DNA of 64,000 nucleotides from Pseudomonas putida (lineage in GTDB: Bacteria; Pseudomonadota; Gammaproteobacteria; Pseudomonadales; Pseudomonadaceae), in NCBI RefSeq assembly GCF_026625125.1, contig NZ_CP113097.1, positions 5,797,052 through 5,861,051 of the forward strand, given 5' to 3'. Made by a program: the position numbers and the translations under genes. Under the pieces are notes generated by a model. The model was not told the origin of the DNA. It saw only the letters and a program-made list of their open reading frames with translations, and did no database searches. Every line of letters starts with the position of its first letter. Positions within the stretch are counted from its first letter, which is position 1. This document shows positions 1 through 64,000 of the stretch, piece by piece.

Positions 1-327
1 GCAGACCGATGCGCCGGGCACCCACCAGACATGTATATGCCGAAACCAGCCAGCACACATCTGCAACGAAACTCTCATAACCCTGCAGATCGGCCGCTTC
101 CCGCAACAGATCTGGTAGCACTGGCGGCTCATACTCATTCACATCGACGACCCGCTGGTCCGCGAACGGTTGGCCGAGGCTGACTACCAATGCCGCGAAG
201 TCTTCAACCTGGGCAGGCAAGCGTCGCTGCCAGACTGCCAGGTTGACACCGTCTTGCAGAATGTCGGTGAGCACCCGAGGCGATTCACCATGGACTTGGC
301 GGATATCCACACGCTGAGCCGCGGGCG

Positions 328-331
<4 letters not shown>
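1..331 (-). CDS. DUF1826 domain protein (partial, C-terminus beyond window)
   Basis: Reading the minus strand from the ATG at 331 gives an open frame to the window edge, about 110 residues, beginning [16 protein letters not shown] recognise it as the N-terminal part of the DUF1826 family, which in pseudomonads follows the zinc-type COG0523 GTPase. Its ATG overlaps the TGA stop of that GTPase (ATGA-type overlap), so the two are translationally coupled and probably share zinc-dependent control. The family has no established biochemical role; a part in zinc homeostasis is inferred from the neighbour only. The 3' end of the gene is missing because the window starts inside it. Confidence 0.75.
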
Positions 332-1536
<1,205 letters not shown>

Positions 1537-1584
1537 GGCGGATCCTCTACAGGCGGACGCATTCGAAACGATGCACTGCACAAC

Positions 1585-1597
1585 GTTATAAAGTAAC
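1585..1597. promoter_or_regulatory. Candidate Zur box
   Basis: The sequence GTTATAAAGTAAC is a near-palindrome (GTTA...TAAC) 48 bases upstream of the COG0523 GTPase start. It resembles the gammaproteobacterial Zur core GTTATAnTATAAC, and genes of this GTPase subgroup are standard Zur targets. Motif resemblance only. Confidence 0.5.
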
Positions 1598-1647
1598 AAT
1601 ACAATTTCGCCAAGCCGTTCTCGTCGGACGGTTACCCGGGAAGGAAA

Positions 1648-2028
1648 ATGAACCTGTCACCCGCAGTACTGTTATTGCTGCTCGCTGCGCCAACACCGTT
1701 GCTTGCGATACCTCAGCAGAACGCGCAGGCGTCATGCACGAGGAGCGCGACGCTGGTGGCCTGTAAAGACCCCACTGGCAGTTACTACAGCGTGCGTACC
1801 GAGGGCAGCCACATCTACCTACGCGGCTTCGATAGTGCGACGCACCGCGTATGGGCGCAAACCAACAGCCGCTATGGAGCGCTGACATTCTTCACCGGCC
1901 TGGCCAGCGATGGTGAAGCCTGGGTTGGCTATAGCCGCCGAGTTGGTTGGACCTCCCTGACCCGCGTATCCAGCTCCAACGGCGAACGATTCAGTCTGCG
2001 TTGCAGCCTGGTCGGTGGCTGCCAGTGA
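1648..2028 (+). CDS. Small secreted protein of unknown function
   Basis: A 126-residue protein with a clear Sec signal peptide ([20 protein letters not shown], likely cleaved soon after) and a mature part of about 100 residues. It contains three cysteines in [10 protein letters not shown] and an [12 protein letters not shown] ending, so disulfide bonds in the periplasm are likely. A GGAAGGAAA ribosome-binding region precedes the ATG. I do not recognise a functional domain. It is divergent from the zinc GTPase and could share its control region, but no function can be assigned. Confidence 0.6.
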
Positions 2029-2373
2029 TCGTTCGTTTGCCTGACATTGACGCTGATCTAGCCCGACGCTAGCGATTTCCGCGCAGAGACACAGCACGCC
2101 ACTGGCCTGGGTGCATGATTGATCACTTATAGAGAAGGTAGGCGCTCCTCACCCCACCATTCGCGGCATGGAGTGGGTGAGCGATAAGCGTGGCTGCCAG
2201 GATTGGAATGGAATGTTCCACGTGGAACTATCAGTTCGCTTGGCTTATAGGCCGACCTGCTAGTGCTGAGGGCAATTCACCGAACCCAGCCGGTATCGAA
2301 CTGCGCGTGGTACATGCAGAAGCCTGCATGCCCACGACGCAGTAGCCGCCAAGGATTGGCAAGGGGCAGCCCG
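2029..2373. other. Intergenic spacer carrying a parS-like site
   Basis: 345 bases with no convincing gene. Its one recognisable element is the parS-like palindrome at 2214-2229, listed separately. Confidence 0.7.
2214..2229. promoter_or_regulatory. parS: parS-like ParB binding site
   Basis: The sequence TGTTCCACGTGGAACT matches the bacterial centromere consensus TGTTNCACGTGNAACA at all but the last base, with the perfect palindromic core GTTCCACGTGGAAC. Pseudomonads carry several parS sites within a few tens of kilobases of oriC, bound by the ParB encoded at 54.7-55.6 kb. It lies in an intergenic spacer, as expected for a maintained parS. I saw no second copy in the window. Confidence 0.85.
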
Positions 2374-2901
2374 TCAGGTGCGCGGCTTTACTGTTCCACA
2401 GTCATTGCCCAACCATACCGCCCGGGTATTCATACTGCCGCGCTGTTGCACACCCGACGCATTGAATGTCCCGTTAACTTGGGTAGTGAACTCCTTGTCA
2501 CTAAGGAAGGTTGCCTGGCCGGCACCTTGGGCTTTGGGGCAGCTGAACTGAAACTTCCAGACATTGCCGGTCCGCTCGGTAATCTTTTGCGTGCAGCCTG
2601 ACTGAGGGTCCTGCAAGGGAATATCGTTGGTTTTCACCTGCTCCGGCGTCAGGCATGAACGCACGCCATTACCTGCTACCGCGATGCCCTGCTTGGCCAG
2701 TGCCCCTTCCATCATGGCCCTCTGCTCGGGCGGCAGGTTCTTCAGTTGGCCGAGCATGAACTGCATGTCCGGCAATGGCTTACCGTCGACCTGCATGTTG
2801 CTGGTGGTGAGCTCCCACAGACCAGGCTGCAACATCTGCGCATGCACAAGTGGGCTGGCCAGGCCAAAAGCCAGGGCCAGCAGTGGCAGACGAATCTTCA
2901 T
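2374..2901 (-). CDS. DUF3617 domain periplasmic protein
   Basis: A 175-residue protein with an N-terminal Sec signal peptide (MKIRLPLLALAFGLASPLVHAQ) and a mature domain starting MLQPGLWELTTSNMQVDGK, the typical opening of DUF3617 (PF12276). Conserved cysteines occur in SCLTPEQ, SGCTQKI, FSCPK and NDCG. The family is exported and has no assigned function. It is divergent from the cardiolipin synthase gene; this neighbourhood is common in pseudomonads. Confidence 0.8.
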   Translation of the reverse strand: MKIRLPLLALAFGLASPLVHAQMLQPGLWELTTSNMQVDGKPLPDMQFMLGQLKNLPPEQRAMMEGALAKQGIAVAGNGVRSCLTPEQVKTNDIPLQDPQSGCTQKITERTGNVWKFQFSCPKAQGAGQATFLSDKEFTTQVNGTFNASGVQQRGSMNTRAVWLGNDCGTVKPRT

Positions 2902-3031
2902 GGACGAACGCTCCTCAAAATAACCGACTCAATGGCCGGGCACAGGCTTAGACGGCAAATCCGCTTTCAGGTTGCAAGGCGGCCCTGGAAGTGTTCTGTT
3001 ATCTGCTGTGTATTTGCCAAGCAGGATGCGT

Positions 3032-4471
3032 ATGGATTACCACAGCCCCTACTTCTTCGGCTATGTGCTCGGGCTCGTTCACTTGCTTGGCATAATCGCC
3101 GCGCTGCATGCGGTGTTTACCGTGCGTACGGCCCAAGGGGCAATTGCCTGGGCCATGTCGCTGTTCTTCATTCCCTACTTCACACTCATTCCCTACCTGG
3201 TGTTCGGTGCCCGCTCCTTCAACGCCTACATCAAGGCTCGGCGCCAGGCCAACCAGGAAATGCACGTGGCCATGGCCAACCTCAACTGGCGGCCTTGGGT
3301 AGAGGAAGCGCTCACAGCTCGGGAGTCGCAGAGCTACACCGCCTTGCGTGCCATGCCAAAACTTGGGCGAATGCCGTGCTTGGCCAATAACCAAGTAAAG
3401 CTGCTGATCGATGGCCAGGCCACCTTCGACGCCATCTTCGCTGCTATCGAACAAGCACGAGAAGTGGTGTTGGTACAGTTCTTCATCATCCACAACGACA
3501 CCATCGGCAAAGCGCTGCAGCAACTGTTGCTGCGCAAAGCGGCCGAGGGCGTGAAGGTGTTCGTGCTGTATGACAGGGTTGGCAGCCATGCCTTGCCCGC
3601 CAGCTATAGCCAGAGCCTCAGAGACGGTGGGGTGCAGATCCACGCCTTCGCCACCCGCCGCGGCTGGTTCAATCGCTTCCAGGTGAACTTCCGTAACCAC
3701 CGCAAGATTGTCGTGGTCGATGGGGTTACCGGCTTCATCGGCGGGCACAACGTCGGTGATGAATACCTGGGTGGCAACCCTCACCTCTCACCCTGGCGTG
3801 ATACCCATGTGCAGATCGGCGGCCCGGTGCTGGCTTGCCTGCAGGAGTCCTTCGCCGAAGACTGGTACTGGGCAACGCGTCAGCTACCGCCACTGATCCT
3901 GCCCGACACCTATCCGGACAACGGTGTGCTTTGCCAGGCGCTGGCCAGCGGGCCGGCAGATCCGCAAGAGACCTGCGCGCTGTTTTTCATCGAAGCCATC
4001 CATTCCGCGACTCGCCGCGTGTGGATCACAAGCCCCTACTTCATTCCCGACGAGGCCGTGTTCGCCGCGCTGCGCCTGGCCGTGCTGCGCGGCGTGGATG
4101 TGCGCATCCTGATCCCAGCTCGCCCCGACCATCGGGTCGTTTACGCCGCCTCTAGCCTGTTCGCCTTCGAGGCGGTGCGGGCGGGGGTACGCATGTACCG
4201 CTATCAGCCAGGGTTCCTTCATCAGAAGGTGGTGTTGGTGGACGATGAGGTCAGTGCTATTGGTAGTGCCAACCTGGACAACCGCTCATTCCGGCTGAAC
4301 TTCGAAATCACCCTGCTGACAGTGGATCGGGATTTCGCCGATCAGGTAGAGAAGATGTTGACCACTGACTTCGAGCAGGCCAGGGAAATTACGCCTGAGG
4401 ACAGCAGTAAAACCCACCGTCTTCAACAGCTGGGGATGCGTGTAGCGCGGTTGATTTCACCGATCCTCTGA
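3032..4471 (+). CDS. cls: Cardiolipin synthase (phospholipase D family)
   Basis: A 479-residue membrane enzyme that condenses two phosphatidylglycerols to cardiolipin. Two N-terminal membrane segments (about residues 5-30 and 38-60) are followed by two phospholipase D HKD motifs: [17 protein letters not shown] in the first half and [23 protein letters not shown] near the end. I start at the ATG at 3032, preceded by AGGA, because [20 protein letters not shown] is the expected N-terminus; the frame stays open upstream to 2972 but that stretch is not conserved in style. It converges on the cyclopropane fatty acid synthase gene, another phospholipid-modifying enzyme. Confidence 0.9.
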
Positions 4472-4509
4472 TGGGTGACCGGGGCCGCCTGAAGCGTGCC
4501 CCGGGTCAA

Positions 4510-5694
4510 TCAGCGATACAGGTCTTCACGTGTCCAGGGCAGGTCATGATGCCCATCGGCGTAAGGCTTGACGGCAAGGATCTGGTGCAGGTTTATCCAG
4601 CCCTTCTGGAATGCATAGGCGCAGCCAGCCAGATACAGGCGCCAAATGCGCAGGGTTTTTTCCGGTACCAGTGCAGCAGCCTTGTGCAGCTGGTTCTCCA
4701 GGTTATCGCTCCAATGGTGCAAGGTCTTGGCGTAATGCATGCGCAAGCTCTCGACATCGACGACCTCCAGCCCCGCAGCACACAGGCTCGCGCTGATCAT
4801 CGACAGGTGCGGCAGCTCACCGTTGGGGAACACATAATGGTCGATGAATTCACCCGCCCCTCGCCCCACCGGACGACCATCGACGTGCTTGGCGGTGATG
4901 CCATGGTTCATCACCAGGCCACCCTCGCGCACAGCGCCGAACAGTTTCTGGCTGTACAGCGCCAGGTTGGCGTGCCCGACATGCTCGAACATGCCGACGC
5001 TGACGACCTTGTCGAAGCGGCCATCCTGAGGGAGGTCGCGGTAGTCGAGGATCTGCAGCTCGACCTTGTCAGCCAGGCCCTCTGCCTTGACGCGCTGCCG
5101 CGCCAGCTTGAGCTGTTCCTTGCTCAAGGTGATGCCGAACACCTTGGCACCGTACTCGCGTGCGGCGAAGCGTGACAGCCCACCCCAACCGCAGCCGACA
5201 TCCAGCAGGTAGTCATGGGCCTGCAGCCGCAGCTTGCGGCACAGATGGTCAAACTTGTCCTGCTGTGCCTGATCGAGGGTATTGTCCGGCTCACGGAAGT
5301 AGGCACACGAATACGCCATGTCCTGATCGAGCCAGAGTTGATAGAACGCGTTGGACACGTCGTAGTGGTAGGAGATGGACTCGGCGTCTGTGCGCTTGTC
5401 GTGAGCCACACGTGGTGGCGGTGCCTCATCGTCCTCCGTCAGCAAGGCTTCGCTCAGCTCATCGCACACCCGAATGGCTTCCCCGATGTCGCCCTCCAAC
5501 TCCAGCTTGCCTTCCACGAAAGCAGCACCCAGCTGGTGCATGCTTGGATGGGTCAGCTGGGCGATCAGCTGAGGCTCCTTGACCAGGATAGTGACCTGCG
5601 GACTGGGCCCCAGGTCGAACTGGTTGCCGTCCCACAGCTTCAGACGAAGTGGCAAGTGCAGGCTCTGCAGCGCCGGCGGAAGTTGCGCAAGCAT
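4510..5694 (-). CDS. cfa: Cyclopropane-fatty-acyl-phospholipid synthase
   Basis: A 394-residue SAM-dependent methyltransferase that adds a methylene bridge across the double bond of unsaturated phospholipid acyl chains. The SAM-binding motif is LDVGCGWGG, followed by KVFGITLSKEQ, and the region VSVGMFEHVG is typical of the CFA synthase family. An N-terminal SCP2-like domain (about residues 1-100) precedes the catalytic domain. The start has a strong AAGGAGG ribosome-binding site. Together with the convergent cardiolipin synthase this forms a membrane-lipid remodelling locus. Confidence 0.92.
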   Translation of the reverse strand: MLAQLPPALQSLHLPLRLKLWDGNQFDLGPSPQVTILVKEPQLIAQLTHPSMHQLGAAFVEGKLELEGDIGEAIRVCDELSEALLTEDDEAPPPRVAHDKRTDAESISYHYDVSNAFYQLWLDQDMAYSCAYFREPDNTLDQAQQDKFDHLCRKLRLQAHDYLLDVGCGWGGLSRFAAREYGAKVFGITLSKEQLKLARQRVKAEGLADKVELQILDYRDLPQDGRFDKVVSVGMFEHVGHANLALYSQKLFGAVREGGLVMNHGITAKHVDGRPVGRGAGEFIDHYVFPNGELPHLSMISASLCAAGLEVVDVESLRMHYAKTLHHWSDNLENQLHKAAALVPEKTLRIWRLYLAGCAYAFQKGWINLHQILAVKPYADGHHDLPWTREDLYR

Positions 5695-5893
5695 GAACGA
5701 CCCTCCTTCTGGGCTCGATACATGAAATTTCGAACACCACCGAAACAGGGTAGTTCAACCGTGCGAAATTTCCGCTGAACGAGACCAAGGTCTACAACTA
5801 ACTGATCTATGAATATTTCAGATTGTATACAATTTGTCGTTCTCAGCTTAACCTTGTGTCCCTCTCGCGCTTCCTCATCTGGAGTAGAAACCC

Positions 5894-7294
5894 ATGAAAT
5901 CCTATGACGTGGTGATCATCGGCGGTGGCCCCGGCGGCTACAACGCGGCGATTCGTGCTGGGCAACTTGGCTTGAGTGTCGCCTGTGTGGAAGGCCGCTC
6001 GACCCTTGGCGGCACCTGCCTCAATGTGGGCTGCATGCCGTCCAAGGCATTGCTGCATGCCTCCGAATTGTATGAGGCCGCCAGCGGTGACGAGTTTGCC
6101 CACCTGGGCATCGAGGTGAAGCCAACCCTGAACCTCGCCCAGATGATGAAACAGAAGGACGAGAGCGTGACTGGCCTGACCAAGGGCATCGAGTACCTGT
6201 TTCGCAAGAACAAGGTCGAGTGGATCAAAGGCTGGGGCCGCCTGGATGGCGCCGACAAGGTTATCGTCAAAGCCGAGGACGGCAGCGAGACCGCGTTGCA
6301 GGCCAAGGACATCGTCATCGCTACCGGGTCCGAGCCCACTCCCCTGCCCGGCGTGACTATCGATAACCAACGCATCATCGACTCCACGGGCGCCTTGGCC
6401 CTCCCCGAGGTGCCCAAGCACCTGATCGTGATCGGCGCTGGTGTGATCGGCCTGGAGCTGGGTTCGGTGTGGCGCCGCCTGGGCAGCCAGGTCACCGTCA
6501 TCGAATACCTGGACCGCATCTGCCCCGGTACTGATGAGGAAACGGCAAAGACCCTGCAAAAGGCCCTGGCCAAGCAAGGCATGGCCTTCAAGCTCGGCAG
6601 CAAGGTGACCCAAGCGACGGCCTCACCCGACGGCGTCAGCCTGACGCTAGAGCCGGCCGCAGGCGGTACTGCAGAAACACTGCAAGCCGACTACGTGCTG
6701 GTTGCCATCGGCCGTCGTCCTTATACCCAAGGCCTGAATCTGGAAAGCGTCGGGCTGCAAACCGATAAACGCGGCATGCTCACCAACGAGCATCATCGCA
6801 CCTCAGTGCCGGGAGTGTGGGTGATTGGCGACGTCACCTCCGGCCCGATGCTGGCGCACAAAGCCGAAGACGAAGCCGTCGCCTGCATCGAGCGCATCGC
6901 CGGCAAACCCCACGAGGTCAATTACAACCTGATCCCCGGGGTGATCTATACCCGCCCCGAGTTGGCCAGCGTCGGCAAGACCGAAGAGCAGCTCAAGGCA
7001 GAAGGCCGCGCCTACAAAGTGGGCAAGTTCCCCTTCACCGCCAACAGCCGCGCGAAGATCAACCATGAAACCGAAGGCTTCGCCAAAGTCATCGCCGATG
7101 CCAACACCGATGAAGTACTGGGCGTGCATCTGGTCGGCCCAAGCGTCAGCGAGATGATCGGCGAATTCTGCGTGGCAATGGAGTTCTCCGCCTCTGCTGA
7201 AGACATCGCCCTCACCTGCCACCCGCACCCCACCCGCTCCGAGGCCTTGCGCCAGGCGGCGATGAACGTGGATGGGATGGCGATGCAGATTTGA
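5894..7294 (+). CDS. lpd: Dihydrolipoamide dehydrogenase (E3)
   Basis: A 466-residue flavoprotein that reoxidises the lipoyl groups of 2-oxo acid dehydrogenase complexes using NAD+. Visible are the FAD-binding GGGPGGYNAAIRAGQLG, the redox disulfide GGTCLNVGCMPSK, the NAD-binding GAGVIGLELGSVW, the second FAD motif GVWVIGDVTSGPMLAHKAEDE and the C-terminal interface signature with HPHPTRSEAL. Pseudomonas putida has several E3 genes and this position near oriC matches the stand-alone lpd3-type gene. A GGAG ribosome-binding site precedes the start. It is the last core gene before the accessory region. Confidence 0.93.
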   Translation: MKSYDVVIIGGGPGGYNAAIRAGQLGLSVACVEGRSTLGGTCLNVGCMPSKALLHASELYEAASGDEFAHLGIEVKPTLNLAQMMKQKDESVTGLTKGIEYLFRKNKVEWIKGWGRLDGADKVIVKAEDGSETALQAKDIVIATGSEPTPLPGVTIDNQRIIDSTGALALPEVPKHLIVIGAGVIGLELGSVWRRLGSQVTVIEYLDRICPGTDEETAKTLQKALAKQGMAFKLGSKVTQATASPDGVSLTLEPAAGGTAETLQADYVLVAIGRRPYTQGLNLESVGLQTDKRGMLTNEHHRTSVPGVWVIGDVTSGPMLAHKAEDEAVACIERIAGKPHEVNYNLIPGVIYTRPELASVGKTEEQLKAEGRAYKVGKFPFTANSRAKINHETEGFAKVIADANTDEVLGVHLVGPSVSEMIGEFCVAMEFSASAEDIALTCHPHPTRSEALRQAAMNVDGMAMQI

Positions 7295-7647
7295 GGTTCG
7301 ACACTCCGGACCGGACTGATGCGATAGAGAATCAAACTATCGCAACTTGAAACGACGCAGCTTGACGCGGTTTCAATATCACCGGTGGCTGGTCGGCCGC
7401 CGGTGCAGAGCGCGCAATGAGCAAGAGCTTCTACGCCTCAGCCCCTTTGTTCAGCCGTCAGTCGCGTCAAAACCGGGGCTTCGACTCGGTTCTGACCCGC
7501 TATAGGCGTCATTCTCGAGCAGCGCCAGCCGTCTTGCGGGTAGGCCGATGTCATCTCATACATCGCTTTTTCGATCGCCAGACCGCTCAACGAGACCCGA
7601 GGCATACCTTTGTTAAAGCGGCTAATAGCGGGAGTGCAGCAAGCCTG
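7295..7647. other. Spacer at left boundary of accessory region, with degenerate repeat
   Basis: No convincing gene. Positions 7312-7347 (core GATAGAGAATCAAACTATCG) closely match the repeat at 18068-18100 and more loosely the inverted copies at 43072-43110 next to glmS; see the repeat entries. The rest looks like decayed DNA. A rightward frame at 7417-7824 has no recognisable content and overlaps better candidates. Confidence 0.5.
7312..7347 (+). repeat. Degenerate copy of a mobile-element end repeat
   Basis: The block GACTGATGCGATAGAGAATC followed by AAACTATCGCAAC matches 18068-18100 at most positions, and both continue into GAAACGACGC. It starts about 18 bases after the lpd stop codon, at the left edge of the accessory DNA. 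Sets of such short repeats are typical of IS21-like element termini; the family assignment is tentative. Confidence 0.5.
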
Positions 7648-7794
7648 CTAGTAATAGCGCTTCCCAAGGATGTACCAAGGAGTCGACTGTGCACTCGGGA
7701 CAATTGCGAGCAGCGTCCAGCCGTCTTTGAGCAACTCATTCGCGGACGCCTGACCAAGCACTTCAATAACTTCGGTAGCTTCGTGCAATTGCAT
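7648..7794 (-). CDS. Small protein of unknown function (48 residues)
   Basis: A short frame directly downstream of the porin gene on the same strand, starting with ATG at 7794 (MQLHEATEVIEVL). The end, NELLKDGWTLLAIVP...WYILGK, has the cadence of small conserved bacterial proteins with a DGWTLL-type motif. An AAGG lies about 12 bases upstream, a weak ribosome-binding match. It may be the last gene of the porin transcription unit. Function unknown; it could also be a chance frame. Confidence 0.4.
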   Translation of the reverse strand: MQLHEATEVIEVLGQASANELLKDGWTLLAIVPSAQSTPWYILGKRYY

Positions 7795-7810
7795 GATGAG
7801 ATTCGGCCTT

Positions 7811-9052
7811 CTAGAGAATATTGAGCGGGTAGCTGACGATAAGGCGGTTCTCATCGTAGTCACTGGCGTTGAAATTTCGTCTGACGCTGGAGTTTCGCCA
7901 CCGCAGGCCTAGATCCCTCAATTTGCCGCTCTGAAACACATAACCCAGCTCTGATTCTCTTACCCATTCCGAACCGTCTTTGACGGTTCTCAATTCCACG
8001 TTATCGCCATGCACATACCGCGTCATGAAAGTCAGACCAGGTATCCCGTAACCGACGAAATTGAGGTCATAGCGAACCTGCCAGGATCTTTCGCGAGGAC
8101 TGTCGAAGGCATGGTTGAAGGTGTTGTTCGCAAGGTAAATGCCGCCGGTCCCACCGATGCGCATCCAGCCTGTGTCACCCGAAACATTTTGCAGCCCGAT
8201 ACTCATCGAGTGCTGAGCGATGTTGAGGCTGAATAGGGCCGAAGCTGTCTGGTTATCTAGCGAGCCTGCCTTTGCAGCGCCAGCATCCTTGCCCCAGAAA
8301 TAGCCAAGGTTTGAGGTAAGCGATACCGTTTGGCTGAGCTGCCATTTCTGGATGAGCCCAAGGTAGTGCTGCTTGTAGATGTTATCCAACTCCCCCGACC
8401 AGAGACGGACAGTCGTATTTTTGGAGCTGGAGCGGTAGTCAGCGCCAAGGAATTTGAAGGAGCCTGACTGCGCAGATCCGAATGAAAGGTCCTCCATGGA
8501 GGAGTCATTTCGAAGGCTGGTTTTGGTGAACTCGCCTGCGTACAACGACCAGTTCTTCAGCTCTTGCGAAGCAATCTGAGCACCGCGAAAGGTCTGCGGC
8601 AGAGCCCTGAAGTCGTCTGCGGTGACGATCGGGAAATTAGGCATCCACTCGCCGACCTTGAGCTCGGTGTTCGAAAGCTTCGCCTTCAGTGCAACACCAA
8701 GCCTGCCGAAGCTTCCGGCTGGATCACCATCGCCATCCTTGGGCAACAGCAGCGCACCGTACTCCCCTGCGCCCCCGTCGAGCTTCACTGCATACTTACC
8801 CAAGATATCCACGCCGAAGCCCAAGGTGCCCTGTGTAAATCCTGACCTGAGATCAAAGATAAAACTCTGCGTCCACTCACGGGCGTGGCTCTGAGCGACA
8901 CGAGGTGCAGTGAAATTGCGTTCAAAAAAGAAGTTTCTTAAGGTTAGATTGGCGCTGGTATCTCCCACGAATCCTTCAGCCCACACATTGATAGGCAGTA
9001 GGAGAGTAGGAACGACGAGAAAAAGGCTTTTGCGATTTGCATGAATGTTCAA
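7811..9052 (-). CDS. OprD-family outer-membrane porin
   Basis: A 413-residue outer-membrane protein with an N-terminal signal peptide ending at NVWAEG, then the OprD-type opening FVGDTSANLTLRNFFFER and the late motifs YDLNFVGYGIPGLTFMTRY and LRDLGLRWRNSSVRRNF near the C-terminus. OprD-family porins are substrate-selective channels for small carboxylates, amino acids or aromatics. I start at the TTG at 9052 because it has a good AGGGG site seven bases upstream and begins exactly at the signal peptide; the longer frame upstream is not porin-like. It is the distal gene of a leftward group with the DapA-like enzyme and an MFS transporter, so it probably admits the same substrate. Confidence 0.85.
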   Translation of the reverse strand: MNIHANRKSLFLVVPTLLLPINVWAEGFVGDTSANLTLRNFFFERNFTAPRVAQSHAREWTQSFIFDLRSGFTQGTLGFGVDILGKYAVKLDGGAGEYGALLLPKDGDGDPAGSFGRLGVALKAKLSNTELKVGEWMPNFPIVTADDFRALPQTFRGAQIASQELKNWSLYAGEFTKTSLRNDSSMEDLSFGSAQSGSFKFLGADYRSSSKNTTVRLWSGELDNIYKQHYLGLIQKWQLSQTVSLTSNLGYFWGKDAGAAKAGSLDNQTASALFSLNIAQHSMSIGLQNVSGDTGWMRIGGTGGIYLANNTFNHAFDSPRERSWQVRYDLNFVGYGIPGLTFMTRYVHGDNVELRTVKDGSEWVRESELGYVFQSGKLRDLGLRWRNSSVRRNFNASDYDENRLIVSYPLNIL

Positions 9053-9266
9053 GACCGGTCCCCTGTTGTTTTTATTGAAGGGCTTTGTTGGCCTGTCATC
9101 GCCGGTTGAGCGGGCGAATGCCGTCCTTCCGGGAAAACGGATCGTTGTTCGTGCGTAAAGCAGAGTCCGAATCGAAGGTTGCCAAGGCCCTGATGCGCAG
9201 GGCCGTGGCCGGTATTTCAGCTGAAGGCCAACACCGAAAAGGCTCTGTGCTGGCCTTGGCTTGGGA

Positions 9267-10196
9267 TCAGACCAGGCCAGCGCTGCGCAGGGCGTCAGCG
9301 ATTTCCTTATCGGCGCCTTCGGCCAGAGGCAGCAGCGGCGAACGCACGGTGGCGTGATCCAGGATGCCACGAGCAACCAGGCCGTGTTTCAGGGCCACGG
9401 TGCCTTCCATGTGGGAACCGCGGTGGTAGACGTTACGGGTTACCGGCAGCAGCTTATCGTGGATGGCGCGAGCAGCTGGGTAGTCGCGACGCTTACCAGC
9501 AGCGATCAGCTCGATCAGCGGCTCAGGGGTCAGGCCGCCGTAGCCCACCAGCGCACCGTCAACGTCGAACATGGTGTGCAGCAGGTATTCGTCATGGCAG
9601 GTCAGGATCTGCAGGTCCGGCACTTCACGACGGATTACTGGGATCTCGGTGTCCCAACGACGCATGTTACGAACACCGTTCTTCATGGCGAAGACGCCAG
9701 GCTGCTTGGCGATTTCCAGCTGGGTTTCCAGGTCGTAGGTGGCCTTGGTCACGTCTGGGTACTGGAAGAGGATCAGCGGCAGACCGCTTTCCTCATAGAT
9801 TGCCTTGTAACGGTCCTGAGCGGCGCCTTTCTGGTAGCCGAAGCGCAGCCAGCCGTGGGACGGGTACACCAGACCAGCAGCAGCACCGTTGTCTACAGCG
9901 CGTTTGGCTTCTTCAGCAGCGACTTGCGTACCTTCGCCGGTGATGCCGGCGATGATTGGCAGACGGCCGCCAACCGATTCTTTGAAAGCCTGGATGACGC
10001 GGCCCTGTTCGGCCTGGGTCAGGAAAGTACCTTCACCAGCGTGACCTAAAACGACCAGACCTTTAACGCCTTCGATGCTGCCCAGCCAAGAGCCCAGTTT
10101 CTGAATGGCTGCGTAGTCAACTTCACCGTCACGGGTGAACGGAGTCACTGGGGCAGGAACGAGGCCTTTCAGGTCGATGGTATTTTTAGTGCTCAT
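9267..10196 (-). CDS. DapA-family (dihydrodipicolinate synthase-like) aldolase/dehydratase
   Basis: A 309-residue class I (Schiff-base) TIM-barrel enzyme. The Schiff-base lysine is in FAMKNG (about residue 172) and the tyrosine in FQYPDVT (about 146). The substrate loop reads GHAGEG where true dihydrodipicolinate synthases have G-T-T-G-E-S/G, so the catalytic threonine pair is replaced; a lysine-biosynthesis role is unlikely. The family includes 5-keto-4-deoxyglucarate dehydratase and hydratase-aldolases of aromatic degradation. The ATG at 10196 has a clear AGAGGTAAC site; the longer frame to 10250 lacks one. Flanked by an MFS transporter and a porin on the same strand. Substrate unknown. Confidence 0.8.
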   Translation of the reverse strand: MSTKNTIDLKGLVPAPVTPFTRDGEVDYAAIQKLGSWLGSIEGVKGLVVLGHAGEGTFLTQAEQGRVIQAFKESVGGRLPIIAGITGEGTQVAAEEAKRAVDNGAAAGLVYPSHGWLRFGYQKGAAQDRYKAIYEESGLPLILFQYPDVTKATYDLETQLEIAKQPGVFAMKNGVRNMRRWDTEIPVIRREVPDLQILTCHDEYLLHTMFDVDGALVGYGGLTPEPLIELIAAGKRRDYPAARAIHDKLLPVTRNVYHRGSHMEGTVALKHGLVARGILDHATVRSPLLPLAEGADKEIADALRSAGLV

Positions 10197-10319
10197 TTTT
10201 GTTACCTCTGGTTTAGTTAATTTTCGCAACTTACGCATGCGCGGGCGCAAAACACATATGGATGTGCTCTGAGTTTGCTGCTGAGTCAGGTACCGCCGTG
10301 TGGACTTGCTAGTTGAAGC

Positions 10320-11711
10320 TTATGGCGAAAGTTCTTCCAGAATCCGCCCTTTTGTCTCAATTGCAAACAAAAATGTGATGATTGCAGTGATCAGCAATAC
10401 AACTGCGAAAGTTCCGAACACATACTGAACACCTGCACCGGAAACTGTAAAACCTACAATGATCGGACCAAGGGCAGAACCCATTCTCAACCAAGCACTA
10501 CCAACACCTGTTCCCAGAGCGCGCAGTCGAGTTGGATAGAGCTCTGCCGAGTACAAATAGAGAGAGAATGTAACTGTTTGTACCAGTGCGTATCCCAAAC
10601 CAGCCAAGGCCAGAATCTTGAGTGGGGCGCTTGCTCCAGTAGTTGCCAGGATCGCCAGTGGAATGACAGCCAAGAAGAGCGCACCAATATACCAACGGCG
10701 ACGGCCGACTTTGTCAATAAGCAGTGCACAAATTACGGCGGCAACTACACCACCGGCTGAAGTCATAAATCCATAAGCCAGGCTTGTTTCAAGCGGCAAG
10801 TTGAAGTGTTGGCGATAAAGGGTTGGCAGCCAGGTAATTAGCCCATTGGCGACCATATAGGAGCCAAACCACATTGCCCAGATCACCAGCGATCGCTTGA
10901 AATACATGCCGTGGAAAAGCTCTTTCCACCCCAAAGCGTTTTTGTCCGTTTGAATCTGTGGGACTTCCACTGGAGGCTGCAACGTTTTGCCAGCTTTCAG
11001 CGCGCTGTTTTCCAACCGTGTGACGATTCGATCAGCTTCGTCCATGCGGCCTTTGGAGGCCAGCCAGCGCGGCGATTCGAACAAGAAGAAGCGCAGGGGA
11101 ATCAGCAGCATGGCAGGGATAATCCCCACCGCGAACATGGCTTGCCAACCATAGATAGGTACAAGGAAGTAACCAATGATGCCGGCTCCGACCAAGCCCA
11201 ACAGGAACATGACCTCGTAAAGGAGGAAGAATTTTCCTCGCTTCTTCGAGCCGATTAGCTCATTGATGTAAGCACTGGCGACAGGTACCTCTCCTCCCGT
11301 ACCGATGCCTTGGATGAACCGGAACGCGATCATCATCGCTGCGCCTGAGGCGAATAGACAAGCCACGTCCATCGACACGAACAGGAGGATGGTGAAGGTC
11401 AGTACCTTCATACGTCCAAGCTTCTCAGCGAGCCAGCCAAAGATCAGCGCACCGAACAGCTGGCCCAGATAGCCCGCCGAAAGAATCATGCCGATCTGCG
11501 CACCGCTCAATCCCCACTCCTTGGCCAGCACCGGCATTGCATATGCGATCGCAATGACGGTATAGCCATCAAAGAATGTTGCGGCGCCGATAATGTTTCG
11601 AGCCCAAAACACCTGCTTAGTTATCGGGAGTCGCTCTAACCGAGCACTTATATTAGCCTGGCTTTTCACCCTTTCCGGCAAGGGTTCAGTCTCTACTTTC
11701 TGCATTAACAT
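10320..11711 (-). CDS. MFS transporter (sugar/aromatic-acid:H+ symporter type)
   Basis: A 463-residue twelve-helix permease of the inner membrane. The loop 2-3 motif GWLAEKLGRMKVL and the loop 8-9 motif DKVGRRRWYIG are MFS signatures; RFIQGIGTGGEVPVASAYINE and ESPRWL are typical of the metabolite:H+ symporter and aromatic-acid/sugar branches. I use the ATG at 11711, preceded by AAAGG, rather than the upstream in-frame ATG. It lies between the DapA-like enzyme and a small unknown gene, all leftward, so it probably imports the substrate of that enzyme. The 11-mer CTTTGTATCAG lies about 95 bases upstream and is repeated before the two-component genes. Confidence 0.85.
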   Translation of the reverse strand: MLMQKVETEPLPERVKSQANISARLERLPITKQVFWARNIIGAATFFDGYTVIAIAYAMPVLAKEWGLSGAQIGMILSAGYLGQLFGALIFGWLAEKLGRMKVLTFTILLFVSMDVACLFASGAAMMIAFRFIQGIGTGGEVPVASAYINELIGSKKRGKFFLLYEVMFLLGLVGAGIIGYFLVPIYGWQAMFAVGIIPAMLLIPLRFFLFESPRWLASKGRMDEADRIVTRLENSALKAGKTLQPPVEVPQIQTDKNALGWKELFHGMYFKRSLVIWAMWFGSYMVANGLITWLPTLYRQHFNLPLETSLAYGFMTSAGGVVAAVICALLIDKVGRRRWYIGALFLAVIPLAILATTGASAPLKILALAGLGYALVQTVTFSLYLYSAELYPTRLRALGTGVGSAWLRMGSALGPIIVGFTVSGAGVQYVFGTFAVVLLITAIITFLFAIETKGRILEELSP

Positions 11712-11830
11712 AGCACTACCTTTTATTATTTTTTGCGTTTTTCGGGGCGAGCACAAGCTCGCCGTGGTAAACACAGTGCAATGGCGTAGCTAATCTAGAA
11801 GCTGCTTTGTATCAGTTCAATGTCACCACG

Positions 11831-12097
11831 CTATGTAATCGGTTTTTCGAGAACGACCAATTCATAGCCCGGTCCACGACGGACGCGTAAAAAGCCAGGA
11901 AGTTTTTTTAGCGGAGCTTTGATAGAGAGAGGTGACGATATTGAATTAGTGCAAATGGTAGCTTGCCTCAGATGTGAACTGGGCATAGCGCACGAAGGAT
12001 ATGATCCAACCACACAGAGACTGACGTTACTGCAGATGCCTGGATCTAGGTAGACAGCACGCTTGGGACAGACATGATGATTGGCAATCTGATTCAT
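11831..12097 (-). CDS. Small cysteine-containing protein of unknown function
   Basis: An 88-residue frame starting with ATG at 12097 and preceded by the strong ribosome-binding site AAAGGAG nine bases upstream, which argues for translation. The N-terminal half contains five cysteines spread over about 42 residues; the C-terminal half ends GFLRVRRGPGYELVVLEKP. I recognise no family. It is the first frame after the operator-like palindrome at 12119-12135 and lies upstream of the MFS gene on the same strand, so it may be a leader or small partner of that operon. It could also be a remnant. Confidence 0.4.
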   Translation of the reverse strand: MNQIANHHVCPKRAVYLDPGICSNVSLCVVGSYPSCAMPSSHLRQATICTNSISSPLSIKAPLKKLPGFLRVRRGPGYELVVLEKPIT

Positions 12098-12118
12098 ATT
12101 TCTTCGCTCCTTTTTGTT

Positions 12119-12135
12119 TTTTCGGATTGCGAAAC
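12119..12135. promoter_or_regulatory. Candidate IclR-type operator
   Basis: Inverted repeat TTTTCG-GATTG-CGAAAC. Read on the minus strand it is nearly the same as TTTTCG-CATTC-CGAAAA at 15141-15157, which precedes the IclR gene. It lies just upstream of the small gene that starts at 12097. A shared palindrome in front of the regulator gene and the transport/aldolase genes suggests the IclR protein controls both. Confidence 0.5.
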
Positions 12136-12861
12136 TTTTTTGTTCTTTTCAAATAGAATATCACCATCGGTATTCAGGGCACATCACTTTTTTAGGGCAT
12201 TCACCCGAATTTTTATTCCTTTAAGCAATGTCCACTTCACTTGAAATTCCATTAGGTTTTATGAACAGTTTTTGAGCAGCTTGAGACTCTCTATGCTCGT
12301 TTTCCGCCGACCGCACCGATGGAACGGGCGCTGGGAATCACTTGGTTGCTCTTAATCCGATGCAGCTTGGGCCGGGGCGCGAGGCCAAGGGGCTGCGCAA
12401 TGAGGCCCTGCAGATTGCTGATGGCACCTTAATTTTTACGCTGCGTGGCTAAGGGGTCGTAGCAGGTTACGCTGCGCCGAGCGCGTCGTTTTCGTCCGAT
12501 TTTTGCTGATCCAGGTGGTTCAACATGCCTTCGGTGCTTGAGACCTGAGGACGAATACTTTTGAACGCCAGATTTCGAATCTGGCTTCAGACAGCGCGCT
12601 GCTCAAAAAAGCCACCGTGCCCGCTATGTAGTTCAAGATCATCGGCGAGGTGGCAGGAAGGAACCGCGTTGGCGGCGCCCGACAGGCCGCTTGCGAAGTG
12701 AACCAGCCAGAGGGGGACAGCGTGTTTGAACTGGCTCATCTCAAGGCTCTCGTTTTTGTGATCGAACCTGAATGCTAAATCCCGAGGTCCATAAAAAGTT
12801 TGTCCCTTGTGGGACGGTTTTTGTGTTTTTTGTACCTGATATCTCAAAAACCTGTCAGAAA

Positions 12862-12880
12862 TGTATCAGCTTTGTATCAG
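12862..12880 (+). promoter_or_regulatory. Tandem direct repeat, candidate OmpR-family response-regulator box
   Basis: TGTATCAG occurs at 12862-12869 and 12873-12880, an 11-base period, with a partial third copy (TGTCAG) at 12853-12858. OmpR-type regulators bind such helical-turn-spaced direct repeats. It lies about 80 bases before the response-regulator start, and CTTTGTATCAG recurs at 11805-11815 upstream of the MFS gene. Confidence 0.5.
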
Positions 12881-12957
12881 GTCAGTTATGCAGTCCTTTT
12901 CAAAATGCCATCTGTACCTTAGGCTGAAAGGATTCGACTCCATCAGATGGTTTACAA

Positions 12958-13680
12958 ATGAGTTCCAGTCAGCACATTGCAATTGTTGATGACTATCCGG
13001 ATATCCGAGAACTGGTTGCACAATATCTGACCCAAGAAGGTTATCGCGTAACCGCTTTAGCTGATGGCAACGAACTCAGGGCTCTGCTTGATAGGGATCT
13101 GCCTGACTTAATTATCCTTGATGTCATGATGCCCGCCGAGGACGGGTTAAGCCTGTGCAGGTATATCCGCGCTCGCTCTGCTACTCCCGTTCTTTTTCTT
13201 AGTGCCCGCACAGAAGACCTGGACGTAATCCTCGGGCTTGAGATGGGAGGCGACGACTATCTCAAGAAACCCTTCAATCCCCGTGAATTGTTGGCTCGGA
13301 TCAAAGCCCTGCTCCGTCGGGCCCCGCCAGCAAGCGAAAGTGCTTCCGGCTTGCTGGAGGGGTCGATCCGCTTCGGCGAATGGGTATTGAACTGCAAACT
13401 GAGGGAGTTATTAGGTGCTGATGGTGTATCGGTTTCATTAAGCGCGACCGAATTCAGGTTACTGGCTGCATTATTAGAAAAGCCAGGTGAAATCGTATCG
13501 CGTGATGAGCTTTTAACCAAGGTCTCTGGCCGGGCTAGCGAACCCTTTGATCGGAGTATCGATAACCAAGTAAGCCGGCTCCGTAGAAAGATTGAGCCAG
13601 ACCCAAAAAAACCGATTTATATCAGAACTCATTGGGGCGGCGGCTACGCGTTTGTGCATCCGGTATCCAAGTCATCATGA
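12958..13680 (+). CDS. OmpR-family two-component response regulator
   Basis: A 240-residue DNA-binding regulator. The receiver domain has the acidic pair in IVDDYPD, the phosphoacceptor Asp55 in IILDVMMP and the conserved lysine in YLKKPFNP. The C-terminal winged helix carries SLSATEFRLLAALLEKPGEIVSRDEL and ends with THWGGGYAFV. Its stop codon overlaps the start of the histidine kinase (ATGA), so the two are co-translated. It probably controls the neighbouring porin/transporter/aldolase genes: a short direct repeat upstream of this gene recurs before the MFS gene. Confidence 0.92.
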   Translation: MSSSQHIAIVDDYPDIRELVAQYLTQEGYRVTALADGNELRALLDRDLPDLIILDVMMPAEDGLSLCRYIRARSATPVLFLSARTEDLDVILGLEMGGDDYLKKPFNPRELLARIKALLRRAPPASESASGLLEGSIRFGEWVLNCKLRELLGADGVSVSLSATEFRLLAALLEKPGEIVSRDELLTKVSGRASEPFDRSIDNQVSRLRRKIEPDPKKPIYIRTHWGGGYAFVHPVSKSS

Positions 13681-15077
13681 AACTAAGCAATCCCAATTTA
13701 ACCGCAAGATTCATTGGCCTTATGCTATTGGCGCTGATTGCTTCCCAAGCACTGACTCTCAGCATTTTTTGGGACGAGCGCGCAGGTGCGCTAAGGGAGG
13801 TGGCGAAGTCTGATTTTCTGAGTCGAACCTCCTCCCTTGCATCACTGCTGGACCGAATGCCCGTGGACGAGCGGCAGATGACGCTTCAAGTCAGCAGCAC
13901 CGCTTACGAGCGGTTCTGGCTATTTCCAGCGTCACCAAGCCAACCTTCTGAGTGGTGGAAGTTCGCTCGCCGGCATCTGCTTGAGCCTTTGAGCCATGGG
14001 CAGCCACAGGGAAAACTACTTAGTCAGTTTCGAAGCGAAGACGAGGTTCCACCCGCAACGATTGATGCTACAGCGGCTTGGTCTGTGCCAGCCGAAGCTT
14101 TGTGGCCCTCCACCCGCCCTGCCAGGTTCATCTACTTGCCGCAGCTGAATGTCATGGGGGTGGCCACGCCGCTGAATGATGGGACTTGGTTACATGCCGT
14201 CTACGCCAAGCCAGTGACGGACTCTCCGTTTAGTCGCCGAGCATTGGTATCTCTGGGCATCACCGCACTGGCACTAACTTTGATTGCTGTGTTGATCGCT
14301 CGGGGTATCAGCCAACCACTGCGAGATTTGGCACGCGCTGCCCAGCGATTGGGCCGAGGCCATTCAGGTACGGAGTTGCGCGAGCACGGGCCTGAAGATA
14401 TCCGTCGCACCGCCAAGGCCTTCAACCAAATGCAACGCAGAATTCAACGCTTTGTCGATGATCGTACGCGCATGCTCGCCGCAGTGGGCCACGACCTTCG
14501 AACTCCGTTGACCTCGCTCAGGCTGCGCGTTGAGTTCATTCAGGACCCTGAAGTACAGCGCAAGATGCTTGCGACCCTGGATGAGATTACGGCTATCACT
14601 GAAGCCGCAATTGGGTACGGACGTGACAATGCTGTGACCGAGCCAACGAGGACCATGGACATCGGGACACTGGTCGAAAGCTTGTGTGAAGACTTGGTCA
14701 CCTTGGGAATGGCCGTGTCGTTCTCCTGCAACTCAAAAGTCATTTTGGAATGCCGGCCTGACGCTCTGCGGCGAGCTATCCGTAATCTCATCGAGAATGC
14801 TGTGAGGTACGGCGAGTGCGCAGATGTCCGCGTCCACAGTGCAGATAGGCACGTTTACATTTCGGTGACGGACCAGGGAAATGGTATCCCTGATTCAGAG
14901 CTTGAAGCGGTTTTCACCCCGTTCTATCGCTTGGAACACTCCAGAAACCGTAATACTGGCGGGGTCGGCCTGGGCCTTTCTATCGTACGCTCCATAGCCC
15001 GTCAGCATGGCGGCGAGATCACCCTCATCAACCACAATGGAGGGCTAGAAGCCATAATTTCGCTACCTGAGAACTAG
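13677..15077 (+). CDS. Two-component sensor histidine kinase
   Basis: A 466-residue inner-membrane kinase starting at the ATG that overlaps the regulator stop. One N-terminal membrane segment (about residues 15-35) and a second at about 185-205 enclose a periplasmic sensor domain of about 150 residues with no recognised fold. A HAMP linker follows, then the phosphoacceptor box AAVGHDLRTPLTSL, the N-box NLIENAVRYG, DQGNGIPDSE and GGVGLGLSIV. The periplasmic domain presumably senses the substrate of the adjacent catabolic genes or a related signal. Confidence 0.9.
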   Translation: MKLSNPNLTARFIGLMLLALIASQALTLSIFWDERAGALREVAKSDFLSRTSSLASLLDRMPVDERQMTLQVSSTAYERFWLFPASPSQPSEWWKFARRHLLEPLSHGQPQGKLLSQFRSEDEVPPATIDATAAWSVPAEALWPSTRPARFIYLPQLNVMGVATPLNDGTWLHAVYAKPVTDSPFSRRALVSLGITALALTLIAVLIARGISQPLRDLARAAQRLGRGHSGTELREHGPEDIRRTAKAFNQMQRRIQRFVDDRTRMLAAVGHDLRTPLTSLRLRVEFIQDPEVQRKMLATLDEITAITEAAIGYGRDNAVTEPTRTMDIGTLVESLCEDLVTLGMAVSFSCNSKVILECRPDALRRAIRNLIENAVRYGECADVRVHSADRHVYISVTDQGNGIPDSELEAVFTPFYRLEHSRNRNTGGVGLGLSIVRSIARQHGGEITLINHNGGLEAIISLPEN

Positions 15078-15140
15078 GTAAACGGCATAAATCTAAGGTG
15101 GGATAAGGCAACGCCTGGTGCTATTCTTTTTGAACGATTT

Positions 15141-15157
15141 TTTTCGCATTCCGAAAA
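15141..15157. promoter_or_regulatory. Candidate IclR autoregulatory operator
   Basis: Inverted repeat TTTTCG-CATTC-CGAAAA, perfect in its six-base arms, 28 bases upstream of the IclR gene start. The same palindrome in reverse orientation occurs at 12119-12135. Position and symmetry fit autoregulation, common for IclR regulators. Confidence 0.5.
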
Positions 15158-15185
15158 CAAGAATTACACCAGGTAGATATCGCGC

Positions 15186-16022
15186 ATGGCTCCTAGAACA
15201 TCAACAAAAAGCGAAACGACCGTTGCTGACGAAGATAAAAACCAGCGCAGCACTGTGCAGTCTCTTGCCAAAGGATTTCGAGTCCTAGAGGCCTTCACAG
15301 CGGAAAGCGATGAGCTGACCCTGAGCCAGATCGCTGCCAAGGCCGAGCTCGACCCAGGCACGACCTATCGCATGCTGAATACGCTGGTGGACCTCGGCTA
15401 TGTTTCTCGAATTCCTGAGAGCAAGCGTTTCTCCCTTACGCTCAAAATCCTCAATCTGGGCTTCCACGCCATTGCTCACACGGACCTGCGCAGTCTGGTT
15501 CGCCCTGTGCTCAGGGGGCTGGTCAGCGAAATCAGTGAAGCCGCAAGCTTCGCCGTGCTGCAAGGCGCAGACGTCCTCTACCTGGAGCGTGTCAGGGCTG
15601 GTATCACTCGGCTTGGAGTGGATATTCGCATTGGCACAACGGTGCCGGCTTGCCAGACAGCGATTGGCCAATCAATCCTCGCGTTCCTTCCTGATCACGA
15701 AGTTGAGCGCATCAAGGAGCTTTCCCCGTCAACGTCCTTCATGAGCAAATCTCTCTCACGGCCGTTGTCCGATGTGTTGAAGCAGATTCGTGAGGATGGG
15801 TACATCATCACGGAATCGCTCTTCGCCGAAGGCCTGCGCATCCTCGCCGTTCCGGTCCTGGATATCGACGGCTACCCAGTTGGCGCCATCAGCATCGCGG
15901 CGCCGGCAGTGCGGTGCACTACAGAGGAACTTGAACGTCGAGCGCTGTCCGTGACTATTGCGGCGGCGACAAATATCGGGCGGGCTCTACAAGCAAGCGG
16001 AAGCATCAATGCCAGCCTGTAA
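15186..16022 (+). CDS. IclR-family transcriptional regulator
   Basis: A 278-residue regulator with the family layout: N-terminal helix-turn-helix (STVQSLAKGFRVLEAFTAE...LTLSQIAAKAELDPGTTYRMLNTLVDLGYV) and a C-terminal GAF-like effector domain with SEISEAASFAVLQGADVLYLERV and CQTAIGQSILAFL. It resembles the PcaR/PobR/CatR group that controls aromatic and beta-ketoadipate genes. It sits just upstream of pcaIJ, but the PcaR-type operator before pcaI differs from the palindrome before this gene, so it may not be the pcaIJ regulator. Its likely targets are the leftward transport/aldolase genes. Confidence 0.88.
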   Translation: MAPRTSTKSETTVADEDKNQRSTVQSLAKGFRVLEAFTAESDELTLSQIAAKAELDPGTTYRMLNTLVDLGYVSRIPESKRFSLTLKILNLGFHAIAHTDLRSLVRPVLRGLVSEISEAASFAVLQGADVLYLERVRAGITRLGVDIRIGTTVPACQTAIGQSILAFLPDHEVERIKELSPSTSFMSKSLSRPLSDVLKQIREDGYIITESLFAEGLRILAVPVLDIDGYPVGAISIAAPAVRCTTEELERRALSVTIAAATNIGRALQASGSINASL

Positions 16023-16434
16023 CCTTTAAAACGGTGTCAGTTATACGTCGACCCCGTTCTCGCTTGGAGGGGGTTCTGGCCTAGCACCTGCGCAGTGGGC
16101 GGCTGTCGGAGGTGCTGGAGAAGCACCAAGCGCCACAAGCGAACACTCACGTCGCATACCCCAGGACAGCTGGAATCTGTTTGCCACGCTGTCGTTCCAG
16201 GATGCACCCCCGTTAGAGCGACAGCCTAACCATGTGGTATCGACAGTAACCGAAAATCGCACAACTGTTCGATAAACGCACAATTTTGGCTTTTCCCCCT
16301 CTTCTGCTGCCGAGTCTTGCGGCACGCTATCCACATCAGCATAACAACGCCAATCGCTGAGTGGCCCACCATTCCCCGCACTGCTTAGCGGCTGATCAGA
16401 CCAACCCAACTCCAGGAATAACCAGGAGCTCGCT
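16023..16434. other. Spacer upstream of pcaI with PcaR-like operators
   Basis: 412 bases with no gene. Its right half carries the PcaR-like motifs described separately. The left half (16040-16240) has coding-like composition on the minus strand but no intact frame, and may be a remnant. Confidence 0.5.
16248..16281. promoter_or_regulatory. PcaR-type operator pair upstream of pcaI
   Basis: GTTCGATAAACGCAC at 16267-16281 differs at one base from the P. putida PcaR motif GTTCGATAATCGCAC. A weaker copy (AACCGAAAATCGCAC, 11 of 15) precedes it at 16248-16262. PcaR with beta-ketoadipate activates pcaIJ from such sites. The complete promoter seems to have travelled with the genes. Confidence 0.75.
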
Positions 16435-17130
16435 GTGATCAATAAGACGTTTGAGTCCATCGCCAGCGCGGTAGAAGGCATCATCGACGGGTCGACCATC
16501 ATGGTCGGTGGCTTCGGTACGGCAGGTATGCCGTCCGAGCTCATCGACGGGCTGATCGCCACTGGTGCCCGCGACCTGACCATCATCAGCAATAACGCCG
16601 GCAATGGCGAGATTGGTCTGGCTGCCCTGCTCAAGGCGGGCTGCGTGCGCAAGGTGGTCTGCTCTTTCCCGCGCCAGTCCGACTCCTACGTGTTTGACGA
16701 ACTGTACCGCGCCGGCAAGATTGAGCTGGAAGTGGTACCGCAAGGCAACCTGGCCGAGCGTATCCGCGCCGCGGGCTCGGGCATCGGTGCGTTCTTCTCG
16801 CCAACTGGCTACGGCACGCTGCTGGCCGAAGGCAAGGAAATCCGCGAAATCGACGGCCGCATGTACGTGCTGGAAATGCCGCTGCACGCCGACTTCGCGC
16901 TGATCAAGGCGTACAAGGGTGACCGCTGGGGCAACCTGATTTATCGCAAGGCCGCCCGCAACTTCGGTCCAATCATGGCCATGGCCGCCAAGACCGCCAT
17001 CGCCCAGGTCGACCAAATCGTCGAGCTCGGCGAGCTGGACCCGGAGCACATCATCACCCCGGGTATCTTCGTCCAGCGCGTGGTCGCCGTCACCGGCGCT
17101 GCCGCTTCTTCGATTGCCAACGCAACCTGA
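16435..17130 (+). CDS. pcaI: 3-oxoadipate CoA-transferase subunit A
   Basis: A 231-residue CoA-transferase alpha subunit that, with PcaJ, moves CoA from succinyl-CoA to beta-ketoadipate in the last but one step of the beta-ketoadipate pathway. It has the class I signature MVGGFGTAGMPSELI and the GNLAERIRAAGSGIGAFFSPTGYGT region, and reads very close to known P. putida PcaI. The GTG start at 16435 follows AGGAG; the next codons, INKTFESIASAVEGI, match the expected N-terminus. Eight bases separate it from pcaJ. High-GC codon use resembles the core genes, so this pair is probably of Pseudomonas origin. Confidence 0.95.
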   Translation: MINKTFESIASAVEGIIDGSTIMVGGFGTAGMPSELIDGLIATGARDLTIISNNAGNGEIGLAALLKAGCVRKVVCSFPRQSDSYVFDELYRAGKIELEVVPQGNLAERIRAAGSGIGAFFSPTGYGTLLAEGKEIREIDGRMYVLEMPLHADFALIKAYKGDRWGNLIYRKAARNFGPIMAMAAKTAIAQVDQIVELGELDPEHIITPGIFVQRVVAVTGAAASSIANAT

Positions 17131-17138
17131 GGCCCGCT

Positions 17139-17780
17139 ATGACCATCACCAAAAAGCTCTCCCGCACCGAGATGGCCCAGCGCGTGGCCGCAGACATTCA
17201 AGAAGGCGCGTACGTCAACTTGGGCATCGGCGCACCGACCCTGGTGGCTAACTTCCTGGGTGACAAGGAAGTGTTCCTGCACAGCGAGAACGGCCTGCTG
17301 GGCATGGGCCCGAGCCCTGCACCTGACGAGGAAGACGATGACCTGATCAACGCCAGTAAGGAGCACGTGACCATGCTCCCCGGTGGCGCTTTCTTCCACC
17401 ACGCCGACTCGTTCTCGATGATGCGCGGCGGCCATCTGGACATCGCCGTTCTCGGCGCCTTCCAGGTGTCGGTCAAGGGCGACCTGGCCAACTGGCACAC
17501 CGGAGCCGAGGATTCGATTCCCGCCGTGGGCGGCGCGATGGACCTGGCCACTGGCGCCCGCCAGGTGTTCGTGATGATGAACCATCTGACCAAGTCCGGC
17601 GAAAGCAAGCTCGTGCCCGAGTGCACCTACCCACCGACCGGCTTCGGTTGTGTCAGCCGCATCTACACCGACCTGGCCGTACTGGAGGTGACCTCAGATG
17701 GGCTGCGCGTGGTCGAAATCTGCGCAGAAATCGACTTCGAGCAGTTGCAGGCGCTCAGTGGCGTGCCACTGATCCGGTGA
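17139..17780 (+). CDS. pcaJ: 3-oxoadipate CoA-transferase subunit B
   Basis: A 213-residue beta subunit of the beta-ketoadipate:succinyl-CoA transferase. The catalytic glutamate lies in HSENGLLGMGP, the conserved beta-subunit motif, preceded by GAYVNLGIGAPTLVANF. It lies eight bases downstream of pcaI in one operon. No other pca genes (pcaF, pcaBDC) are visible here, so the rest of the pathway must be elsewhere in the genome. This may be an extra copy of pcaIJ. Confidence 0.95.
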   Translation: MTITKKLSRTEMAQRVAADIQEGAYVNLGIGAPTLVANFLGDKEVFLHSENGLLGMGPSPAPDEEDDDLINASKEHVTMLPGGAFFHHADSFSMMRGGHLDIAVLGAFQVSVKGDLANWHTGAEDSIPAVGGAMDLATGARQVFVMMNHLTKSGESKLVPECTYPPTGFGCVSRIYTDLAVLEVTSDGLRVVEICAEIDFEQLQALSGVPLIR

Positions 17781-18176
17781 CCAGCAGTATGCACCACCAC
17801 TAAGGCGAACTGCTATTCAGCCCGCCTTGCCAGAGCCCATCTGCGACTAAAGCATGGACCATCTTCGGTTGGCATCGCCCATCAATTCACTGGTCATCGC
17901 GCTCCGTTTGGAGCCCTAGAGGCTCCAAGCGAGACAGGCTTTAATATTCACGTTCAACGATGGTTTTAGAGAATTAAAACTGTCGCGAGAAGGTCACGTT
18001 ATTCGCGGCCTGCGGCCTCTTGGAGAGAAAACGCAAAACTGTCGCAATCGACGAAAACGCTAGTTCGAACTGATGCGCTAGAGAATTAAAACTGTCGCGG
18101 CCAGAAACGACGCGACATTGAGCTCTGGGCAGCTGAGAAAATCGCCGCTCATGGGTGGTCTCCCCCGATGGGCGAC
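17781..18176. other. Spacer with a cluster of element-end repeats
   Basis: 396 bases without a gene. The right half holds three copies of a short repeat centred on AAAACTGTCGC; see the next entry. This is the likely junction between module A and the DNA that follows. Confidence 0.6.
17968..18100 (+). repeat. Three dispersed copies of an AATTAAAACTGTCGC repeat, probable element end
   Basis: Copies lie at 17968-17987 (TAGAGAATTAAAACTGTCGC), 18032-18045 (CAAAACTGTCGCAA) and 18078-18098 (CTAGAGAATTAAAACTGTCG), all in one orientation and spaced about 50-60 bases. Related sequence is found at 7312-7347 and, inverted, at 43072-43110. Such arrays are transposase-binding sites in IS21-type and Tn7-type ends. 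No transposase of the matching element remains nearby. Confidence 0.6.
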
Positions 18177-18980
18177 CTACGTCTCGGACTCTATGCTTAT
18201 TTTGATCACGTCGATGTACCAGCCAAAATCAGTCTGGACGAACCCCGTCGCTCTGGCCGCTTCTCGCTTGGCCTTCGTCCTAGGTAGGATCTCAAAACCT
18301 TCCATGCATACATCGACGACCGGATCTCTTAGAGCTGGCTCGTGACTGATGGAGATGCGGTGTACCAAAGCGATATCGTGTGTTTTTGCATCGTATCGGC
18401 CATGTACATGATAGACGCGGTCTGGGATGGCTGTGTGTGATGCGTTTTGGTTGTACAGAGCACACTCTGCGAATACCCTGATGGTGACCAGGACCTTCTC
18501 ATCATCACTGACGTGAGAAAGCCGCTTAGTCGAGAGCCGTTGCATGCACACATTACGGTCATGCGGGCTAGCCCGGTGTGTTTCAAAGCCCATGCTTTTC
18601 CAGAACTCGATCGAGGTGGTTGGCTCGCATTGGACAACCAGAACAGCATTATCACGGGCCTCCTCCTCCCGGATCGCCCGCTCGACTAATGCACGACCTA
18701 TCCCATGCCGCTTCCGGTCTGACTTGACCTGTAGAATGGAGCCTAGCGATATCCCACGGATTAAAAAGCCGACCGGACCTTCTTGATCTACCCAGACCAA
18801 CATCTGTCCTTCGGAGCAGGCTTCCTCGATCATCCGCCAATTATGGATAAATCCCTGTTCCCCTCGCACTTCGAGAGCAAGCCATTCCCTGATGAATGGC
18901 AAGTCGATCTTTCGGCCTTTGCGCACCCCTCTGCGCTGAGATGGTCGTTTCTCTATCGGTCGATTGGTCGGGTTGGTCAT
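18177..18980 (-). CDS. GNAT-family N-acetyltransferase with extra C-terminal domain
   Basis: A 267-residue protein. Residues about 20-150 are a GNAT domain; the acetyl-CoA binding motif A is seen in LQVKSDRKRHGIGRALVERAI and motif B in FWKSMGFETH. An additional domain of about 100 residues follows (RLSHVSDDEKVLVTIRVF to the end) that I do not recognise. The N-terminus is basic and probably disordered (PIEKRPSQRRGVRKGRK). GNAT enzymes acetylate amino groups of small molecules or proteins; the substrate is unknown. It stands alone between repeat clusters and an IS fragment, consistent with transferred DNA. Confidence 0.7.
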   Translation of the reverse strand: MTNPTNRPIEKRPSQRRGVRKGRKIDLPFIREWLALEVRGEQGFIHNWRMIEEACSEGQMLVWVDQEGPVGFLIRGISLGSILQVKSDRKRHGIGRALVERAIREEEARDNAVLVVQCEPTTSIEFWKSMGFETHRASPHDRNVCMQRLSTKRLSHVSDDEKVLVTIRVFAECALYNQNASHTAIPDRVYHVHGRYDAKTHDIALVHRISISHEPALRDPVVDVCMEGFEILPRTKAKREAARATGFVQTDFGWYIDVIKISIESET

Positions 18981-19122
18981 AACGTTCCTAGGCTGGAGAC
19001 GAGAGCAGATACAAACGGATAATGGCCTGTCGTCCCAAGAATTTCACCTACGCTACGAGCCTTGTCAGCCAGCTTTGCTTCTATCCATAAACGCCAGATG
19101 AGAAGCGAAGAACCCTACGCAA

Positions 19123-19575
19123 GTGCGAAGAGACAATGGTAAAGCCATTCGCAGCGTCTGCCGGCAGTTCGTTGTGCTTTGCCGCAATCTCAATCTTTTC
19201 TCCCAATCAATCATCGCCATCGACGGCAGCAAATTCAAAGCCGTGAATAACCGCGACCGCAATTTCACTCAAGGCAAAGTGAAGGCGCACATGCAGCAGA
19301 TCGAGCAGAGCATCGACCGCTATCTAGCGGCAATGGATTCAGCGGATCGGGCAGCGCCGGCAGTGGCCGAGGCCAAGACCGAGCGGTTGAAAGACAAAGT
19401 CGAAAAACTGAAACAGCAGATGCAAAAACTCAAGGACATCGAGGCGCAGCCTCAAGCCAGTCCCGATCAGCAAATCTCGCTTACCGATCCAGATGCCCGT
19501 TCAATTGCCACAAGCGGCCGAGGCTCTGGCACAGTTGGGTACAATGTACAAACTGAATTGCCTCCTCTTTCCTAA
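19123..19575 (+). pseudogene. IS1182-family transposase, internal fragment
   Basis: The frame encodes the middle of an IS1182-type DDE transposase: IIAIDGSKFKAVNNRDRNFT, a coiled-coil-rich KDKVEKLKQQMQKLKD segment and LTDPDARSIATSGRGSGTVGYNVQ, which precedes the second catalytic aspartate. Both the N-terminal DUF772-type domain and the C-terminal catalytic part are missing; after GYNVQT the frame runs into unrelated sequence and stops. It is a decayed remnant and marks earlier recombination between module A and module B. Confidence 0.75.
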
Positions 19576-19723
19576 ACATTCTTTAAATCCTGGGTCGGGG
19601 TACTGTCTGGTTCCTAATGATGTTTACTGCTCTCAATCTCACCGGTGTCTACCGCTTTCCGGTTACACTACGTCCAGCGAGACCGATCACTACCTCCAGT
19701 GAGCTGCCGTGTATTTTTGGAGT

Positions 19724-19740
19724 GCATGTTCTAGAATGCC
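19724..19740. promoter_or_regulatory. TTCTAGAA palindrome upstream of the TetR gene
   Basis: The sequence GCATGTTCTAGAATGCC lies 39 bases before the TetR start, with the perfect core TTCTAGAA. It resembles the TAGAA/TTCT half-sites in the other promoters of module B and may be an autoregulatory site. Confidence 0.35.
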
Positions 19741-19778
19741 GGTAGCTATTCGCCGTTCGTGAGTAATCTGGAGACCCC

Positions 19779-20417
19779 ATGCCCATTTCCGTTGAATCAA
19801 ACGCTCCTCAGCAAGATCGCAGTCGCGCTTCACTTGAGCGTCTGATGTGGGCCACGAGGGAAATTCTTCAGGAAGGTACTTTCGAGCAGCTCACTATTGC
19901 AGGCATCAGCAAGCGCTCGAAGGTGTCGGTAGGCTCGATATATGCGCGTTTCAAAGGAAAGGACGAACTCTTCCTCGCGGTGATGATCGAGGTCATGAAG
20001 GAGATGGAGGTCGAGTGGTTCGACGAACTCGCCAAGCTGAAGAAACGCAACCTGTCCCTTGAGCGACTCGTGCCCGCACTGATCGAATCCCTGGCCGAAC
20101 ATCTGCGCAAACACGCCAGCATTCTAAAGCCGTTCATGACCAAAGCTAGCGACCCGCGAGTGGCCGCTTGTGGCAAAGCTACACACTTGAAAGCCGAGAA
20201 GTCGTTCTGCGACACAGTGCTTGCACTCAAGGATCAGATCACCCATCCCGAGCCTGAGCGTGCGGTAGGCATGAGTTTCGTCATCGCCTACTCCACGCTG
20301 GCCCGCTTTCTCGGCCTGGGGTCCGCTGCCGAAGCTGCTGGCGAAGGCAATTGGGCCTACCTCAAGACAGATCTTGGGCAAATGTGCCTGGGCTTTTTGC
20401 GCCAGCCGCGCGCCTGA
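19779..20417 (+). CDS. TetR-family transcriptional regulator
   Basis: A 212-residue repressor-type regulator. The N-terminal helix-turn-helix is visible in ATREILQEGTFEQLTIAGISKRSKVSVGSIYARFKGKDELF; the C-terminal part is all-helical and variable, as expected for a ligand-binding TetR domain. It ends 20 bases from the end of the convergent ten-gene catabolic run and is the only regulator in module B. It probably represses that run until the aglycone or an intermediate binds. Candidate operators are palindromes before this gene, before the alpha/beta hydrolase gene and between the monooxygenase and GH43 genes. Confidence 0.85.
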   Translation: MPISVESNAPQQDRSRASLERLMWATREILQEGTFEQLTIAGISKRSKVSVGSIYARFKGKDELFLAVMIEVMKEMEVEWFDELAKLKKRNLSLERLVPALIESLAEHLRKHASILKPFMTKASDPRVAACGKATHLKAEKSFCDTVLALKDQITHPEPERAVGMSFVIAYSTLARFLGLGSAAEAAGEGNWAYLKTDLGQMCLGFLRQPRA

Positions 20418-20436
20418 TGCCGTACAGGCATCAGCC

Positions 20437-21240
20437 TTACTGAGGCAGCAACGCAACGGCCCTTACAAAACCGGCGGAGGCGGCGCGGATCTTGTAAGGA
20501 AAGCAACTGACCCAGAACCCTTTGTCAGGCAGGCTTTCTAGGTTAGAAAGCTTTTCCATTTGCCCGTAACCGATATCTCGCCCGGCCTTGTGGCCTTCCC
20601 AGATTATCGAGGCATCGCGACTTTGAGCGAAACGTGCCCGAGTGTGGCTGAACGGCGCGTCCCAGCTCCAGGCATCGGTGCCCACCACCCTGACGCCCTG
20701 CTCGAGCAACCAGAGCGTGGCCTCACGGCCGATGCCTACGCCGGCCTCCAGATAGCCGGGCTGACCGAACAGCTGACCTGCCCGGGTGTTCACCAGCACG
20801 ATATCCAATGGCTGCAAGCGATGCCCGATGCGCTCCTGCTCGGCCTCAACCTCCTCTGCAGTGACCACGTGGCCGTCGGGCAGGTGGCGAAAGTCAAGCT
20901 TGATCCCGGGACGCAAGCACCACTCAAGCGGCAGCTCGTCGATACCGAAAGCCGGCCGCACTCCGGTTTCCAGAGCGTGATCAGTGGTGGACGCGTAATG
21001 CCATGGCGCATCCATATGCGTGCCGCTGTGGGTAGTGATCTGCAGACGCTCGGCCGCCCATGACTCATCCCCCGGCAGGTCGCCCTTGTTCAACCCTGGG
21101 AACATAGCGGCCATTTCCGGCCAGCCCTGTTGATGGTCCATATACTCAATGCGAGGAAGTAATGGCGGTGGGTCGGTATACGGGTTGTTGTCCAGCGTGA
21201 CGGAGATATCGATCATCCGGCACTTGCTCAAATCCATCAT
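20437..21240 (-). CDS. Cyclase-family metal-dependent hydrolase
   Basis: A 267-residue protein of the cyclase/kynurenine-formamidase superfamily (PF04199). The metal-binding signature HSGTHMDAPWH is at residues 71-81. Members hydrolyse amides, lactones or isatin-like rings with manganese or zinc. I choose the ATG at 21240 (MMDLSKCRMID), with CTGGAG seven bases upstream; the frame continues upstream without family character. It is the last gene of the leftward catabolic run, after the FAH-family gene, and probably opens a lactone or hydrolyses a late ring-cleavage product. Substrate unknown. Confidence 0.82.
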   Translation of the reverse strand: MMDLSKCRMIDISVTLDNNPYTDPPPLLPRIEYMDHQQGWPEMAAMFPGLNKGDLPGDESWAAERLQITTHSGTHMDAPWHYASTTDHALETGVRPAFGIDELPLEWCLRPGIKLDFRHLPDGHVVTAEEVEAEQERIGHRLQPLDIVLVNTRAGQLFGQPGYLEAGVGIGREATLWLLEQGVRVVGTDAWSWDAPFSHTRARFAQSRDASIIWEGHKAGRDIGYGQMEKLSNLESLPDKGFWVSCFPYKIRAASAGFVRAVALLPQ

Positions 21241-21308
21241 GGCGGGGCTCCAGTATTTAAGGCAGGCGGCCGCTTTACTGGCCGCGTGCGATAGTTTCGC
21301 GAACGCGA

Positions 21309-22295
21309 TCAGACGAGATGCCCGGGCGCGACTACCTGTTGGTCGATGGTGCCGAATGGCGCATTGCCAGAAGGGTCGACTGCCTCCATATATATGCGAT
21401 CGCCCCATTGCATGAAGCGAGTCAGTGGCATTCCAGCAATTTGATCCATGGCGCGACGCTCGGAAATGCAGGTACAACCAGTCTCTGCGTCGGGATTGGA
21501 GACGGTACCGGAACCGATCAACGCGCCAGCCCTTAACCGCCGCGTCAGTGCCGCGTGGGCAATTAGCTGCGAGAAACTGAAATGCATCTGGCTAGCACAT
21601 GGATGGCCGAACCACTGGCCGTTCCAGTGCACCTGAAGGCGCAGGTGGACACGTCCGTCAACCCAGCTACCTCCCAGTTCATCTGGGGTAATGGCTACCG
21701 GCGCAAAGCTGGTCGAGGGTTTGGCCTGTAGAAAGCCGAATCCAGTCTTCATCTCTCTTGGAGCAAGCGCCCTCAAACTGACATCGTTAAGCTGTAAGAG
21801 CAGTTTGATATGCCCGGCAGCGTCATCCGCGGAACACGCCATGGGCACGTCATCGAGCAGCACCGCGAACTCGCCCTCGAAATCGAGACCATGCTCTGGC
21901 TCTTTCAACTCGATGGGATCACGCGGCCCCAGAAAGTCATCGGAGCACCCCTGGTACATCAGCGGAATCCGTTCGACATCGGCAATCGGTGGCAGTTTGA
22001 ACGCCTGCTGCATCAGCTCGCCATGGTTGAGGAATGCCGACCCATCACACCACTGATAGGCCCGCGGCAATGGTGCCATGGCCTGCGCAGGGTCGAAGGC
22101 GAACGCCTCGGCCAGCTCCCCGCGTTCGAGAGCCTCGTAGCGCAACTGCAGAACAGGGGCCAGTTCATCCCAGTGCTCGATGAGCTGTTGCAGTGTCTTG
22201 GCGATGGGTAACGCCGGGATGGCGCGCGTGAGGTCACGCGACACCACCACCAAACGGCCGTCCCGACTACCGTCCTTGAGTGTCGCCAACTTCAT
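21309..22295 (-). CDS. Fumarylacetoacetate hydrolase family protein
   Basis: A 328-residue protein with FAH fold. The metal-binding acidic residues are in DFEGEFAVLLDD, and the C-terminal region LIGSGTVSNPDAETGCTCISERR corresponds to the conserved GTxxG/S segment. FAH proteins split C-C bonds of 1,3-diketo acids or decarboxylate and hydrate meta-cleavage products. The ATG shares one base with the stop of the dioxygenase gene (TGATG) and is preceded by GGAGG inside that gene, so the two are translationally coupled: ring opening followed by hydrolysis. Confidence 0.85.
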   Translation of the reverse strand: MKLATLKDGSRDGRLVVVSRDLTRAIPALPIAKTLQQLIEHWDELAPVLQLRYEALERGELAEAFAFDPAQAMAPLPRAYQWCDGSAFLNHGELMQQAFKLPPIADVERIPLMYQGCSDDFLGPRDPIELKEPEHGLDFEGEFAVLLDDVPMACSADDAAGHIKLLLQLNDVSLRALAPREMKTGFGFLQAKPSTSFAPVAITPDELGGSWVDGRVHLRLQVHWNGQWFGHPCASQMHFSFSQLIAHAALTRRLRAGALIGSGTVSNPDAETGCTCISERRAMDQIAGMPLTRFMQWGDRIYMEAVDPSGNAPFGTIDQQVVAPGHLV

Positions 22296-23260
22296 CAGTG
22301 CGCCTCCGATGTTCCGTCAGGTTTACCGACACCCGGAGGTGGTCCGCCGGGCGCCCATTTGGTCGCATGGGCAAACAGGAATATCTGGGAGCTATCGGCC
22401 CCTGGTGGGTACTCACGGGCGGACCACTGGTCATCGTGCAGGTCCATGTCGGCGTCGTACTCCACGTGGCAGCCCAGCGGGCTGTTGAAGTACCAGAACC
22501 AGTTAGAGCCCATATGATGACGGCCCGGCCCCCAAAATGAGCTGTAGCCTTTCTCGACAAAGCGGGTACCCGCCAACATGACTTCTGTCGGCCCGCCCAT
22601 ATGGAAGGTGAAATGCTCGATACCCTTGAGAAACGGTGGCGTCTGAATCAGGAACAGGGTGTGGTGATCCTGTGTACCGGCTGGCCGCAGGAACGGACCA
22701 ACGTGAGAGAAGCGGTCGGTACAGACGAAGCCCAGACGCTTGTAGAAGGCCTCGGCACGCGCATGATCGGGAACGAAATAGACCACGTGGGAAAGGCTGC
22801 GCGGCAACGCAGGGATGTCCGCGTGAACCCCCAGTTCATTGACCGGGCGATGAGGTTTGTCACCCGGTGCGTTGACCGCTTCGGCAGCCAGGACGATGGG
22901 CCGCCGGCAGCTGATCTGGAAACCCAGAGCGAAACCCATGTCATCTACGCAGCGCAGCACTCCATCGTCGCCCCACTGCACGGCACGGTCTTTTTTCATC
23001 TCAGTGGCGATCGCTTGCAAGTCCTTCTCGTCGGCCACGCCATACACGGTTTCGCGCAGCTGGGTAGCGGTTTCCATAGGTGCCGGCAGCCTTGCATCGT
23101 CACGCTTGCGCAGTACCACGCCGGTGCCATCCAGCGCCTCGAAACGGCCACCGGTTCCGTCGACGTCCACAGGCGTCAGGCCGTAATCGGTGAGATATCG
23201 AATGCAGGTATCGAGGTCGTCGACCCCAAAGACCAGATAATCGGGTCCGATGATATTCAT
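22295..23260 (-). CDS. Two-domain VOC-family (extradiol-type) dioxygenase
   Basis: A 321-residue protein with two vicinal-oxygen-chelate modules (about residues 3-118 and 155-275). The likely iron ligands of the second module are His158 (LSHVVYF), His216 (GIEHFTF) and Glu267 (CHVEYDADMD), with the spacing of 2,3-dihydroxybiphenyl-type enzymes. It should cleave a catechol-like ring next to the hydroxyls. It lies between a C-C hydrolase candidate and an FAH-family gene and downstream of a flavin monooxygenase that could make its catechol. The aromatic substrate is not identifiable from sequence. Confidence 0.82.
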   Translation of the reverse strand: MNIIGPDYLVFGVDDLDTCIRYLTDYGLTPVDVDGTGGRFEALDGTGVVLRKRDDARLPAPMETATQLRETVYGVADEKDLQAIATEMKKDRAVQWGDDGVLRCVDDMGFALGFQISCRRPIVLAAEAVNAPGDKPHRPVNELGVHADIPALPRSLSHVVYFVPDHARAEAFYKRLGFVCTDRFSHVGPFLRPAGTQDHHTLFLIQTPPFLKGIEHFTFHMGGPTEVMLAGTRFVEKGYSSFWGPGRHHMGSNWFWYFNSPLGCHVEYDADMDLHDDQWSAREYPPGADSSQIFLFAHATKWAPGGPPPGVGKPDGTSEAH

Positions 23261-23287
23261 GACGTTCTCGCTCTTGTTATTGAATGA

Positions 23288-24445
23288 TCAGGCAATACGT
23301 GCGCCGAGTACCTGGGCGACCCAGTCAGCGATGAAGTGCCCGGCGTTGATTGAGTTGTCGAAGCTCGAGTGCTGAACCCCGCCTTCACGCTCGGTGAAAA
23401 TCTTCAGTTCACGCCGAGGGCTGTTGACCAGTTGCTCGTAAGTCCGGTGCGCCCACTTGAGCGGAATCTGTGAGTCCTTTTCGCCATGGGTGACGAGAAA
23501 CGGCACACGAATGCGATCCAAGATGCCGTCCAGATGCACCTGTTCCGCGATCTTCATGAAGCTCTCGATATCATCGCCGCCCCATACCCAGCGCACGTGA
23601 TCCCAGTAATGAGGAACCGGGAAACTGCCCTCGCGCTCCAGGCGGCGACGCTGCACATCGCGCCAATCATGGTTGGCGCCCCACACCACGCCGCAGGCGA
23701 AGCGTGGCTCGAATGCCACCGCACGGGGGCAGTAGTAGCCGCCCAGGGAAACGCCTTCCATACCGATACGCTGGCTGTCGACATCCTCGCGGGTTTCCAG
23801 GTAATCCACGATCACACTGGCCCAATGTTCGGCGTCGTAACGTGCCTTGAGGCCATGTAGGCGCAAGGCTTCCCCCGTGCCGGGCTGATCGACCACCAAA
23901 GACGAAACACCTCGCCGCGCCAGCCACTGCGGCAGGCCTACGCGGTATTTGAGTTCCTTGCTCGAATCCAGGCCGTTGACCTGCACCAGAATGGGCGCGC
24001 GCCCGCTGACGCCTTCGGCCTGAACGTACAATGCGCTGAGCACCACGCCCTCATAAGGAATTTCTACTCGCTCGCAATTTTCTGCGGTCAACGCGATACC
24101 GCGAGCGAATACCTCCTGAAAGCGCTGATAAAGCGCGAGGCGCCCAGGTGCGCCATGACCCTGCAGGCGTTCGCAGGTCATGTAGTAAATGGCAGCACGG
24201 TTATACTTTTCACCGGCTGACAGCAAGCGTCCTGCCGCCTCATCCTCCACGGCCAACTCGCAGAGCTTGTCCGCCATGTCCGACCAGCTCTGGCGAAACG
24301 CTTGCACCCCGGTCGCGTCGGGCTTTCTGGACGCCTCCAGCAATGGGGCGCACATCTGTTGGATCTCGCCAATCCGGGCGCCCATTTCGATGGCCAGGTC
24401 GACCGCGAGATTCCACGGGTAGTTATCAGGGAAAAAGCGAAACAT
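23288..24445 (-). CDS. Alpha/beta hydrolase, pseudooxynicotine-hydrolase-like
   Basis: A 385-residue hydrolase with an N-terminal helical region of about 120 residues and a C-terminal alpha/beta fold, the layout of 2,6-dihydroxypseudooxynicotine hydrolase and FrsA-like proteins. The candidate triad is Ser233 (GVSLGG), Asp324 (GEKDSQIP) and His359 (GGVQHSS). The nicotine enzyme cuts a C-C bond beside a ketone on a dihydroxylated ring, so a similar carbon-carbon hydrolysis is plausible here. The ATG at 24445 has AAAGGA nine bases upstream; the longer frame to 24472 does not. A palindrome sits about 55 bases upstream. Confidence 0.8.
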   Translation of the reverse strand: MFRFFPDNYPWNLAVDLAIEMGARIGEIQQMCAPLLEASRKPDATGVQAFRQSWSDMADKLCELAVEDEAAGRLLSAGEKYNRAAIYYMTCERLQGHGAPGRLALYQRFQEVFARGIALTAENCERVEIPYEGVVLSALYVQAEGVSGRAPILVQVNGLDSSKELKYRVGLPQWLARRGVSSLVVDQPGTGEALRLHGLKARYDAEHWASVIVDYLETREDVDSQRIGMEGVSLGGYYCPRAVAFEPRFACGVVWGANHDWRDVQRRRLEREGSFPVPHYWDHVRWVWGGDDIESFMKIAEQVHLDGILDRIRVPFLVTHGEKDSQIPLKWAHRTYEQLVNSPRRELKIFTEREGGVQHSSFDNSINAGHFIADWVAQVLGARIA

Positions 24446-24500
24446 GGATAAAGGTCCTTTGACGGCAGCCAAAACAAAAGAAACAGTGAATCACATTTAT

Positions 24501-24520
24501 AGAACTAGTACTCTAGTTCT
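24501..24520. promoter_or_regulatory. 20-base palindrome upstream of the alpha/beta hydrolase gene
   Basis: AGAACTAG-TACT-CTAGTTCT is a perfect inverted repeat of eight-base arms. It overlaps the stop codon of the upstream MFS gene and is not followed by a T-tract in either direction, so it is more likely an operator than a terminator. Its ends resemble the palindromes at 32693-32714 and 32793-32814. Confidence 0.5.
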
Positions 24521-25721
24521 TTATAGGGTGCGCAAGCGCCTCAGGGTCAAATTCGACATGCTGGGTGGCCCACCAAGCGCACACCCCGCTTGCCAGCGCT
24601 CCGAGGGCCACGGCACAGGCCAAGCCCAGACCGCTACCAGCCAGCAGCGGTGCCAGCCACGCAGTGACGGCGGCGAATACCAGCGTCTGTTCGAATGAGA
24701 GCAACGAATTGGAGAGCCCGCGATGCTGTTGATAGCGCTCGGTCGCCATCAATATCAGGCACGGGTTGATCAGCGCCAACCCGAAGGTTGTCAGGCCCAA
24801 GGGCAAAACCAACCAGGGCAACACCGGCTCGAAGGCCAGCCAATAGCCGACATTGAGAAAGCTGGCGGCCAGCAGAATCGCGTACCCCAAACCCAATTGC
24901 CGGCAACGGGATAGCCGCCGAGCTAACCAGCCACAGAAAGCCGAACCGAGCACCATGCCAGCCACCAAGGGTACGAACAGCCAGCCGAATGCGGTCACCG
25001 GCAAGCCGAGTACGTCCATCACGAAGCTGGCGGAGGCACCGATGTAGAGCGAGAAAACAAAAAAGGCCAGTGCACCGGCGATCACCGGCAACTGGAACCC
25101 TGCGTCACTGCTCGTACGTAAATAGGAGAGCAGCAGCGGACGCATCCTCAGCACCTGGCGTAACTCCGTCGCTAGGCTTTCTGCCAGATAGCGATAACAG
25201 CAAACGAACAGCAGCGCTGCGAAAGCGGCCTGGAAAATAAAGATAGAGCGCCAGCCAAACGACTCCAGTATCCAGCCTCCCAGTATGGGAGCGAGCGCCG
25301 GAGCCAAGGCGAAAACCATGATCAGTTGCGACATTGCTCGCTGAGTATCGACGCCGCGGGTCATATCCAGCACCACGGCGCGTGCAACGACTCCTCCGGC
25401 ACCGGCACTCAGGCCTTGTAAGGCACGCCACGCCAGCAGGCCTTCATGACTCGCCGCTAGCGCTACGCCCAGCGCCGCAAGGGCGTGGATGGCAGTCGCC
25501 CATAGCAGCACAACTCGACGGCCGAAAACATCTGAAAGCGTGCCGTAGAACAGCATCATGATGGCCAGGCACGCCAGGTAAAGCCCCAGCGTTTGCTGGA
25601 TCACCAAACGCGATACCTGAAGTTCGGCGCTCATTGCCCCGAAGGCGGGAAGGTACATGTCGATGCCCAATGGCCCGAGAATGGATAACCCGCCCAGTAG
25701 GACAATTATTGACACCTTCAT
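24513..25721 (-). CDS. MFS transporter, Bcr/CflA (DHA1) type
   Basis: A 402-residue twelve-helix transporter. The opening LGGLSILGPLGIDMYLPAFGAMSAEL is the hallmark of the Bcr/CflA subfamily, with GTLSDVFGRRVVLL in loop 2-3 and RALQGLSAGAGGVVARAVVLDM after it. This subfamily usually exports drugs or metabolites by proton antiport. In this gene run it may expel a toxic aglycone or sugar product. The ATG at 25721 has GGGAG six bases before it. It lies between the porin and the hydrolase genes on the same strand. Confidence 0.85.
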   Translation of the reverse strand: MKVSIIVLLGGLSILGPLGIDMYLPAFGAMSAELQVSRLVIQQTLGLYLACLAIMMLFYGTLSDVFGRRVVLLWATAIHALAALGVALAASHEGLLAWRALQGLSAGAGGVVARAVVLDMTRGVDTQRAMSQLIMVFALAPALAPILGGWILESFGWRSIFIFQAAFAALLFVCCYRYLAESLATELRQVLRMRPLLLSYLRTSSDAGFQLPVIAGALAFFVFSLYIGASASFVMDVLGLPVTAFGWLFVPLVAGMVLGSAFCGWLARRLSRCRQLGLGYAILLAASFLNVGYWLAFEPVLPWLVLPLGLTTFGLALINPCLILMATERYQQHRGLSNSLLSFEQTLVFAAVTAWLAPLLAGSGLGLACAVALGALASGVCAWWATQHVEFDPEALAHPIKN

Positions 25722-25748
25722 GCATCTCTCCCTCATGGGTAAGCAGGA

Positions 25749-27101
25749 TCAGAACGAGAAATTCAGACCGCTCTGGTAGATCAGGGCGTCATCCAGTGCT
25801 GGCGCGAACGATGGTCCCTCCTGGTAAGTCAGGCCGTTAACCCAATAGATGCCTCGGCTCAGTCGCGCTGCGTACGACAAGGACAGTGCCGTGGACGTAC
25901 GTTCGGCATCGCCGCCACTGCGCTCGACGTTATTGTGCGCATAGGTGCTGAAATAGTTGCGGGTGAAGCCCAGGGACACCATGTCGCGCTGCCGGCTATC
26001 GAAGGGACCGATATAGAACGCCGTCAGCTGGAAGTCCTTGTTGTACAAGTTGCGATCTTCCGGGGCGTAGTTGACCTTCGCATCCAGATACAGACCGCGA
26101 GGGCCAGAGCCGTTGGGCTGTGTGACCTGCTTGGTGACGGCCGCATAGGCACCATAGTTGTTGTTGGTCATGCCGCCATTGCGGTAATCGGTGTACTTGC
26201 TGGTGTTATGGATAGCCCCGACGCGAGCCCAGAACGCTTTCTGATCCTGGCCCGCGTTGACCTTGTAGCCAAACTCATCGACCACCACAGCGCGTGATCC
26301 CTTGACCTTGAACTCGAAGCCTGAGGGGTTTTCGTCGAGGTCATACTGGAAGCGATTCGGGCTGGCGCTACGCGCGACGGTGGCGCGGTTGTACCAGCGT
26401 TTGCTCTGATCCTTGACGGTAACGGTTACCGCAGGGCTTGGCGTGAATAGCGATAAACCCACCTGAACAGGAATGACACTGGCTGGGCCGAGCGCCGCCG
26501 CCGACGAGTTGCCACCCAACACCATGCCGTAGTATTCGCGGATTAGGTTGTAGTAGCCGTACTGGAGCTCCAGTTGGCCGTCATAGAAACGCTGGTTAAC
26601 AGCGAAGCTGGACATGGTCAGGAAGTTCGGGTTACCCGTTCGGTAGCTACCCGATTCCCAGGTAGCCCCTAAAACAAACTGGGCATCCCCGCCCCACCCC
26701 ACACGGGTCAGATCGTAGGTGAGCTTCAACGCAGTGGACTGGCGATACGTCGGGTTCTGCCCGTTGTAGCTCTGCGTAGAGGAGTTATTGCCCAGCAGAT
26801 CATAGCGGTAATTGGGACTGAAAGCGGCAGCAAAGCCGAAACCGTTATCGGCCAGCGCCGCGCGCAGACCGAATAACTCCGGCGAGATGGTTTCGCAAGG
26901 CGGAGTTTGCGAAAGCACTGCCTCGGTTCTAACCACATAACGCTGGTAACGCTCGCATTGGCTGGCGGCAGCCGGCATGGCACTTTGTGGGGTGCCTGGG
27001 GCAACGCCGGCATTCGTATCTGTGGCTGTTGGGGGGGCAGCAAAAACCAGGGGGGCGGTACTCAAGGCGACAAGGGCACAGACTGTTTTCATCGATTGCA
27101 T
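25749..27101 (-). CDS. Outer-membrane porin, carbohydrate/substrate-specific
   Basis: A 450-residue beta-barrel protein with a signal peptide (MQSMKTVCALVALSTAPLVFA). The mature protein starts with a proline/alanine-rich stretch and SQCERYQRYVVRTEAVLSQTPPC, then alternates aromatic beta-strands to the terminal LIYQSGLNFSF, the C-terminal phenylalanine signal for outer-membrane assembly. It resembles OprB-like porins, but the exact family is uncertain. The ATG at 27101 is chosen because it opens the signal peptide. It probably admits the glycoside or its sugar. Confidence 0.75.
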   Translation of the reverse strand: MQSMKTVCALVALSTAPLVFAAPPTATDTNAGVAPGTPQSAMPAAASQCERYQRYVVRTEAVLSQTPPCETISPELFGLRAALADNGFGFAAAFSPNYRYDLLGNNSSTQSYNGQNPTYRQSTALKLTYDLTRVGWGGDAQFVLGATWESGSYRTGNPNFLTMSSFAVNQRFYDGQLELQYGYYNLIREYYGMVLGGNSSAAALGPASVIPVQVGLSLFTPSPAVTVTVKDQSKRWYNRATVARSASPNRFQYDLDENPSGFEFKVKGSRAVVVDEFGYKVNAGQDQKAFWARVGAIHNTSKYTDYRNGGMTNNNYGAYAAVTKQVTQPNGSGPRGLYLDAKVNYAPEDRNLYNKDFQLTAFYIGPFDSRQRDMVSLGFTRNYFSTYAHNNVERSGGDAERTSTALSLSYAARLSRGIYWVNGLTYQEGPSFAPALDDALIYQSGLNFSF

Positions 27102-27203
27102 TTTTATTATTTCCATCACGCTGTTTATCGGCGAACGGGTTTCATCGAGACGCAACCACCCACCACGCCTCATGCGAGGCGCAGAAGATTTGGTATTCAG
27201 CAT

Positions 27204-28421
27204 TCAGTTGATAAGAGGGTGACGAGCAGTTATGCGCCGTATAGCCAGCAAGCCAGTGACGACCAGTGCGGCCAGCGCTACATAGCCCATGATCAACACC
27301 GCAGGCGCCAAGCCACCGGCTGGTCTGCCAACCAAGGTGACCAGAAAGGGGCTTACGAACTGGCCAATGAAGAAGGCAGCCGTCCAAAGGCCCACACCAC
27401 GGCCGCGGTGCTCAAAGCTCAGGCCACTCAGGCACCAGTTGATCAGCGCAGGAATCAGTAACCCGCAGCCAACCTGAGCGATAAAGGCGGACAAGACGGC
27501 AAGCTTCACCTCGACAGCCAGCCCCAGTCCGACCAGCCCGACACTGAACAGCAGGAACACGATGCCTAGCTGTAGACGAATGTCGCGCTTGGAAAGCCAG
27601 GCGAAGACCAGCGCGCCGAGCGGCACCCCCATGTTCGCCAACCCGCTGGCCAGGCCGAGCTTAGAGGAGTCGTGCAGCCCGATGCCATGCAGTATCTGAC
27701 TGATCTGCAGCACCTCGACGTAGTAAAGCGTCGCTGCGAGCAGCGTGACCCCGACCACCAAAACCATTCGGCCCATCGGGAACGGCGCACCGCTCGGATC
27801 ACCCGCCTCTTGCTGCTGTCGACCTGGCTCCCAGGTCCAGAACAGCAGGCCAAGGAAAATCGGGAAAGCCAGCAGGTACAGCAGGAAGGGCCCCTGCCAG
27901 CCTATTTCGCCGAGCAGGCCACCGCTGAACATCAGCACGGCGCCCGAAACAGAGCCCACCCCACTCTGCACTGCCAGCCATTTGCGACGTGGCCCCGGTT
28001 CATAGAAATCGCCAAGGAGGGTATTGGCAACTGTCATGATCACCGCTTCTGTAACGCCAAGCATGAAGCGGCTGGCAACGATACTGACCAGGTCATCCAT
28101 GAAGTACGGCGCAAAGCCGAATACGCCGTAAAATAACACTGCAACCAGCAGTAACCGCCGCCGACCGAAGCGGTCGGCCAGAATGCCAGCCAATGGCGAC
28201 AATAGAGCAATGCATGCACTCGGCGCGGTAATTAGCAAGGGCACCAGAAAGTGCGCATCACGATGGCTGGAAAACTGCTGCGCCAGCAACGGGATGATGG
28301 GGATCAGGGAAAGCAATCCCATGATCGGAAGCTGAGTAGTGAACACCAAAATCAGTGCTTGTGCAGCTCCTGCCTTGCGCGGCACAGGCAGGTTCCCTAC
28401 CGAGGTGGTGGCGTTGGACAT
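27204..28421 (-). CDS. MFS transporter
   Basis: A 405-residue inner-membrane permease of twelve predicted helices. The loop 2-3 motif GILADRFGRRRLLLVA is clear; the region RFMLGVTEAVIMTVANTLLGDFYEPGPRRKWLAVQSG is typical of MFS transporters. Subfamily not recognised. An N-terminal cytoplasmic stretch of about 20 residues precedes helix 1. It lies between the porin and GH3 genes, so uptake of the glycoside or a disaccharide is the simplest role. Confidence 0.83.
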   Translation of the reverse strand: MSNATTSVGNLPVPRKAGAAQALILVFTTQLPIMGLLSLIPIIPLLAQQFSSHRDAHFLVPLLITAPSACIALLSPLAGILADRFGRRRLLLVAVLFYGVFGFAPYFMDDLVSIVASRFMLGVTEAVIMTVANTLLGDFYEPGPRRKWLAVQSGVGSVSGAVLMFSGGLLGEIGWQGPFLLYLLAFPIFLGLLFWTWEPGRQQQEAGDPSGAPFPMGRMVLVVGVTLLAATLYYVEVLQISQILHGIGLHDSSKLGLASGLANMGVPLGALVFAWLSKRDIRLQLGIVFLLFSVGLVGLGLAVEVKLAVLSAFIAQVGCGLLIPALINWCLSGLSFEHRGRGVGLWTAAFFIGQFVSPFLVTLVGRPAGGLAPAVLIMGYVALAALVVTGLLAIRRITARHPLIN

Positions 28422-28491
28422 GGTCTACTCCAGCCCCTTTCCAGGGGCACCTATTGTTTTTGTTGTCTAGCTCTCACGCATAGCGGGTACA

Positions 28492-30939
28492 TCAAATGAA
28501 GCGAATATCTCCCCCCTCACTCACCTCCAGTGCAACTGAAATAATGGCGTCGTCGAGCGCATGGCCAATCATCAGGTGGTACCTTCCGGGCACGATCAGG
28601 CTGGCACCTGCATCGCTGCTCCAGCGTGAAAATGCGTCGCGCCCCAGCGCCAGACGCACAGACTGCTGCTCATCAGGTTGCAAGTGGACAGCGGCAAATG
28701 CTTTGAGCGAGGTACGCGTAGGTTCCGCAGACTGCTGGGGTTCAACCACATAGAGCTGTATCACTTCCTTGCCCTTGCGCGAGGCCAGGTTGCGTATGAC
28801 GAGCTCTACCTGCAGGGCGTCGACGGTACTACCGGTCAATCCCGCCAGCGAGCAGGCAAAGCGGGCGTAGCCCATGCCGTACCCGAAGCTAAAGGCAGGG
28901 GAGACATCACGGGCACTGAAGCTGCGGTAACCGACCCACCATCCTTCGTGATAGGTCAGGTCGCCATTTTCCGAGGGTGCCAAGGACCAGACGGGGTAGT
29001 CGCTTTCCTGCCTGGCAAACGTCACAGGCAGACGCCCACCTGGCTCGCGGTCCCCCTTCAGCACGCTGGACAGCGCCGGGCCGAACTCCTGGCCGGGATA
29101 CCAGGCCACCAAGATGGCGGCGGCATCCTGCATGCAGGTCATGTCGACCGGGTGGGCGACATTGAGCACCACCACCACGCGACGATTGACCTCACACACA
29201 CGGCGGATGAGTTCGATTTGCCCGGCAGGCAGCAACGTGGATTCACGGTCTACACTTTCCAGCCCCGCATCAGGCGTCTCGCCGACCAAAAGTACAACCT
29301 CGTCGGCACGACTTGCGAGGGCGACTGCCTCGTCCAGCAAGTTGTTCTGGGCGGGTTGACGGCAGCCAAACCACAAGCCATGGGCCAGGCTGCGGCCTAC
29401 CTGCATGCTAACTCGCAGCTGTACGGTCTGGCCCTGTTCCAACCGGCAGGCAAATTCATCATGGGGCGCCTGCATGAGCTTGCCCATGATGTCACCTTCG
29501 ACGGCCCGACCGTCGAAGGCGCCCAGCGGGTGTCCATTGAGATACAGCTCGGCAGCACCTGTGCCCCCGAGCAAGAAGGTGTATTCACCGCTACGCGACG
29601 CAACGAAAGACGTCGAGACTTCAACCCGCCCTTCACCCTCAAGGGACAGCAATTCTCCCACGCCTGGCATTTGCTTGAACCATATGAGCGAACTCGAATA
29701 ACGCACTTCTTGGGATGCAACAATGCCCTGTGTACTGTAGTAATCCACAGCCATGCCCGGCTCGCCGGCTGGCGTGACTAGTGACAATGCGCTCAACGGA
29801 GGAATGCGGTGCTCGACGGGCGCACCTTCGGCATGCGCCACCGTATAACCGGCAGTGGAGAACTGCTCCTGCAGGGCTTGCAAGGGCGTGGTGGTATCCG
29901 GTGCCAGCGCGACCTTGGCGAAGGTGCCGCCCTGATAGCATGGCACGGTGGCGTTAGGGCCGATCACAGCCAGCAAACCCGGCTTGGCCGAGCCGTAGGG
30001 TAGGACCTGCGACTCATTGCGCAGCAGCACCATGCCGGCTGCCGCTGCCTCTTCCAGCACCGCGAGACGCTGGGCCTGCTTATCCGCCTGCCAGGTTCGC
30101 GCCGGGTTAGTGCGCCGAGCCAGTCGCAACAAACGCTCCACGGCATCATCGAGACGTGCGAAATCCACAGCGCTAGCCTGCTCGTTACCCAGCAACGCGT
30201 TGCCCAGGACTCGCCCTGGCCCTGGCATCTCTAGATCGAGTCCATTGTTGAGACTCGCCGCACCGTCATGGGTGCCAAACCAGTCCGACATCACCAATCC
30301 GTCCCAGTGCAGCTCCCGTTTGAGCCAGTCAAGCAACAGCTGGCCATGTTCGGCACATCGCACGCCATTGACCTTGTTGTAACCGGTCAACATAGCCCAC
30401 GCACCGGACCTGGCAGCATGTTCGAAGGGCTTGAAATACACGTCACGCAGAGCCTCCTGCGCAACGACGGCATTCATGTTGCGTCGGTCGGTTTCCGAGT
30501 CGTTACAAACCAGATGCTTAATCACGGATGCGACACCCCGGCTCTGTACGCCCTGCGCCCACGCCCAACCCAGTTCGGCGATCAGTTGCGGATCTTCACC
30601 GAACAGCTCGAACGCACGGCCGGCCAAGGGGCTGCGCATCAGGTTAAGATTGGGCGCCAATACGGCCTGCACACCGATACGCTGCGCTTCATCACCGACC
30701 ACCTGACCGACGCGAGTTACCAGTTCGGCATCCCAACTGGCTGCCAGGGCAAGCCCACACGGCGTTAACAGTGCGACATCGCGCTCATCGACCCGTCCGC
30801 CCGTCAAACCCATCGGTCCATCAGCCATGCGGACGGAGGCAAGCCCGAGCTCATCTCGTTCGCAGGTCGACCACATGTCCCGGCCAGCAGTTAGTAGCGC
30901 CTTCTGCTCTAAAGGCAAAGTGTGGACCTCGTTACGCAT
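28492..30939 (-). CDS. Glycoside hydrolase family 3 beta-glycosidase
   Basis: An 815-residue GH3 enzyme, probably cytoplasmic because no signal peptide is seen. The N-terminal barrel has the KH pair (VIKHLVCND, about 141) and the nucleophile Asp219 in GLVMSDWFGTHDGA; a PA14-like insert (about 400-530) lies in the second domain; a fibronectin-III-like domain ends the protein. This is the layout of beta-glucosidases such as BglX/KmBglI relatives acting on aryl or disaccharide glycosides. ATG 30939 is preferred over 30945 because GGAAG then has a proper spacing. It overlaps the flavin reductase stop by eight bases, tying sugar removal to aglycone oxidation. Confidence 0.9.
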   Translation of the reverse strand: MRNEVHTLPLEQKALLTAGRDMWSTCERDELGLASVRMADGPMGLTGGRVDERDVALLTPCGLALAASWDAELVTRVGQVVGDEAQRIGVQAVLAPNLNLMRSPLAGRAFELFGEDPQLIAELGWAWAQGVQSRGVASVIKHLVCNDSETDRRNMNAVVAQEALRDVYFKPFEHAARSGAWAMLTGYNKVNGVRCAEHGQLLLDWLKRELHWDGLVMSDWFGTHDGAASLNNGLDLEMPGPGRVLGNALLGNEQASAVDFARLDDAVERLLRLARRTNPARTWQADKQAQRLAVLEEAAAAGMVLLRNESQVLPYGSAKPGLLAVIGPNATVPCYQGGTFAKVALAPDTTTPLQALQEQFSTAGYTVAHAEGAPVEHRIPPLSALSLVTPAGEPGMAVDYYSTQGIVASQEVRYSSSLIWFKQMPGVGELLSLEGEGRVEVSTSFVASRSGEYTFLLGGTGAAELYLNGHPLGAFDGRAVEGDIMGKLMQAPHDEFACRLEQGQTVQLRVSMQVGRSLAHGLWFGCRQPAQNNLLDEAVALASRADEVVLLVGETPDAGLESVDRESTLLPAGQIELIRRVCEVNRRVVVVLNVAHPVDMTCMQDAAAILVAWYPGQEFGPALSSVLKGDREPGGRLPVTFARQESDYPVWSLAPSENGDLTYHEGWWVGYRSFSARDVSPAFSFGYGMGYARFACSLAGLTGSTVDALQVELVIRNLASRKGKEVIQLYVVEPQQSAEPTRTSLKAFAAVHLQPDEQQSVRLALGRDAFSRWSSDAGASLIVPGRYHLMIGHALDDAIISVALEVSEGGDIRFI

Positions 30940-31561
30940 AGTCATCTTCCGGCACGCAGGCTACGAACGGCGCGGGCGCCATCATGGCCTGGCTAGCCAG
31001 GGTATCCAGCGTGCCCTGCACCTGGGCATCCAGACAGTGACCGTGTTCATCGAACAGCGAAACACCAGCAGTATTGAGCGTCACACCGAGCGGCGTCGGC
31101 CAGCCACGCATGGCATGCACAATCGAACGCAACGCGCCCAGCGTGGTGTTGCAGCCCTGCCAGCCGGCGGCGGTAACAATGCAGCCAACCGCACGGCCGT
31201 CGAAGTAGATGCGGGTATCGCTGCGCAGGTCCTCGAGCAAATCCAAAGCGTTCTTGACTAAGCCCGATACGCCGCCGTGGTAGCCGGGCGTGGCGATGAT
31301 GATGCCGTCCGCCTGACGTACCGCTTCCACCAGTGCGAGTTGCTCGGCGGTACGCTCGCTAGCTTCTGGGTTGAAGGCCGGCAGCGCTGCCAGCTCGCGG
31401 CCGCCGAACAATTGGGTACGCGCTCCGCGTAACCGCGCGCGATACAGCGCCGCGGCCAGGGCTTTTTCGGTACTGGATCCATGTCGCGTAGTGCCGCCGA
31501 TACCGACTATCAGAGGGGCTTTGCCAGGATTTGCCGGCTTGAGGATAGGGGGCTGCTGCAT
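30932..31561 (-). CDS. NADPH-dependent FMN reductase
   Basis: A 209-residue flavodoxin-like reductase. The FMN-binding region is seen in GIGGTTRHGSSTEKAL (phosphate loop) and ATPGYHGGVSGLVKNALDLLED, the hallmark of PF03358. It lies 20 bases downstream of a luciferase-like monooxygenase and most probably supplies it with reduced flavin as a two-component system. The ATG at 31561 has GGAG nine bases upstream. Related SsuE/MsuE-type reductases pair with alkanesulfonate monooxygenases, but no sulfonate genes occur here. Confidence 0.87.
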   Translation of the reverse strand: MQQPPILKPANPGKAPLIVGIGGTTRHGSSTEKALAAALYRARLRGARTQLFGGRELAALPAFNPEASERTAEQLALVEAVRQADGIIIATPGYHGGVSGLVKNALDLLEDLRSDTRIYFDGRAVGCIVTAAGWQGCNTTLGALRSIVHAMRGWPTPLGVTLNTAGVSLFDEHGHCLDAQVQGTLDTLASQAMMAPAPFVACVPEDDYA

Positions 31562-31581
31562 GAGTGAGCTCTCCACAACGA

Positions 31582-32676
31582 TCACTGGAAACGAGGCATG
31601 ACTTCGCGAGCGAACAGGCTCATCGATTGCTCGCTCAGACGGGCACGCTCAGGCGTCATAGGCCCGTTGGTAAAGCCCATGAGCACGTTGCCGATACCCA
31701 GCTCACGATGTTTATCCAGCTCGGCGGCGACGGTATCGGGACTGCCATGCAAGCACCAGGTCTTGATCCATTCGCGGCTGAAGCAATCCGGGTGCGGGTG
31801 CAACTGTACGCCGCTCAGCTTCTCGGCACGCTTGTTGAAGCCGTGCTCACGCTGAATCGCACGGTTGTAGGCGGCGAGGATCTGCTGCAGCTCTTCCTCG
31901 GCCTGCTCATCGGTTGGCGCCACGTGAACGCACTGATAGGTGTGCGTCGTCCAGGACAGGCAGTGATCAACCACTTGCTGCGAGTGGCCAGCTCCCAAAA
32001 GTGCTTGCTTGTAGCGATTGAAATACATGGACAGATGCTCGAAAGGCTCGGCACTGGCAGGCACAGGTGGCGTGAAGGCTGGGATAAAGGCCGGGCAGCC
32101 CATCTCGGCGGCACGCTGCATGCTGCTTTCGCGCAGAGCAACCGGCATCAACCGGTTAAACGGGCGCTGATAGGCGGTAGGCACGATGCGTTGCACCACG
32201 GCGCCTTTGTAATGGCTGGTTTCGAAGCTGATTGGCTCATCTTCGATTTCCTTGTTCCACAGGCGCAGAACCAGATCAAGATTCTCCTGCAGTATCGCGG
32301 ATGCTTCTTTGTAGTTGACGCCAAAACCGATCATTTCTTCCGGCGTGGTGCCACTGCCGATGCCGACCAGCAGCCGTCCTTCGGTTAACTGATCAAGCAG
32401 GTTCACGCGCTCAGCGAAGCGGACCGGGTGGTGTAACGGCACCGTAGTGACCGACATGCCGAAATGGATGCGCTTGAGCTGGCCGGCCAGATAGGCGGCG
32501 AACACAAACGGATCACTGGACATCGGTGCATAGCCAGTGAAGTGATGATCAGGCATGAACACAGCATCAAAACCCAGGGCCTCGGCCTGCTTGGCGTGCT
32601 CGACAAGCGCATCCATGACCGGCTTGTCTTCATGAGGGCCAGTGGAACGGCCGACGAGAAATACTGAAAAGCGCAT
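31582..32676 (-). CDS. Luciferase-like (LLM class) flavin-dependent monooxygenase
   Basis: A 364-residue TIM-barrel flavoprotein of the bacterial luciferase superfamily, with GFDAVFMPDHHFTGY near the N-terminus, IHFGMSVTTVPLHHPVRFAE and EGRLLVGIGSGTTPEEMIGFG. Members use FMNH2 from a separate reductase, here encoded directly downstream. It is the first gene of the leftward run and starts after AAAGGAC. In this context it most likely hydroxylates or oxidatively opens the aglycone before the VOC dioxygenase acts. LLM enzymes vary widely, so the reaction is inference. Confidence 0.87.
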   Translation of the reverse strand: MRFSVFLVGRSTGPHEDKPVMDALVEHAKQAEALGFDAVFMPDHHFTGYAPMSSDPFVFAAYLAGQLKRIHFGMSVTTVPLHHPVRFAERVNLLDQLTEGRLLVGIGSGTTPEEMIGFGVNYKEASAILQENLDLVLRLWNKEIEDEPISFETSHYKGAVVQRIVPTAYQRPFNRLMPVALRESSMQRAAEMGCPAFIPAFTPPVPASAEPFEHLSMYFNRYKQALLGAGHSQQVVDHCLSWTTHTYQCVHVAPTDEQAEEELQQILAAYNRAIQREHGFNKRAEKLSGVQLHPHPDCFSREWIKTWCLHGSPDTVAAELDKHRELGIGNVLMGFTNGPMTPERARLSEQSMSLFAREVMPRFQ

Positions 32677-32692
32677 ATGCCTGTCCTTTTAT

Positions 32693-32714
32693 TAGAATGT
32701 GAATTCTTGTTCTA
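32693..32714. promoter_or_regulatory. TAGAA-N12-TTCTA inverted repeat before the monooxygenase gene
   Basis: Arms TAGAA and TTCTA are separated by twelve bases that include GAATTC. The same arm spacing occurs in the palindrome at 24500-24520 (TAGAA-N12-TTCT). It is 16 bases upstream of the start codon, overlapping the expected promoter, and so is a good repressor position. Confidence 0.45.
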
Positions 32715-32792
32715 TTTAATGAACAAATAGTGCCGTTCATTCGCAACCTTGTGAAGCCGCGGCACCCGCAGGCCGACACGAGAGCTAGACAC

Positions 32793-32814
32793 AAATAGAA
32801 TCTAAGTTCTATTT
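32793..32814. promoter_or_regulatory. Perfect 8+6+8 inverted repeat in the divergent promoter
   Basis: AAATAGAA-TCTAAG-TTCTATTT is a perfect inverted repeat in the middle of the divergent spacer, well placed to control both transcripts. No T-tract or coding context suggests a terminator. Candidate operator for the TetR protein of module B. Confidence 0.5.
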
Positions 32815-33064
32815 TCAAGCTATCACCGCCCTCCTTCTCCGTCAACACCGAAAATTCGCCCTATCGTACTGGCCGCCTCGTAAACCAAATCGAGCAGATA
32901 GCTCTGTGCGGCCGTTACAGCGGCTACGTGAGAGCCAACGAAATCGCCGGGTTGAGAGGAGGAAAATTAGATTTTACATTCTGGAATGAAGGTTCTATTT
33001 TCTACAGGCCCACGGCAACCTCCTTGGGTGTGCGGCCACAAAAAAATAAGATAGGAGCTTTTCT

Positions 33065-34714
33065 ATGCCATCGAGACGAGACCTGCTAGGCATGGCGGCC
33101 ATTAGTGCAGTAATGGCAACCACCACCTCTTTAAGCCATGCGAGCAGCCCAAGCGAGCGCCCTGCCGCCCCCACTTCTACGCCTTCGCCAACTCGTTATC
33201 GTTGGGCAGCCGGCATCGAAGGCCAGAGAAAGGCGGATCTTGGAAACGGGACGTACCTCAACCCTATCCTACCTGGTGACTACCCAGACCCGACGGTGCT
33301 CAAGGACGGTGACGATTACTACATCACCCATTCATCCTTCGATGCGTCCCCTGGGCTACTGATATGGCACTCGCGGGACCTGGTTAACTGGACGCCGCTT
33401 ACTACTGCGCTTGACCAGCCGTTGGGAACGGTTTTCGCCTGCGACCTGATCAAGCACGAAAACCGCTATTACATCTACATTCCGTTCCTCAAAGCCAAAT
33501 GGTCCACCAAGCTCGAGAAACCGGTGAGCATCTGGGTGATCCATGCCGAGAACATGGCTGGCCCATGGAGCGAACCTGTCGACCTGAACATCAGCGGCCT
33601 CATCGATCCCGGTCATATCGTTTGCGAAGACGGCGAACGGTATCTTTTCCTGTCCGGCATAAACCGTGTCAAGTTGACACCAGACGGGCTCTCTACGGTT
33701 GGCAAGGTCGAGAAGGTCTATGACGGATGGCGCTACCCGGCAGAATGGGTGACCGAGGCTTACGCGTTGGAAGGCCCCAAACTGATCAAGCGGGGTGGCT
33801 GGCTCTATATGATCACCGCAGTCGGCGGAACAAGCGGTCCGGCAACAGGCCATATGGTGATCTGTGCGCGCTCCAAAACGGTCAACGGCCCTTGGGAAAA
33901 CTGCCCTGACAACCCAATCGTGCGCACGTATTCAGATTCAGAGCGATGGTGGTCACGTGGCCATGCCACTGCAATCGAAGGACCAGATGGCTCGTGGTAT
34001 CTGATCTATCACGGCTATGAAAACGGCTTGAGAACCCTTGGCCGCCAGACCCTGATGGAGCCAATTACCTGGACATCCGACGGTTGGCCCAAAGCCTTGG
34101 GCGGCGATCTCAGCAAACCACTCCCCATGAGCAAGCAGCCCTCCGCAGCCCCCAAGCACGGCATGGCCCGCTCCGACAATTTTTCCCAGCCAGCCTTCGG
34201 AACACGATGGGCTTTCTTCGGTGGTCCCAATGAGCTCAGACGTGCCGAGTTCAAAGGCAACGCCCTGCGACTGGCCGGCCAAGGTACGAGCCCGCAAGAC
34301 TCTGCGCCGCTGACGCAAATGGTGGGCGACCCCAACTATGAGATCAGTGTGCATATCGACGTGATCGGCGACGCCACGGCGGGGTTGTTACTTTTCTTCA
34401 CCGATCGACTATTCCTTGGGATAGGGATCGACGGCGAACGCATGACCACCTATCGCGGAGGGGCTAGGAGCCACTGGCCCGAACCCGCTCCCGCCACCCG
34501 TTCTCTGTGGCTGAAGCTCGTCAACCTGCACAACATCGTGACCTTCTACTACTGCGAGGACGGCAAGTCATGGGTCAAGCATGGCGTGCGCAGCGAAGTG
34601 TCCGGCTACAACTCCAATACCGTTGAATACCTGGCCAGCCTTCGACCCGCACTGTTTTGCGCGGGAAAAGGGTGTGCCGAATTCCGGGAGTTTCGCTACA
34701 AAGCGATTCCATAG
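33065..34714 (+). CDS. Exported glycoside hydrolase family 43 protein
   Basis: A 549-residue protein starting MPSRRDLLGMAAISAVMATT, a twin-arginine signal, so it folds in the cytoplasm and is exported. The five-bladed propeller domain begins NPILPGDYPDPTVLKDGDDYY, where Asp75 is the likely base, and EGPKLIKRGGWLYMITA carries the catalytic glutamate. A beta-sandwich of about 190 residues forms the C-terminus. GH43 enzymes are arabinofuranosidases, xylosidases or arabinanases. It is divergent from the monooxygenase run and probably trims an outer pentose of the plant glycoside before uptake; the later GH3 enzyme would remove the inner sugar. Confidence 0.87.
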   Translation: MPSRRDLLGMAAISAVMATTTSLSHASSPSERPAAPTSTPSPTRYRWAAGIEGQRKADLGNGTYLNPILPGDYPDPTVLKDGDDYYITHSSFDASPGLLIWHSRDLVNWTPLTTALDQPLGTVFACDLIKHENRYYIYIPFLKAKWSTKLEKPVSIWVIHAENMAGPWSEPVDLNISGLIDPGHIVCEDGERYLFLSGINRVKLTPDGLSTVGKVEKVYDGWRYPAEWVTEAYALEGPKLIKRGGWLYMITAVGGTSGPATGHMVICARSKTVNGPWENCPDNPIVRTYSDSERWWSRGHATAIEGPDGSWYLIYHGYENGLRTLGRQTLMEPITWTSDGWPKALGGDLSKPLPMSKQPSAAPKHGMARSDNFSQPAFGTRWAFFGGPNELRRAEFKGNALRLAGQGTSPQDSAPLTQMVGDPNYEISVHIDVIGDATAGLLLFFTDRLFLGIGIDGERMTTYRGGARSHWPEPAPATRSLWLKLVNLHNIVTFYYCEDGKSWVKHGVRSEVSGYNSNTVEYLASLRPALFCAGKGCAEFREFRYKAIP

Positions 34715-35149
34715 CAATCGATGCGTTCGGCAAAGCACCGGGCTTCTCACGTACCGTGCCAGGTTTGCGAGTCAAAACACTGCAGGCTTGGCTCAGCATG
34801 TCGACATTCCAGCACAACCCCTTGGCCGGAAAGTTGATGAGCTTTTGAGTCGTGCTCCAGGATATGAGCCGGCAGTGGCGAAGCTTGTAGAGGCGATGGA
34901 GGGGCTGCTGATCGCCGCGCACGTGAACGCCGAGAATTCTGAACAGTGATACTTCAAATTTAGCCGAGCGCACAGCGGGCACTGACAGACGTCCGACACC
35001 TGCTGGAAGATGGTTAACCGTCTCTGGATCCCACCCGTGCTGCAGGCGTTTTTGATCGCTAACTAAGTGGTGTAAACCCGTTTTTTTCACTGTAAACCAT
35101 CATAGTTAACAGTGAAAAAAACAGGTTTACAGGCCAGCAATCATCGGGG
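34715..35149. other. Spacer between module B and the Tn7-like genes
   Basis: 435 bases. A rightward fragment at about 34765-34949 (GRKVDELLSRAPGYEPAVAK then LVEAMEGLL) has coding character but no start of its own and may be a remnant of an unidentified gene. The large inverted repeat at 35071-35131 closes the spacer. Confidence 0.5.
35071..35131. repeat. 23-base inverted repeat with TGT...ACA outer ends beside tnsC
   Basis: The arms at 35071-35093 (starting TGTAAACCCGTTTTTTTCAC) and 35109-35131 (ending AAACAGGTTTACA) pair with a single mismatch around a 15-base loop. The left arm is followed by a second TGTAAACC 20 bases on. No T-tract follows on the minus strand, unlike an ordinary terminator for tnsC. 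The TGT/ACA ends recall Tn7-like termini, so this may be a transposon end or a TnsB site cluster. A terminator or attenuator remains possible. Confidence 0.5.
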
Positions 35150-36508
35150 CTAGGGACGGAATTCTTCGCTACACCATCCCTTGGGTTTGGGGCCCTTGTC
35201 GTCCTCCATCCAAGCATAGAAAGCTTTGGCCTGCTCCTCTTCGGAGAGCTCCTGAACCGGAGGCCGTCGCAGACGGGCATTGGGCTTCTGCAGAGCATTG
35301 GCTGAGGCATCAAGTTGCTTTTTTACAGATCGTTCCGATGCAGTTAGCGATGAGTCGAAAACCTTCTGGGTGACACGCTCCTGCCGTTCAGCCCGCGCAA
35401 ACTTCACTACGTTGGACGTGAACGCGGCTGGCAGATCAAACGGACACCGCAGGTCTAGATGCTGTTTGGACACCCGGCCACCCAGAGCCAATTTTTGAAG
35501 GTGTTCGACTTGTTTGGCACTGGACGTATACGCCGCTGAGCGGTAAGCCTGGCCAATGTCTTGAAGGGAGGCCGCATGACGGCCTGCACTGCGGCACTCA
35601 ATGTACGCCTGCTTCAACAACTCCACCACCAGGCGCTTGATACCGAATGTGCAACGGTAAATTTCCCGTGCCAATTCATCCTGATTACCGCAAATCGCGC
35701 CATTGCCCACACGAATACATTCATCAATGAAAGCTTTCCAGTCGGAACTGCCAGGCTCATCGGGAAGCATGATTCTTGGGTCGGTCAGCAAGCGCTGCTG
35801 ATCCTCATTGTTTCTTTCAAACAACTTGTGACCCAAGCTGTAATTGCACACGTAGACCATTGGCGGACCGATACCAGCCATGTTCAAGAGGATATCGGTA
35901 ACCTTCGCAGCACCAAGCCCCTTTTGGATGTACTGCATTTCATCCAGGATGACTAACGATACCCCATCACGATTCGCCCTACGCCGGCATTCACCCAGCA
36001 GCTCAGCAACGGTCAGTCGCGACAGAGGTAACTCAACGAACTCTCGAAGAAGGGCTTTAGCATTGGTGGTACCTCGGGCGCTTGCGTACCAATGCGACCG
36101 CAACGGTAGATCACCCTGGAAGTGATCGCAGGACAGATCAATGGGGCTAGGCAAAACCTTGCGCAGCGCAGCAATCGTCTGGCTCTTCCCAACCCCTGCA
36201 AGCCCTGTAAAACAGACCGGCACAGCATCGACTGGAGGTGCTTCATAGAGCCCTCGGGCGTACTCGCGCTCAGAAGAGAACAATGCTCGCGCATGCAGCG
36301 CTGCTCGCCCCACCATCTCTTGGATGAACTCAATCGTAAATGCGTTGGGAATGAAAGATTCACGCAATGCTTGAGACAGCACCTCTGCCGCCAACCGAGG
36401 TTCGATTTCGTACAGACTTTCTAATGGCTCAGGTCGACGTGTGATGATCTGGCGGACCTGATCAGCCGTTTGGCAGCCGTCGAACCAACTCGCAATGGCC
36501 TCATTCAT
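35150..36508 (-). CDS. tnsC: TnsC-like AAA+ ATPase of a Tn7-like transposon
   Basis: A 452-residue AAA+ regulator. Walker A is GLAGVGKSQT (about residues 102-111) and Walker B is LVILDEMQYI (about 185-194); the C-terminal part is charged and probably contacts TnsA/TnsB. TnsC forms filaments on target DNA chosen by TnsD/TniQ and recruits the transposase. The start overlaps the tnsB stop by four bases (ATGA type), showing an operon tnsA-tnsB-tnsC. The family is usually a little longer (Tn7 TnsC has about 555 residues). Confidence 0.88.
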   Translation of the reverse strand: MNEAIASWFDGCQTADQVRQIITRRPEPLESLYEIEPRLAAEVLSQALRESFIPNAFTIEFIQEMVGRAALHARALFSSEREYARGLYEAPPVDAVPVCFTGLAGVGKSQTIAALRKVLPSPIDLSCDHFQGDLPLRSHWYASARGTTNAKALLREFVELPLSRLTVAELLGECRRRANRDGVSLVILDEMQYIQKGLGAAKVTDILLNMAGIGPPMVYVCNYSLGHKLFERNNEDQQRLLTDPRIMLPDEPGSSDWKAFIDECIRVGNGAICGNQDELAREIYRCTFGIKRLVVELLKQAYIECRSAGRHAASLQDIGQAYRSAAYTSSAKQVEHLQKLALGGRVSKQHLDLRCPFDLPAAFTSNVVKFARAERQERVTQKVFDSSLTASERSVKKQLDASANALQKPNARLRRPPVQELSEEEQAKAFYAWMEDDKGPKPKGWCSEEFRP

Positions 36509-38514
36509 TTGGCTTTACCTCGGAATCGATCATAGTCATCTGTATCTCGCTGCGCCGATGCCGATTTAGGTGGTCGACCAATTCGTCTCACGCCACCTTT
36601 ACACTCTTCACCGGTATCTTCTTTGAATCTATCATCGTGAAATTGATGAATTGCTGGTATCTCATTACGAAGCAAAGTTTGAGACTTTCGCCTTAAGGCA
36701 TCTAGTGACTGAAGATCACGTAATGATATGTCCCGATCACCGTCAACGGTCCTTTGCGTCGTTACAAAGTCCAATTCGAACAGTATGCCTCCTACCTCAA
36801 TCCATATATGCCGAACGCACATAGTCAGTACATATACATCAACTTCAATAACGCTACTCCTAGCAACTCGATCAAATATCCCGGTGTTGATCAAATCAAC
36901 AGACCTATACTTGCGCCCGTACAGATAGACTGCGTCTTGACGTACAACGGCCGGGTGCACAGACAGGAAGCTCTTTATGGCAACCTCTTGCTGCATCCCG
37001 ATTGCAGAATTACGGAAGCGGCTGTCCCAGTAATTCCAGATACCCAGCGGGGTGGGCTTTATTCCGCACCAATACATTTCAGTTTCCATGCGGCCACTTG
37101 CGTCAGACGACCGGTTGTCTTTCAGGACTTGGTGAATCTCCCTGCGGGTCATTTGGACAAAATTCAGTGTGCTATGGACATAGGTGGGTTGATCAAGGTC
37201 GGATTTTGCTCGCGGGTGCGATGACTCAACCGTAGCTTTAGACTGGCCAGAGAAAACCGGCGTATTTTCAAGGGTGCCTAGCCAGTGGATCTCAGGCTCC
37301 GTGTCCAGGGCTGCTGCAGGACCTCGATCAAAGACCAGCCCACCTGCCAAGCCTTCGCAGGGCCACCACTCCGGTTTGATGGTTACTCCGAAAAGCCCAC
37401 AAAACCATACTTTGTCTACAGCCATGGAAAACAGACACATCCGATAAGCTTCTTTGGTTTCTTTACCTTCAGCAAAACCAATGCCAACCACCATTCCGGA
37501 CAATCCACACACGGCACGAACGACGCAAAATCCGTCAACGGGGCTACCCTCTGTCAAGCCAGAAAGTTTTTCAACTATATAGTAACCATCAAACTCGACC
37601 TGTTGATTTAGATTCGTCAAGCGCTCTGAGAAACTGCCCAAACTGCCGGTCTGGTTGCGGTTTTTTTGTTTACCCCTTACGCCAATAGATTTTTCTTTAA
37701 CGCTAACTTGTTGTTCGATGCAGTACCGCACTTGGTCAAAGGTTGGAAATGGGTGCCCTTTTCGATTGATAAAAGATGCTACTCCATTTCGTTCAACGGA
37801 AACGCAACCAAATTCCTCTGTGAGAATTTTTCGGTAAACTTGACTATGGGTTTTGTCAGCGGAACGGAATCTAAGATACGCAGCAAGGATTCTTTCCCTC
37901 ATGGCGCTATCGGCCCGGTGACCCCACTCTTTGCCATTGGGTGATGGCCTGCCCAGCCTGCGTACTTTCCCGGGCCCCTCCCTGTCCCATCTACCGATGC
38001 GGTGCAGGGGAGGCATGAGAGCCCACTTGTTTTGTCCAAAAGTAATGTAGGTATAGAACCACAACCTTAAGCGAGCTGCATTTTGCTGAGGCGACTGGCT
38101 TTTGGCGTGAGCGTTGATTACAGCGTCCGGATCGTCACTGGCTAGAACCTCCTGGAGACGAACCATCAGGCCTGAGATAGCCAGAAAACGGCGGTTGACC
38201 TTTTGGTCGTAGGTTTCCTTAGCAGAGACCCGCTTCGTTTCACGCTCTGAAATTGCGATTCCCTTAATCGGTTCCAGCCATGGCGGGAATTTATCCGTCT
38301 CACCTGACGCCAGCAGCGCACCCGTTTCGAGCGCTTCTTCGAACTCGAACCTTGTGAGGGTGATCAACGTGGTGCGCACCTCTTTCCCAAGATCGCTGAA
38401 CTCCACCAAGCGCACTCGGTTGCGGACCGCATCACTGTTCAGGAAATGGTAATAGTGACCTTTGACAAGGCTCCGATATCCCTCTGGCGCAAATAACCTA
38501 GCGCCCGTGATCAC
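36505..38514 (-). CDS. tnsB: TnsB-like DDE transposase of a Tn7-like transposon
   Basis: A 669-residue RNase-H-fold (rve) transposase that joins 3' transposon ends to the target. The DDE residues are probably in QVEFDGYYIVEKL, GGLVFDRGPAA and KATVESSHPRAKSD. N-terminal helix-turn-helix-like regions bind the ends, and a C-terminal basic tail (RRIGRPPKSASAQRDTDDYD) fits the TnsC-interacting hook. The frame overlaps tnsA and tnsC by four bases each. Codon use is more AT-rich than in core genes. Length is close to that of Tn7 TnsB (about 700). Confidence 0.9.
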   Translation of the reverse strand: MITGARLFAPEGYRSLVKGHYYHFLNSDAVRNRVRLVEFSDLGKEVRTTLITLTRFEFEEALETGALLASGETDKFPPWLEPIKGIAISERETKRVSAKETYDQKVNRRFLAISGLMVRLQEVLASDDPDAVINAHAKSQSPQQNAARLRLWFYTYITFGQNKWALMPPLHRIGRWDREGPGKVRRLGRPSPNGKEWGHRADSAMRERILAAYLRFRSADKTHSQVYRKILTEEFGCVSVERNGVASFINRKGHPFPTFDQVRYCIEQQVSVKEKSIGVRGKQKNRNQTGSLGSFSERLTNLNQQVEFDGYYIVEKLSGLTEGSPVDGFCVVRAVCGLSGMVVGIGFAEGKETKEAYRMCLFSMAVDKVWFCGLFGVTIKPEWWPCEGLAGGLVFDRGPAAALDTEPEIHWLGTLENTPVFSGQSKATVESSHPRAKSDLDQPTYVHSTLNFVQMTRREIHQVLKDNRSSDASGRMETEMYWCGIKPTPLGIWNYWDSRFRNSAIGMQQEVAIKSFLSVHPAVVRQDAVYLYGRKYRSVDLINTGIFDRVARSSVIEVDVYVLTMCVRHIWIEVGGILFELDFVTTQRTVDGDRDISLRDLQSLDALRRKSQTLLRNEIPAIHQFHDDRFKEDTGEECKGGVRRIGRPPKSASAQRDTDDYDRFRGKAK

Positions 38515-39476
38515 GGCTCAATCTCCAAGAAAAATTTGCCGTAGGCTTCCAGCAGATCACCACCATCGGTATCGAGAGGATGGTCGATCAGAATCGGCTT
38601 GAAGAAATTTACTGGGAGCGTTCTATCCCAGATGTCTTGGTAGATCCTTGCAATAAACTGGTCACGCTTACCCCATCGGGCTGCATACCGGTAAATGATG
38701 GGGTGGATCAAGGCCCCAGCATGCACAGCGCCCTCAATCTCAGCGCTAAACTCCCTGAGCAGCTCGGGTTCGAGGGTCAGCGGCAAGCCATGCATCGGAA
38801 ATAGCAGATCCAGATTGCCCACGACGATCGGGTCCAGACGATCCAAAGACATTTGCACGGTCCTGATACCGCCGCTTGCGTAATGCAGTTGCTCTAAGGC
38901 TGTGCGCAGCTCAGCATGATCACGGTCCATTTTTTGCTGATTAGGGGTCTTGGCTGCTGAGTAGCGCCTCTCGCTGAAGGCGTTAGCTTGATCCTTCACT
39001 GTCCAGTTGACCGCGTAGGGTCTCCCATCTGAACCCATCAAATACAGTAAAAGGTCCCCCTGATAGGGAAAGGGCATTCTCTGTCGGCTACCAGCTTTAG
39101 TGGTAATCACCACCTGGTGATGCTTGAAGCCAATTTGCTTGGCAATTTCCATCGTCCCAGTGACAGGAAGAGGAAAATGTCCTTTGGTAAGTGGATGCCC
39201 GTGCAATGGATGCGGGGCGTGATATGGCCACAGCATCTTCTGCTCGTGAATGTCGAGCAGCTGAGGATGGAAGAGCGCGAGCTGGGTGAACACCGCTTCT
39301 GGAGTGGACAGCGAGTGAATCGCACGGCCGAGCTTCCGGCTATTCATTCTGCTGATACGAGAGCCCTTAGGGGCTTCTCGTGGAACCGCTAAAACCGATG
39401 GCGTGTAGATATCGCCCCACGCGAAGTGAGCTTGTCGGCTCCTGATGAGGGCAAATCTCTCCTGCAAAGTCATCAT
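38511..39476 (-). CDS. tnsA: TnsA-like endonuclease of a Tn7-like transposon
   Basis: A 321-residue restriction-enzyme-like endonuclease that cuts the 5' transposon ends so that the element moves by cut and paste. An acidic residue in YQGDLLLYL and a lysine in YAVNWTVKDQA correspond to the Asp and Lys of the TnsA active site (D...xK), and PEAVFTQLALFHP fits the preceding glutamate region. The C-terminal half is a winged-helix-like TnsC-contacting domain. It is first in the tnsABC operon, with an upstream region rich in DnaA boxes. Confidence 0.85.
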   Translation of the reverse strand: MMTLQERFALIRSRQAHFAWGDIYTPSVLAVPREAPKGSRISRMNSRKLGRAIHSLSTPEAVFTQLALFHPQLLDIHEQKMLWPYHAPHPLHGHPLTKGHFPLPVTGTMEIAKQIGFKHHQVVITTKAGSRQRMPFPYQGDLLLYLMGSDGRPYAVNWTVKDQANAFSERRYSAAKTPNQQKMDRDHAELRTALEQLHYASGGIRTVQMSLDRLDPIVVGNLDLLFPMHGLPLTLEPELLREFSAEIEGAVHAGALIHPIIYRYAARWGKRDQFIARIYQDIWDRTLPVNFFKPILIDHPLDTDGGDLLEAYGKFFLEIEP

Positions 39477-40116
39477 TACAGTCCAATGTTTACGGACCCA
39501 GGATTGTCATCCAGCCTGGGGATAATTTGCTGGATGCCCCTGTAGCCCTTGCCTCCCGGGCAGACCCAAGAGTGCCGGGTTGTGGATAACGCTCACCTTC
39601 TTGTGGATGAACGAAGTCCTGCAGGACTTGACGTCCCGCATGTTCGGAATAGACAATGGAAAGGTCAGGTCGCTAAATTCTGACTTATCCACAGAGGCCC
39701 AAGGTCGCACTTGGGCCTTTGTCTATCTGACCTCTGGCGTTAATCAACTAGTCAGATTTCATTCAATACTTCCTTATTATTGATACGTGTTAAGAATCTA
39801 GAGCGCAGTTAGTCTGACATCTGCATCTGCATCTGCATCTGCAATGGATGGCGCTGAGTACACACGTGTCCGTGTGTACATTTTAAAGCGCTTCGCTTAG
39901 CAGGGTATGTTACCGCCGTGGTTAACAGGGTGACAACTGAAAAGTCATCCCTCTCTGAGTCGGAACTGGCGTCAAAATTGTCCAGCTCGGGTCATTATCT
40001 AGAGCAACGTGCGCCTCACACTCATAAACGGGTATATATCGCCAGTCGCTTATCTCAACAAATAGTTTAAAGAAATAGCTCCAACCAAATAAAATATTGA
40101 AAACGGCAAGCGTTAG
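39477..40116. other. Divergent control region between tnsA and tnsD
   Basis: 640 bases without a gene. It holds three DnaA-box sequences (perfect TTATCCACA at 39581-39589 and 39685-39693; one-mismatch TGTGGATGA at 39602-39610), an ATCTGC tandem repeat (39819-39843) and a CACACGTGTC-centred palindrome near 39860. Both divergent tns promoters must lie here. Confidence 0.6.
39819..39843 (+). repeat. Short tandem repeat (ATCTGC)4
   Basis: Four tandem copies of the hexamer ATCTGC plus a final A. It lies in the untranslated region between tnsA and tnsD, and copy number could vary by slippage. It is far too short and regular to be a CRISPR array. Confidence 0.8.
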
Positions 40117-41754
40117 GTGAGCAAAATGGCTGATACTGCAAATGCCTCTGTCCCTATCGTTCGATGGTTACCGGATGAGACTTTTTTCAGCGTTTGTTGT
40201 CGTCAGCATCGTTTCATGTGCCAAGTTACTAAAGCTAGCACTACTGCATGGTTATTTGGTGAGGGATCAAGGAGTATACAGCATGACTTTCCTAGCAAAC
40301 TAAACTCTTTGCCGCAAAAAGCCAAAGAAGTATGGGGCAGCCCATTTAACATCATTACAGAACATACGATATTACCTTTGTTTTTTCCTTTTCAATCCAA
40401 GGAAAGAATTGAAGACATCTTTGATACAGTTTCAAACAATTCTTTAGGTACCTTAAAATATCGCTTGGGTCTGGTGACCGGCCGCTTTGGTGCAGAGCAT
40501 CCATTGAAAGCATGCCTCGAATGTTTAAGGGAAGACCGTATCAAGCATGGGGTGGCCTACTGGCACCTGTCCCATCAGTATCCAGGCGTCACGCTATGCC
40601 CTAAGCACGGAACTCTAGTCGGGATTTGCTCGGCCAACCGGCAATGGTCGGACTCTGCACACTGGGTATTACCTGCCGAGGACCTAATAGCGAGCGTTGC
40701 AGAGCAGCCTGTATGCCCGACAGTCGTGCAAATCCTCAAGCGCTTAGGACACTCAGTGATTGAATTAGCCAAGCTAGGCATCTCTGTGCAGTTTCGTCCA
40801 GAGGATGTCACGGCTGCTTATAACGAAGCTATTCGTCACCTCTCCGTAAATACAGAAGCTTGCTTTGATGCCGAAGCAGACCTAGCTTCGTTCGCTTCAC
40901 AACTGCAACCGTATCTTCCATTGGCCTCGCTTCCGACCACTCCACAGAAAGCTAAAACTTTTATACAGAGTCTGATCCGTACACCGCGCGTTAACTCCCA
41001 TCCGCTCAAACATCTGATTATGATCACTTATATATTCGGCGAGTTTGGGCCATTCTTGGGTGCGTTAAATAGATTTCAGTCTGCAGGTGATCAGGATAAA
41101 CATTCTCCAGACCACGGAAGACGAGCAGTAGACGATAAACCAGCAAACCAATTTAAAAGTCAGGAAATCAGGGACAGAGTCTTTAAAAAACTGAAGCCTA
41201 AAAAGCTGAAACCCGAGCTTCGAGACCAAATCTTGGGTTGCTTGCGCAATGGAGTGGAGAAAAATTCCATAGCGGAACGATATGGCGTTTCGGTTTCTAC
41301 GATAAACAGGATCCTAAGAGCTGATCCTCACATGATGGCTGCTTGGACAACTCAGCGCAGGAATCTATCCCTACACGATCATCGTGCGGCGTGGGTGAGC
41401 GCCATCGGCATGAATCCAAACGCCAGTCCGAAAATCCTGAGATTAATGCTCCCCAAGGTCTATCAATGGCTATACCGGAACGATAATGTTTGGTTGATGG
41501 CTCAAACAAAACGGATGCCAAGTGGTCGCGTAGGCAACAATCAAAAAATTGATTGGAGTGCACGCGACCGGCAACTATGCGAATCAATTGAATTGAGTAT
41601 TCAAAGATGGAAAACTTCGGCGACGAACCTGCCTGTTAGAGCTGATCATATTTTCGCGTTGGTGCCGACTCTGCATAGGTGCCTAGAAAAAAGAAATCGC
41701 TACCCAGAAGCACGAAAGCTATTAGAAAGTGTTACCCAATCGACCAAGACTTAA
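40117..41754 (+). CDS. tnsD: TnsD-like target-selection protein (TniQ family)
   Basis: A 545-residue TniQ-family protein, divergent from tnsABC. The N-terminal TniQ domain starts VRWLPDETFFSVCCRQHRFM; the zinc-binding part is CLECLREDRIKHG...YWHLSHQYPGVTLCPKHG (about residues 127-163). A C-terminal helix-turn-helix, KNSIAERYGVSVSTINRILR, lies in the region that reads attTn7 DNA in Tn7 TnsD. With glmS only a few hundred bases away, it most likely directs insertion downstream of glmS. Length matches Tn7 TnsD (about 508). Confidence 0.85.
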   Translation: MSKMADTANASVPIVRWLPDETFFSVCCRQHRFMCQVTKASTTAWLFGEGSRSIQHDFPSKLNSLPQKAKEVWGSPFNIITEHTILPLFFPFQSKERIEDIFDTVSNNSLGTLKYRLGLVTGRFGAEHPLKACLECLREDRIKHGVAYWHLSHQYPGVTLCPKHGTLVGICSANRQWSDSAHWVLPAEDLIASVAEQPVCPTVVQILKRLGHSVIELAKLGISVQFRPEDVTAAYNEAIRHLSVNTEACFDAEADLASFASQLQPYLPLASLPTTPQKAKTFIQSLIRTPRVNSHPLKHLIMITYIFGEFGPFLGALNRFQSAGDQDKHSPDHGRRAVDDKPANQFKSQEIRDRVFKKLKPKKLKPELRDQILGCLRNGVEKNSIAERYGVSVSTINRILRADPHMMAAWTTQRRNLSLHDHRAAWVSAIGMNPNASPKILRLMLPKVYQWLYRNDNVWLMAQTKRMPSGRVGNNQKIDWSARDRQLCESIELSIQRWKTSATNLPVRADHIFALVPTLHRCLEKRNRYPEARKLLESVTQSTKT

Positions 41755-41781
41755 CATGCAAGTGCAGCGACGCTCAGTCAG

Positions 41782-42696
41782 CTATTCCCGACAAGTGGTC
41801 GCATACCTACCATTCCCATAATTACGCCATAGAGACTCAATAGGAATCAAATCCTTATCATGCTCGTACAAATCAACTACAAACCTATCGAAAGTCTCAT
41901 AGGCATAAACCACGATCTTCAAAATTTCTTCGGGAAGAAATTCCGAATTTATAACAGGACTATCGAAGCCTTTTTCTTCCAAATTAATTGAAATCCGATC
42001 GAGAAAATCAATCATGGCTTTCCGCTCAGATTTCATCCGCTTCGTCAGTTTCTTGAGGCTGCGCAACTTATCGGAGAGAATGGCCACTGCAGAATGGATT
42101 GAAATAGAGAATTCATAAGCGCATAGTGCTTCTACGAAGCGAGCATGTTTGAGAGCATCTTCATCCAAGTTCATTACGCTCTCTGCGTCACCGAGGTGTC
42201 TCCCAGAACACTTTCTCCACATCACATCGAGATTGTGGCCTTTTGATGAGAAAGGTTGGTCGCAATATGGGCAAGTGGACAGCAGCACCACATTGTGCGT
42301 GGCACACACGCTCACATGATCAGGGAAATTTCGTCGCCAGTAGGAAAAGCCCAAATCCTTCACGTCCTGCCTAACGCATTCCGGGCAGTAGGCGTGCGAG
42401 TCGGAATTAGTAATCGCCGTTCGGGGTTTGAGATACGCCGTTCGAGAATAACTGACATCTCGGGTATCCCTGATAACAAACTGAAGGGGCAATTGGGTGT
42501 GTTCGTGCAGCAGGCGGTTGAAGCCATAGCATCCTTCCCAACCCATCGTTGAGGCGATCACCTTAACTGCTTGGTGAGTAATCTCCCCTTCAGCAAGCCA
42601 GCGTAACCTGTCTACCCTCCAATCCATAAAATTCACGAGCAAATTGCGGTCAACATATGAGCGCAGAGATTCATCAGGTTGGATACGCAACAGCAT
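41782..42696 (-). CDS. tniQ: Second, short TniQ-family protein
   Basis: A 304-residue TniQ protein convergent with the TnsD-like gene. It begins LLRIQPDESLRSYVDRNLL, the usual TniQ opening, and has paired zinc motifs YCPECVRQDVKDLGFSYWRR, VCATHNVVL and TCPYCDQPF. It lacks the long C-terminal DNA-binding part of TnsD. In CRISPR-associated transposons a short TniQ links TnsC to Cascade, but no cas gene is seen here, so it may serve another targeting route or be a relic. AT-rich codon use resembles tnsB. Confidence 0.82.
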   Translation of the reverse strand: MLLRIQPDESLRSYVDRNLLVNFMDWRVDRLRWLAEGEITHQAVKVIASTMGWEGCYGFNRLLHEHTQLPLQFVIRDTRDVSYSRTAYLKPRTAITNSDSHAYCPECVRQDVKDLGFSYWRRNFPDHVSVCATHNVVLLSTCPYCDQPFSSKGHNLDVMWRKCSGRHLGDAESVMNLDEDALKHARFVEALCAYEFSISIHSAVAILSDKLRSLKKLTKRMKSERKAMIDFLDRISINLEEKGFDSPVINSEFLPEEILKIVVYAYETFDRFVVDLYEHDKDLIPIESLWRNYGNGRYATTCRE

Positions 42697-42780
42697 GGAT
42701 GGGTTGGCCCCTCAGCGACTGATCCCGCGTCATCGTTCAAAGGTTGCGGTCGAGCAACCAATGCGAAATATCAGGTGTAA

Positions 42781-42804
42781 AAAAGGCACCCAAAGGTGCC
42801 TTTT
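42781..42804 (-). terminator. Rho-independent terminator facing left
   Basis: AAAAGGCACC-CAAA-GGTGCCTTTT forms a ten-base-pair stem with a four-base loop. Read leftward the stem is followed by a run of six T residues. It would stop transcripts coming from glmS before the tns genes. It may be the original glmS terminator, now displaced about 340 bases. Confidence 0.75.
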
Positions 42805-43071
42805 CGAAAGGTTCGAGGAGTAGTCGCAGCGATCCTTTAACTCCCAGCCTTGCGACCTTGGGTTCAGAATCCGACCGGCTATGCCCGTCGTCACTACTTC
42901 AGAGAAACCAGCATTCTCTGCTGCCGAAATTGCGGGGGGGCCTTGCTGGTACCCAGTCCCAACGGATGCGCAGTTGCAGTCCTCGACTACAAGCCTATAC
43001 GGGGTGACACGCGTGTCAACTACATTCTGAGGCGTAATTCCAACCCGGATTGGTCCCGAACAGGGTTACCT

Positions 43072-43110
43072 GCGACAGTTTTAATTCCCGTGCGACAGGT
43101 TTAATTCCCT
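43072..43110 (-). repeat. Two tandem 20-base repeats adjoining glmS
   Basis: TGCGACAGTTTTAATTCCCG (43071-43090) and TGCGACAGGTTTAATTCCCT (43091-43110) are tandem near-copies of 20 bases. They are the inverted form of AATTAAAACTGTCGC seen at 17968-18100 and 7312-7347. They end about 30 bases from the glmS stop, near the expected attTn7 insertion point. Confidence 0.7.
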
Positions 43111-43140
43111 AAATCTAACGATGGCCGGTCGCTGCCGCCC

Positions 43141-44976
43141 TCATTCCACCGTCACCGACTTAGCCAGGTTACGCGGTTGGTCGACATCCGTACCCTTGAG
43201 CACCGCCACGTAATACGACAGCAACTGCAGCGGGATGGTGTACAGGATCGGTGCCAGTGCGTCAGCGATGTGCGGCACCTTGATCACATGAGTACCTTCG
43301 CCGTTGCTCATACCGGCGTGCTCATCGGCGAACACCACCAGCTCACCACCCCGGGCGCGGACTTCCTGCAGGTTCGATTTGAGTTTCTCCAGCAGCTCGT
43401 TGTTCGGCGCCACAGTCACCACCGGCATGTCGTTATCCACAAGCGCCAGCGGGCCATGCTTGAGCTCACCTGCCGGGTACGCTTCGGCGTGGATGTAGGA
43501 AATCTCTTTGAGCTTGAGCGCACCCTCCATCGCTACCGGGTACTGCGCACCTCGGCCCAGGAACAGCGTGTGGTGCTTGTCGGCGAACAGCTCGGCGATC
43601 TTTTCGACGGTGTGGTCCATGGCCAGGGCTTCGCCCAGGCGTGCCGGCAGGCGACGCAGCTCTTCGACCAGCTCCGCTTCCACACCAGCCTCGAGGGTGC
43701 CACGCACCTGGCCCAGGGCCAGGGTCAGCAGCATCAGCGATACCAGCTGGGTCGTGAACGCCTTGGTCGATGCCACGCCGATTTCCGGGCCGGCCAGTGT
43801 CAGCAGGGTCAGGTCGGATTCGCGTACCAGCGAGCTGATACCCACGTTGCAGATGGCCAGGCTGCCGAGGAAGCCCAGTTCCTTGGCATTACGCAGGGCC
43901 GCGAGGGTGTCGGCAGTTTCGCCAGATTGGGAAATCGAAACGAACAGGGTGTCCGGCTGGACCACCACCTTGCGGTAGCGGAACTCACTGGCGACTTCGA
44001 CCTGGCAAGGGATACCGGCCAGGCTTTCCAGCCAATAACGGGCAACCATACCGGCATGGTAGCTGGTACCACAGGCTACGATCTGCACGTTACGCACCTT
44101 GGCGAACAGCTCCGCGGCCTGTGGGCCAAAGGCCTGGACCAGCACATGGTCCTTGCCCAGGCGGCCTTCCAGCGTACGCTGAACCACGCTTGGCTGCTCG
44201 TGAATCTCCTTGAGCATGAAGTGGCGGTATGCGCCTTTGTCGGCGGCTTCGGCGCCTTCGTGATACTGCACGGTTTCGCGCTGTACCGCGTTGCCGGCCT
44301 GGTCCCAGACCTTCACCTGGTCACGGCGGATTTCGGCGATGTCGCCCTCTTCCAGGTACATGAAGCGGTCAGTGACCTGGCGCAGCGCCAACTGGTCGGA
44401 CGCCAGGAAATTCTCACCATGGCCGAGGCCTATTACCAAGGGGCTGCCACTGCGCGCAGCAACCAGGCGATCAGGTTGTTTCACGCTGATCAGTGCCAGG
44501 CCATAGGCCCCATGCAGGCGCTTGACCGCAGACTTCAGTGCGTCCGCCAGGTCCGGGATGGCCTTGAGGGTGTGGTGGATCAGGTGGACGATGACCTCGG
44601 TATCGGTTTGCGAATTGAACACATAACCCAGGCCTTTGAGCTCCTCGCGCAGCTCTTCATGGTTCTCGATGATACCGTTGTGTACCACCGCCACATCTTC
44701 ACCCGAGAAATGCGGGTGGGCATTGCCTTCGGTCGGTGCCCCGTGGGTGGCCCAACGGGTGTGTGCAATGCCCAACTGGCCGATCAACGGGTCGGCAGTG
44801 TTGGCAGCTTCCAGTTCAGCCACTTTGCCGATGCGGCGTCGGCGCTGCAGTTCACCCTGCTGGGTATAAACAGCAAGGCCAGCGCTATCGTACCCGCGGT
44901 ACTCAAGCCGCTTCAGGCCCTCGATGAGAATGGCGGTGATGTTGCGTTCGGCGACGGCGCCAACGATTCCACACAT
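43141..44976 (-). CDS. glmS: Glutamine-fructose-6-phosphate aminotransferase
   Basis: A 611-residue enzyme making glucosamine-6-phosphate, the first step towards UDP-GlcNAc for peptidoglycan and lipopolysaccharide. The mature N-terminus [12 protein letters not shown] carries the catalytic Cys; the glutaminase domain (1-240) is followed by two SIS domains with CGTSYHAG and [15 protein letters not shown]. It ends [13 protein letters not shown], the conserved segment whose DNA is the Tn7 TnsD binding site. Start at 44976 after AGGAG; the longer upstream frame is spurious. The DeoR-type gene ends two bases upstream. Confidence 0.97.
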
Positions 44977-44978
44977 GA

Positions 44979-45755
44979 TTATTTCTCCTGGCTGATCGCG
45001 GCGCAGATCAGGTTGACGCCGCGGGCTTGAATCTGTTCGCGTGCCACAGCTGGCAGGCGTTCGTCTGTAATGAGGGTGCTGACACTGCCCCAAGGCAGTT
45101 CAAGATTAGGGATCTTGCGCCCGACCTTGTCCGATTCGACCATCACGATCACCTCGCGGGCCACCTCGGCCATGACTCGGCTCAGGCCCAGCAGTTCATT
45201 GAACGTCGTGGTACCGCGGTTGAGGTCGATGCCATCGGCGCCGATGAACAACTGGTCGAAATCGTATGAGCGCAGGACCTGCTCGGCGACCTGGCCCTGG
45301 AAAGACTCGGAATGCGGGTCCCAGGTGCCGCCGGTCATCAGCAGCACCGGTTCATGCTCAAGCTCGCTGATGGCGCGGGCCACGTTCAACGAGTTGGTCA
45401 TCACCACCAGGCCTGGCTGGCGACCGAGCTCCGGGATCATCGCGGCGGTGGTACTGCCACTGTCGATGATGATCCGAGCGTGTTCACGAATACGACCGAC
45501 AGCAGCGCGGGCGATGGCTTTCTTATAAGCCGACACCGGCTGCGCAGTTTCACCAAGCATTTCTTGCGGAACCGGTACCGCGCCGCCGTAGCGACGCAGC
45601 AGCAAGCCATTGGCCTCAAGGGCAGCGAGGTCCTTGCGAATAGTGACTTCCGAGGTTTCAAAGCGCTTGGCCAATGCATCCACACTAACCTCGCCTTGCT
45701 CACTGAGCATGGCCAGGATGTTGTGACGGCGCTGGGGGGTGTTTCGTTTCGACAT
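44979..45755 (-). CDS. DeoR-family transcriptional regulator
   Basis: A 258-residue regulator with an N-terminal helix-turn-helix ([39 protein letters not shown]) and a C-terminal DeoRC sugar-phosphate sensor domain ([50 protein letters not shown]). It lies directly upstream of glmS, with two bases between them, so it probably senses an amino-sugar phosphate and controls glmS and itself. Two palindromes just upstream are candidate operators. Confidence 0.9.
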
Positions 45756-45766
45756 GGGCGCTTAAG

Positions 45767-45796
45767 TTTCGATTCGAAAGATAATGATTGCAATCA
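45767..45796. promoter_or_regulatory. Pair of palindromes upstream of the DeoR gene
   Basis: TTTCGA-T-TCGAAA (45767-45779) and TGATTGCAATCA (45785-45796) are both perfect palindromes 12-41 bases before the DeoR start. DeoR/GlpR-type regulators favour TTTCGnnTCGAAA-like sites. Probable autoregulatory operator. Confidence 0.5.
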
Positions 45797-45935
45797 AAAC
45801 CTATCGAAGATAATTCGTCAAGGCTGCCAATCCGAAAAAATACTGGCTTGTGGATAAATGATTGCGGCCTTGGTTGTCGAGCGCCGATCACCGCGCCCCG
45901 GCATGCCCCTCTGATGTCATTTATGCAGCCAAAAA

Positions 45936-45965
45936 AAAGCCGACTTATCCACATAAGTCGGCTTT
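45936..45965 (-). terminator. glmU terminator with a DnaA box in its loop
   Basis: Stem AAAGCCGACTTAT / ATAAGTCGGCTTT with loop CCAC, followed in the leftward direction by eight T residues; it lies 22 bases after the glmU stop. The loop and adjacent stem spell a perfect DnaA box, TTATCCACA (45945-45953). Confidence 0.85.
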
Positions 45966-45987
45966 CGATCAAAACAGCTGTGGATAA

Positions 45988-47355
45988 TCAGCTCTTCTTG
46001 ATCTTCTCCGGCCGCTTCCAGCCATCGATGTTGCGTTGACGCGCACGTCCCACGGCAAGTTGGCCAGCCTCGACGGTCTGGGTAATCGTCGAACCCGCCG
46101 CGGTCGTGGCCCCCGCCTTGATATCCACAGGCGCAACCAACGAGTTGTTCGAGCCGATGAATACATCCTCGCCCATCACGGTCTTGAACTTGTTGGCGCC
46201 ATCGTAGTTGCACGTGATGGTGCCGGCTCCGATATTGGTACGTGCACCGATCTCGGCATCACCCAGATAGCTCAAATGACCCGCCTTGGCGCCTTCACCC
46301 AGGTGGGCATTCTTAAGCTCGACAAAGTTACCCACATGGGCCTTGGCATCCAGCACGCTGCCTGGGCGCAGACGCGCGAACGGACCGGCATCGCTACCCT
46401 CGCCCATCACGGCGCCTTCGATATGGCTGTTGGCCTTGACCACCACGCCTTTGCGCAGGGTGCTGTCCTTGATCACGCAGTTAGGGCCAATCTGAACATC
46501 GTCCTCGATCACGACCTTGCCTTCGAGGATGACGTTGATGTCGATCAGCACATCGCGGCCAACGGTCACTTCACCACGCACGTCAAAGCGAGCCGGGTCA
46601 CGCAGGGTCACACCCTGGGCCATCAGTCGACGGCCTTCGCGCAATTGATAGTGACGCTCGAGTTCGGACAGCTGGCGCCGGTCGTTGGCACCTTGCACTT
46701 CCATGGGGTCGTGCGGTTGCTCGGTAGCCACCACGAGGCCATCAGCGACCGCCATGGCGATGACGTCGGTCAGGTAGTATTCGCCTTGGGCGTTGTTGTT
46801 CGACAACCGTCCCATCCAGTCGGCAAGACGAGCGGCTGGCAGGGCCAGAATACCGGTATTGCCTTCTTTGATCGCTTTCTGCGCATCGCTGGCGTCCTTG
46901 TGCTCGACGATCGCAGTCACCTTGCCTTGGGCATCACGCACAATGCGCCCGTAACCGGTCGGGTCTTGCAAGTTAACGGTGAGCAAGCCCAGCTGCTGGT
47001 CTGTGGCCTTGGCCAGCAGGCGTTGCAGGGTTTCCACTTCAATCAGCGGTACGTCCCCATACAACACCAGTACCGTGTCGGCTGTGATCGCCGGCAGGGC
47101 TTGGGCAACGGCATGCCCGGTACCCAGTTGCTTGTCCTGCATAACGAAATTCAGATCGTCGGCTGCCAGGCGCTCACGCACCTGCTCCGCACCATGGCCA
47201 ATCACTACGTGAATGCCTTGAGGCTCAAGCTGCCGTGCGCTGTGGATAACATGACCGAGCATGGAGTTGCCGGCCACCGGATGCAGCACCTTGGGCAGCG
47301 CCGAGCGCATGCGGGTACCTTGGCCGGCGGCGAGAATAACGATATCGAGTGACAT
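45988..47355 (-). CDS. glmU: Bifunctional N-acetylglucosamine-1-phosphate uridyltransferase / glucosamine-1-phosphate acetyltransferase
   Basis: A 455-residue enzyme that acetylates glucosamine-1-phosphate and attaches UMP to give UDP-GlcNAc. The N-terminal pyrophosphorylase domain has [20 protein letters not shown] and LYGDVPLIE; the C-terminal left-handed beta-helix with hexapeptide repeats ([30 protein letters not shown]) carries acetyltransferase activity. It acts two steps after GlmS. It lies between atpC and the DeoR gene, all leftward, with its own terminator. Confidence 0.97.
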
Positions 47356-47416
47356 TGACTGGCTACCAATCCTGGGCGGTCAGAAAAATGACCGAGAGGG
47401 GAATTCGGAAAAAGAA

Positions 47417-47441
47417 AAAGGGTAGCCGAGGCTACCCTTTT
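47417..47441 (-). terminator. Terminator of the atp operon
   Basis: AAAAGGGTAGCC-GAG-GGCTACCCTTTT-type hairpin followed leftward by a T-rich run, 36 bases after the atpC stop. It separates the atp operon from glmU. Confidence 0.85.
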
Positions 47442-47476
47442 ACTCAATCGCAACAGCAGTGATCAGCCGGGGCCGA

Positions 47477-47896
47477 TTACTTGCCTTTGCGCATTTGCTG
47501 GACGGTACGCAGCTGAGCTGCGGCCTCGGCCAGACGTGCGGCGGCGGCGCCGTAATCGAAGTCCGCGCCTTTCAGACTCAGGGCATTCTCGGCAGCCTTG
47601 AGGGCTTCCTGTGCCTGAGCTTCATCCAGGTCTGTAGCACGTTGCACGGTATCGGCAAGCACCTTGACCATGTTCGGCTGAACCTCGAGGAAACCACCAG
47701 AGATGTAATACACCTCTTGGGCGCCACCCTGCTTGGTCAGCGTGATCGGACCTGGCTTCAGATTGGTGATCAGCGGCGCGTGGCCTGGAGCGATACCAAG
47801 ATCACCCAGGTTACCGTGCGCAACCACCATCTCGACCAGACCGGAGAAAATCTCTCCTTCCGCGCTGACGATATCGCAATGGACTGTCATAGCCAT
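47477..47896 (-). CDS. atpC: ATP synthase epsilon subunit
   Basis: A 139-residue subunit of the F1 central stalk that couples rotation and inhibits ATP hydrolysis. It has the N-terminal beta-sandwich ([34 protein letters not shown]) and the C-terminal helical hairpin ([16 protein letters not shown]). Last gene of the atp operon. Confidence 0.96.
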
Positions 47897-47940
47897 CTGC
47901 TTGCCTCAACCTGATTAGCGCCCCTCTCGGGGCGCCGGGA

Positions 47941-49344
<1,404 letters not shown>

Positions 49345-50205
49345 TTAAACCGCGGCAGCGCCGCCGACGATTTCCGAGATCTCCTGGGTGATCGCAGCCT
49401 GACGCGCCTTGTTGTAGATCAGCTGGAGTTCGCTGATCAGGTCACCGGCGTTGTCTGTGGCGTTCTTCATGGCGATCATCCGGGCTGCTTGTTCAGCAGC
49501 GTTGTTCTCGACCACCGCCTGGTACACCTGCGACTCCACGTAACGCACCATCAAGCCGTCCAGCAGCTCTTTGGCGTCGGGTTCGTACAGGTAATCCCAG
49601 TGGTGCTTGAGTTCCTGATCCGGGGTTGCCACCAACGGTACCAACTGCTCGACCGTCGGAGTTTGGGTCATGGTATTGACGAACTTGTTCGACACCACGG
49701 AGAGGCGATCGATACGGCCGTCCAGGTAGGCGTCCAGCATCACTTTGACGGAGCCGATCAGATCATTGATCGATGGCTCTTCGCCCAGGTGGCTGATCGC
49801 TGCTACGACGTTGCCGCCAAAGATGCGGAAGAAAGTCGCACCTTTGCTACCGATCACGCACAGGTCGATTTCCACGCCCTGTTCGCGGTTGACGTTCATG
49901 TCCTTGACCAAGGCCTTGAACAGGTTGGTGTTCAAGCCACCGCACAGACCACGGTCACTGCTCACCACGATATAACCGGCACGCTTTACAGGGCGCTCGA
50001 TCATGAAGGGGTGGCGGTACTCCGGGTTGGCGTTGGCCAGATGACCGATCACCTGGCGGATACGCTCCGCATAAGGACGGCTAGCAGCCATGCGCATTTG
50101 AGCCTTGCGCATTTTGCTGACCGCCACTTTTTCCATGGCGCTGGTAATCTTTTGCGTGCTTTTGATGCTCGCAATCTTACTGCGAATCTCTTTTGCGCCT
50201 GCCAT
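49345..50205 (-). CDS. atpG: ATP synthase gamma subunit
   Basis: A 286-residue rotor shaft subunit. The N-terminal helix [20 protein letters not shown] and the C-terminal helix [21 protein letters not shown] form the coiled coil inside the alpha3beta3 ring; [10 protein letters not shown] is conserved. Between atpA and atpD as usual. Confidence 0.96.
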
Positions 50206-50253
50206 GTATCACCTATCAGGTTAGCAAGCGGGGGCCAAAGCCCCCGCCGCGGC

Positions 50254-51798
50254 TTACCAGGTTTGGGTGGCCTTGAACTTCTCGATACCGGCTTTGATAC
50301 CAGCGTCGATTTCGTCGTTGAAGTCACCCTTCACATTGATCTTGGCCATCAGTTCGGCGTGATCACGGTTGAAGTAGGCAATCAGCGCTTGTTCGAAGCT
50401 ACCGATCTTGGCGATTTCAACGTCGGTCAGGAACCCACGCTCAGCGGCATACAGCGACAGCGCCATGTCCGCGATGGACATCGGAGCGTATTGCTTCTGC
50501 TTCATCAGCTCGGTAACACGTTGACCGTGCTCGAGCTGCTTACGGGTGGCTTCGTCCAGGTCAGAAGCGAACTGGGCGAATGCCGCCAGTTCACGGTACT
50601 GAGCCAGAGCGGTACGGATACCACCGGAGAGCTTCTTGATGATCTTGGTCTGAGCGGCACCACCTACGCGGGATACCGAAACACCGGCGTTCACTGCAGG
50701 GCGGATGCCCGAGTTGAACATGGCCGATTCCAGGAAGATCTGACCGTCGGTGATGGAAATCACGTTGGTCGGAACGAACGCGGAAACGTCGCCAGCCTGG
50801 GTTTCGATGATCGGCAGCGCGGTCAGGGAACCGGTTTTGCCAGTTACAGCACCGTTGGTGAACTTCTCGACGTACTCTTCCGAAACGCGCGATGCACGCT
50901 CCAGCAGACGGGAGTGGAGATAGAACACGTCGCCTGGGTACGCTTCACGTCCTGGTGGACGGCGCAGCAGCAGGGAGATCTGACGGTAGGCAACAGCCTG
51001 CTTGGACAGGTCATCGTAAACGATCAGTGCGTCTTCGCCGCGGTCACGGAAGAACTCGCCCATGGTGCAACCGGCGTATGGCGCCAGGAATTGCAGTGCG
51101 GCGGATTCCGAAGCACTGGCAACCACCACGATGGTGTTGGCCAGGGCGCCGTTTTCTTCCAGCTTGCGAACGATGTTGGCAACGGTGGAACGCTTCTGGC
51201 CGACAGCAACATAAACGCAGAAAATACCGGAGTCTTTCTGGTTGATGATGGCATCGATGGCCATGGCGGTCTTACCGATCTGACGGTCACCGATGATCAG
51301 CTCACGCTGGCCACGGCCGACCGGGATCATGGCGTCGACGGACTTGTAGCCAGTCTGTACAGGCTGGTCTACCGACTTACGCCAGATCACGCCTGGAGCC
51401 ACTTTCTCGACCGCGTCGGTCTCGGTGTTGCCCAGAGGACCTTTGCCGTCGATCGGGTTGCCCAGTGCGTCGACGACGCGACCCAGCAGTTCCTTACCAA
51501 CCGGAACTTCCAGGATGCGGCCGGTGCACTTGGCGCTCATGCCTTCGGCGAGGGTGTCATAGGCACCCAGGACCACTGCACCTACGGAGTCTTGCTCCAG
51601 GTTCAGGGCCATACCGTAGACGCCGCCAGGGAACTCGATCATTTCGCCGTACATGACGTCGGCCAGACCGTGGATCCGCACGATACCGTCGGAAACCGAA
51701 ACGACGGTACCTTCGTTACGGGCTTGGGAGCTCACATCGAGGTTGTCGATGCGGCCCTTGATGATTTCACTAATTTCGGAAGGATTGAGTTGCTGCAT
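50254..51798 (-). CDS. atpA: ATP synthase alpha subunit
   Basis: A 514-residue non-catalytic nucleotide-binding subunit of F1. Walker [14 protein letters not shown], the signature [14 protein letters not shown] and the conserved N-terminus [17 protein letters not shown] are seen. It forms the hexamer with AtpD. Confidence 0.97.
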
Positions 51799-51819
51799 TG
51801 CTCTGCTGCCCCTTCAAAC

Positions 51820-52356
51820 TCAAGATTTCAAGGCTTCGGCCAGTTTCGCGATTTTGCCGCGAACAGAGCCATCGATTACCAGGTCACCAGCGCGGATGAC
51901 GACGCCACCAATCAGGCTGGCATCCTCCGACGCGTGCAGGCGCACTTCCTGGCCTAACCGTGCACTGAGAACCTTGGCGAGTTTGTCTTGCTGTTCTTGG
52001 TTCAACGCAAAAGCACTGGTGACTTCCACGTCCACGGATTTCTCTTGCTCGGCCTTGTACAGGTCGAACAGAGCTGCAATCTCCGGCAGAAGCAGGAGAC
52101 GGTCGTTTTCCGCGGCAACACGAATGAAATTCTGTGCCTGTGCATTGAACTTGTCACCGCACACGTCAATGAACGTGGCGGCCTTTTCTGCGCTCGTCAG
52201 TCGCGGGGCCTTGAGCAGGCGCTGCATGGTGTCGTCTTGCGACACCGCAGCAGCCAGGCCGAGCATGGCTGACCAATTGGCCAGTTGCTGATGGGCCTGG
52301 GCATGCTCGAAGGCAGCCTTAGCGTAAGGTCGGGCCAACGTGGTCAGTTCTGCCAT
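51820..52356 (-). CDS. atpH: ATP synthase delta subunit
   Basis: A 178-residue subunit that joins F1 to the peripheral stalk. It starts [19 protein letters not shown] and ends with the conserved [25 protein letters not shown] segment (here [13 protein letters not shown]). Tightly spaced between atpF and atpA. Confidence 0.96.
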
Positions 52357-52368
52357 GATCGCCCTCGC

Positions 52369-52839
52369 TTAAATTTCAGCGGCCAGTTTGTTAACCAGCT
52401 CCGCATGCGCGTTTTGATCGATTGTGGCGCCAAGGATCTTTTCAGCACCGCCAACGGCCAGGGCACCCACTTGGGCACGCAGGGCGTCTTTGGCACTGTT
52501 CAGTTCCTGCTCGATCTCGGCCAGAGCCTGAGCCTTCACACGGTCAGCTTCGACGCGGGCCTGGTCACGGGCTTCCTCGACAAGCTGAGCAGCGCGTTTC
52601 TTGCTTTGCTCAATGATTTCGGCTGCCTGTGCTTTAGCTTCACGCAGTTGCTGACCCGCTTTCTCTTGGGCCAGCTCCAGGTCGCGAGCTGCGCGGTTGG
52701 CAGCGTCCAAGCCGTCGGCAATCTTCTTTTGACGCTCTTGCAGAGCAGTGATGACCGGAGGCCATACATACTTCATGCAGAAGAGTACAAAAATCAGGAA
52801 AGCAACGGATTGGCCAATCAGGGTTGCATTAATGTTCAC
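52369..52839 (-). CDS. atpF: ATP synthase subunit b
   Basis: A 156-residue peripheral-stalk subunit. One N-terminal membrane helix ([20 protein letters not shown]) is followed by a long charged coiled coil ([20 protein letters not shown]). Twelve bases separate it from atpH. Confidence 0.96.
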
Positions 52840-52895
52840 GCCAACACCTCGCTCGGTCTTAATTCATACAGCCATCAACTCGTGAATACGAGTGA

Positions 52896-53168
<273 letters not shown>

Positions 53169-53296
53169 TTACGTCGTATTGGTTAGGTTTTTAGTTTGAA
53201 GCGGTAAAACAAATCGTTTGGAACAGCTGCCCTTGCGGACTTTTAAAGCCCTCCCCCCAAACGAGCGGGGAAGGCTATCAGACACGCCAGGCGGTC

Positions 53297-54590
<1,294 letters not shown>

Positions 54591-54738
54591 CACAACTGCT
54601 CCTCGAAGTCGACCAACAAGTCAGTAACGACTTGGCATAAATTGTGCCGACAAAATGCGCGCAGAGTATAGGGGTGGATTAACCCCTATTCAACTCTTGG
54701 GTAGTGATTTCCGACTGCGCGCTACAACTGGAATTGTT

Positions 54739-55611
54739 TCAGCGGATGTGAGCAAGGACGCCCTGCAACTCGTCAAGCGAGTTATAGCGAATAACCAACT
54801 GGCCTTTTCCCTTGTTTCCGTGACGAATCTGCACCGGGGAGCCCAGGCGCTCTGCAAGCCGCTGTTCAAGGCGCTCGATATCCGGATCAGGTTTGCTCGG
54901 CTCTAACGGGTCAGGTTTGCCGTTGAGCCACTGGCGCACCAGTGCCTCAGTTTGGCGCACAGTGAGCCCGCGTGCGACAACATGACGCGCCCCCTCTTCC
55001 TGGCGATCTTGCTCAAGACCGAGCAGCGCACGTGCGTGCCCCATCTCCAGATCACCATGGGCAAGCATGGTCTTGATCGCTTCAGGCAGCGAGATCAGGC
55101 GCAGCAGGTTGGCCACGGTCACCCGCGACTTGCCGACGGCATCGGCCACCTGCTGCTGGGTCAGCTCGAACTCCTGTTGCAGGCGTTGCAGGGCCAGGGC
55201 CTCTTCCAACGGGTTGAGGTCCTCTCGCTGGATGTTCTCGATGAGGGCCATGGCGATGGCAGCTTCATCAGGCACTTCGCGCACCATCGCCGGGATGGTG
55301 TCCAGGCCGACCTGCTGCGTGGCACGCCAGCGGCGCTCACCCGCGATGATCTCGTAGCGGTTGCCCTCGATCGGGCGCACCACGATGGGCTGCATCACGC
55401 CGTGCGTGCGAATCGAGTGCGCCAGTTCTTCCAGCGCCTGCGGATCCATGTCACGACGCGGCTGGTATTTACCGCGCTGGATCAACTCGACCGGCAGGTG
55501 TTGCAGTTCTTTCTGGTCGATCTTGACAGCCTGCTCTTCGAGCGCGCTGACGGAAGGACCACTGAGCAGTGCATCCAACCCACGTCCGAGACCTCGTTTC
55601 TTAACGGCCAT
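54739..55611 (-). CDS. parB: Chromosome partitioning protein ParB
   Basis: A 290-residue centromere-binding CTP hydrolase that spreads from parS. The N-terminal domain has PRRDMDPQALEELAHSIRTHG (ParB/Srx fold) and the CTP motif GERRWRA; the central helix-turn-helix is LTQQQVADAVGKSRVTVANLLRL; the C-terminus dimerises. It lies nine bases after parA. A parS-like site occurs at 2214-2229. Confidence 0.97.
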   Translation of the reverse strand: MAVKKRGLGRGLDALLSGPSVSALEEQAVKIDQKELQHLPVELIQRGKYQPRRDMDPQALEELAHSIRTHGVMQPIVVRPIEGNRYEIIAGERRWRATQQVGLDTIPAMVREVPDEAAIAMALIENIQREDLNPLEEALALQRLQQEFELTQQQVADAVGKSRVTVANLLRLISLPEAIKTMLAHGDLEMGHARALLGLEQDRQEEGARHVVARGLTVRQTEALVRQWLNGKPDPLEPSKPDPDIERLEQRLAERLGSPVQIRHGNKGKGQLVIRYNSLDELQGVLAHIR

Positions 55612-55620
55612 GCGGATTCC

Positions 55621-56412
55621 TTAAGTTGTTTGTGCAGTGCGTGATTGACGGCGTTGACGGCGAACCAGTTCACCGGCCAGGGCCAGATAGGCCAGTGCGC
55701 CACGCGATTGCTTGTCGTAGGCCAGCGCCGGCATGCCAAAACTCGGTGCCTCGGCCAAGCGGATGTTGCGCGGAATGACGGTATCGTAGAGCTGCTCGCC
55801 GAAGTGCTCCTTGAGCTGCGCCGATACATCGTTGTTCAGGCTCAGACGCGGGTCGTACATGGTACGCAGCAACCCTTCGATCTTCAGCTCGGGGTTCAGA
55901 CGGGCAGCGATACGCTTGATGTTATCCACAAGATCGCTGAGGCCTTCCAGTGCGTAATACTCACACTGCATGGGGATGATCACGCCATCGGAGGCGACCA
56001 AGGCATTGAGCGTCAGCATCGACAGCGACGGGGGGCAATCGATGAGGATGAAGTCGTAATTCTCGCGGATCGGCGCCAAGGCATTGCGCAGGCGGCTCTC
56101 CTTGACCTGCATTTCCAGCAGCACCACTTCCGCGGCAGTCAGGTCGCGGTTGGCCGGCAGCAATTGGAAGCCACCATGCTCGGAGTAGTGCATGGCCTGG
56201 GCAAGGTCGCATTCCCCGATCAGCAGGTCGTAGACCGAGTGTTCGAGTTCGTGTTTGTCCACACCGCTGCCCATGGTGGCGTTGCCCTGCGGATCGAGGT
56301 CGATCAGCAGCACACGACGCTTGGTCGCAGCCAGCGATGCGGCGAGATTGATACAGGTGGTGGTTTTACCCACTCCACCTTTCTGGTTCGCGATTGCGAA
56401 TACCTTAGCCAT
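55621..56412 (-). CDS. parA: Chromosome partitioning ATPase ParA
   Basis: A 263-residue deviant-Walker ATPase that moves ParB-parS complexes. It has NQKGGVGKTTTCINLAASLA (Walker A), VLLIDLDPQGNATMG (A') and DFILIDCPPSLSMLTLNAL (Walker B). It follows rsmG in the leftward mnmG-rsmG-parA-parB run. Confidence 0.97.
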   Translation of the reverse strand: MAKVFAIANQKGGVGKTTTCINLAASLAATKRRVLLIDLDPQGNATMGSGVDKHELEHSVYDLLIGECDLAQAMHYSEHGGFQLLPANRDLTAAEVVLLEMQVKESRLRNALAPIRENYDFILIDCPPSLSMLTLNALVASDGVIIPMQCEYYALEGLSDLVDNIKRIAARLNPELKIEGLLRTMYDPRLSLNNDVSAQLKEHFGEQLYDTVIPRNIRLAEAPSFGMPALAYDKQSRGALAYLALAGELVRRQRRQSRTAQTT

Positions 56413-56430
56413 TGTTGCGTGTGTTCCCAG

Positions 56431-57081
56431 TCATGCCTTGCGGCGCAGTATCAGCAGATGGCGCTGGCCCTGGCAACCTGGAACGGTCAGGGCCTGCTCG
56501 CTTTCCACTGTGAAGTCTGCGGGCAATGCTACCAGTTCATCGGCAGGATGCAGCCCCTTCATTGCAAGCCATTGCGTCCCGGTGTCGCCCAAGTGGCGGG
56601 TCCAGTTGGTGAAGTTCTCCATGCTGCTGAAGGCGCGAGAGATGATACCGCTGAACGGCTGTGCTGGCTGGAAGGCCTCGACCCGGCTGTGGATAACCGT
56701 CAGGTTGTCCAGTTTCAGCTCCATCTTCACCTGGGTGAGGAAGCGGGTTTTCTTGCCATTGGCGTCCAGCACCGTTACGCGTTTGTGCGGATGCAGGATA
56801 GCCAATGGAATCCCTGGCATGCCACCGCCGCTGCCGACATCAAGCCAGGTATCGCGACCGCTGTGGATAAAACCCATGACGCTGAGGCTGTCCAGCAGAT
56901 GCCGCGAAACCATCTCGTCCGGGTCGCGCACGGCGGTCAGGTTGTAGGCCTTGTTCCATTTGATCAACAGGGCCAGGTAGCCAAGCAGCCGTTCGTGCTG
57001 CTCGGCGCTCAGCTCGACACCAAGCTGGCGTGCACCTGTGGACAACTCTTCAGCGTGTTGCGGGGTGACCAGGGAACTCAA
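56431..57081 (-). CDS. rsmG: 16S rRNA m7G527 methyltransferase
   Basis: A 216-residue SAM-dependent methyltransferase (GidB) that modifies G527 of 16S rRNA. The SAM motif is [17 protein letters not shown], preceded by the family mark [23 protein letters not shown]. Its ATG overlaps the mnmG stop by four bases. Confidence 0.96.
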
Positions 57082-58973
57082 GCGCTTTGCTCCAATTCGC
57101 GGCCAGCGCCGCGTTTTTTCAGATGAATCAACAACAGGGAAATGGCCGCTGGTGTCACGCCAGGGATGCGCGAAGCCTGGCCGAGCGTCTGCGGGCGGGT
57201 CTGGCCGAGCTTGCCCTGGATTTCCTTGGACAGGCCGGAAATCGAGGTGTAGTCGATATCCACAGGCAGGCGGGTGTCCTCGCTGGCGCGCAGGCGAGCG
57301 ATCTCATCCTGTTGGCGATCGATGTAACCGGCGTATTTGGTCTTGATTTCGACCTGTTCGGCAACCTGTGGATCGATTTGTTCGCCGCCGGTCGCTTCGA
57401 TCAGCCCAGCGTAATCCACCTCTGGTCGCGCAAGCAGGTTGAGCAGGCTGTATTCGTGGCTCAGCGGAGTACCGAACTTATCCACAACGGCCTGGCCCTG
57501 TGGGGTATTCGGACGGACCCAGGTCGTTTTCAAGCGTTGTTCCTCACGCTCGATGCCATCACGCTTGGCACAGAACGCAGCCCAGCGCTCGTCGTCGATC
57601 AAGCCAAGCTCACGGCCTTTCTCGGTCAGGCGCAGGTCGGCGTTGTCTTCTCGCAGGATCAGGCGGTATTCGGCCCGCGAGGTGAACATGCGGTACGGCT
57701 CTTGGGTACCCAGGGTAATCAGGTCGTCGACCAGCACCCCGATGTAGGCCTCGTCACGGCGCGGGCACCAGCTTTCGCGGCCCTGCGCGCGCAGCGCGGC
57801 ATTGGTACCGGCCAACAGGCCCTGGGCGCCGGCTTCTTCGTAACCAGTGGTGCCGTTGATCTGGCCAGCGAAGAACAGGCCGCCGATCACCTTGGTTTCG
57901 AGGCTGTACTTGAGATCACGCGGGTCGAAGTAGTCGTACTCGATGGCGTAGCCTGGGCGCACGATGTGCGCGTTTTCCATGCCGCGAATCGAGCGTACCA
58001 GCTCCAGCTGCACGTCGAACGGCAGAGAAGTGGAGATACCGTTGGGGTACAGCTCGTGGGTGTTCAGCCCTTCCGGCTCGATGAACACCTGATGGCTTTC
58101 CTTGTCGGCAAAGCGATGGATCTTGTCCTCGATCGACGGGCAGTAACGTGGGCCGACACCTTCGATGACACCCGAGTACATCGGCGAACGGTCGAGGTTC
58201 GAAGCGATGATTTCGTGGGTCCGCGCATTGGTATGGGTAATCCAGCAGCTGACCTGACGTGGGTGCATCGCGGCATTGCCCATGAACGACATGACCGGGA
58301 TTGGTGTGTCACCCGGCTGCTCGGTCATCACCGAAAAGTCCACCGAACGACCATCGATGCGCGGAGGCGTGCCGGTTTTCAGTCGACCGACGCGCAGCGG
58401 TAGTTCACGCATGCGGTGGGCCAAGGCGATCGAAGGTGGATCACCAGCGCGGCCGCCGGAATGATTCTGCAGGCCGATGTGGATAAGGCCACCCAGGAAA
58501 GTACCGGTAGTGAGCACCACGGAATCGGCGAAGAACCGCACGCCCATTTGCGTAACCACGCCTTTGACTTGGTCTTGCTCGACGATCAGGTCGTCACAGG
58601 ACTGCTGGAATATCCACAGATTCGGCTGGTTTTCCAGGATTTCGCGAACCACAGCCTTGTAGATGGCGCGGTCGGCCTGTGCACGCGTGGCGCGAACAGC
58701 CGGGCCCTTGCGGTTGTTCAACACGCGGAACTGAATGCCGCTCTTGTCAGTGGCCAGTGCCATGGCACCGCCGAGCGCATCGATCTCTTTGACCAGATGG
58801 CTTTTGCCAATGCCACCGATGGCTGGGTTGCAGCTCATGTGACCGAGGGTTTCCACGTTATGGGTCAGCAGCAGGGTTTTTACACCCATGCGTGCAGACG
58901 CAAGCGCAGCCTCGGTACCGGCATGGCCGCCGCCGATGACGATCACTTCAAAACGGGAAGGGAAATCCACCAC
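57078..58973 (-). CDS. mnmG: tRNA uridine-34 modification enzyme MnmG
   Basis: A 631-residue FAD enzyme (GidA) that with MnmE installs the carboxymethylaminomethyl group on U34 of tRNAs. FAD motif [17 protein letters not shown], signatures [16 protein letters not shown] and [17 protein letters not shown] are present. It is separated from mnmE by an origin-like spacer. Confidence 0.97.
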
Positions 58974-59485
58974 GCACCTCGTGCCTGTTTTTGCGAATAG
59001 AGAAGGTAAGCGGACAAGTATAGGGACTTCACCCCCCCTAAAGAAACCTTTTGCGCAAATTTTGACCAGGCTGTGGATGAATGGCGGATAACAGAAACTA
59101 GAGAGAAGAAATTTAAAAAAGCTTTGTTTTTATGTTTATTCTTATGCACGCACCTATCTGTGGATAACGTTATGCAGGCCCATAGATTCGCTGTGTAGAG
59201 CAAAATTGAACCCTGTGGCTGAAGTACCATGAGGGCTATGGATAAGCCGATTTAGCCTGTGGATGAAATGCCTATTTACCCACAGGGCAGATTGTCCTCA
59301 GAAAAAAAGCAGGGTTATCAACGGAGCTGAAGGCGACTTTTCCACAGGGCTCATGCCTGTGTTTTTCAGGCTGTTGATTGAAAATCTGCATTTCCCATCC
59401 ATGTCCCTAAGGCCCGCTGATCAAATCTCGGGCAAAAAAAAGCCGCTCCAAGGAGAGCGGCCTCATGAAAGGTGTGGTTGAAAAG
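58974..59485. other. oriC-like spacer between mnmG and mnmE
   Basis: 512 bases without a gene. One perfect DnaA box (59159-59167) and six near-matches (59072 TGTGGATGA, 59237 TATGGATAA, 59258 TGTGGATGA, 59276 TTACCCACA, 59315 TTATCAACG, 59338 TTTTCCACA) lie in 275 bases. An AT-rich stretch runs from 59090 to 59150. The layout resembles the spacer next to dnaA, at the right of the window. Confidence 0.65.
59437..59464 (-). terminator. mnmE terminator
   Basis: GCCGCTC-CAAGGA-GAGCGGC hairpin followed leftward by eight T residues, about 20 bases after the mnmE stop. Confidence 0.85.
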
Positions 59486-60856
59486 CTACTTACCGATGCA
59501 GAAACTCGAGAAGATCCGCCCCAGCAGGTCATCCGAACTGAACGCACCCGTGATCTCACCCAGCGCATGCTGTGCCTGGCGCAGGTCCTCAGCCAATAAC
59601 TCACCGGCCCCGGCCAAGGTCAACTGCGCACGACCGTGCTCCAGATGAGCACTGGCCTGGCGCAGGGCATCGAGGTGGCGCCGGCGTGCGCTGAAGCCAC
59701 TCTCTGCAGTCTGTTCATAACCCATGCAGGCTTTCAGGTGGTCCCGTAGCAGCTGCAGGCCGTGATCGGAACCTTTGGCGCTCAGGGTGATGGTTACATG
59801 ACCGTCATCGCACTGCTCCAGCGCTACAGGTTCGCCACTGAGATCGGCTTTGTTACGAATCAGCGTGACCTTGCCCGGATCAGGCCGTTGATCAAGAAAC
59901 TCCGGCCACAAGGCGAACGGATCACTGGCCTCAGGGGCGGTGGAGTCGACCACCAGCAACACCCTATCGGCCTCCCCGATGGCCTTGAGCGCGCGCTCGA
60001 CGCCAATCTTTTCCACATGGTCGTCGGTAGTGCGCAAACCGGCCGTATCGACGACGTGCAGCGGCATGCCATCGATGTGGATATGTTCACGCAGGATATC
60101 CCGCGTGGTCCCCGCGATGTCGGTGACGATTGCCGCTTCACGGCCGGCCAGTTGATTCAACAGGCTCGATTTACCTGCATTGGGTCTGCCGGCGATCACC
60201 ACCGTCATGCCGTCACGAAGCAGCGCACCCTGCCCCGCCTCACGCTGTACTGTGGACAACTCGCCACGCACTGCGTCGAGCATCGACAGGACGTGGCCAT
60301 CGGCAAGGAAGTCGATCTCTTCCTCTGGGAAGTCGATCGCGGCCTCGACATAGATCCGCAGCGCGATCAGTGCTTCAGTCAAGCTATGCACACGTTTGGA
60401 GAATTCGCCTTGCAGCGATCGCAGGGCGTTGCGTGCTGCCTGGCTGGAACTGGCTTCGATCAGGTCGGCAATCGCTTCGGCCTGTGCCAGGTCGAGCTTG
60501 TCGTTGAGGAACGCCCGCTCACTGAACTCACCCGGCCGGGCCAAGCGGCAACCCACCTGCACACAGCGTTGCAAGAGCATGTCCAGTACCACCGGGCCAC
60601 CATGCCCCTGCAACTCGAGTACGTCCTCACCGGTGAACGAGTTAGGGCCGGGGAAGAACAGCGCAATGCCTTCATCCAGTACCAGCCCTTCCTGGTCGCG
60701 GAATGGCCCGTAGTGGGCATGGCGCGGCGTCAGTGTGCGGCCGGTGATGAGCTGGCCAGCCTTGGCCGCCAGTGGCCCGGACAGCCTGACGATGCCCACC
60801 CCTCCGCGTCCTTGTGCGGTTGCGATGGCAGCGATGGTTTCACGCACAGTGTTCAT
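59486..60856 (-). CDS. mnmE: tRNA modification GTPase MnmE
   Basis: A 456-residue GTPase partner of MnmG. The N-terminal folate-binding domain ([21 protein letters not shown]), the G domain with [14 protein letters not shown] and [13 protein letters not shown], and the C-terminal CIGK motif are complete. Start follows the conserved N-terminus. Confidence 0.97.
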
Positions 60857-60891
60857 GCTCGAAAGCCTCTACGACAAAAACGACAGATAGC

Positions 60892-60917
60892 AAAAACGCC
60901 CCCGAGGGGGCGTTTTT
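60892..60917. terminator. Terminator between yidC and mnmE
   Basis: AAAAACGCCCCC-G-AGGGGGCGTTTTT-type hairpin with T-tracts on both sides, 25 bases after the yidC stop; it ends the rpmH-rnpA-yidD-yidC transcript. Confidence 0.88.
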
Positions 60918-60942
60918 ATTCACAGGCTAGCGCAGTAGCCCG

Positions 60943-62625
60943 TCAAGCAGCAGCTTTTTTGGTGGCTGCTTCAATACGGCGGGTGATGTACCACTGCTGC
61001 GAAATCGACAGGCAGTTGTTCACAACCCAGTACAGCACCAGGCCGGCTGGGAACCACAGGAAGAAGAAGGTGAAGATGATCGGCATCATTTTCATCACCT
61101 TGGCCTGCATTGGATCCGGCGGCGTCGGGTTCAGGCGCTGCTGGATGAACATGGTCGCGCCCATGATGATCGGCAGGATGAAGAACGGGTCCTTGATCGA
61201 CAGGTCAGTGATCCACAGCATCCATGGCGCCTGGCGCATCTCGACGCTTTCCAGCAACACCCAGTACAGGGCCAGGAACACCGGCATCTGTACCAGGATC
61301 GGCAAGCATCCGCCCAGCGGGTTGATCTTCTCTTTCTTGTACAGCTCCATCATCGCCTGGGACATCTTCTGGCGATCGTCACCGAAGCGTTCCTTCAGTG
61401 CGGCAAGCTTCGGCGCCACGGCACGCATGCGCGCCATCGAACGGTAGCTGGCGGCCGACAGTGGGAAGAACAAGCCTTTGATGAGCATGGTCAGCACAAT
61501 GATCGACCAGCCCCAGTTACCCAGCAGGCTGTGGATATGTTGCAGCAACCAGAAGATCGGCTGGGCGATGAACCACAGGAAGCCGTAATCGACAGTCAGT
61601 TCCAGGCCTGGGGACAGTTCCTTGAGCTTGGACTGGATCTTCGGGCCGGCGTACAGCATGGCGCTGGTTTCGACCTTGCCGCCAGCAGGTACGCTGATGG
61701 CCGGGCCGGTATAACCGATGATGTAGTTGCCCTGGCTGTCTTTGCGGGTCTGGACGACGTTGTTGTCCGACTTGGCAGGGATCCAGGCAGTCACGAAGTA
61801 GTGCTGCAGCCAGGCAACCCAGCCACCAGACACATTTTCTTTCAAACTACCTTTGTCGATGTCCTTCATCGACACTTTCTTGTACGGCTCGCCAGCTGTC
61901 CACAGGGCAGCACCCAGGTAGGTGGCGGTACCGGTGGCGGTGCTCGAGGACGGATCACCACTGGCGTCACGCTTGAGCTGGGCAAACATGTTGCCGCTCC
62001 AGGCCTGGCCGCTCTGGTTGTCGATCAGGTAGCTGACGGTCAGGTCGTACTCACCGCGTTTGAAGCTGAAGCGCTTGATGTAGTTCACACCGTTGTCGCT
62101 GAACTTCAGGTCGACTACCAATTGTTGCTGGCCATCAGCCAGTTGGTAGGCCTTCTGCTCGGCGGCGTACAGTGGACGGCCGGTGCTGCGGGCATCCGGA
62201 CCATTGGTACCGGTCAGGCCGCTTTGGGCCAGGTACAGGCGCTCGCCGCCGTTGTCGAACAGCTGGAACGGAATGTCCGGATGGTCCTGGCGGCGTGGGT
62301 ACTTCGGCAGGTTCAGCTGGACGATGTCACCGCCGACTGGATCGATAGCCAGTTCCAGGACATCGGTCTTGACCCGGATCAGATCCTTGCTGAGTGCAAC
62401 GGGTGCCAGTTCGGCAGCGTTCGACTCGGCGTTGGCGCTCGGTACATCGGCGCTGGCGCCGTTGTTAGCGGCCGGTACGCCATCGGGCAGGCCCGGAGCA
62501 ACGGTGCTGGCAGCAGTATTCTGAGTCGGCAAGGCAGCCTGGCCGTAGTCATCGTTCCACTTCAGGACCATGACGTAGGACACGATTGCCAGGGCGGCGA
62601 TCAGGATCGTGCGTTTAATATCCAT
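60943..62625 (-). CDS. yidC: Membrane protein insertase YidC
   Basis: A 560-residue insertase. The N-terminal helix MDIKRTILIAALAIVSYVMV is followed by a low-complexity alanine/serine linker, a large periplasmic domain (about 90-340) and the five-helix insertase core with WGWSIIVLTMLIKGLFFPLS and LGGCLPILVQMPVFLALYW. The ATG at 62625 opens the known N-terminus; the longer frame reads into yidD. Confidence 0.96.
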   Translation of the reverse strand: MDIKRTILIAALAIVSYVMVLKWNDDYGQAALPTQNTAASTVAPGLPDGVPAANNGASADVPSANAESNAAELAPVALSKDLIRVKTDVLELAIDPVGGDIVQLNLPKYPRRQDHPDIPFQLFDNGGERLYLAQSGLTGTNGPDARSTGRPLYAAEQKAYQLADGQQQLVVDLKFSDNGVNYIKRFSFKRGEYDLTVSYLIDNQSGQAWSGNMFAQLKRDASGDPSSSTATGTATYLGAALWTAGEPYKKVSMKDIDKGSLKENVSGGWVAWLQHYFVTAWIPAKSDNNVVQTRKDSQGNYIIGYTGPAISVPAGGKVETSAMLYAGPKIQSKLKELSPGLELTVDYGFLWFIAQPIFWLLQHIHSLLGNWGWSIIVLTMLIKGLFFPLSAASYRSMARMRAVAPKLAALKERFGDDRQKMSQAMMELYKKEKINPLGGCLPILVQMPVFLALYWVLLESVEMRQAPWMLWITDLSIKDPFFILPIIMGATMFIQQRLNPTPPDPMQAKVMKMMPIIFTFFFLWFPAGLVLYWVVNNCLSISQQWYITRRIEAATKKAAA

Positions 62626-62627
62626 GA

Positions 62628-62873
62628 TTACTCGGCTATCGAAGAAGTTCGGGAGGAAGGAGCGGGGGGAACGGGATCGAAACCGCCGTCGTTCCACGGA
62701 TGACAACGCCCCAGGCGACGAACGGTCAGCCACCCGCCACGCAAGACGCCATGGGTTTCAATGGCTTCTAACGCATAACAGGAGCAACTGGGGTAAAAAC
62801 GACAGTGGCTGGCCATCAGAGGACTGATGGCATAACGGTAAAACTGGATCGGAACGAGTACCAGTTTACGCAT
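62628..62873 (-). CDS. yidD: Membrane protein insertion efficiency factor YidD
   Basis: An 81-residue protein with the family signature [20 protein letters not shown], three cysteines and [19 protein letters not shown]. It assists YidC-dependent insertion. Its start overlaps the rnpA stop by eight bases and it ends two bases before yidC. Confidence 0.95.
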
Positions 62874-63270
62874 CTTGACTGTCTACCCCTGCGGAATCGG
62901 CGTTAGCCGCTGGAGTGGGCCGGCTGCGCGCCAGGCGTTTCCAGAGCTTGCCAAAGTGTTGGTGCAATTCCGGGTTTTCTATCTCACCCAATCCCTTGCG
63001 CGCTACGATCACTATGTCCAGGCCAGCGAGCATTTGCTGGTGCAGACGGAAGGAATCGCGCATCAAGCGCTTGAGGCGATTGCGTTGAACGGCAAGCTTG
63101 ACGCTCTTCTTGCCGATCACCAAGCCAAGGCGTGGATGATCGAGACCGTTCTCGCGAGCAAGGATCAGCAGGTTTTTCCCTGGAACCTTGCCGGTTGGGG
63201 AGTCGAAGACCGCTTTGAAATGCCGGGGTGTAAGCAGTCGCTTTTCCCGACTGAAGTCCTGACTCACCAC
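62866..63270 (-). CDS. rnpA: Ribonuclease P protein component
   Basis: A 134-residue basic protein that, with the M1 RNA, trims tRNA 5' ends. The RNR signature is [18 protein letters not shown] use the first of two adjacent GTG codons (63270), giving [13 protein letters not shown], the usual P. putida N-terminus; the second GTG is equally possible. The longer upstream frame overlaps rpmH and is spurious. Fourteen bases from rpmH. Confidence 0.92.
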
Positions 63271-63283
63271 CTTTGCCGAAAGA

Positions 63284-63418
63284 TCAAATGGCCAGACGCT
63301 TACGGCCTTTGGCACGACGACGCGACAGAACAGCACGGCCGTTCTTGGTAGCCATACGGGCACGGAAGCCGTGGGTGCGAGCGCGCTTGATGGTGCTTGG
63401 TTGGAAAGTACGTTTCAT
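63284..63418 (-). CDS. rpmH: 50S ribosomal protein L34
   Basis: A 44-residue ribosomal protein, [20 protein letters not shown]..., ending [10 protein letters not shown]. Highly basic and complete. It is the gene on one side of oriC in pseudomonads, with dnaA on the other. Confidence 0.97.
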
Positions 63419-63499
63419 GGCGTGTTACCTGGTTTGTCGACAACGGGCCGGAATGGCCCCCTTTTTAAGAGATCGGCGATTCTAGAGAAAGCAAGCCAA

Positions 63500-64000
63500 T
63501 AGGTCAATTTCCAACCAGCCTTTCCTTATGGAAGGTGCTTTGAGCGATCGGGTGGGCGGTGCCGGGTCGGTAAGCCAAACGGATGTCAAAAGTAAAAAAA
63601 AGAAGAGACATATAAAAAGCTTTTCTGAATAACTTATAGATCTTAGGTGGATAAAGATCTGTGGATAACCTTCTGGAGGCCCATGATCACGCGTCATCCA
63701 GCGTCCTGAAACGTTGTCCACAACCCGTGCTGTGCTTGTGCCACGCCTGAGTACAGCCTGTGGATGAAAAGTCATGTTATGCACAGGTGACTTATCAACA
63801 GATTTCAGGCCAGGGTTGTGCATAGCCCTCAGGGTTGGTTATCCACAGAGCTTATTCACGGTCCGCGCGTGGCTTTTTGGTCGCTAAATGGCTGTTTTGC
63901 CATGGATCATAATGTTTCCACATGTGGATAACTGATCGCTTGACCGGTACAATGGCCGTTTGTTTTAGCCTCATCCGGCTTTCAAACTCAGGGGATATCC
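63500..64000. other. oriC: Chromosomal replication origin region (oriC), dnaA promoter side truncated
   Basis: The spacer between rpmH and the expected dnaA gene. Perfect DnaA boxes occur at 63660-63668, 63839-63847 and 63923-63931; near-matches at 63646, 63714 (TTGTCCACA), 63759 (TGTGGATGA) and 63792 (TTATCAACA). An AT-rich stretch at 63585-63645 is the probable unwinding element. This matches the known rpmH-dnaA location of Pseudomonas oriC. dnaA itself is not reached. Confidence 0.88.

Follow-up and report, generated by a model that had tools for sequence, protein, structure and literature searches.

A putative TetR-controlled regulon for breakdown of a glycosylated plant phenolic, probably flavonoid-type, on a Tn7-like transposon of Pseudomonas putida

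In a 64,000-bp stretch of Pseudomonas putida DNA (the window), we identified twelve genes that are carried by a Tn7-like transposon and probably make up one catabolic regulon under TetR control. Its substrate would be a glycosylated plant phenolic, most likely an O-glycoside of the flavonoid type. Judged from sequence comparison, the unusual part of this locus is the entry module with a luciferase-like monooxygenase (LLM), not the ring-cleavage half. The genes with which soil bacteria attack glycosylated flavonoids are, to our knowledge, poorly mapped, and the present locus brings deglycosylation, an unusual oxygenase and ring cleavage together in one predicted regulon.

All twelve genes, within 19724..34714, are intact as open reading frames with named families (Pfam matches), and the arrangement given in an earlier note on this DNA, ten leftward genes between a convergent TetR and a divergent GH43, was found in full:

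19779-20417, plus strand: TetR regulator (PF00440), convergent
20437-21240, minus strand: cyclase-family hydrolase (PF04199; corresponds to FdeG in gene order; preferred start ATG 21240)
21309-22295, minus strand: FAH-family hydrolase (PF01557 and PF18288; FdeI by gene order)
22295-23260, minus strand: extradiol VOC dioxygenase, FdeC/IfcB-like (PF00903; predicted Fe ligands H158, H216 and E267)
23288-24445, minus strand: alpha/beta-hydrolase of the 2,6-dihydroxypseudooxynicotine (DHPON) C-C hydrolase type (PF00326; corresponds to FdeB in gene order; preferred start ATG 24445)
24513-25736, minus strand: MFS transporter (PF07690), Bcr/CflA-like, under the cut-off of that family
25749-27203, minus strand: OprB-type outer-membrane porin (PF04966)
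27204-28421, minus strand: the other MFS transporter (PF07690)
28492-30945, minus strand: GH3 glycosidase (PF00933/PF01915/PF14310)
30932-31585, minus strand: FMN reductase (PF03358)
31582-32676, minus strand: LLM (PF00296)
33065-34714, plus strand: GH43, beta-xylosidase/alpha-L-arabinofuranosidase-like, likely exported (PF04616 and PF17851)

The spacing is as tight as had been noticed: base 22295 is common to the FAH and VOC reading frames, the GH3 start (ATG 30945 or 30939) contains the end of the FMN reductase frame at 30932 (overlap 30932-30939), and the FMN reductase and LLM frames overlap at 31582-31585. The expected iron ligands of the VOC enzyme, which presumably correspond to those of BphC, are invariant in an alignment of 20 sequences. 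The SDW at residue 220 of GH3 likely holds the nucleophile, and a twin-arginine-like SRRDLLG, spotted by eye at the N-terminus of GH43, makes export likely. Among the locus proteins that were compared with NCBIfam nothing scored above cut-off, the extradiol-dioxygenase matches of the VOC enzyme all falling below.

For the substrate class, the order of steps and the compartments, we infer the following scheme. GH43 would remove an outer pentose outside the cytoplasm, the glycoside would be imported by the porin and the MFS carriers, and GH3 would free the aglycone. Oxygen insertion by LLM and its FMN reductase would leave the A-ring with a pair of adjacent hydroxyls, after which the FdeC-like VOC enzyme would open the ring by extradiol (meta) cleavage, and the product would be cut by the alpha/beta-hydrolase, FAH and cyclase proteins. 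The flavonoid-like nature of the substrate is predicted with good confidence, while the supply of the VOC substrate by LLM is slightly favoured. The LLM reaction may be ring hydroxylation, a Baeyer-Villiger-type attack or another step; phenol hydroxylation is rare among characterised LLMs.

The ring-cleavage half was assigned by comparison with the fde-type loci of Herbaspirillum frisingense and H. huttiense, H. seropedicae itself not being among those compared. By sequence the VOC, alpha/beta-hydrolase, FAH and cyclase genes are fde-type homologues, that is, the flavonoid A-ring meta-cleavage half that is already known, with identities to the H. frisingense locus of 74% (VOC), 78% (alpha/beta-hydrolase), 55% (FAH) and 61% (cyclase); the latter locus also carries LysR, Phenol_MetA, Rieske-like and FAD genes, as an fde locus should. 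In a survey of VOC loci (80 kept of 439 found), the alpha/beta-hydrolase gene was present in all 80 and directly upstream on the same strand in 76, the cyclase in 67 and FAH in 63; in our locus, too, the DHPON-type hydrolase adjoins VOC. According to the parts of the source covered, fdeC works on the naringenin A-ring, ifcB is its homologue, and disruption of the DHPON-like hydrolase gene in the Variovorax ifc cluster left daidzein degradation unaffected (PMC11069340).

The earlier proposal of a glycoside-to-ring-cleavage locus, in which flavonoids were among the listed substrates, is in part supported, and the closeness in sequence of the four homologues to fde-type loci makes it rather improbable that the substrate is instead a stilbene, coumarin, lignan, xanthone or other aryl glycoside. 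Such a substrate would be in line with the broad ranges of extradiol enzymes and LLMs, and the locus sets no constraint on a B-ring. The C-deglycosidase family, moreover, takes in enzymes from a carminic-acid-metabolising bacterium (PMC8563793, in the parts covered). The description of the locus as self-contained was too strong: no relatives of the FAD monooxygenase (FdeE/IfcA type), LysR, Rieske and cupin proteins were detected within the 64-kb window at E<=1e-3, and a second fde-type locus, at about 2.44 Mb in this genome, contains relatives of all four (FAD monooxygenase at 2.4415 Mb).

The place of the FAD monooxygenase in fde-type loci is occupied here by LLM, FMN reductase, GH3 and TetR. 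Versions of this module, some of them incomplete, range from Pseudomonas to Streptomyces and Deinococcus; the neighbouring decoration removers differ between loci (GH43, sulfatases, an esterase and C-glycoside deglycosidases). Among 398 Pseudomonas genomes, our own included, LLM, FMN reductase and GH3 occur together in all six that carry LLM; an FdeC-like VOC is present in 6/6 of these against 70/398 overall, and the FAD enzyme in 5/6 against 60/398, counts that ignore kinship. A TetR relative lies close to most LLM genes examined, 7 of the 10 plasmid records include an FMN reductase, and a class-wide LLM search (274 genomes) gave a match in our own genome only. No VOC gene was seen within the 8-12 kb examined at the Streptomyces LLM-GH3 loci.

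Scattered genes elsewhere would have spoken against the earlier reading; instead, the same ten-gene order with the convergent TetR is present on a plasmid of Pseudomonas CIP-10, and almost all of these genes recur in strain BP8, whose examined stretch showed no second MFS, and in LB-090624, where they are divided between two contig ends. The earlier remark that no described pathway has this set does not hold for the ring-cleavage half, fde and ifc being known. No description of an LLM-GH3 module was found in the literature searched (titles and abstract openings, most subscription journals lying outside).

As to the role of LLM, five VOC proteins encoded next to LLM form one clade in the VOC tree (support 99/95), and the LLM-adjacent VOC of genome G134 sits outside it in the FAD-linked group. 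In G134 LLM and the FAD monooxygenase are both in one locus, and in G161 and G342 LLM lies apart from VOC, so LLM may do a job other than that of FdeE. Under one alternative the LLM pair would act on the glycoside or its decoration, by sugar oxidation or by a methoxy or C-ring step, and leave the A-ring alone, the FAD enzyme encoded at 2.44 Mb supplying VOC with its o-diol. The near-constant company of GH3, the frequent decoration-removing enzymes and the FAD enzyme in most LLM genomes, once in the same locus, would suggest this. We regard this as somewhat unlikely, as LLM and VOC are kept in BP8 without an FAD enzyme at E<=1e-15 and in LB-090624, where no FAD-enzyme match exceeds 31% identity. 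The G134 locus ruled out the simple view that LLM replaces the FAD enzyme in all genomes.

Our protein has the LLM fold, with 22-26% identity to the structures of luciferase, diketocamphane monooxygenase and RslO1. A type II Baeyer-Villiger-like attack on an aryl ketone (the flavonoid C4 or dihydrochalcone carbonyl) would give an ester or lactone whose hydrolysis leaves an A-ring o-diol to be cleaved by VOC. We consider this unlikely: LLM folds are all alike, the top structure matches are near-tied and the fold does not reveal the reaction.

Coordinated control is suggested by an operator-like dyad, TAGAACnnnnATTCTA, for which the motif was trained on six other loci. The five best sites in the window (motif scan) all lie in the LLM, GH43 and alpha/beta-hydrolase promoters:

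24497-24518, minus strand: upstream of alpha/beta-hydrolase
32690-32711 and 32793-32814, no strand assigned: upstream of LLM
32965-32986 and 32979-33000, no strand assigned: overlapping pair upstream of GH43

One of 20 random-sequence controls held a site scoring 22.8, and the reversed pattern, used as a control when matches were counted over the whole genome, also matched once. In 4 of the 12 loci checked (L150, L151, L152 and L154), no dyad (<=2 mismatches) was detected up to 500 bp from the LLM start. Binding of the dyad by the TetR protein of the locus is likely.

Because the best operator-like sites include its promoter, GH43 probably belongs to the same regulon. None of the other Pseudomonas LLM loci examined showed a GH43, and two Novosphingobium LLM loci carry GH43s 63% and 67% identical to ours; the shared motif together with these two loci ruled out GH43 as an unrelated neighbour. 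C-glycoside deglycosidase (CGD) genes are near LLM in 2 of the 6 Pseudomonas LLM genomes and 5 of the 10 plasmid records, a further pointer to flavonoids. No relative of the CGD alpha/beta subunits (G134 queries) was detected within the window at E<=1e-3, and the lack of a CGD gene in the window, the CIP-10 stretch and two Streptomyces stretches ruled out LLM as an enzyme of C-glycosides only.

By its ends and genes, the whole catabolic locus is cargo of a Tn7-like transposon downstream of glmS, a status that the earlier note had missed:

17957-17961 (left) and 43118-43122 (right): target-site duplication ACGAT
17962-43117: Tn7-like transposon, 25,156 bp (terminal repeats, 5-bp duplication, TnsD/TniQ/AAA genes)
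17971 and 18083, weaker at 18030 (span 17971-18099), plus strand: left-end repeats GAATTAAAACTGTCGCG
18177-18980, minus strand: GNAT acetyltransferase, passenger gene
19123-19575, plus strand: reading frame without convincing family, by eye resembling a transposase remnant
35150-36508, minus strand: TnsC-like AAA ATPase (AAA_22 at 27.6 bits, cut-off 27; position)
36505-38514, minus strand: putative TnsB-like transposase (Pseudomonas homologues named 'transposase' or hypothetical; no Pfam match at 1e-3)
38511-39476, minus strand: candidate TnsA-like gene, named solely from its position (no Pfam match)
40117-41754, plus strand: TnsD/TniQ target selector (TnsD 98 against a cut-off of 32)
41782-42696, minus strand: second TniQ-family protein, just above cut-off
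43071-43087 and 43091-43107, minus strand: right-end repeats
43141-44976, minus strand: the gene that we take to be glmS, its 3' end flanking the insertion site

The repeat GAATTAAAACTGTCGCG has 4 matches in the window against 0.11 expected. The outermost bases on the left, GGTTTTAG, do not match those on the right, TAGATTTAG, and our left boundary could therefore be wrong by one base. No empty insertion site was found among the relatives examined by lpd and glmS positions: in G215 (same species) about 2 kb, including an end remnant, separates the two markers, which are about 14-88 kb apart in G005, G007, G011, G015, G016, G019, G020 and G021 (both matched well, on one contig) and 1.75 Mb apart in G008. 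The cargo of Tn7-like elements is commonly mixed, and with the GNAT gene and the remnant frame also aboard one might suppose a chance pile-up of unrelated genes; the ten-gene order repeated on a plasmid, the operator-like sites in common and the clade of five VOC proteins make this highly improbable.

The gene families, the four-gene fde homology, the linkage, the operator-like motif and the transposon can be read from the DNA itself; they present a predicted pathway for a plant compound as cargo of both a transposon and a plasmid. LLM becomes a candidate non-FAD alternative to flavonoid 8-hydroxylase, and the dyad motif a means to find some such loci. Tentatively, and with less than even confidence, we propose that TetR, LLM, FMN reductase and GH3 might form an undescribed cross-phylum core for breakdown of glycosylated flavonoids, coupled to various decoration removers (GH43, sulfatases, esterases, C-deglycosidases), in which an LLM attack unlike that of FdeE or quercetinase, possibly Baeyer-Villiger-like, makes the A-ring cleavable, and that Tn7-like transposons and conjugative plasmids might spread this core among root bacteria.

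Among known systems, the fde operon for naringenin degradation in H. seropedicae SmR1 (PMC10799723, PMC8552027, PMC11303751, PMC11069340, each as far as covered) resembles our locus in VOC, DHPON-type hydrolase, cyclase and FAH, whereas our window lacks the FAD monooxygenase, Rieske, cupin and LysR genes and has TetR, LLM/FMN reductase, GH3 and GH43, on a transposon. The ifc cluster for isoflavone catabolism in Variovorax V35 shares the FdeC-like IfcB and the DHPON-type hydrolase, but its IfcA is an FAD monooxygenase, inactive on isoflavone glycosides, and LLM, GH3 and GH43 are not named in the parts of that paper covered (PMC11069340). Relatives of the LLM module are often near the alpha/beta genes of CGD loci such as DgpABC and CarABC, which our window lacks; the word 'monooxygenase' is absent from the main text of that source (PMC8563793). 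Our transposon differs from known Tn7 and Tn7-like elements at glmS in its catabolic plant-glycoside cargo and second TniQ gene. A TnsABC-like run with putative TnsA and TnsB members, TnsD/TniQ, the site just downstream of glmS, the repeated end sites and the 5-bp duplication, all characteristic of Tn7 and its relatives, are shared. Finally, the two-component LLM monooxygenases luciferase, diketocamphane monooxygenase and RslO1 have the LLM fold and a separate FMN reductase in common with our enzyme, which is set apart from them by its recurrent partnership with GH3 and TetR.

The earlier note had described a catabolic locus of twelve genes in the window, which is the final 64 kb of a complete single-contig genome of 5.86 Mb, and all twelve were found to be open, in the order and on the strands claimed. 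GH43 is divergent from, and TetR convergent to, a ten-gene leftward run, which lies as follows.

17962-43117: 25,156-bp Tn7-like transposon downstream of glmS
32676, leftward: origin of the run, in the order luciferase-like monooxygenase (LLM), FMN reductase, GH3, MFS, OprB porin, MFS, alpha/beta-hydrolase, extradiol dioxygenase (VOC), FAH and cyclase
24445, leftward: preferred ATG of the hydrolase
21240, leftward: preferred ATG of the cyclase

Both preferred starts match the relatives better than the longest open reading frames. An inverted repeat between GH43 and tnsC (35071-35131; 30-nt arms, 90% complementary) is a candidate terminator or element remnant.

The two ends of the 25,156-bp stretch share a 17-bp repeat, for which 4 matches were counted where 0.11 would be expected. 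ACGAT flanks the stretch on both sides, and the two ends differ in their outermost bases. The interior carries genes for an AAA ATPase, a transposase homologue, TnsD and TniQ, with glmS lying outside, and the nearest named relatives of TnsB, as of VOC and LLM, are from Pseudomonas. Similar right-end repeats were recognized by eye beside glmS, at the same place, in several relatives (for instance loci L101, L160, L161 and L167). The distance between lpd and glmS is about 2 kb in the same-species genome G215 as against 36 kb in our genome. Taken together, the transposon ends and genes and this difference in the lpd-glmS gap indicate that the catabolic locus is accessory cargo of a Tn7-like element. 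By eye, a left-end-like sequence was also seen directly after lpd (around 7320-7345), opening a stretch (7308-17961) with genes for OprD, a DHDPS-like protein, MFS, two-component-like proteins, IclR and scoAB; this stretch may represent the left portion of an older Tn7-like element that used the identical site.

LLM was detected in 6 of 398 Pseudomonas genomes, our own included, and was not found in G215, the sole other genome of the same species in this set. FMN reductase and GH3 adjoin LLM in all six. The GH3 gene of G086 (treated here as M47T1) is split over two reading frames (L096:4776-7174), a candidate frameshift or sequencing error. A TetR relative is near LLM in five of the six, in G081 (treated here as LB-090624) on the other contig end, and was not seen in the G086 stretch around LLM. 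VOC (E<=1e-100) is present in 70 of the 398 genomes and in all six with LLM (hypergeometric 2.5e-5, kinship ignored), and the FAD enzyme in 60 and in five of the six, respectively (3.6e-4, kinship ignored). LB-090624 has no FAD-enzyme relative above 31% identity, and none was found in BP8 at E<=1e-15, the identical query being matched in 6 of 7 genomes.

At about 2.437-2.454 Mb, our genome carries another fde-type locus that is more complete, with genes for hydrolase, LysR, VOC, Rieske, FAD, RND-like, MFS-like, cupin, FAH, SDR and cyclase proteins; its VOC is 64% identical to that of the window. In the VOC tree, the LLM-adjacent enzymes of the window, LB-090624, CIP-10, BP8 and M47T1 form one group (support 99/95), and a distant group holds those of G134, G342, G161, the 2.44-Mb locus and a second locus of G086. 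The G134 enzyme is also LLM-adjacent, yet belongs to the distant group. Because LLM-adjacent VOCs thus sit in two groups, LLM and VOC may have been brought together more than once.

LLM (E<=1e-60) was identified on 10 of 72,556 plasmid records, and comparison of all ten regions revealed a TetR relative in every one, FMN reductase in seven and GH3 in nine, the sole exception, where GH3 was not found, being Novosphingobium PP1Y. The Pseudomonas CIP-10 plasmid carries the identical ten-gene order plus TetR; galactonate-pathway genes adjoin the operon there (L148:24664-29626), which may point to a galactoside or a similar sugar. GH43 is present, at 63 or 67% identity, in two of the ten regions (Novosphingobium), and both alpha and beta subunits of C-glycoside deglycosidase (CGD) in five, of which two are strains of one species and PP1Y shows merely 30-31% identity. 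In G134, Pfam and solved-structure searches supported CGD genes, together with a pyranose-oxidase-like gene that lies about 13 kb away from LLM, and G342 carries genes matching this neighbourhood by clustering. CGD genes were also noted near LLM relatives across several phyla (L097, L099, L149, L151, L153, L156 and L157). Which decoration-removing genes adjoin LLM varies from locus to locus. The LLM neighbours in G081 include a carboxylesterase, and next to the BP8 operon are three sulfatases and a sulfatase-activating enzyme (L008:23-8697), hinting at sulfated substrates.

Operator-like dyads upstream of several LLM genes have TAGAACnnnnATTCTA in common. Without mismatches, this pattern was present in 14 of 157 fetched loci. 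Every one of these is an LLM locus or a stretch linked to LLM, and several are copies of a single place that overlap one another. Using a matrix trained on six sites, all from outside our genome, the five best sites in the 64-kb window (32793, 24497, 32979, 32690 and 32965) fell in the LLM, hydrolase and GH43 promoters. As a control, 20 Markov sequences of the window's length were scored: 3 of them held one site that reached or exceeded the window's fifth-best value, and their highest score was 22.8, compared with 30.8 for the top window site. With up to two mismatches the window gave 12 matches (palindromes counted twice) against 1.68 expected, a number reached in 0 of 100 shuffles. In the whole genome the flanked dyad with up to one mismatch gave a single match, at LLM, and the reversed control also gave one. 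Allowing up to two mismatches, 8 of 12 LLM loci have a dyad no more than 500 bp from the start of LLM; none was found at that distance in L150, L151, L152 and L154. A weak site precedes tetR (19715). We infer that TetR binds the dyad.

In the proposed pathway, GH43 would take off an outer pentose, after which uptake would follow and GH3 would release the inner sugar; LLM with its reductase would then oxygenate the aglycone, VOC would open the A-ring by extradiol cleavage, and the alpha/beta-hydrolase, FAH and cyclase would carry out hydrolysis. The structure model of LLM (pLDDT 84.9) is nearest to RslO1 and luciferases. Since a type II Baeyer-Villiger enzyme also ranks high among its structural matches, LLM may work by a Baeyer-Villiger route.

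The VOC search gave 2969 relatives (E<=0.001), and neighbourhoods were analyzed for the best 80 of at least 439 related places in named genomes. Among these best 80, the hydrolase gene is present in all, directly upstream on the same strand in 76, FAH in 63 and cyclase in 67, and LLM in two (BP8 and M47T1), the stretches being limited to 10 kb or cut short by the end of a contig, as happened for LB-090624. By simple gene calling, in which misses are likely, the FAD monooxygenase family was called in 73 of the 80 and its short Rieske-like member in 39, and neither was found in five (L004, L008, L015, L027 and L051). According to excerpts of the published reports, FdeE serves as the FAD enzyme and FdeD as the Rieske carrier when naringenin is hydroxylated at C8 (PMC8552027), the A-ring being hydroxylated by fdeE and dioxygenated by fdeC (PMC11069340), and the fde operon is controlled by the LysR-type FdeR, adjoining fdeA (PMC10799723). 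The isoflavone cluster ifc includes a gene for a DHPON-like hydrolase as well as ifcB, which shares 65.8% identity with fdeC (PMC11069340); the best solved relative by sequence of our hydrolase is the DHPON hydrolase 2jbw. The Herbaspirillum frisingense locus is arranged in the order LysR-like, Phenol_MetA, hydrolase, VOC, Rieske-like, FAD, transporter-like (judged by eye), cyclase, cupin-like, FAH and SDR-like. With letters assigned by gene order, the hydrolase would correspond to FdeB, the cyclase to FdeG and FAH to FdeI.
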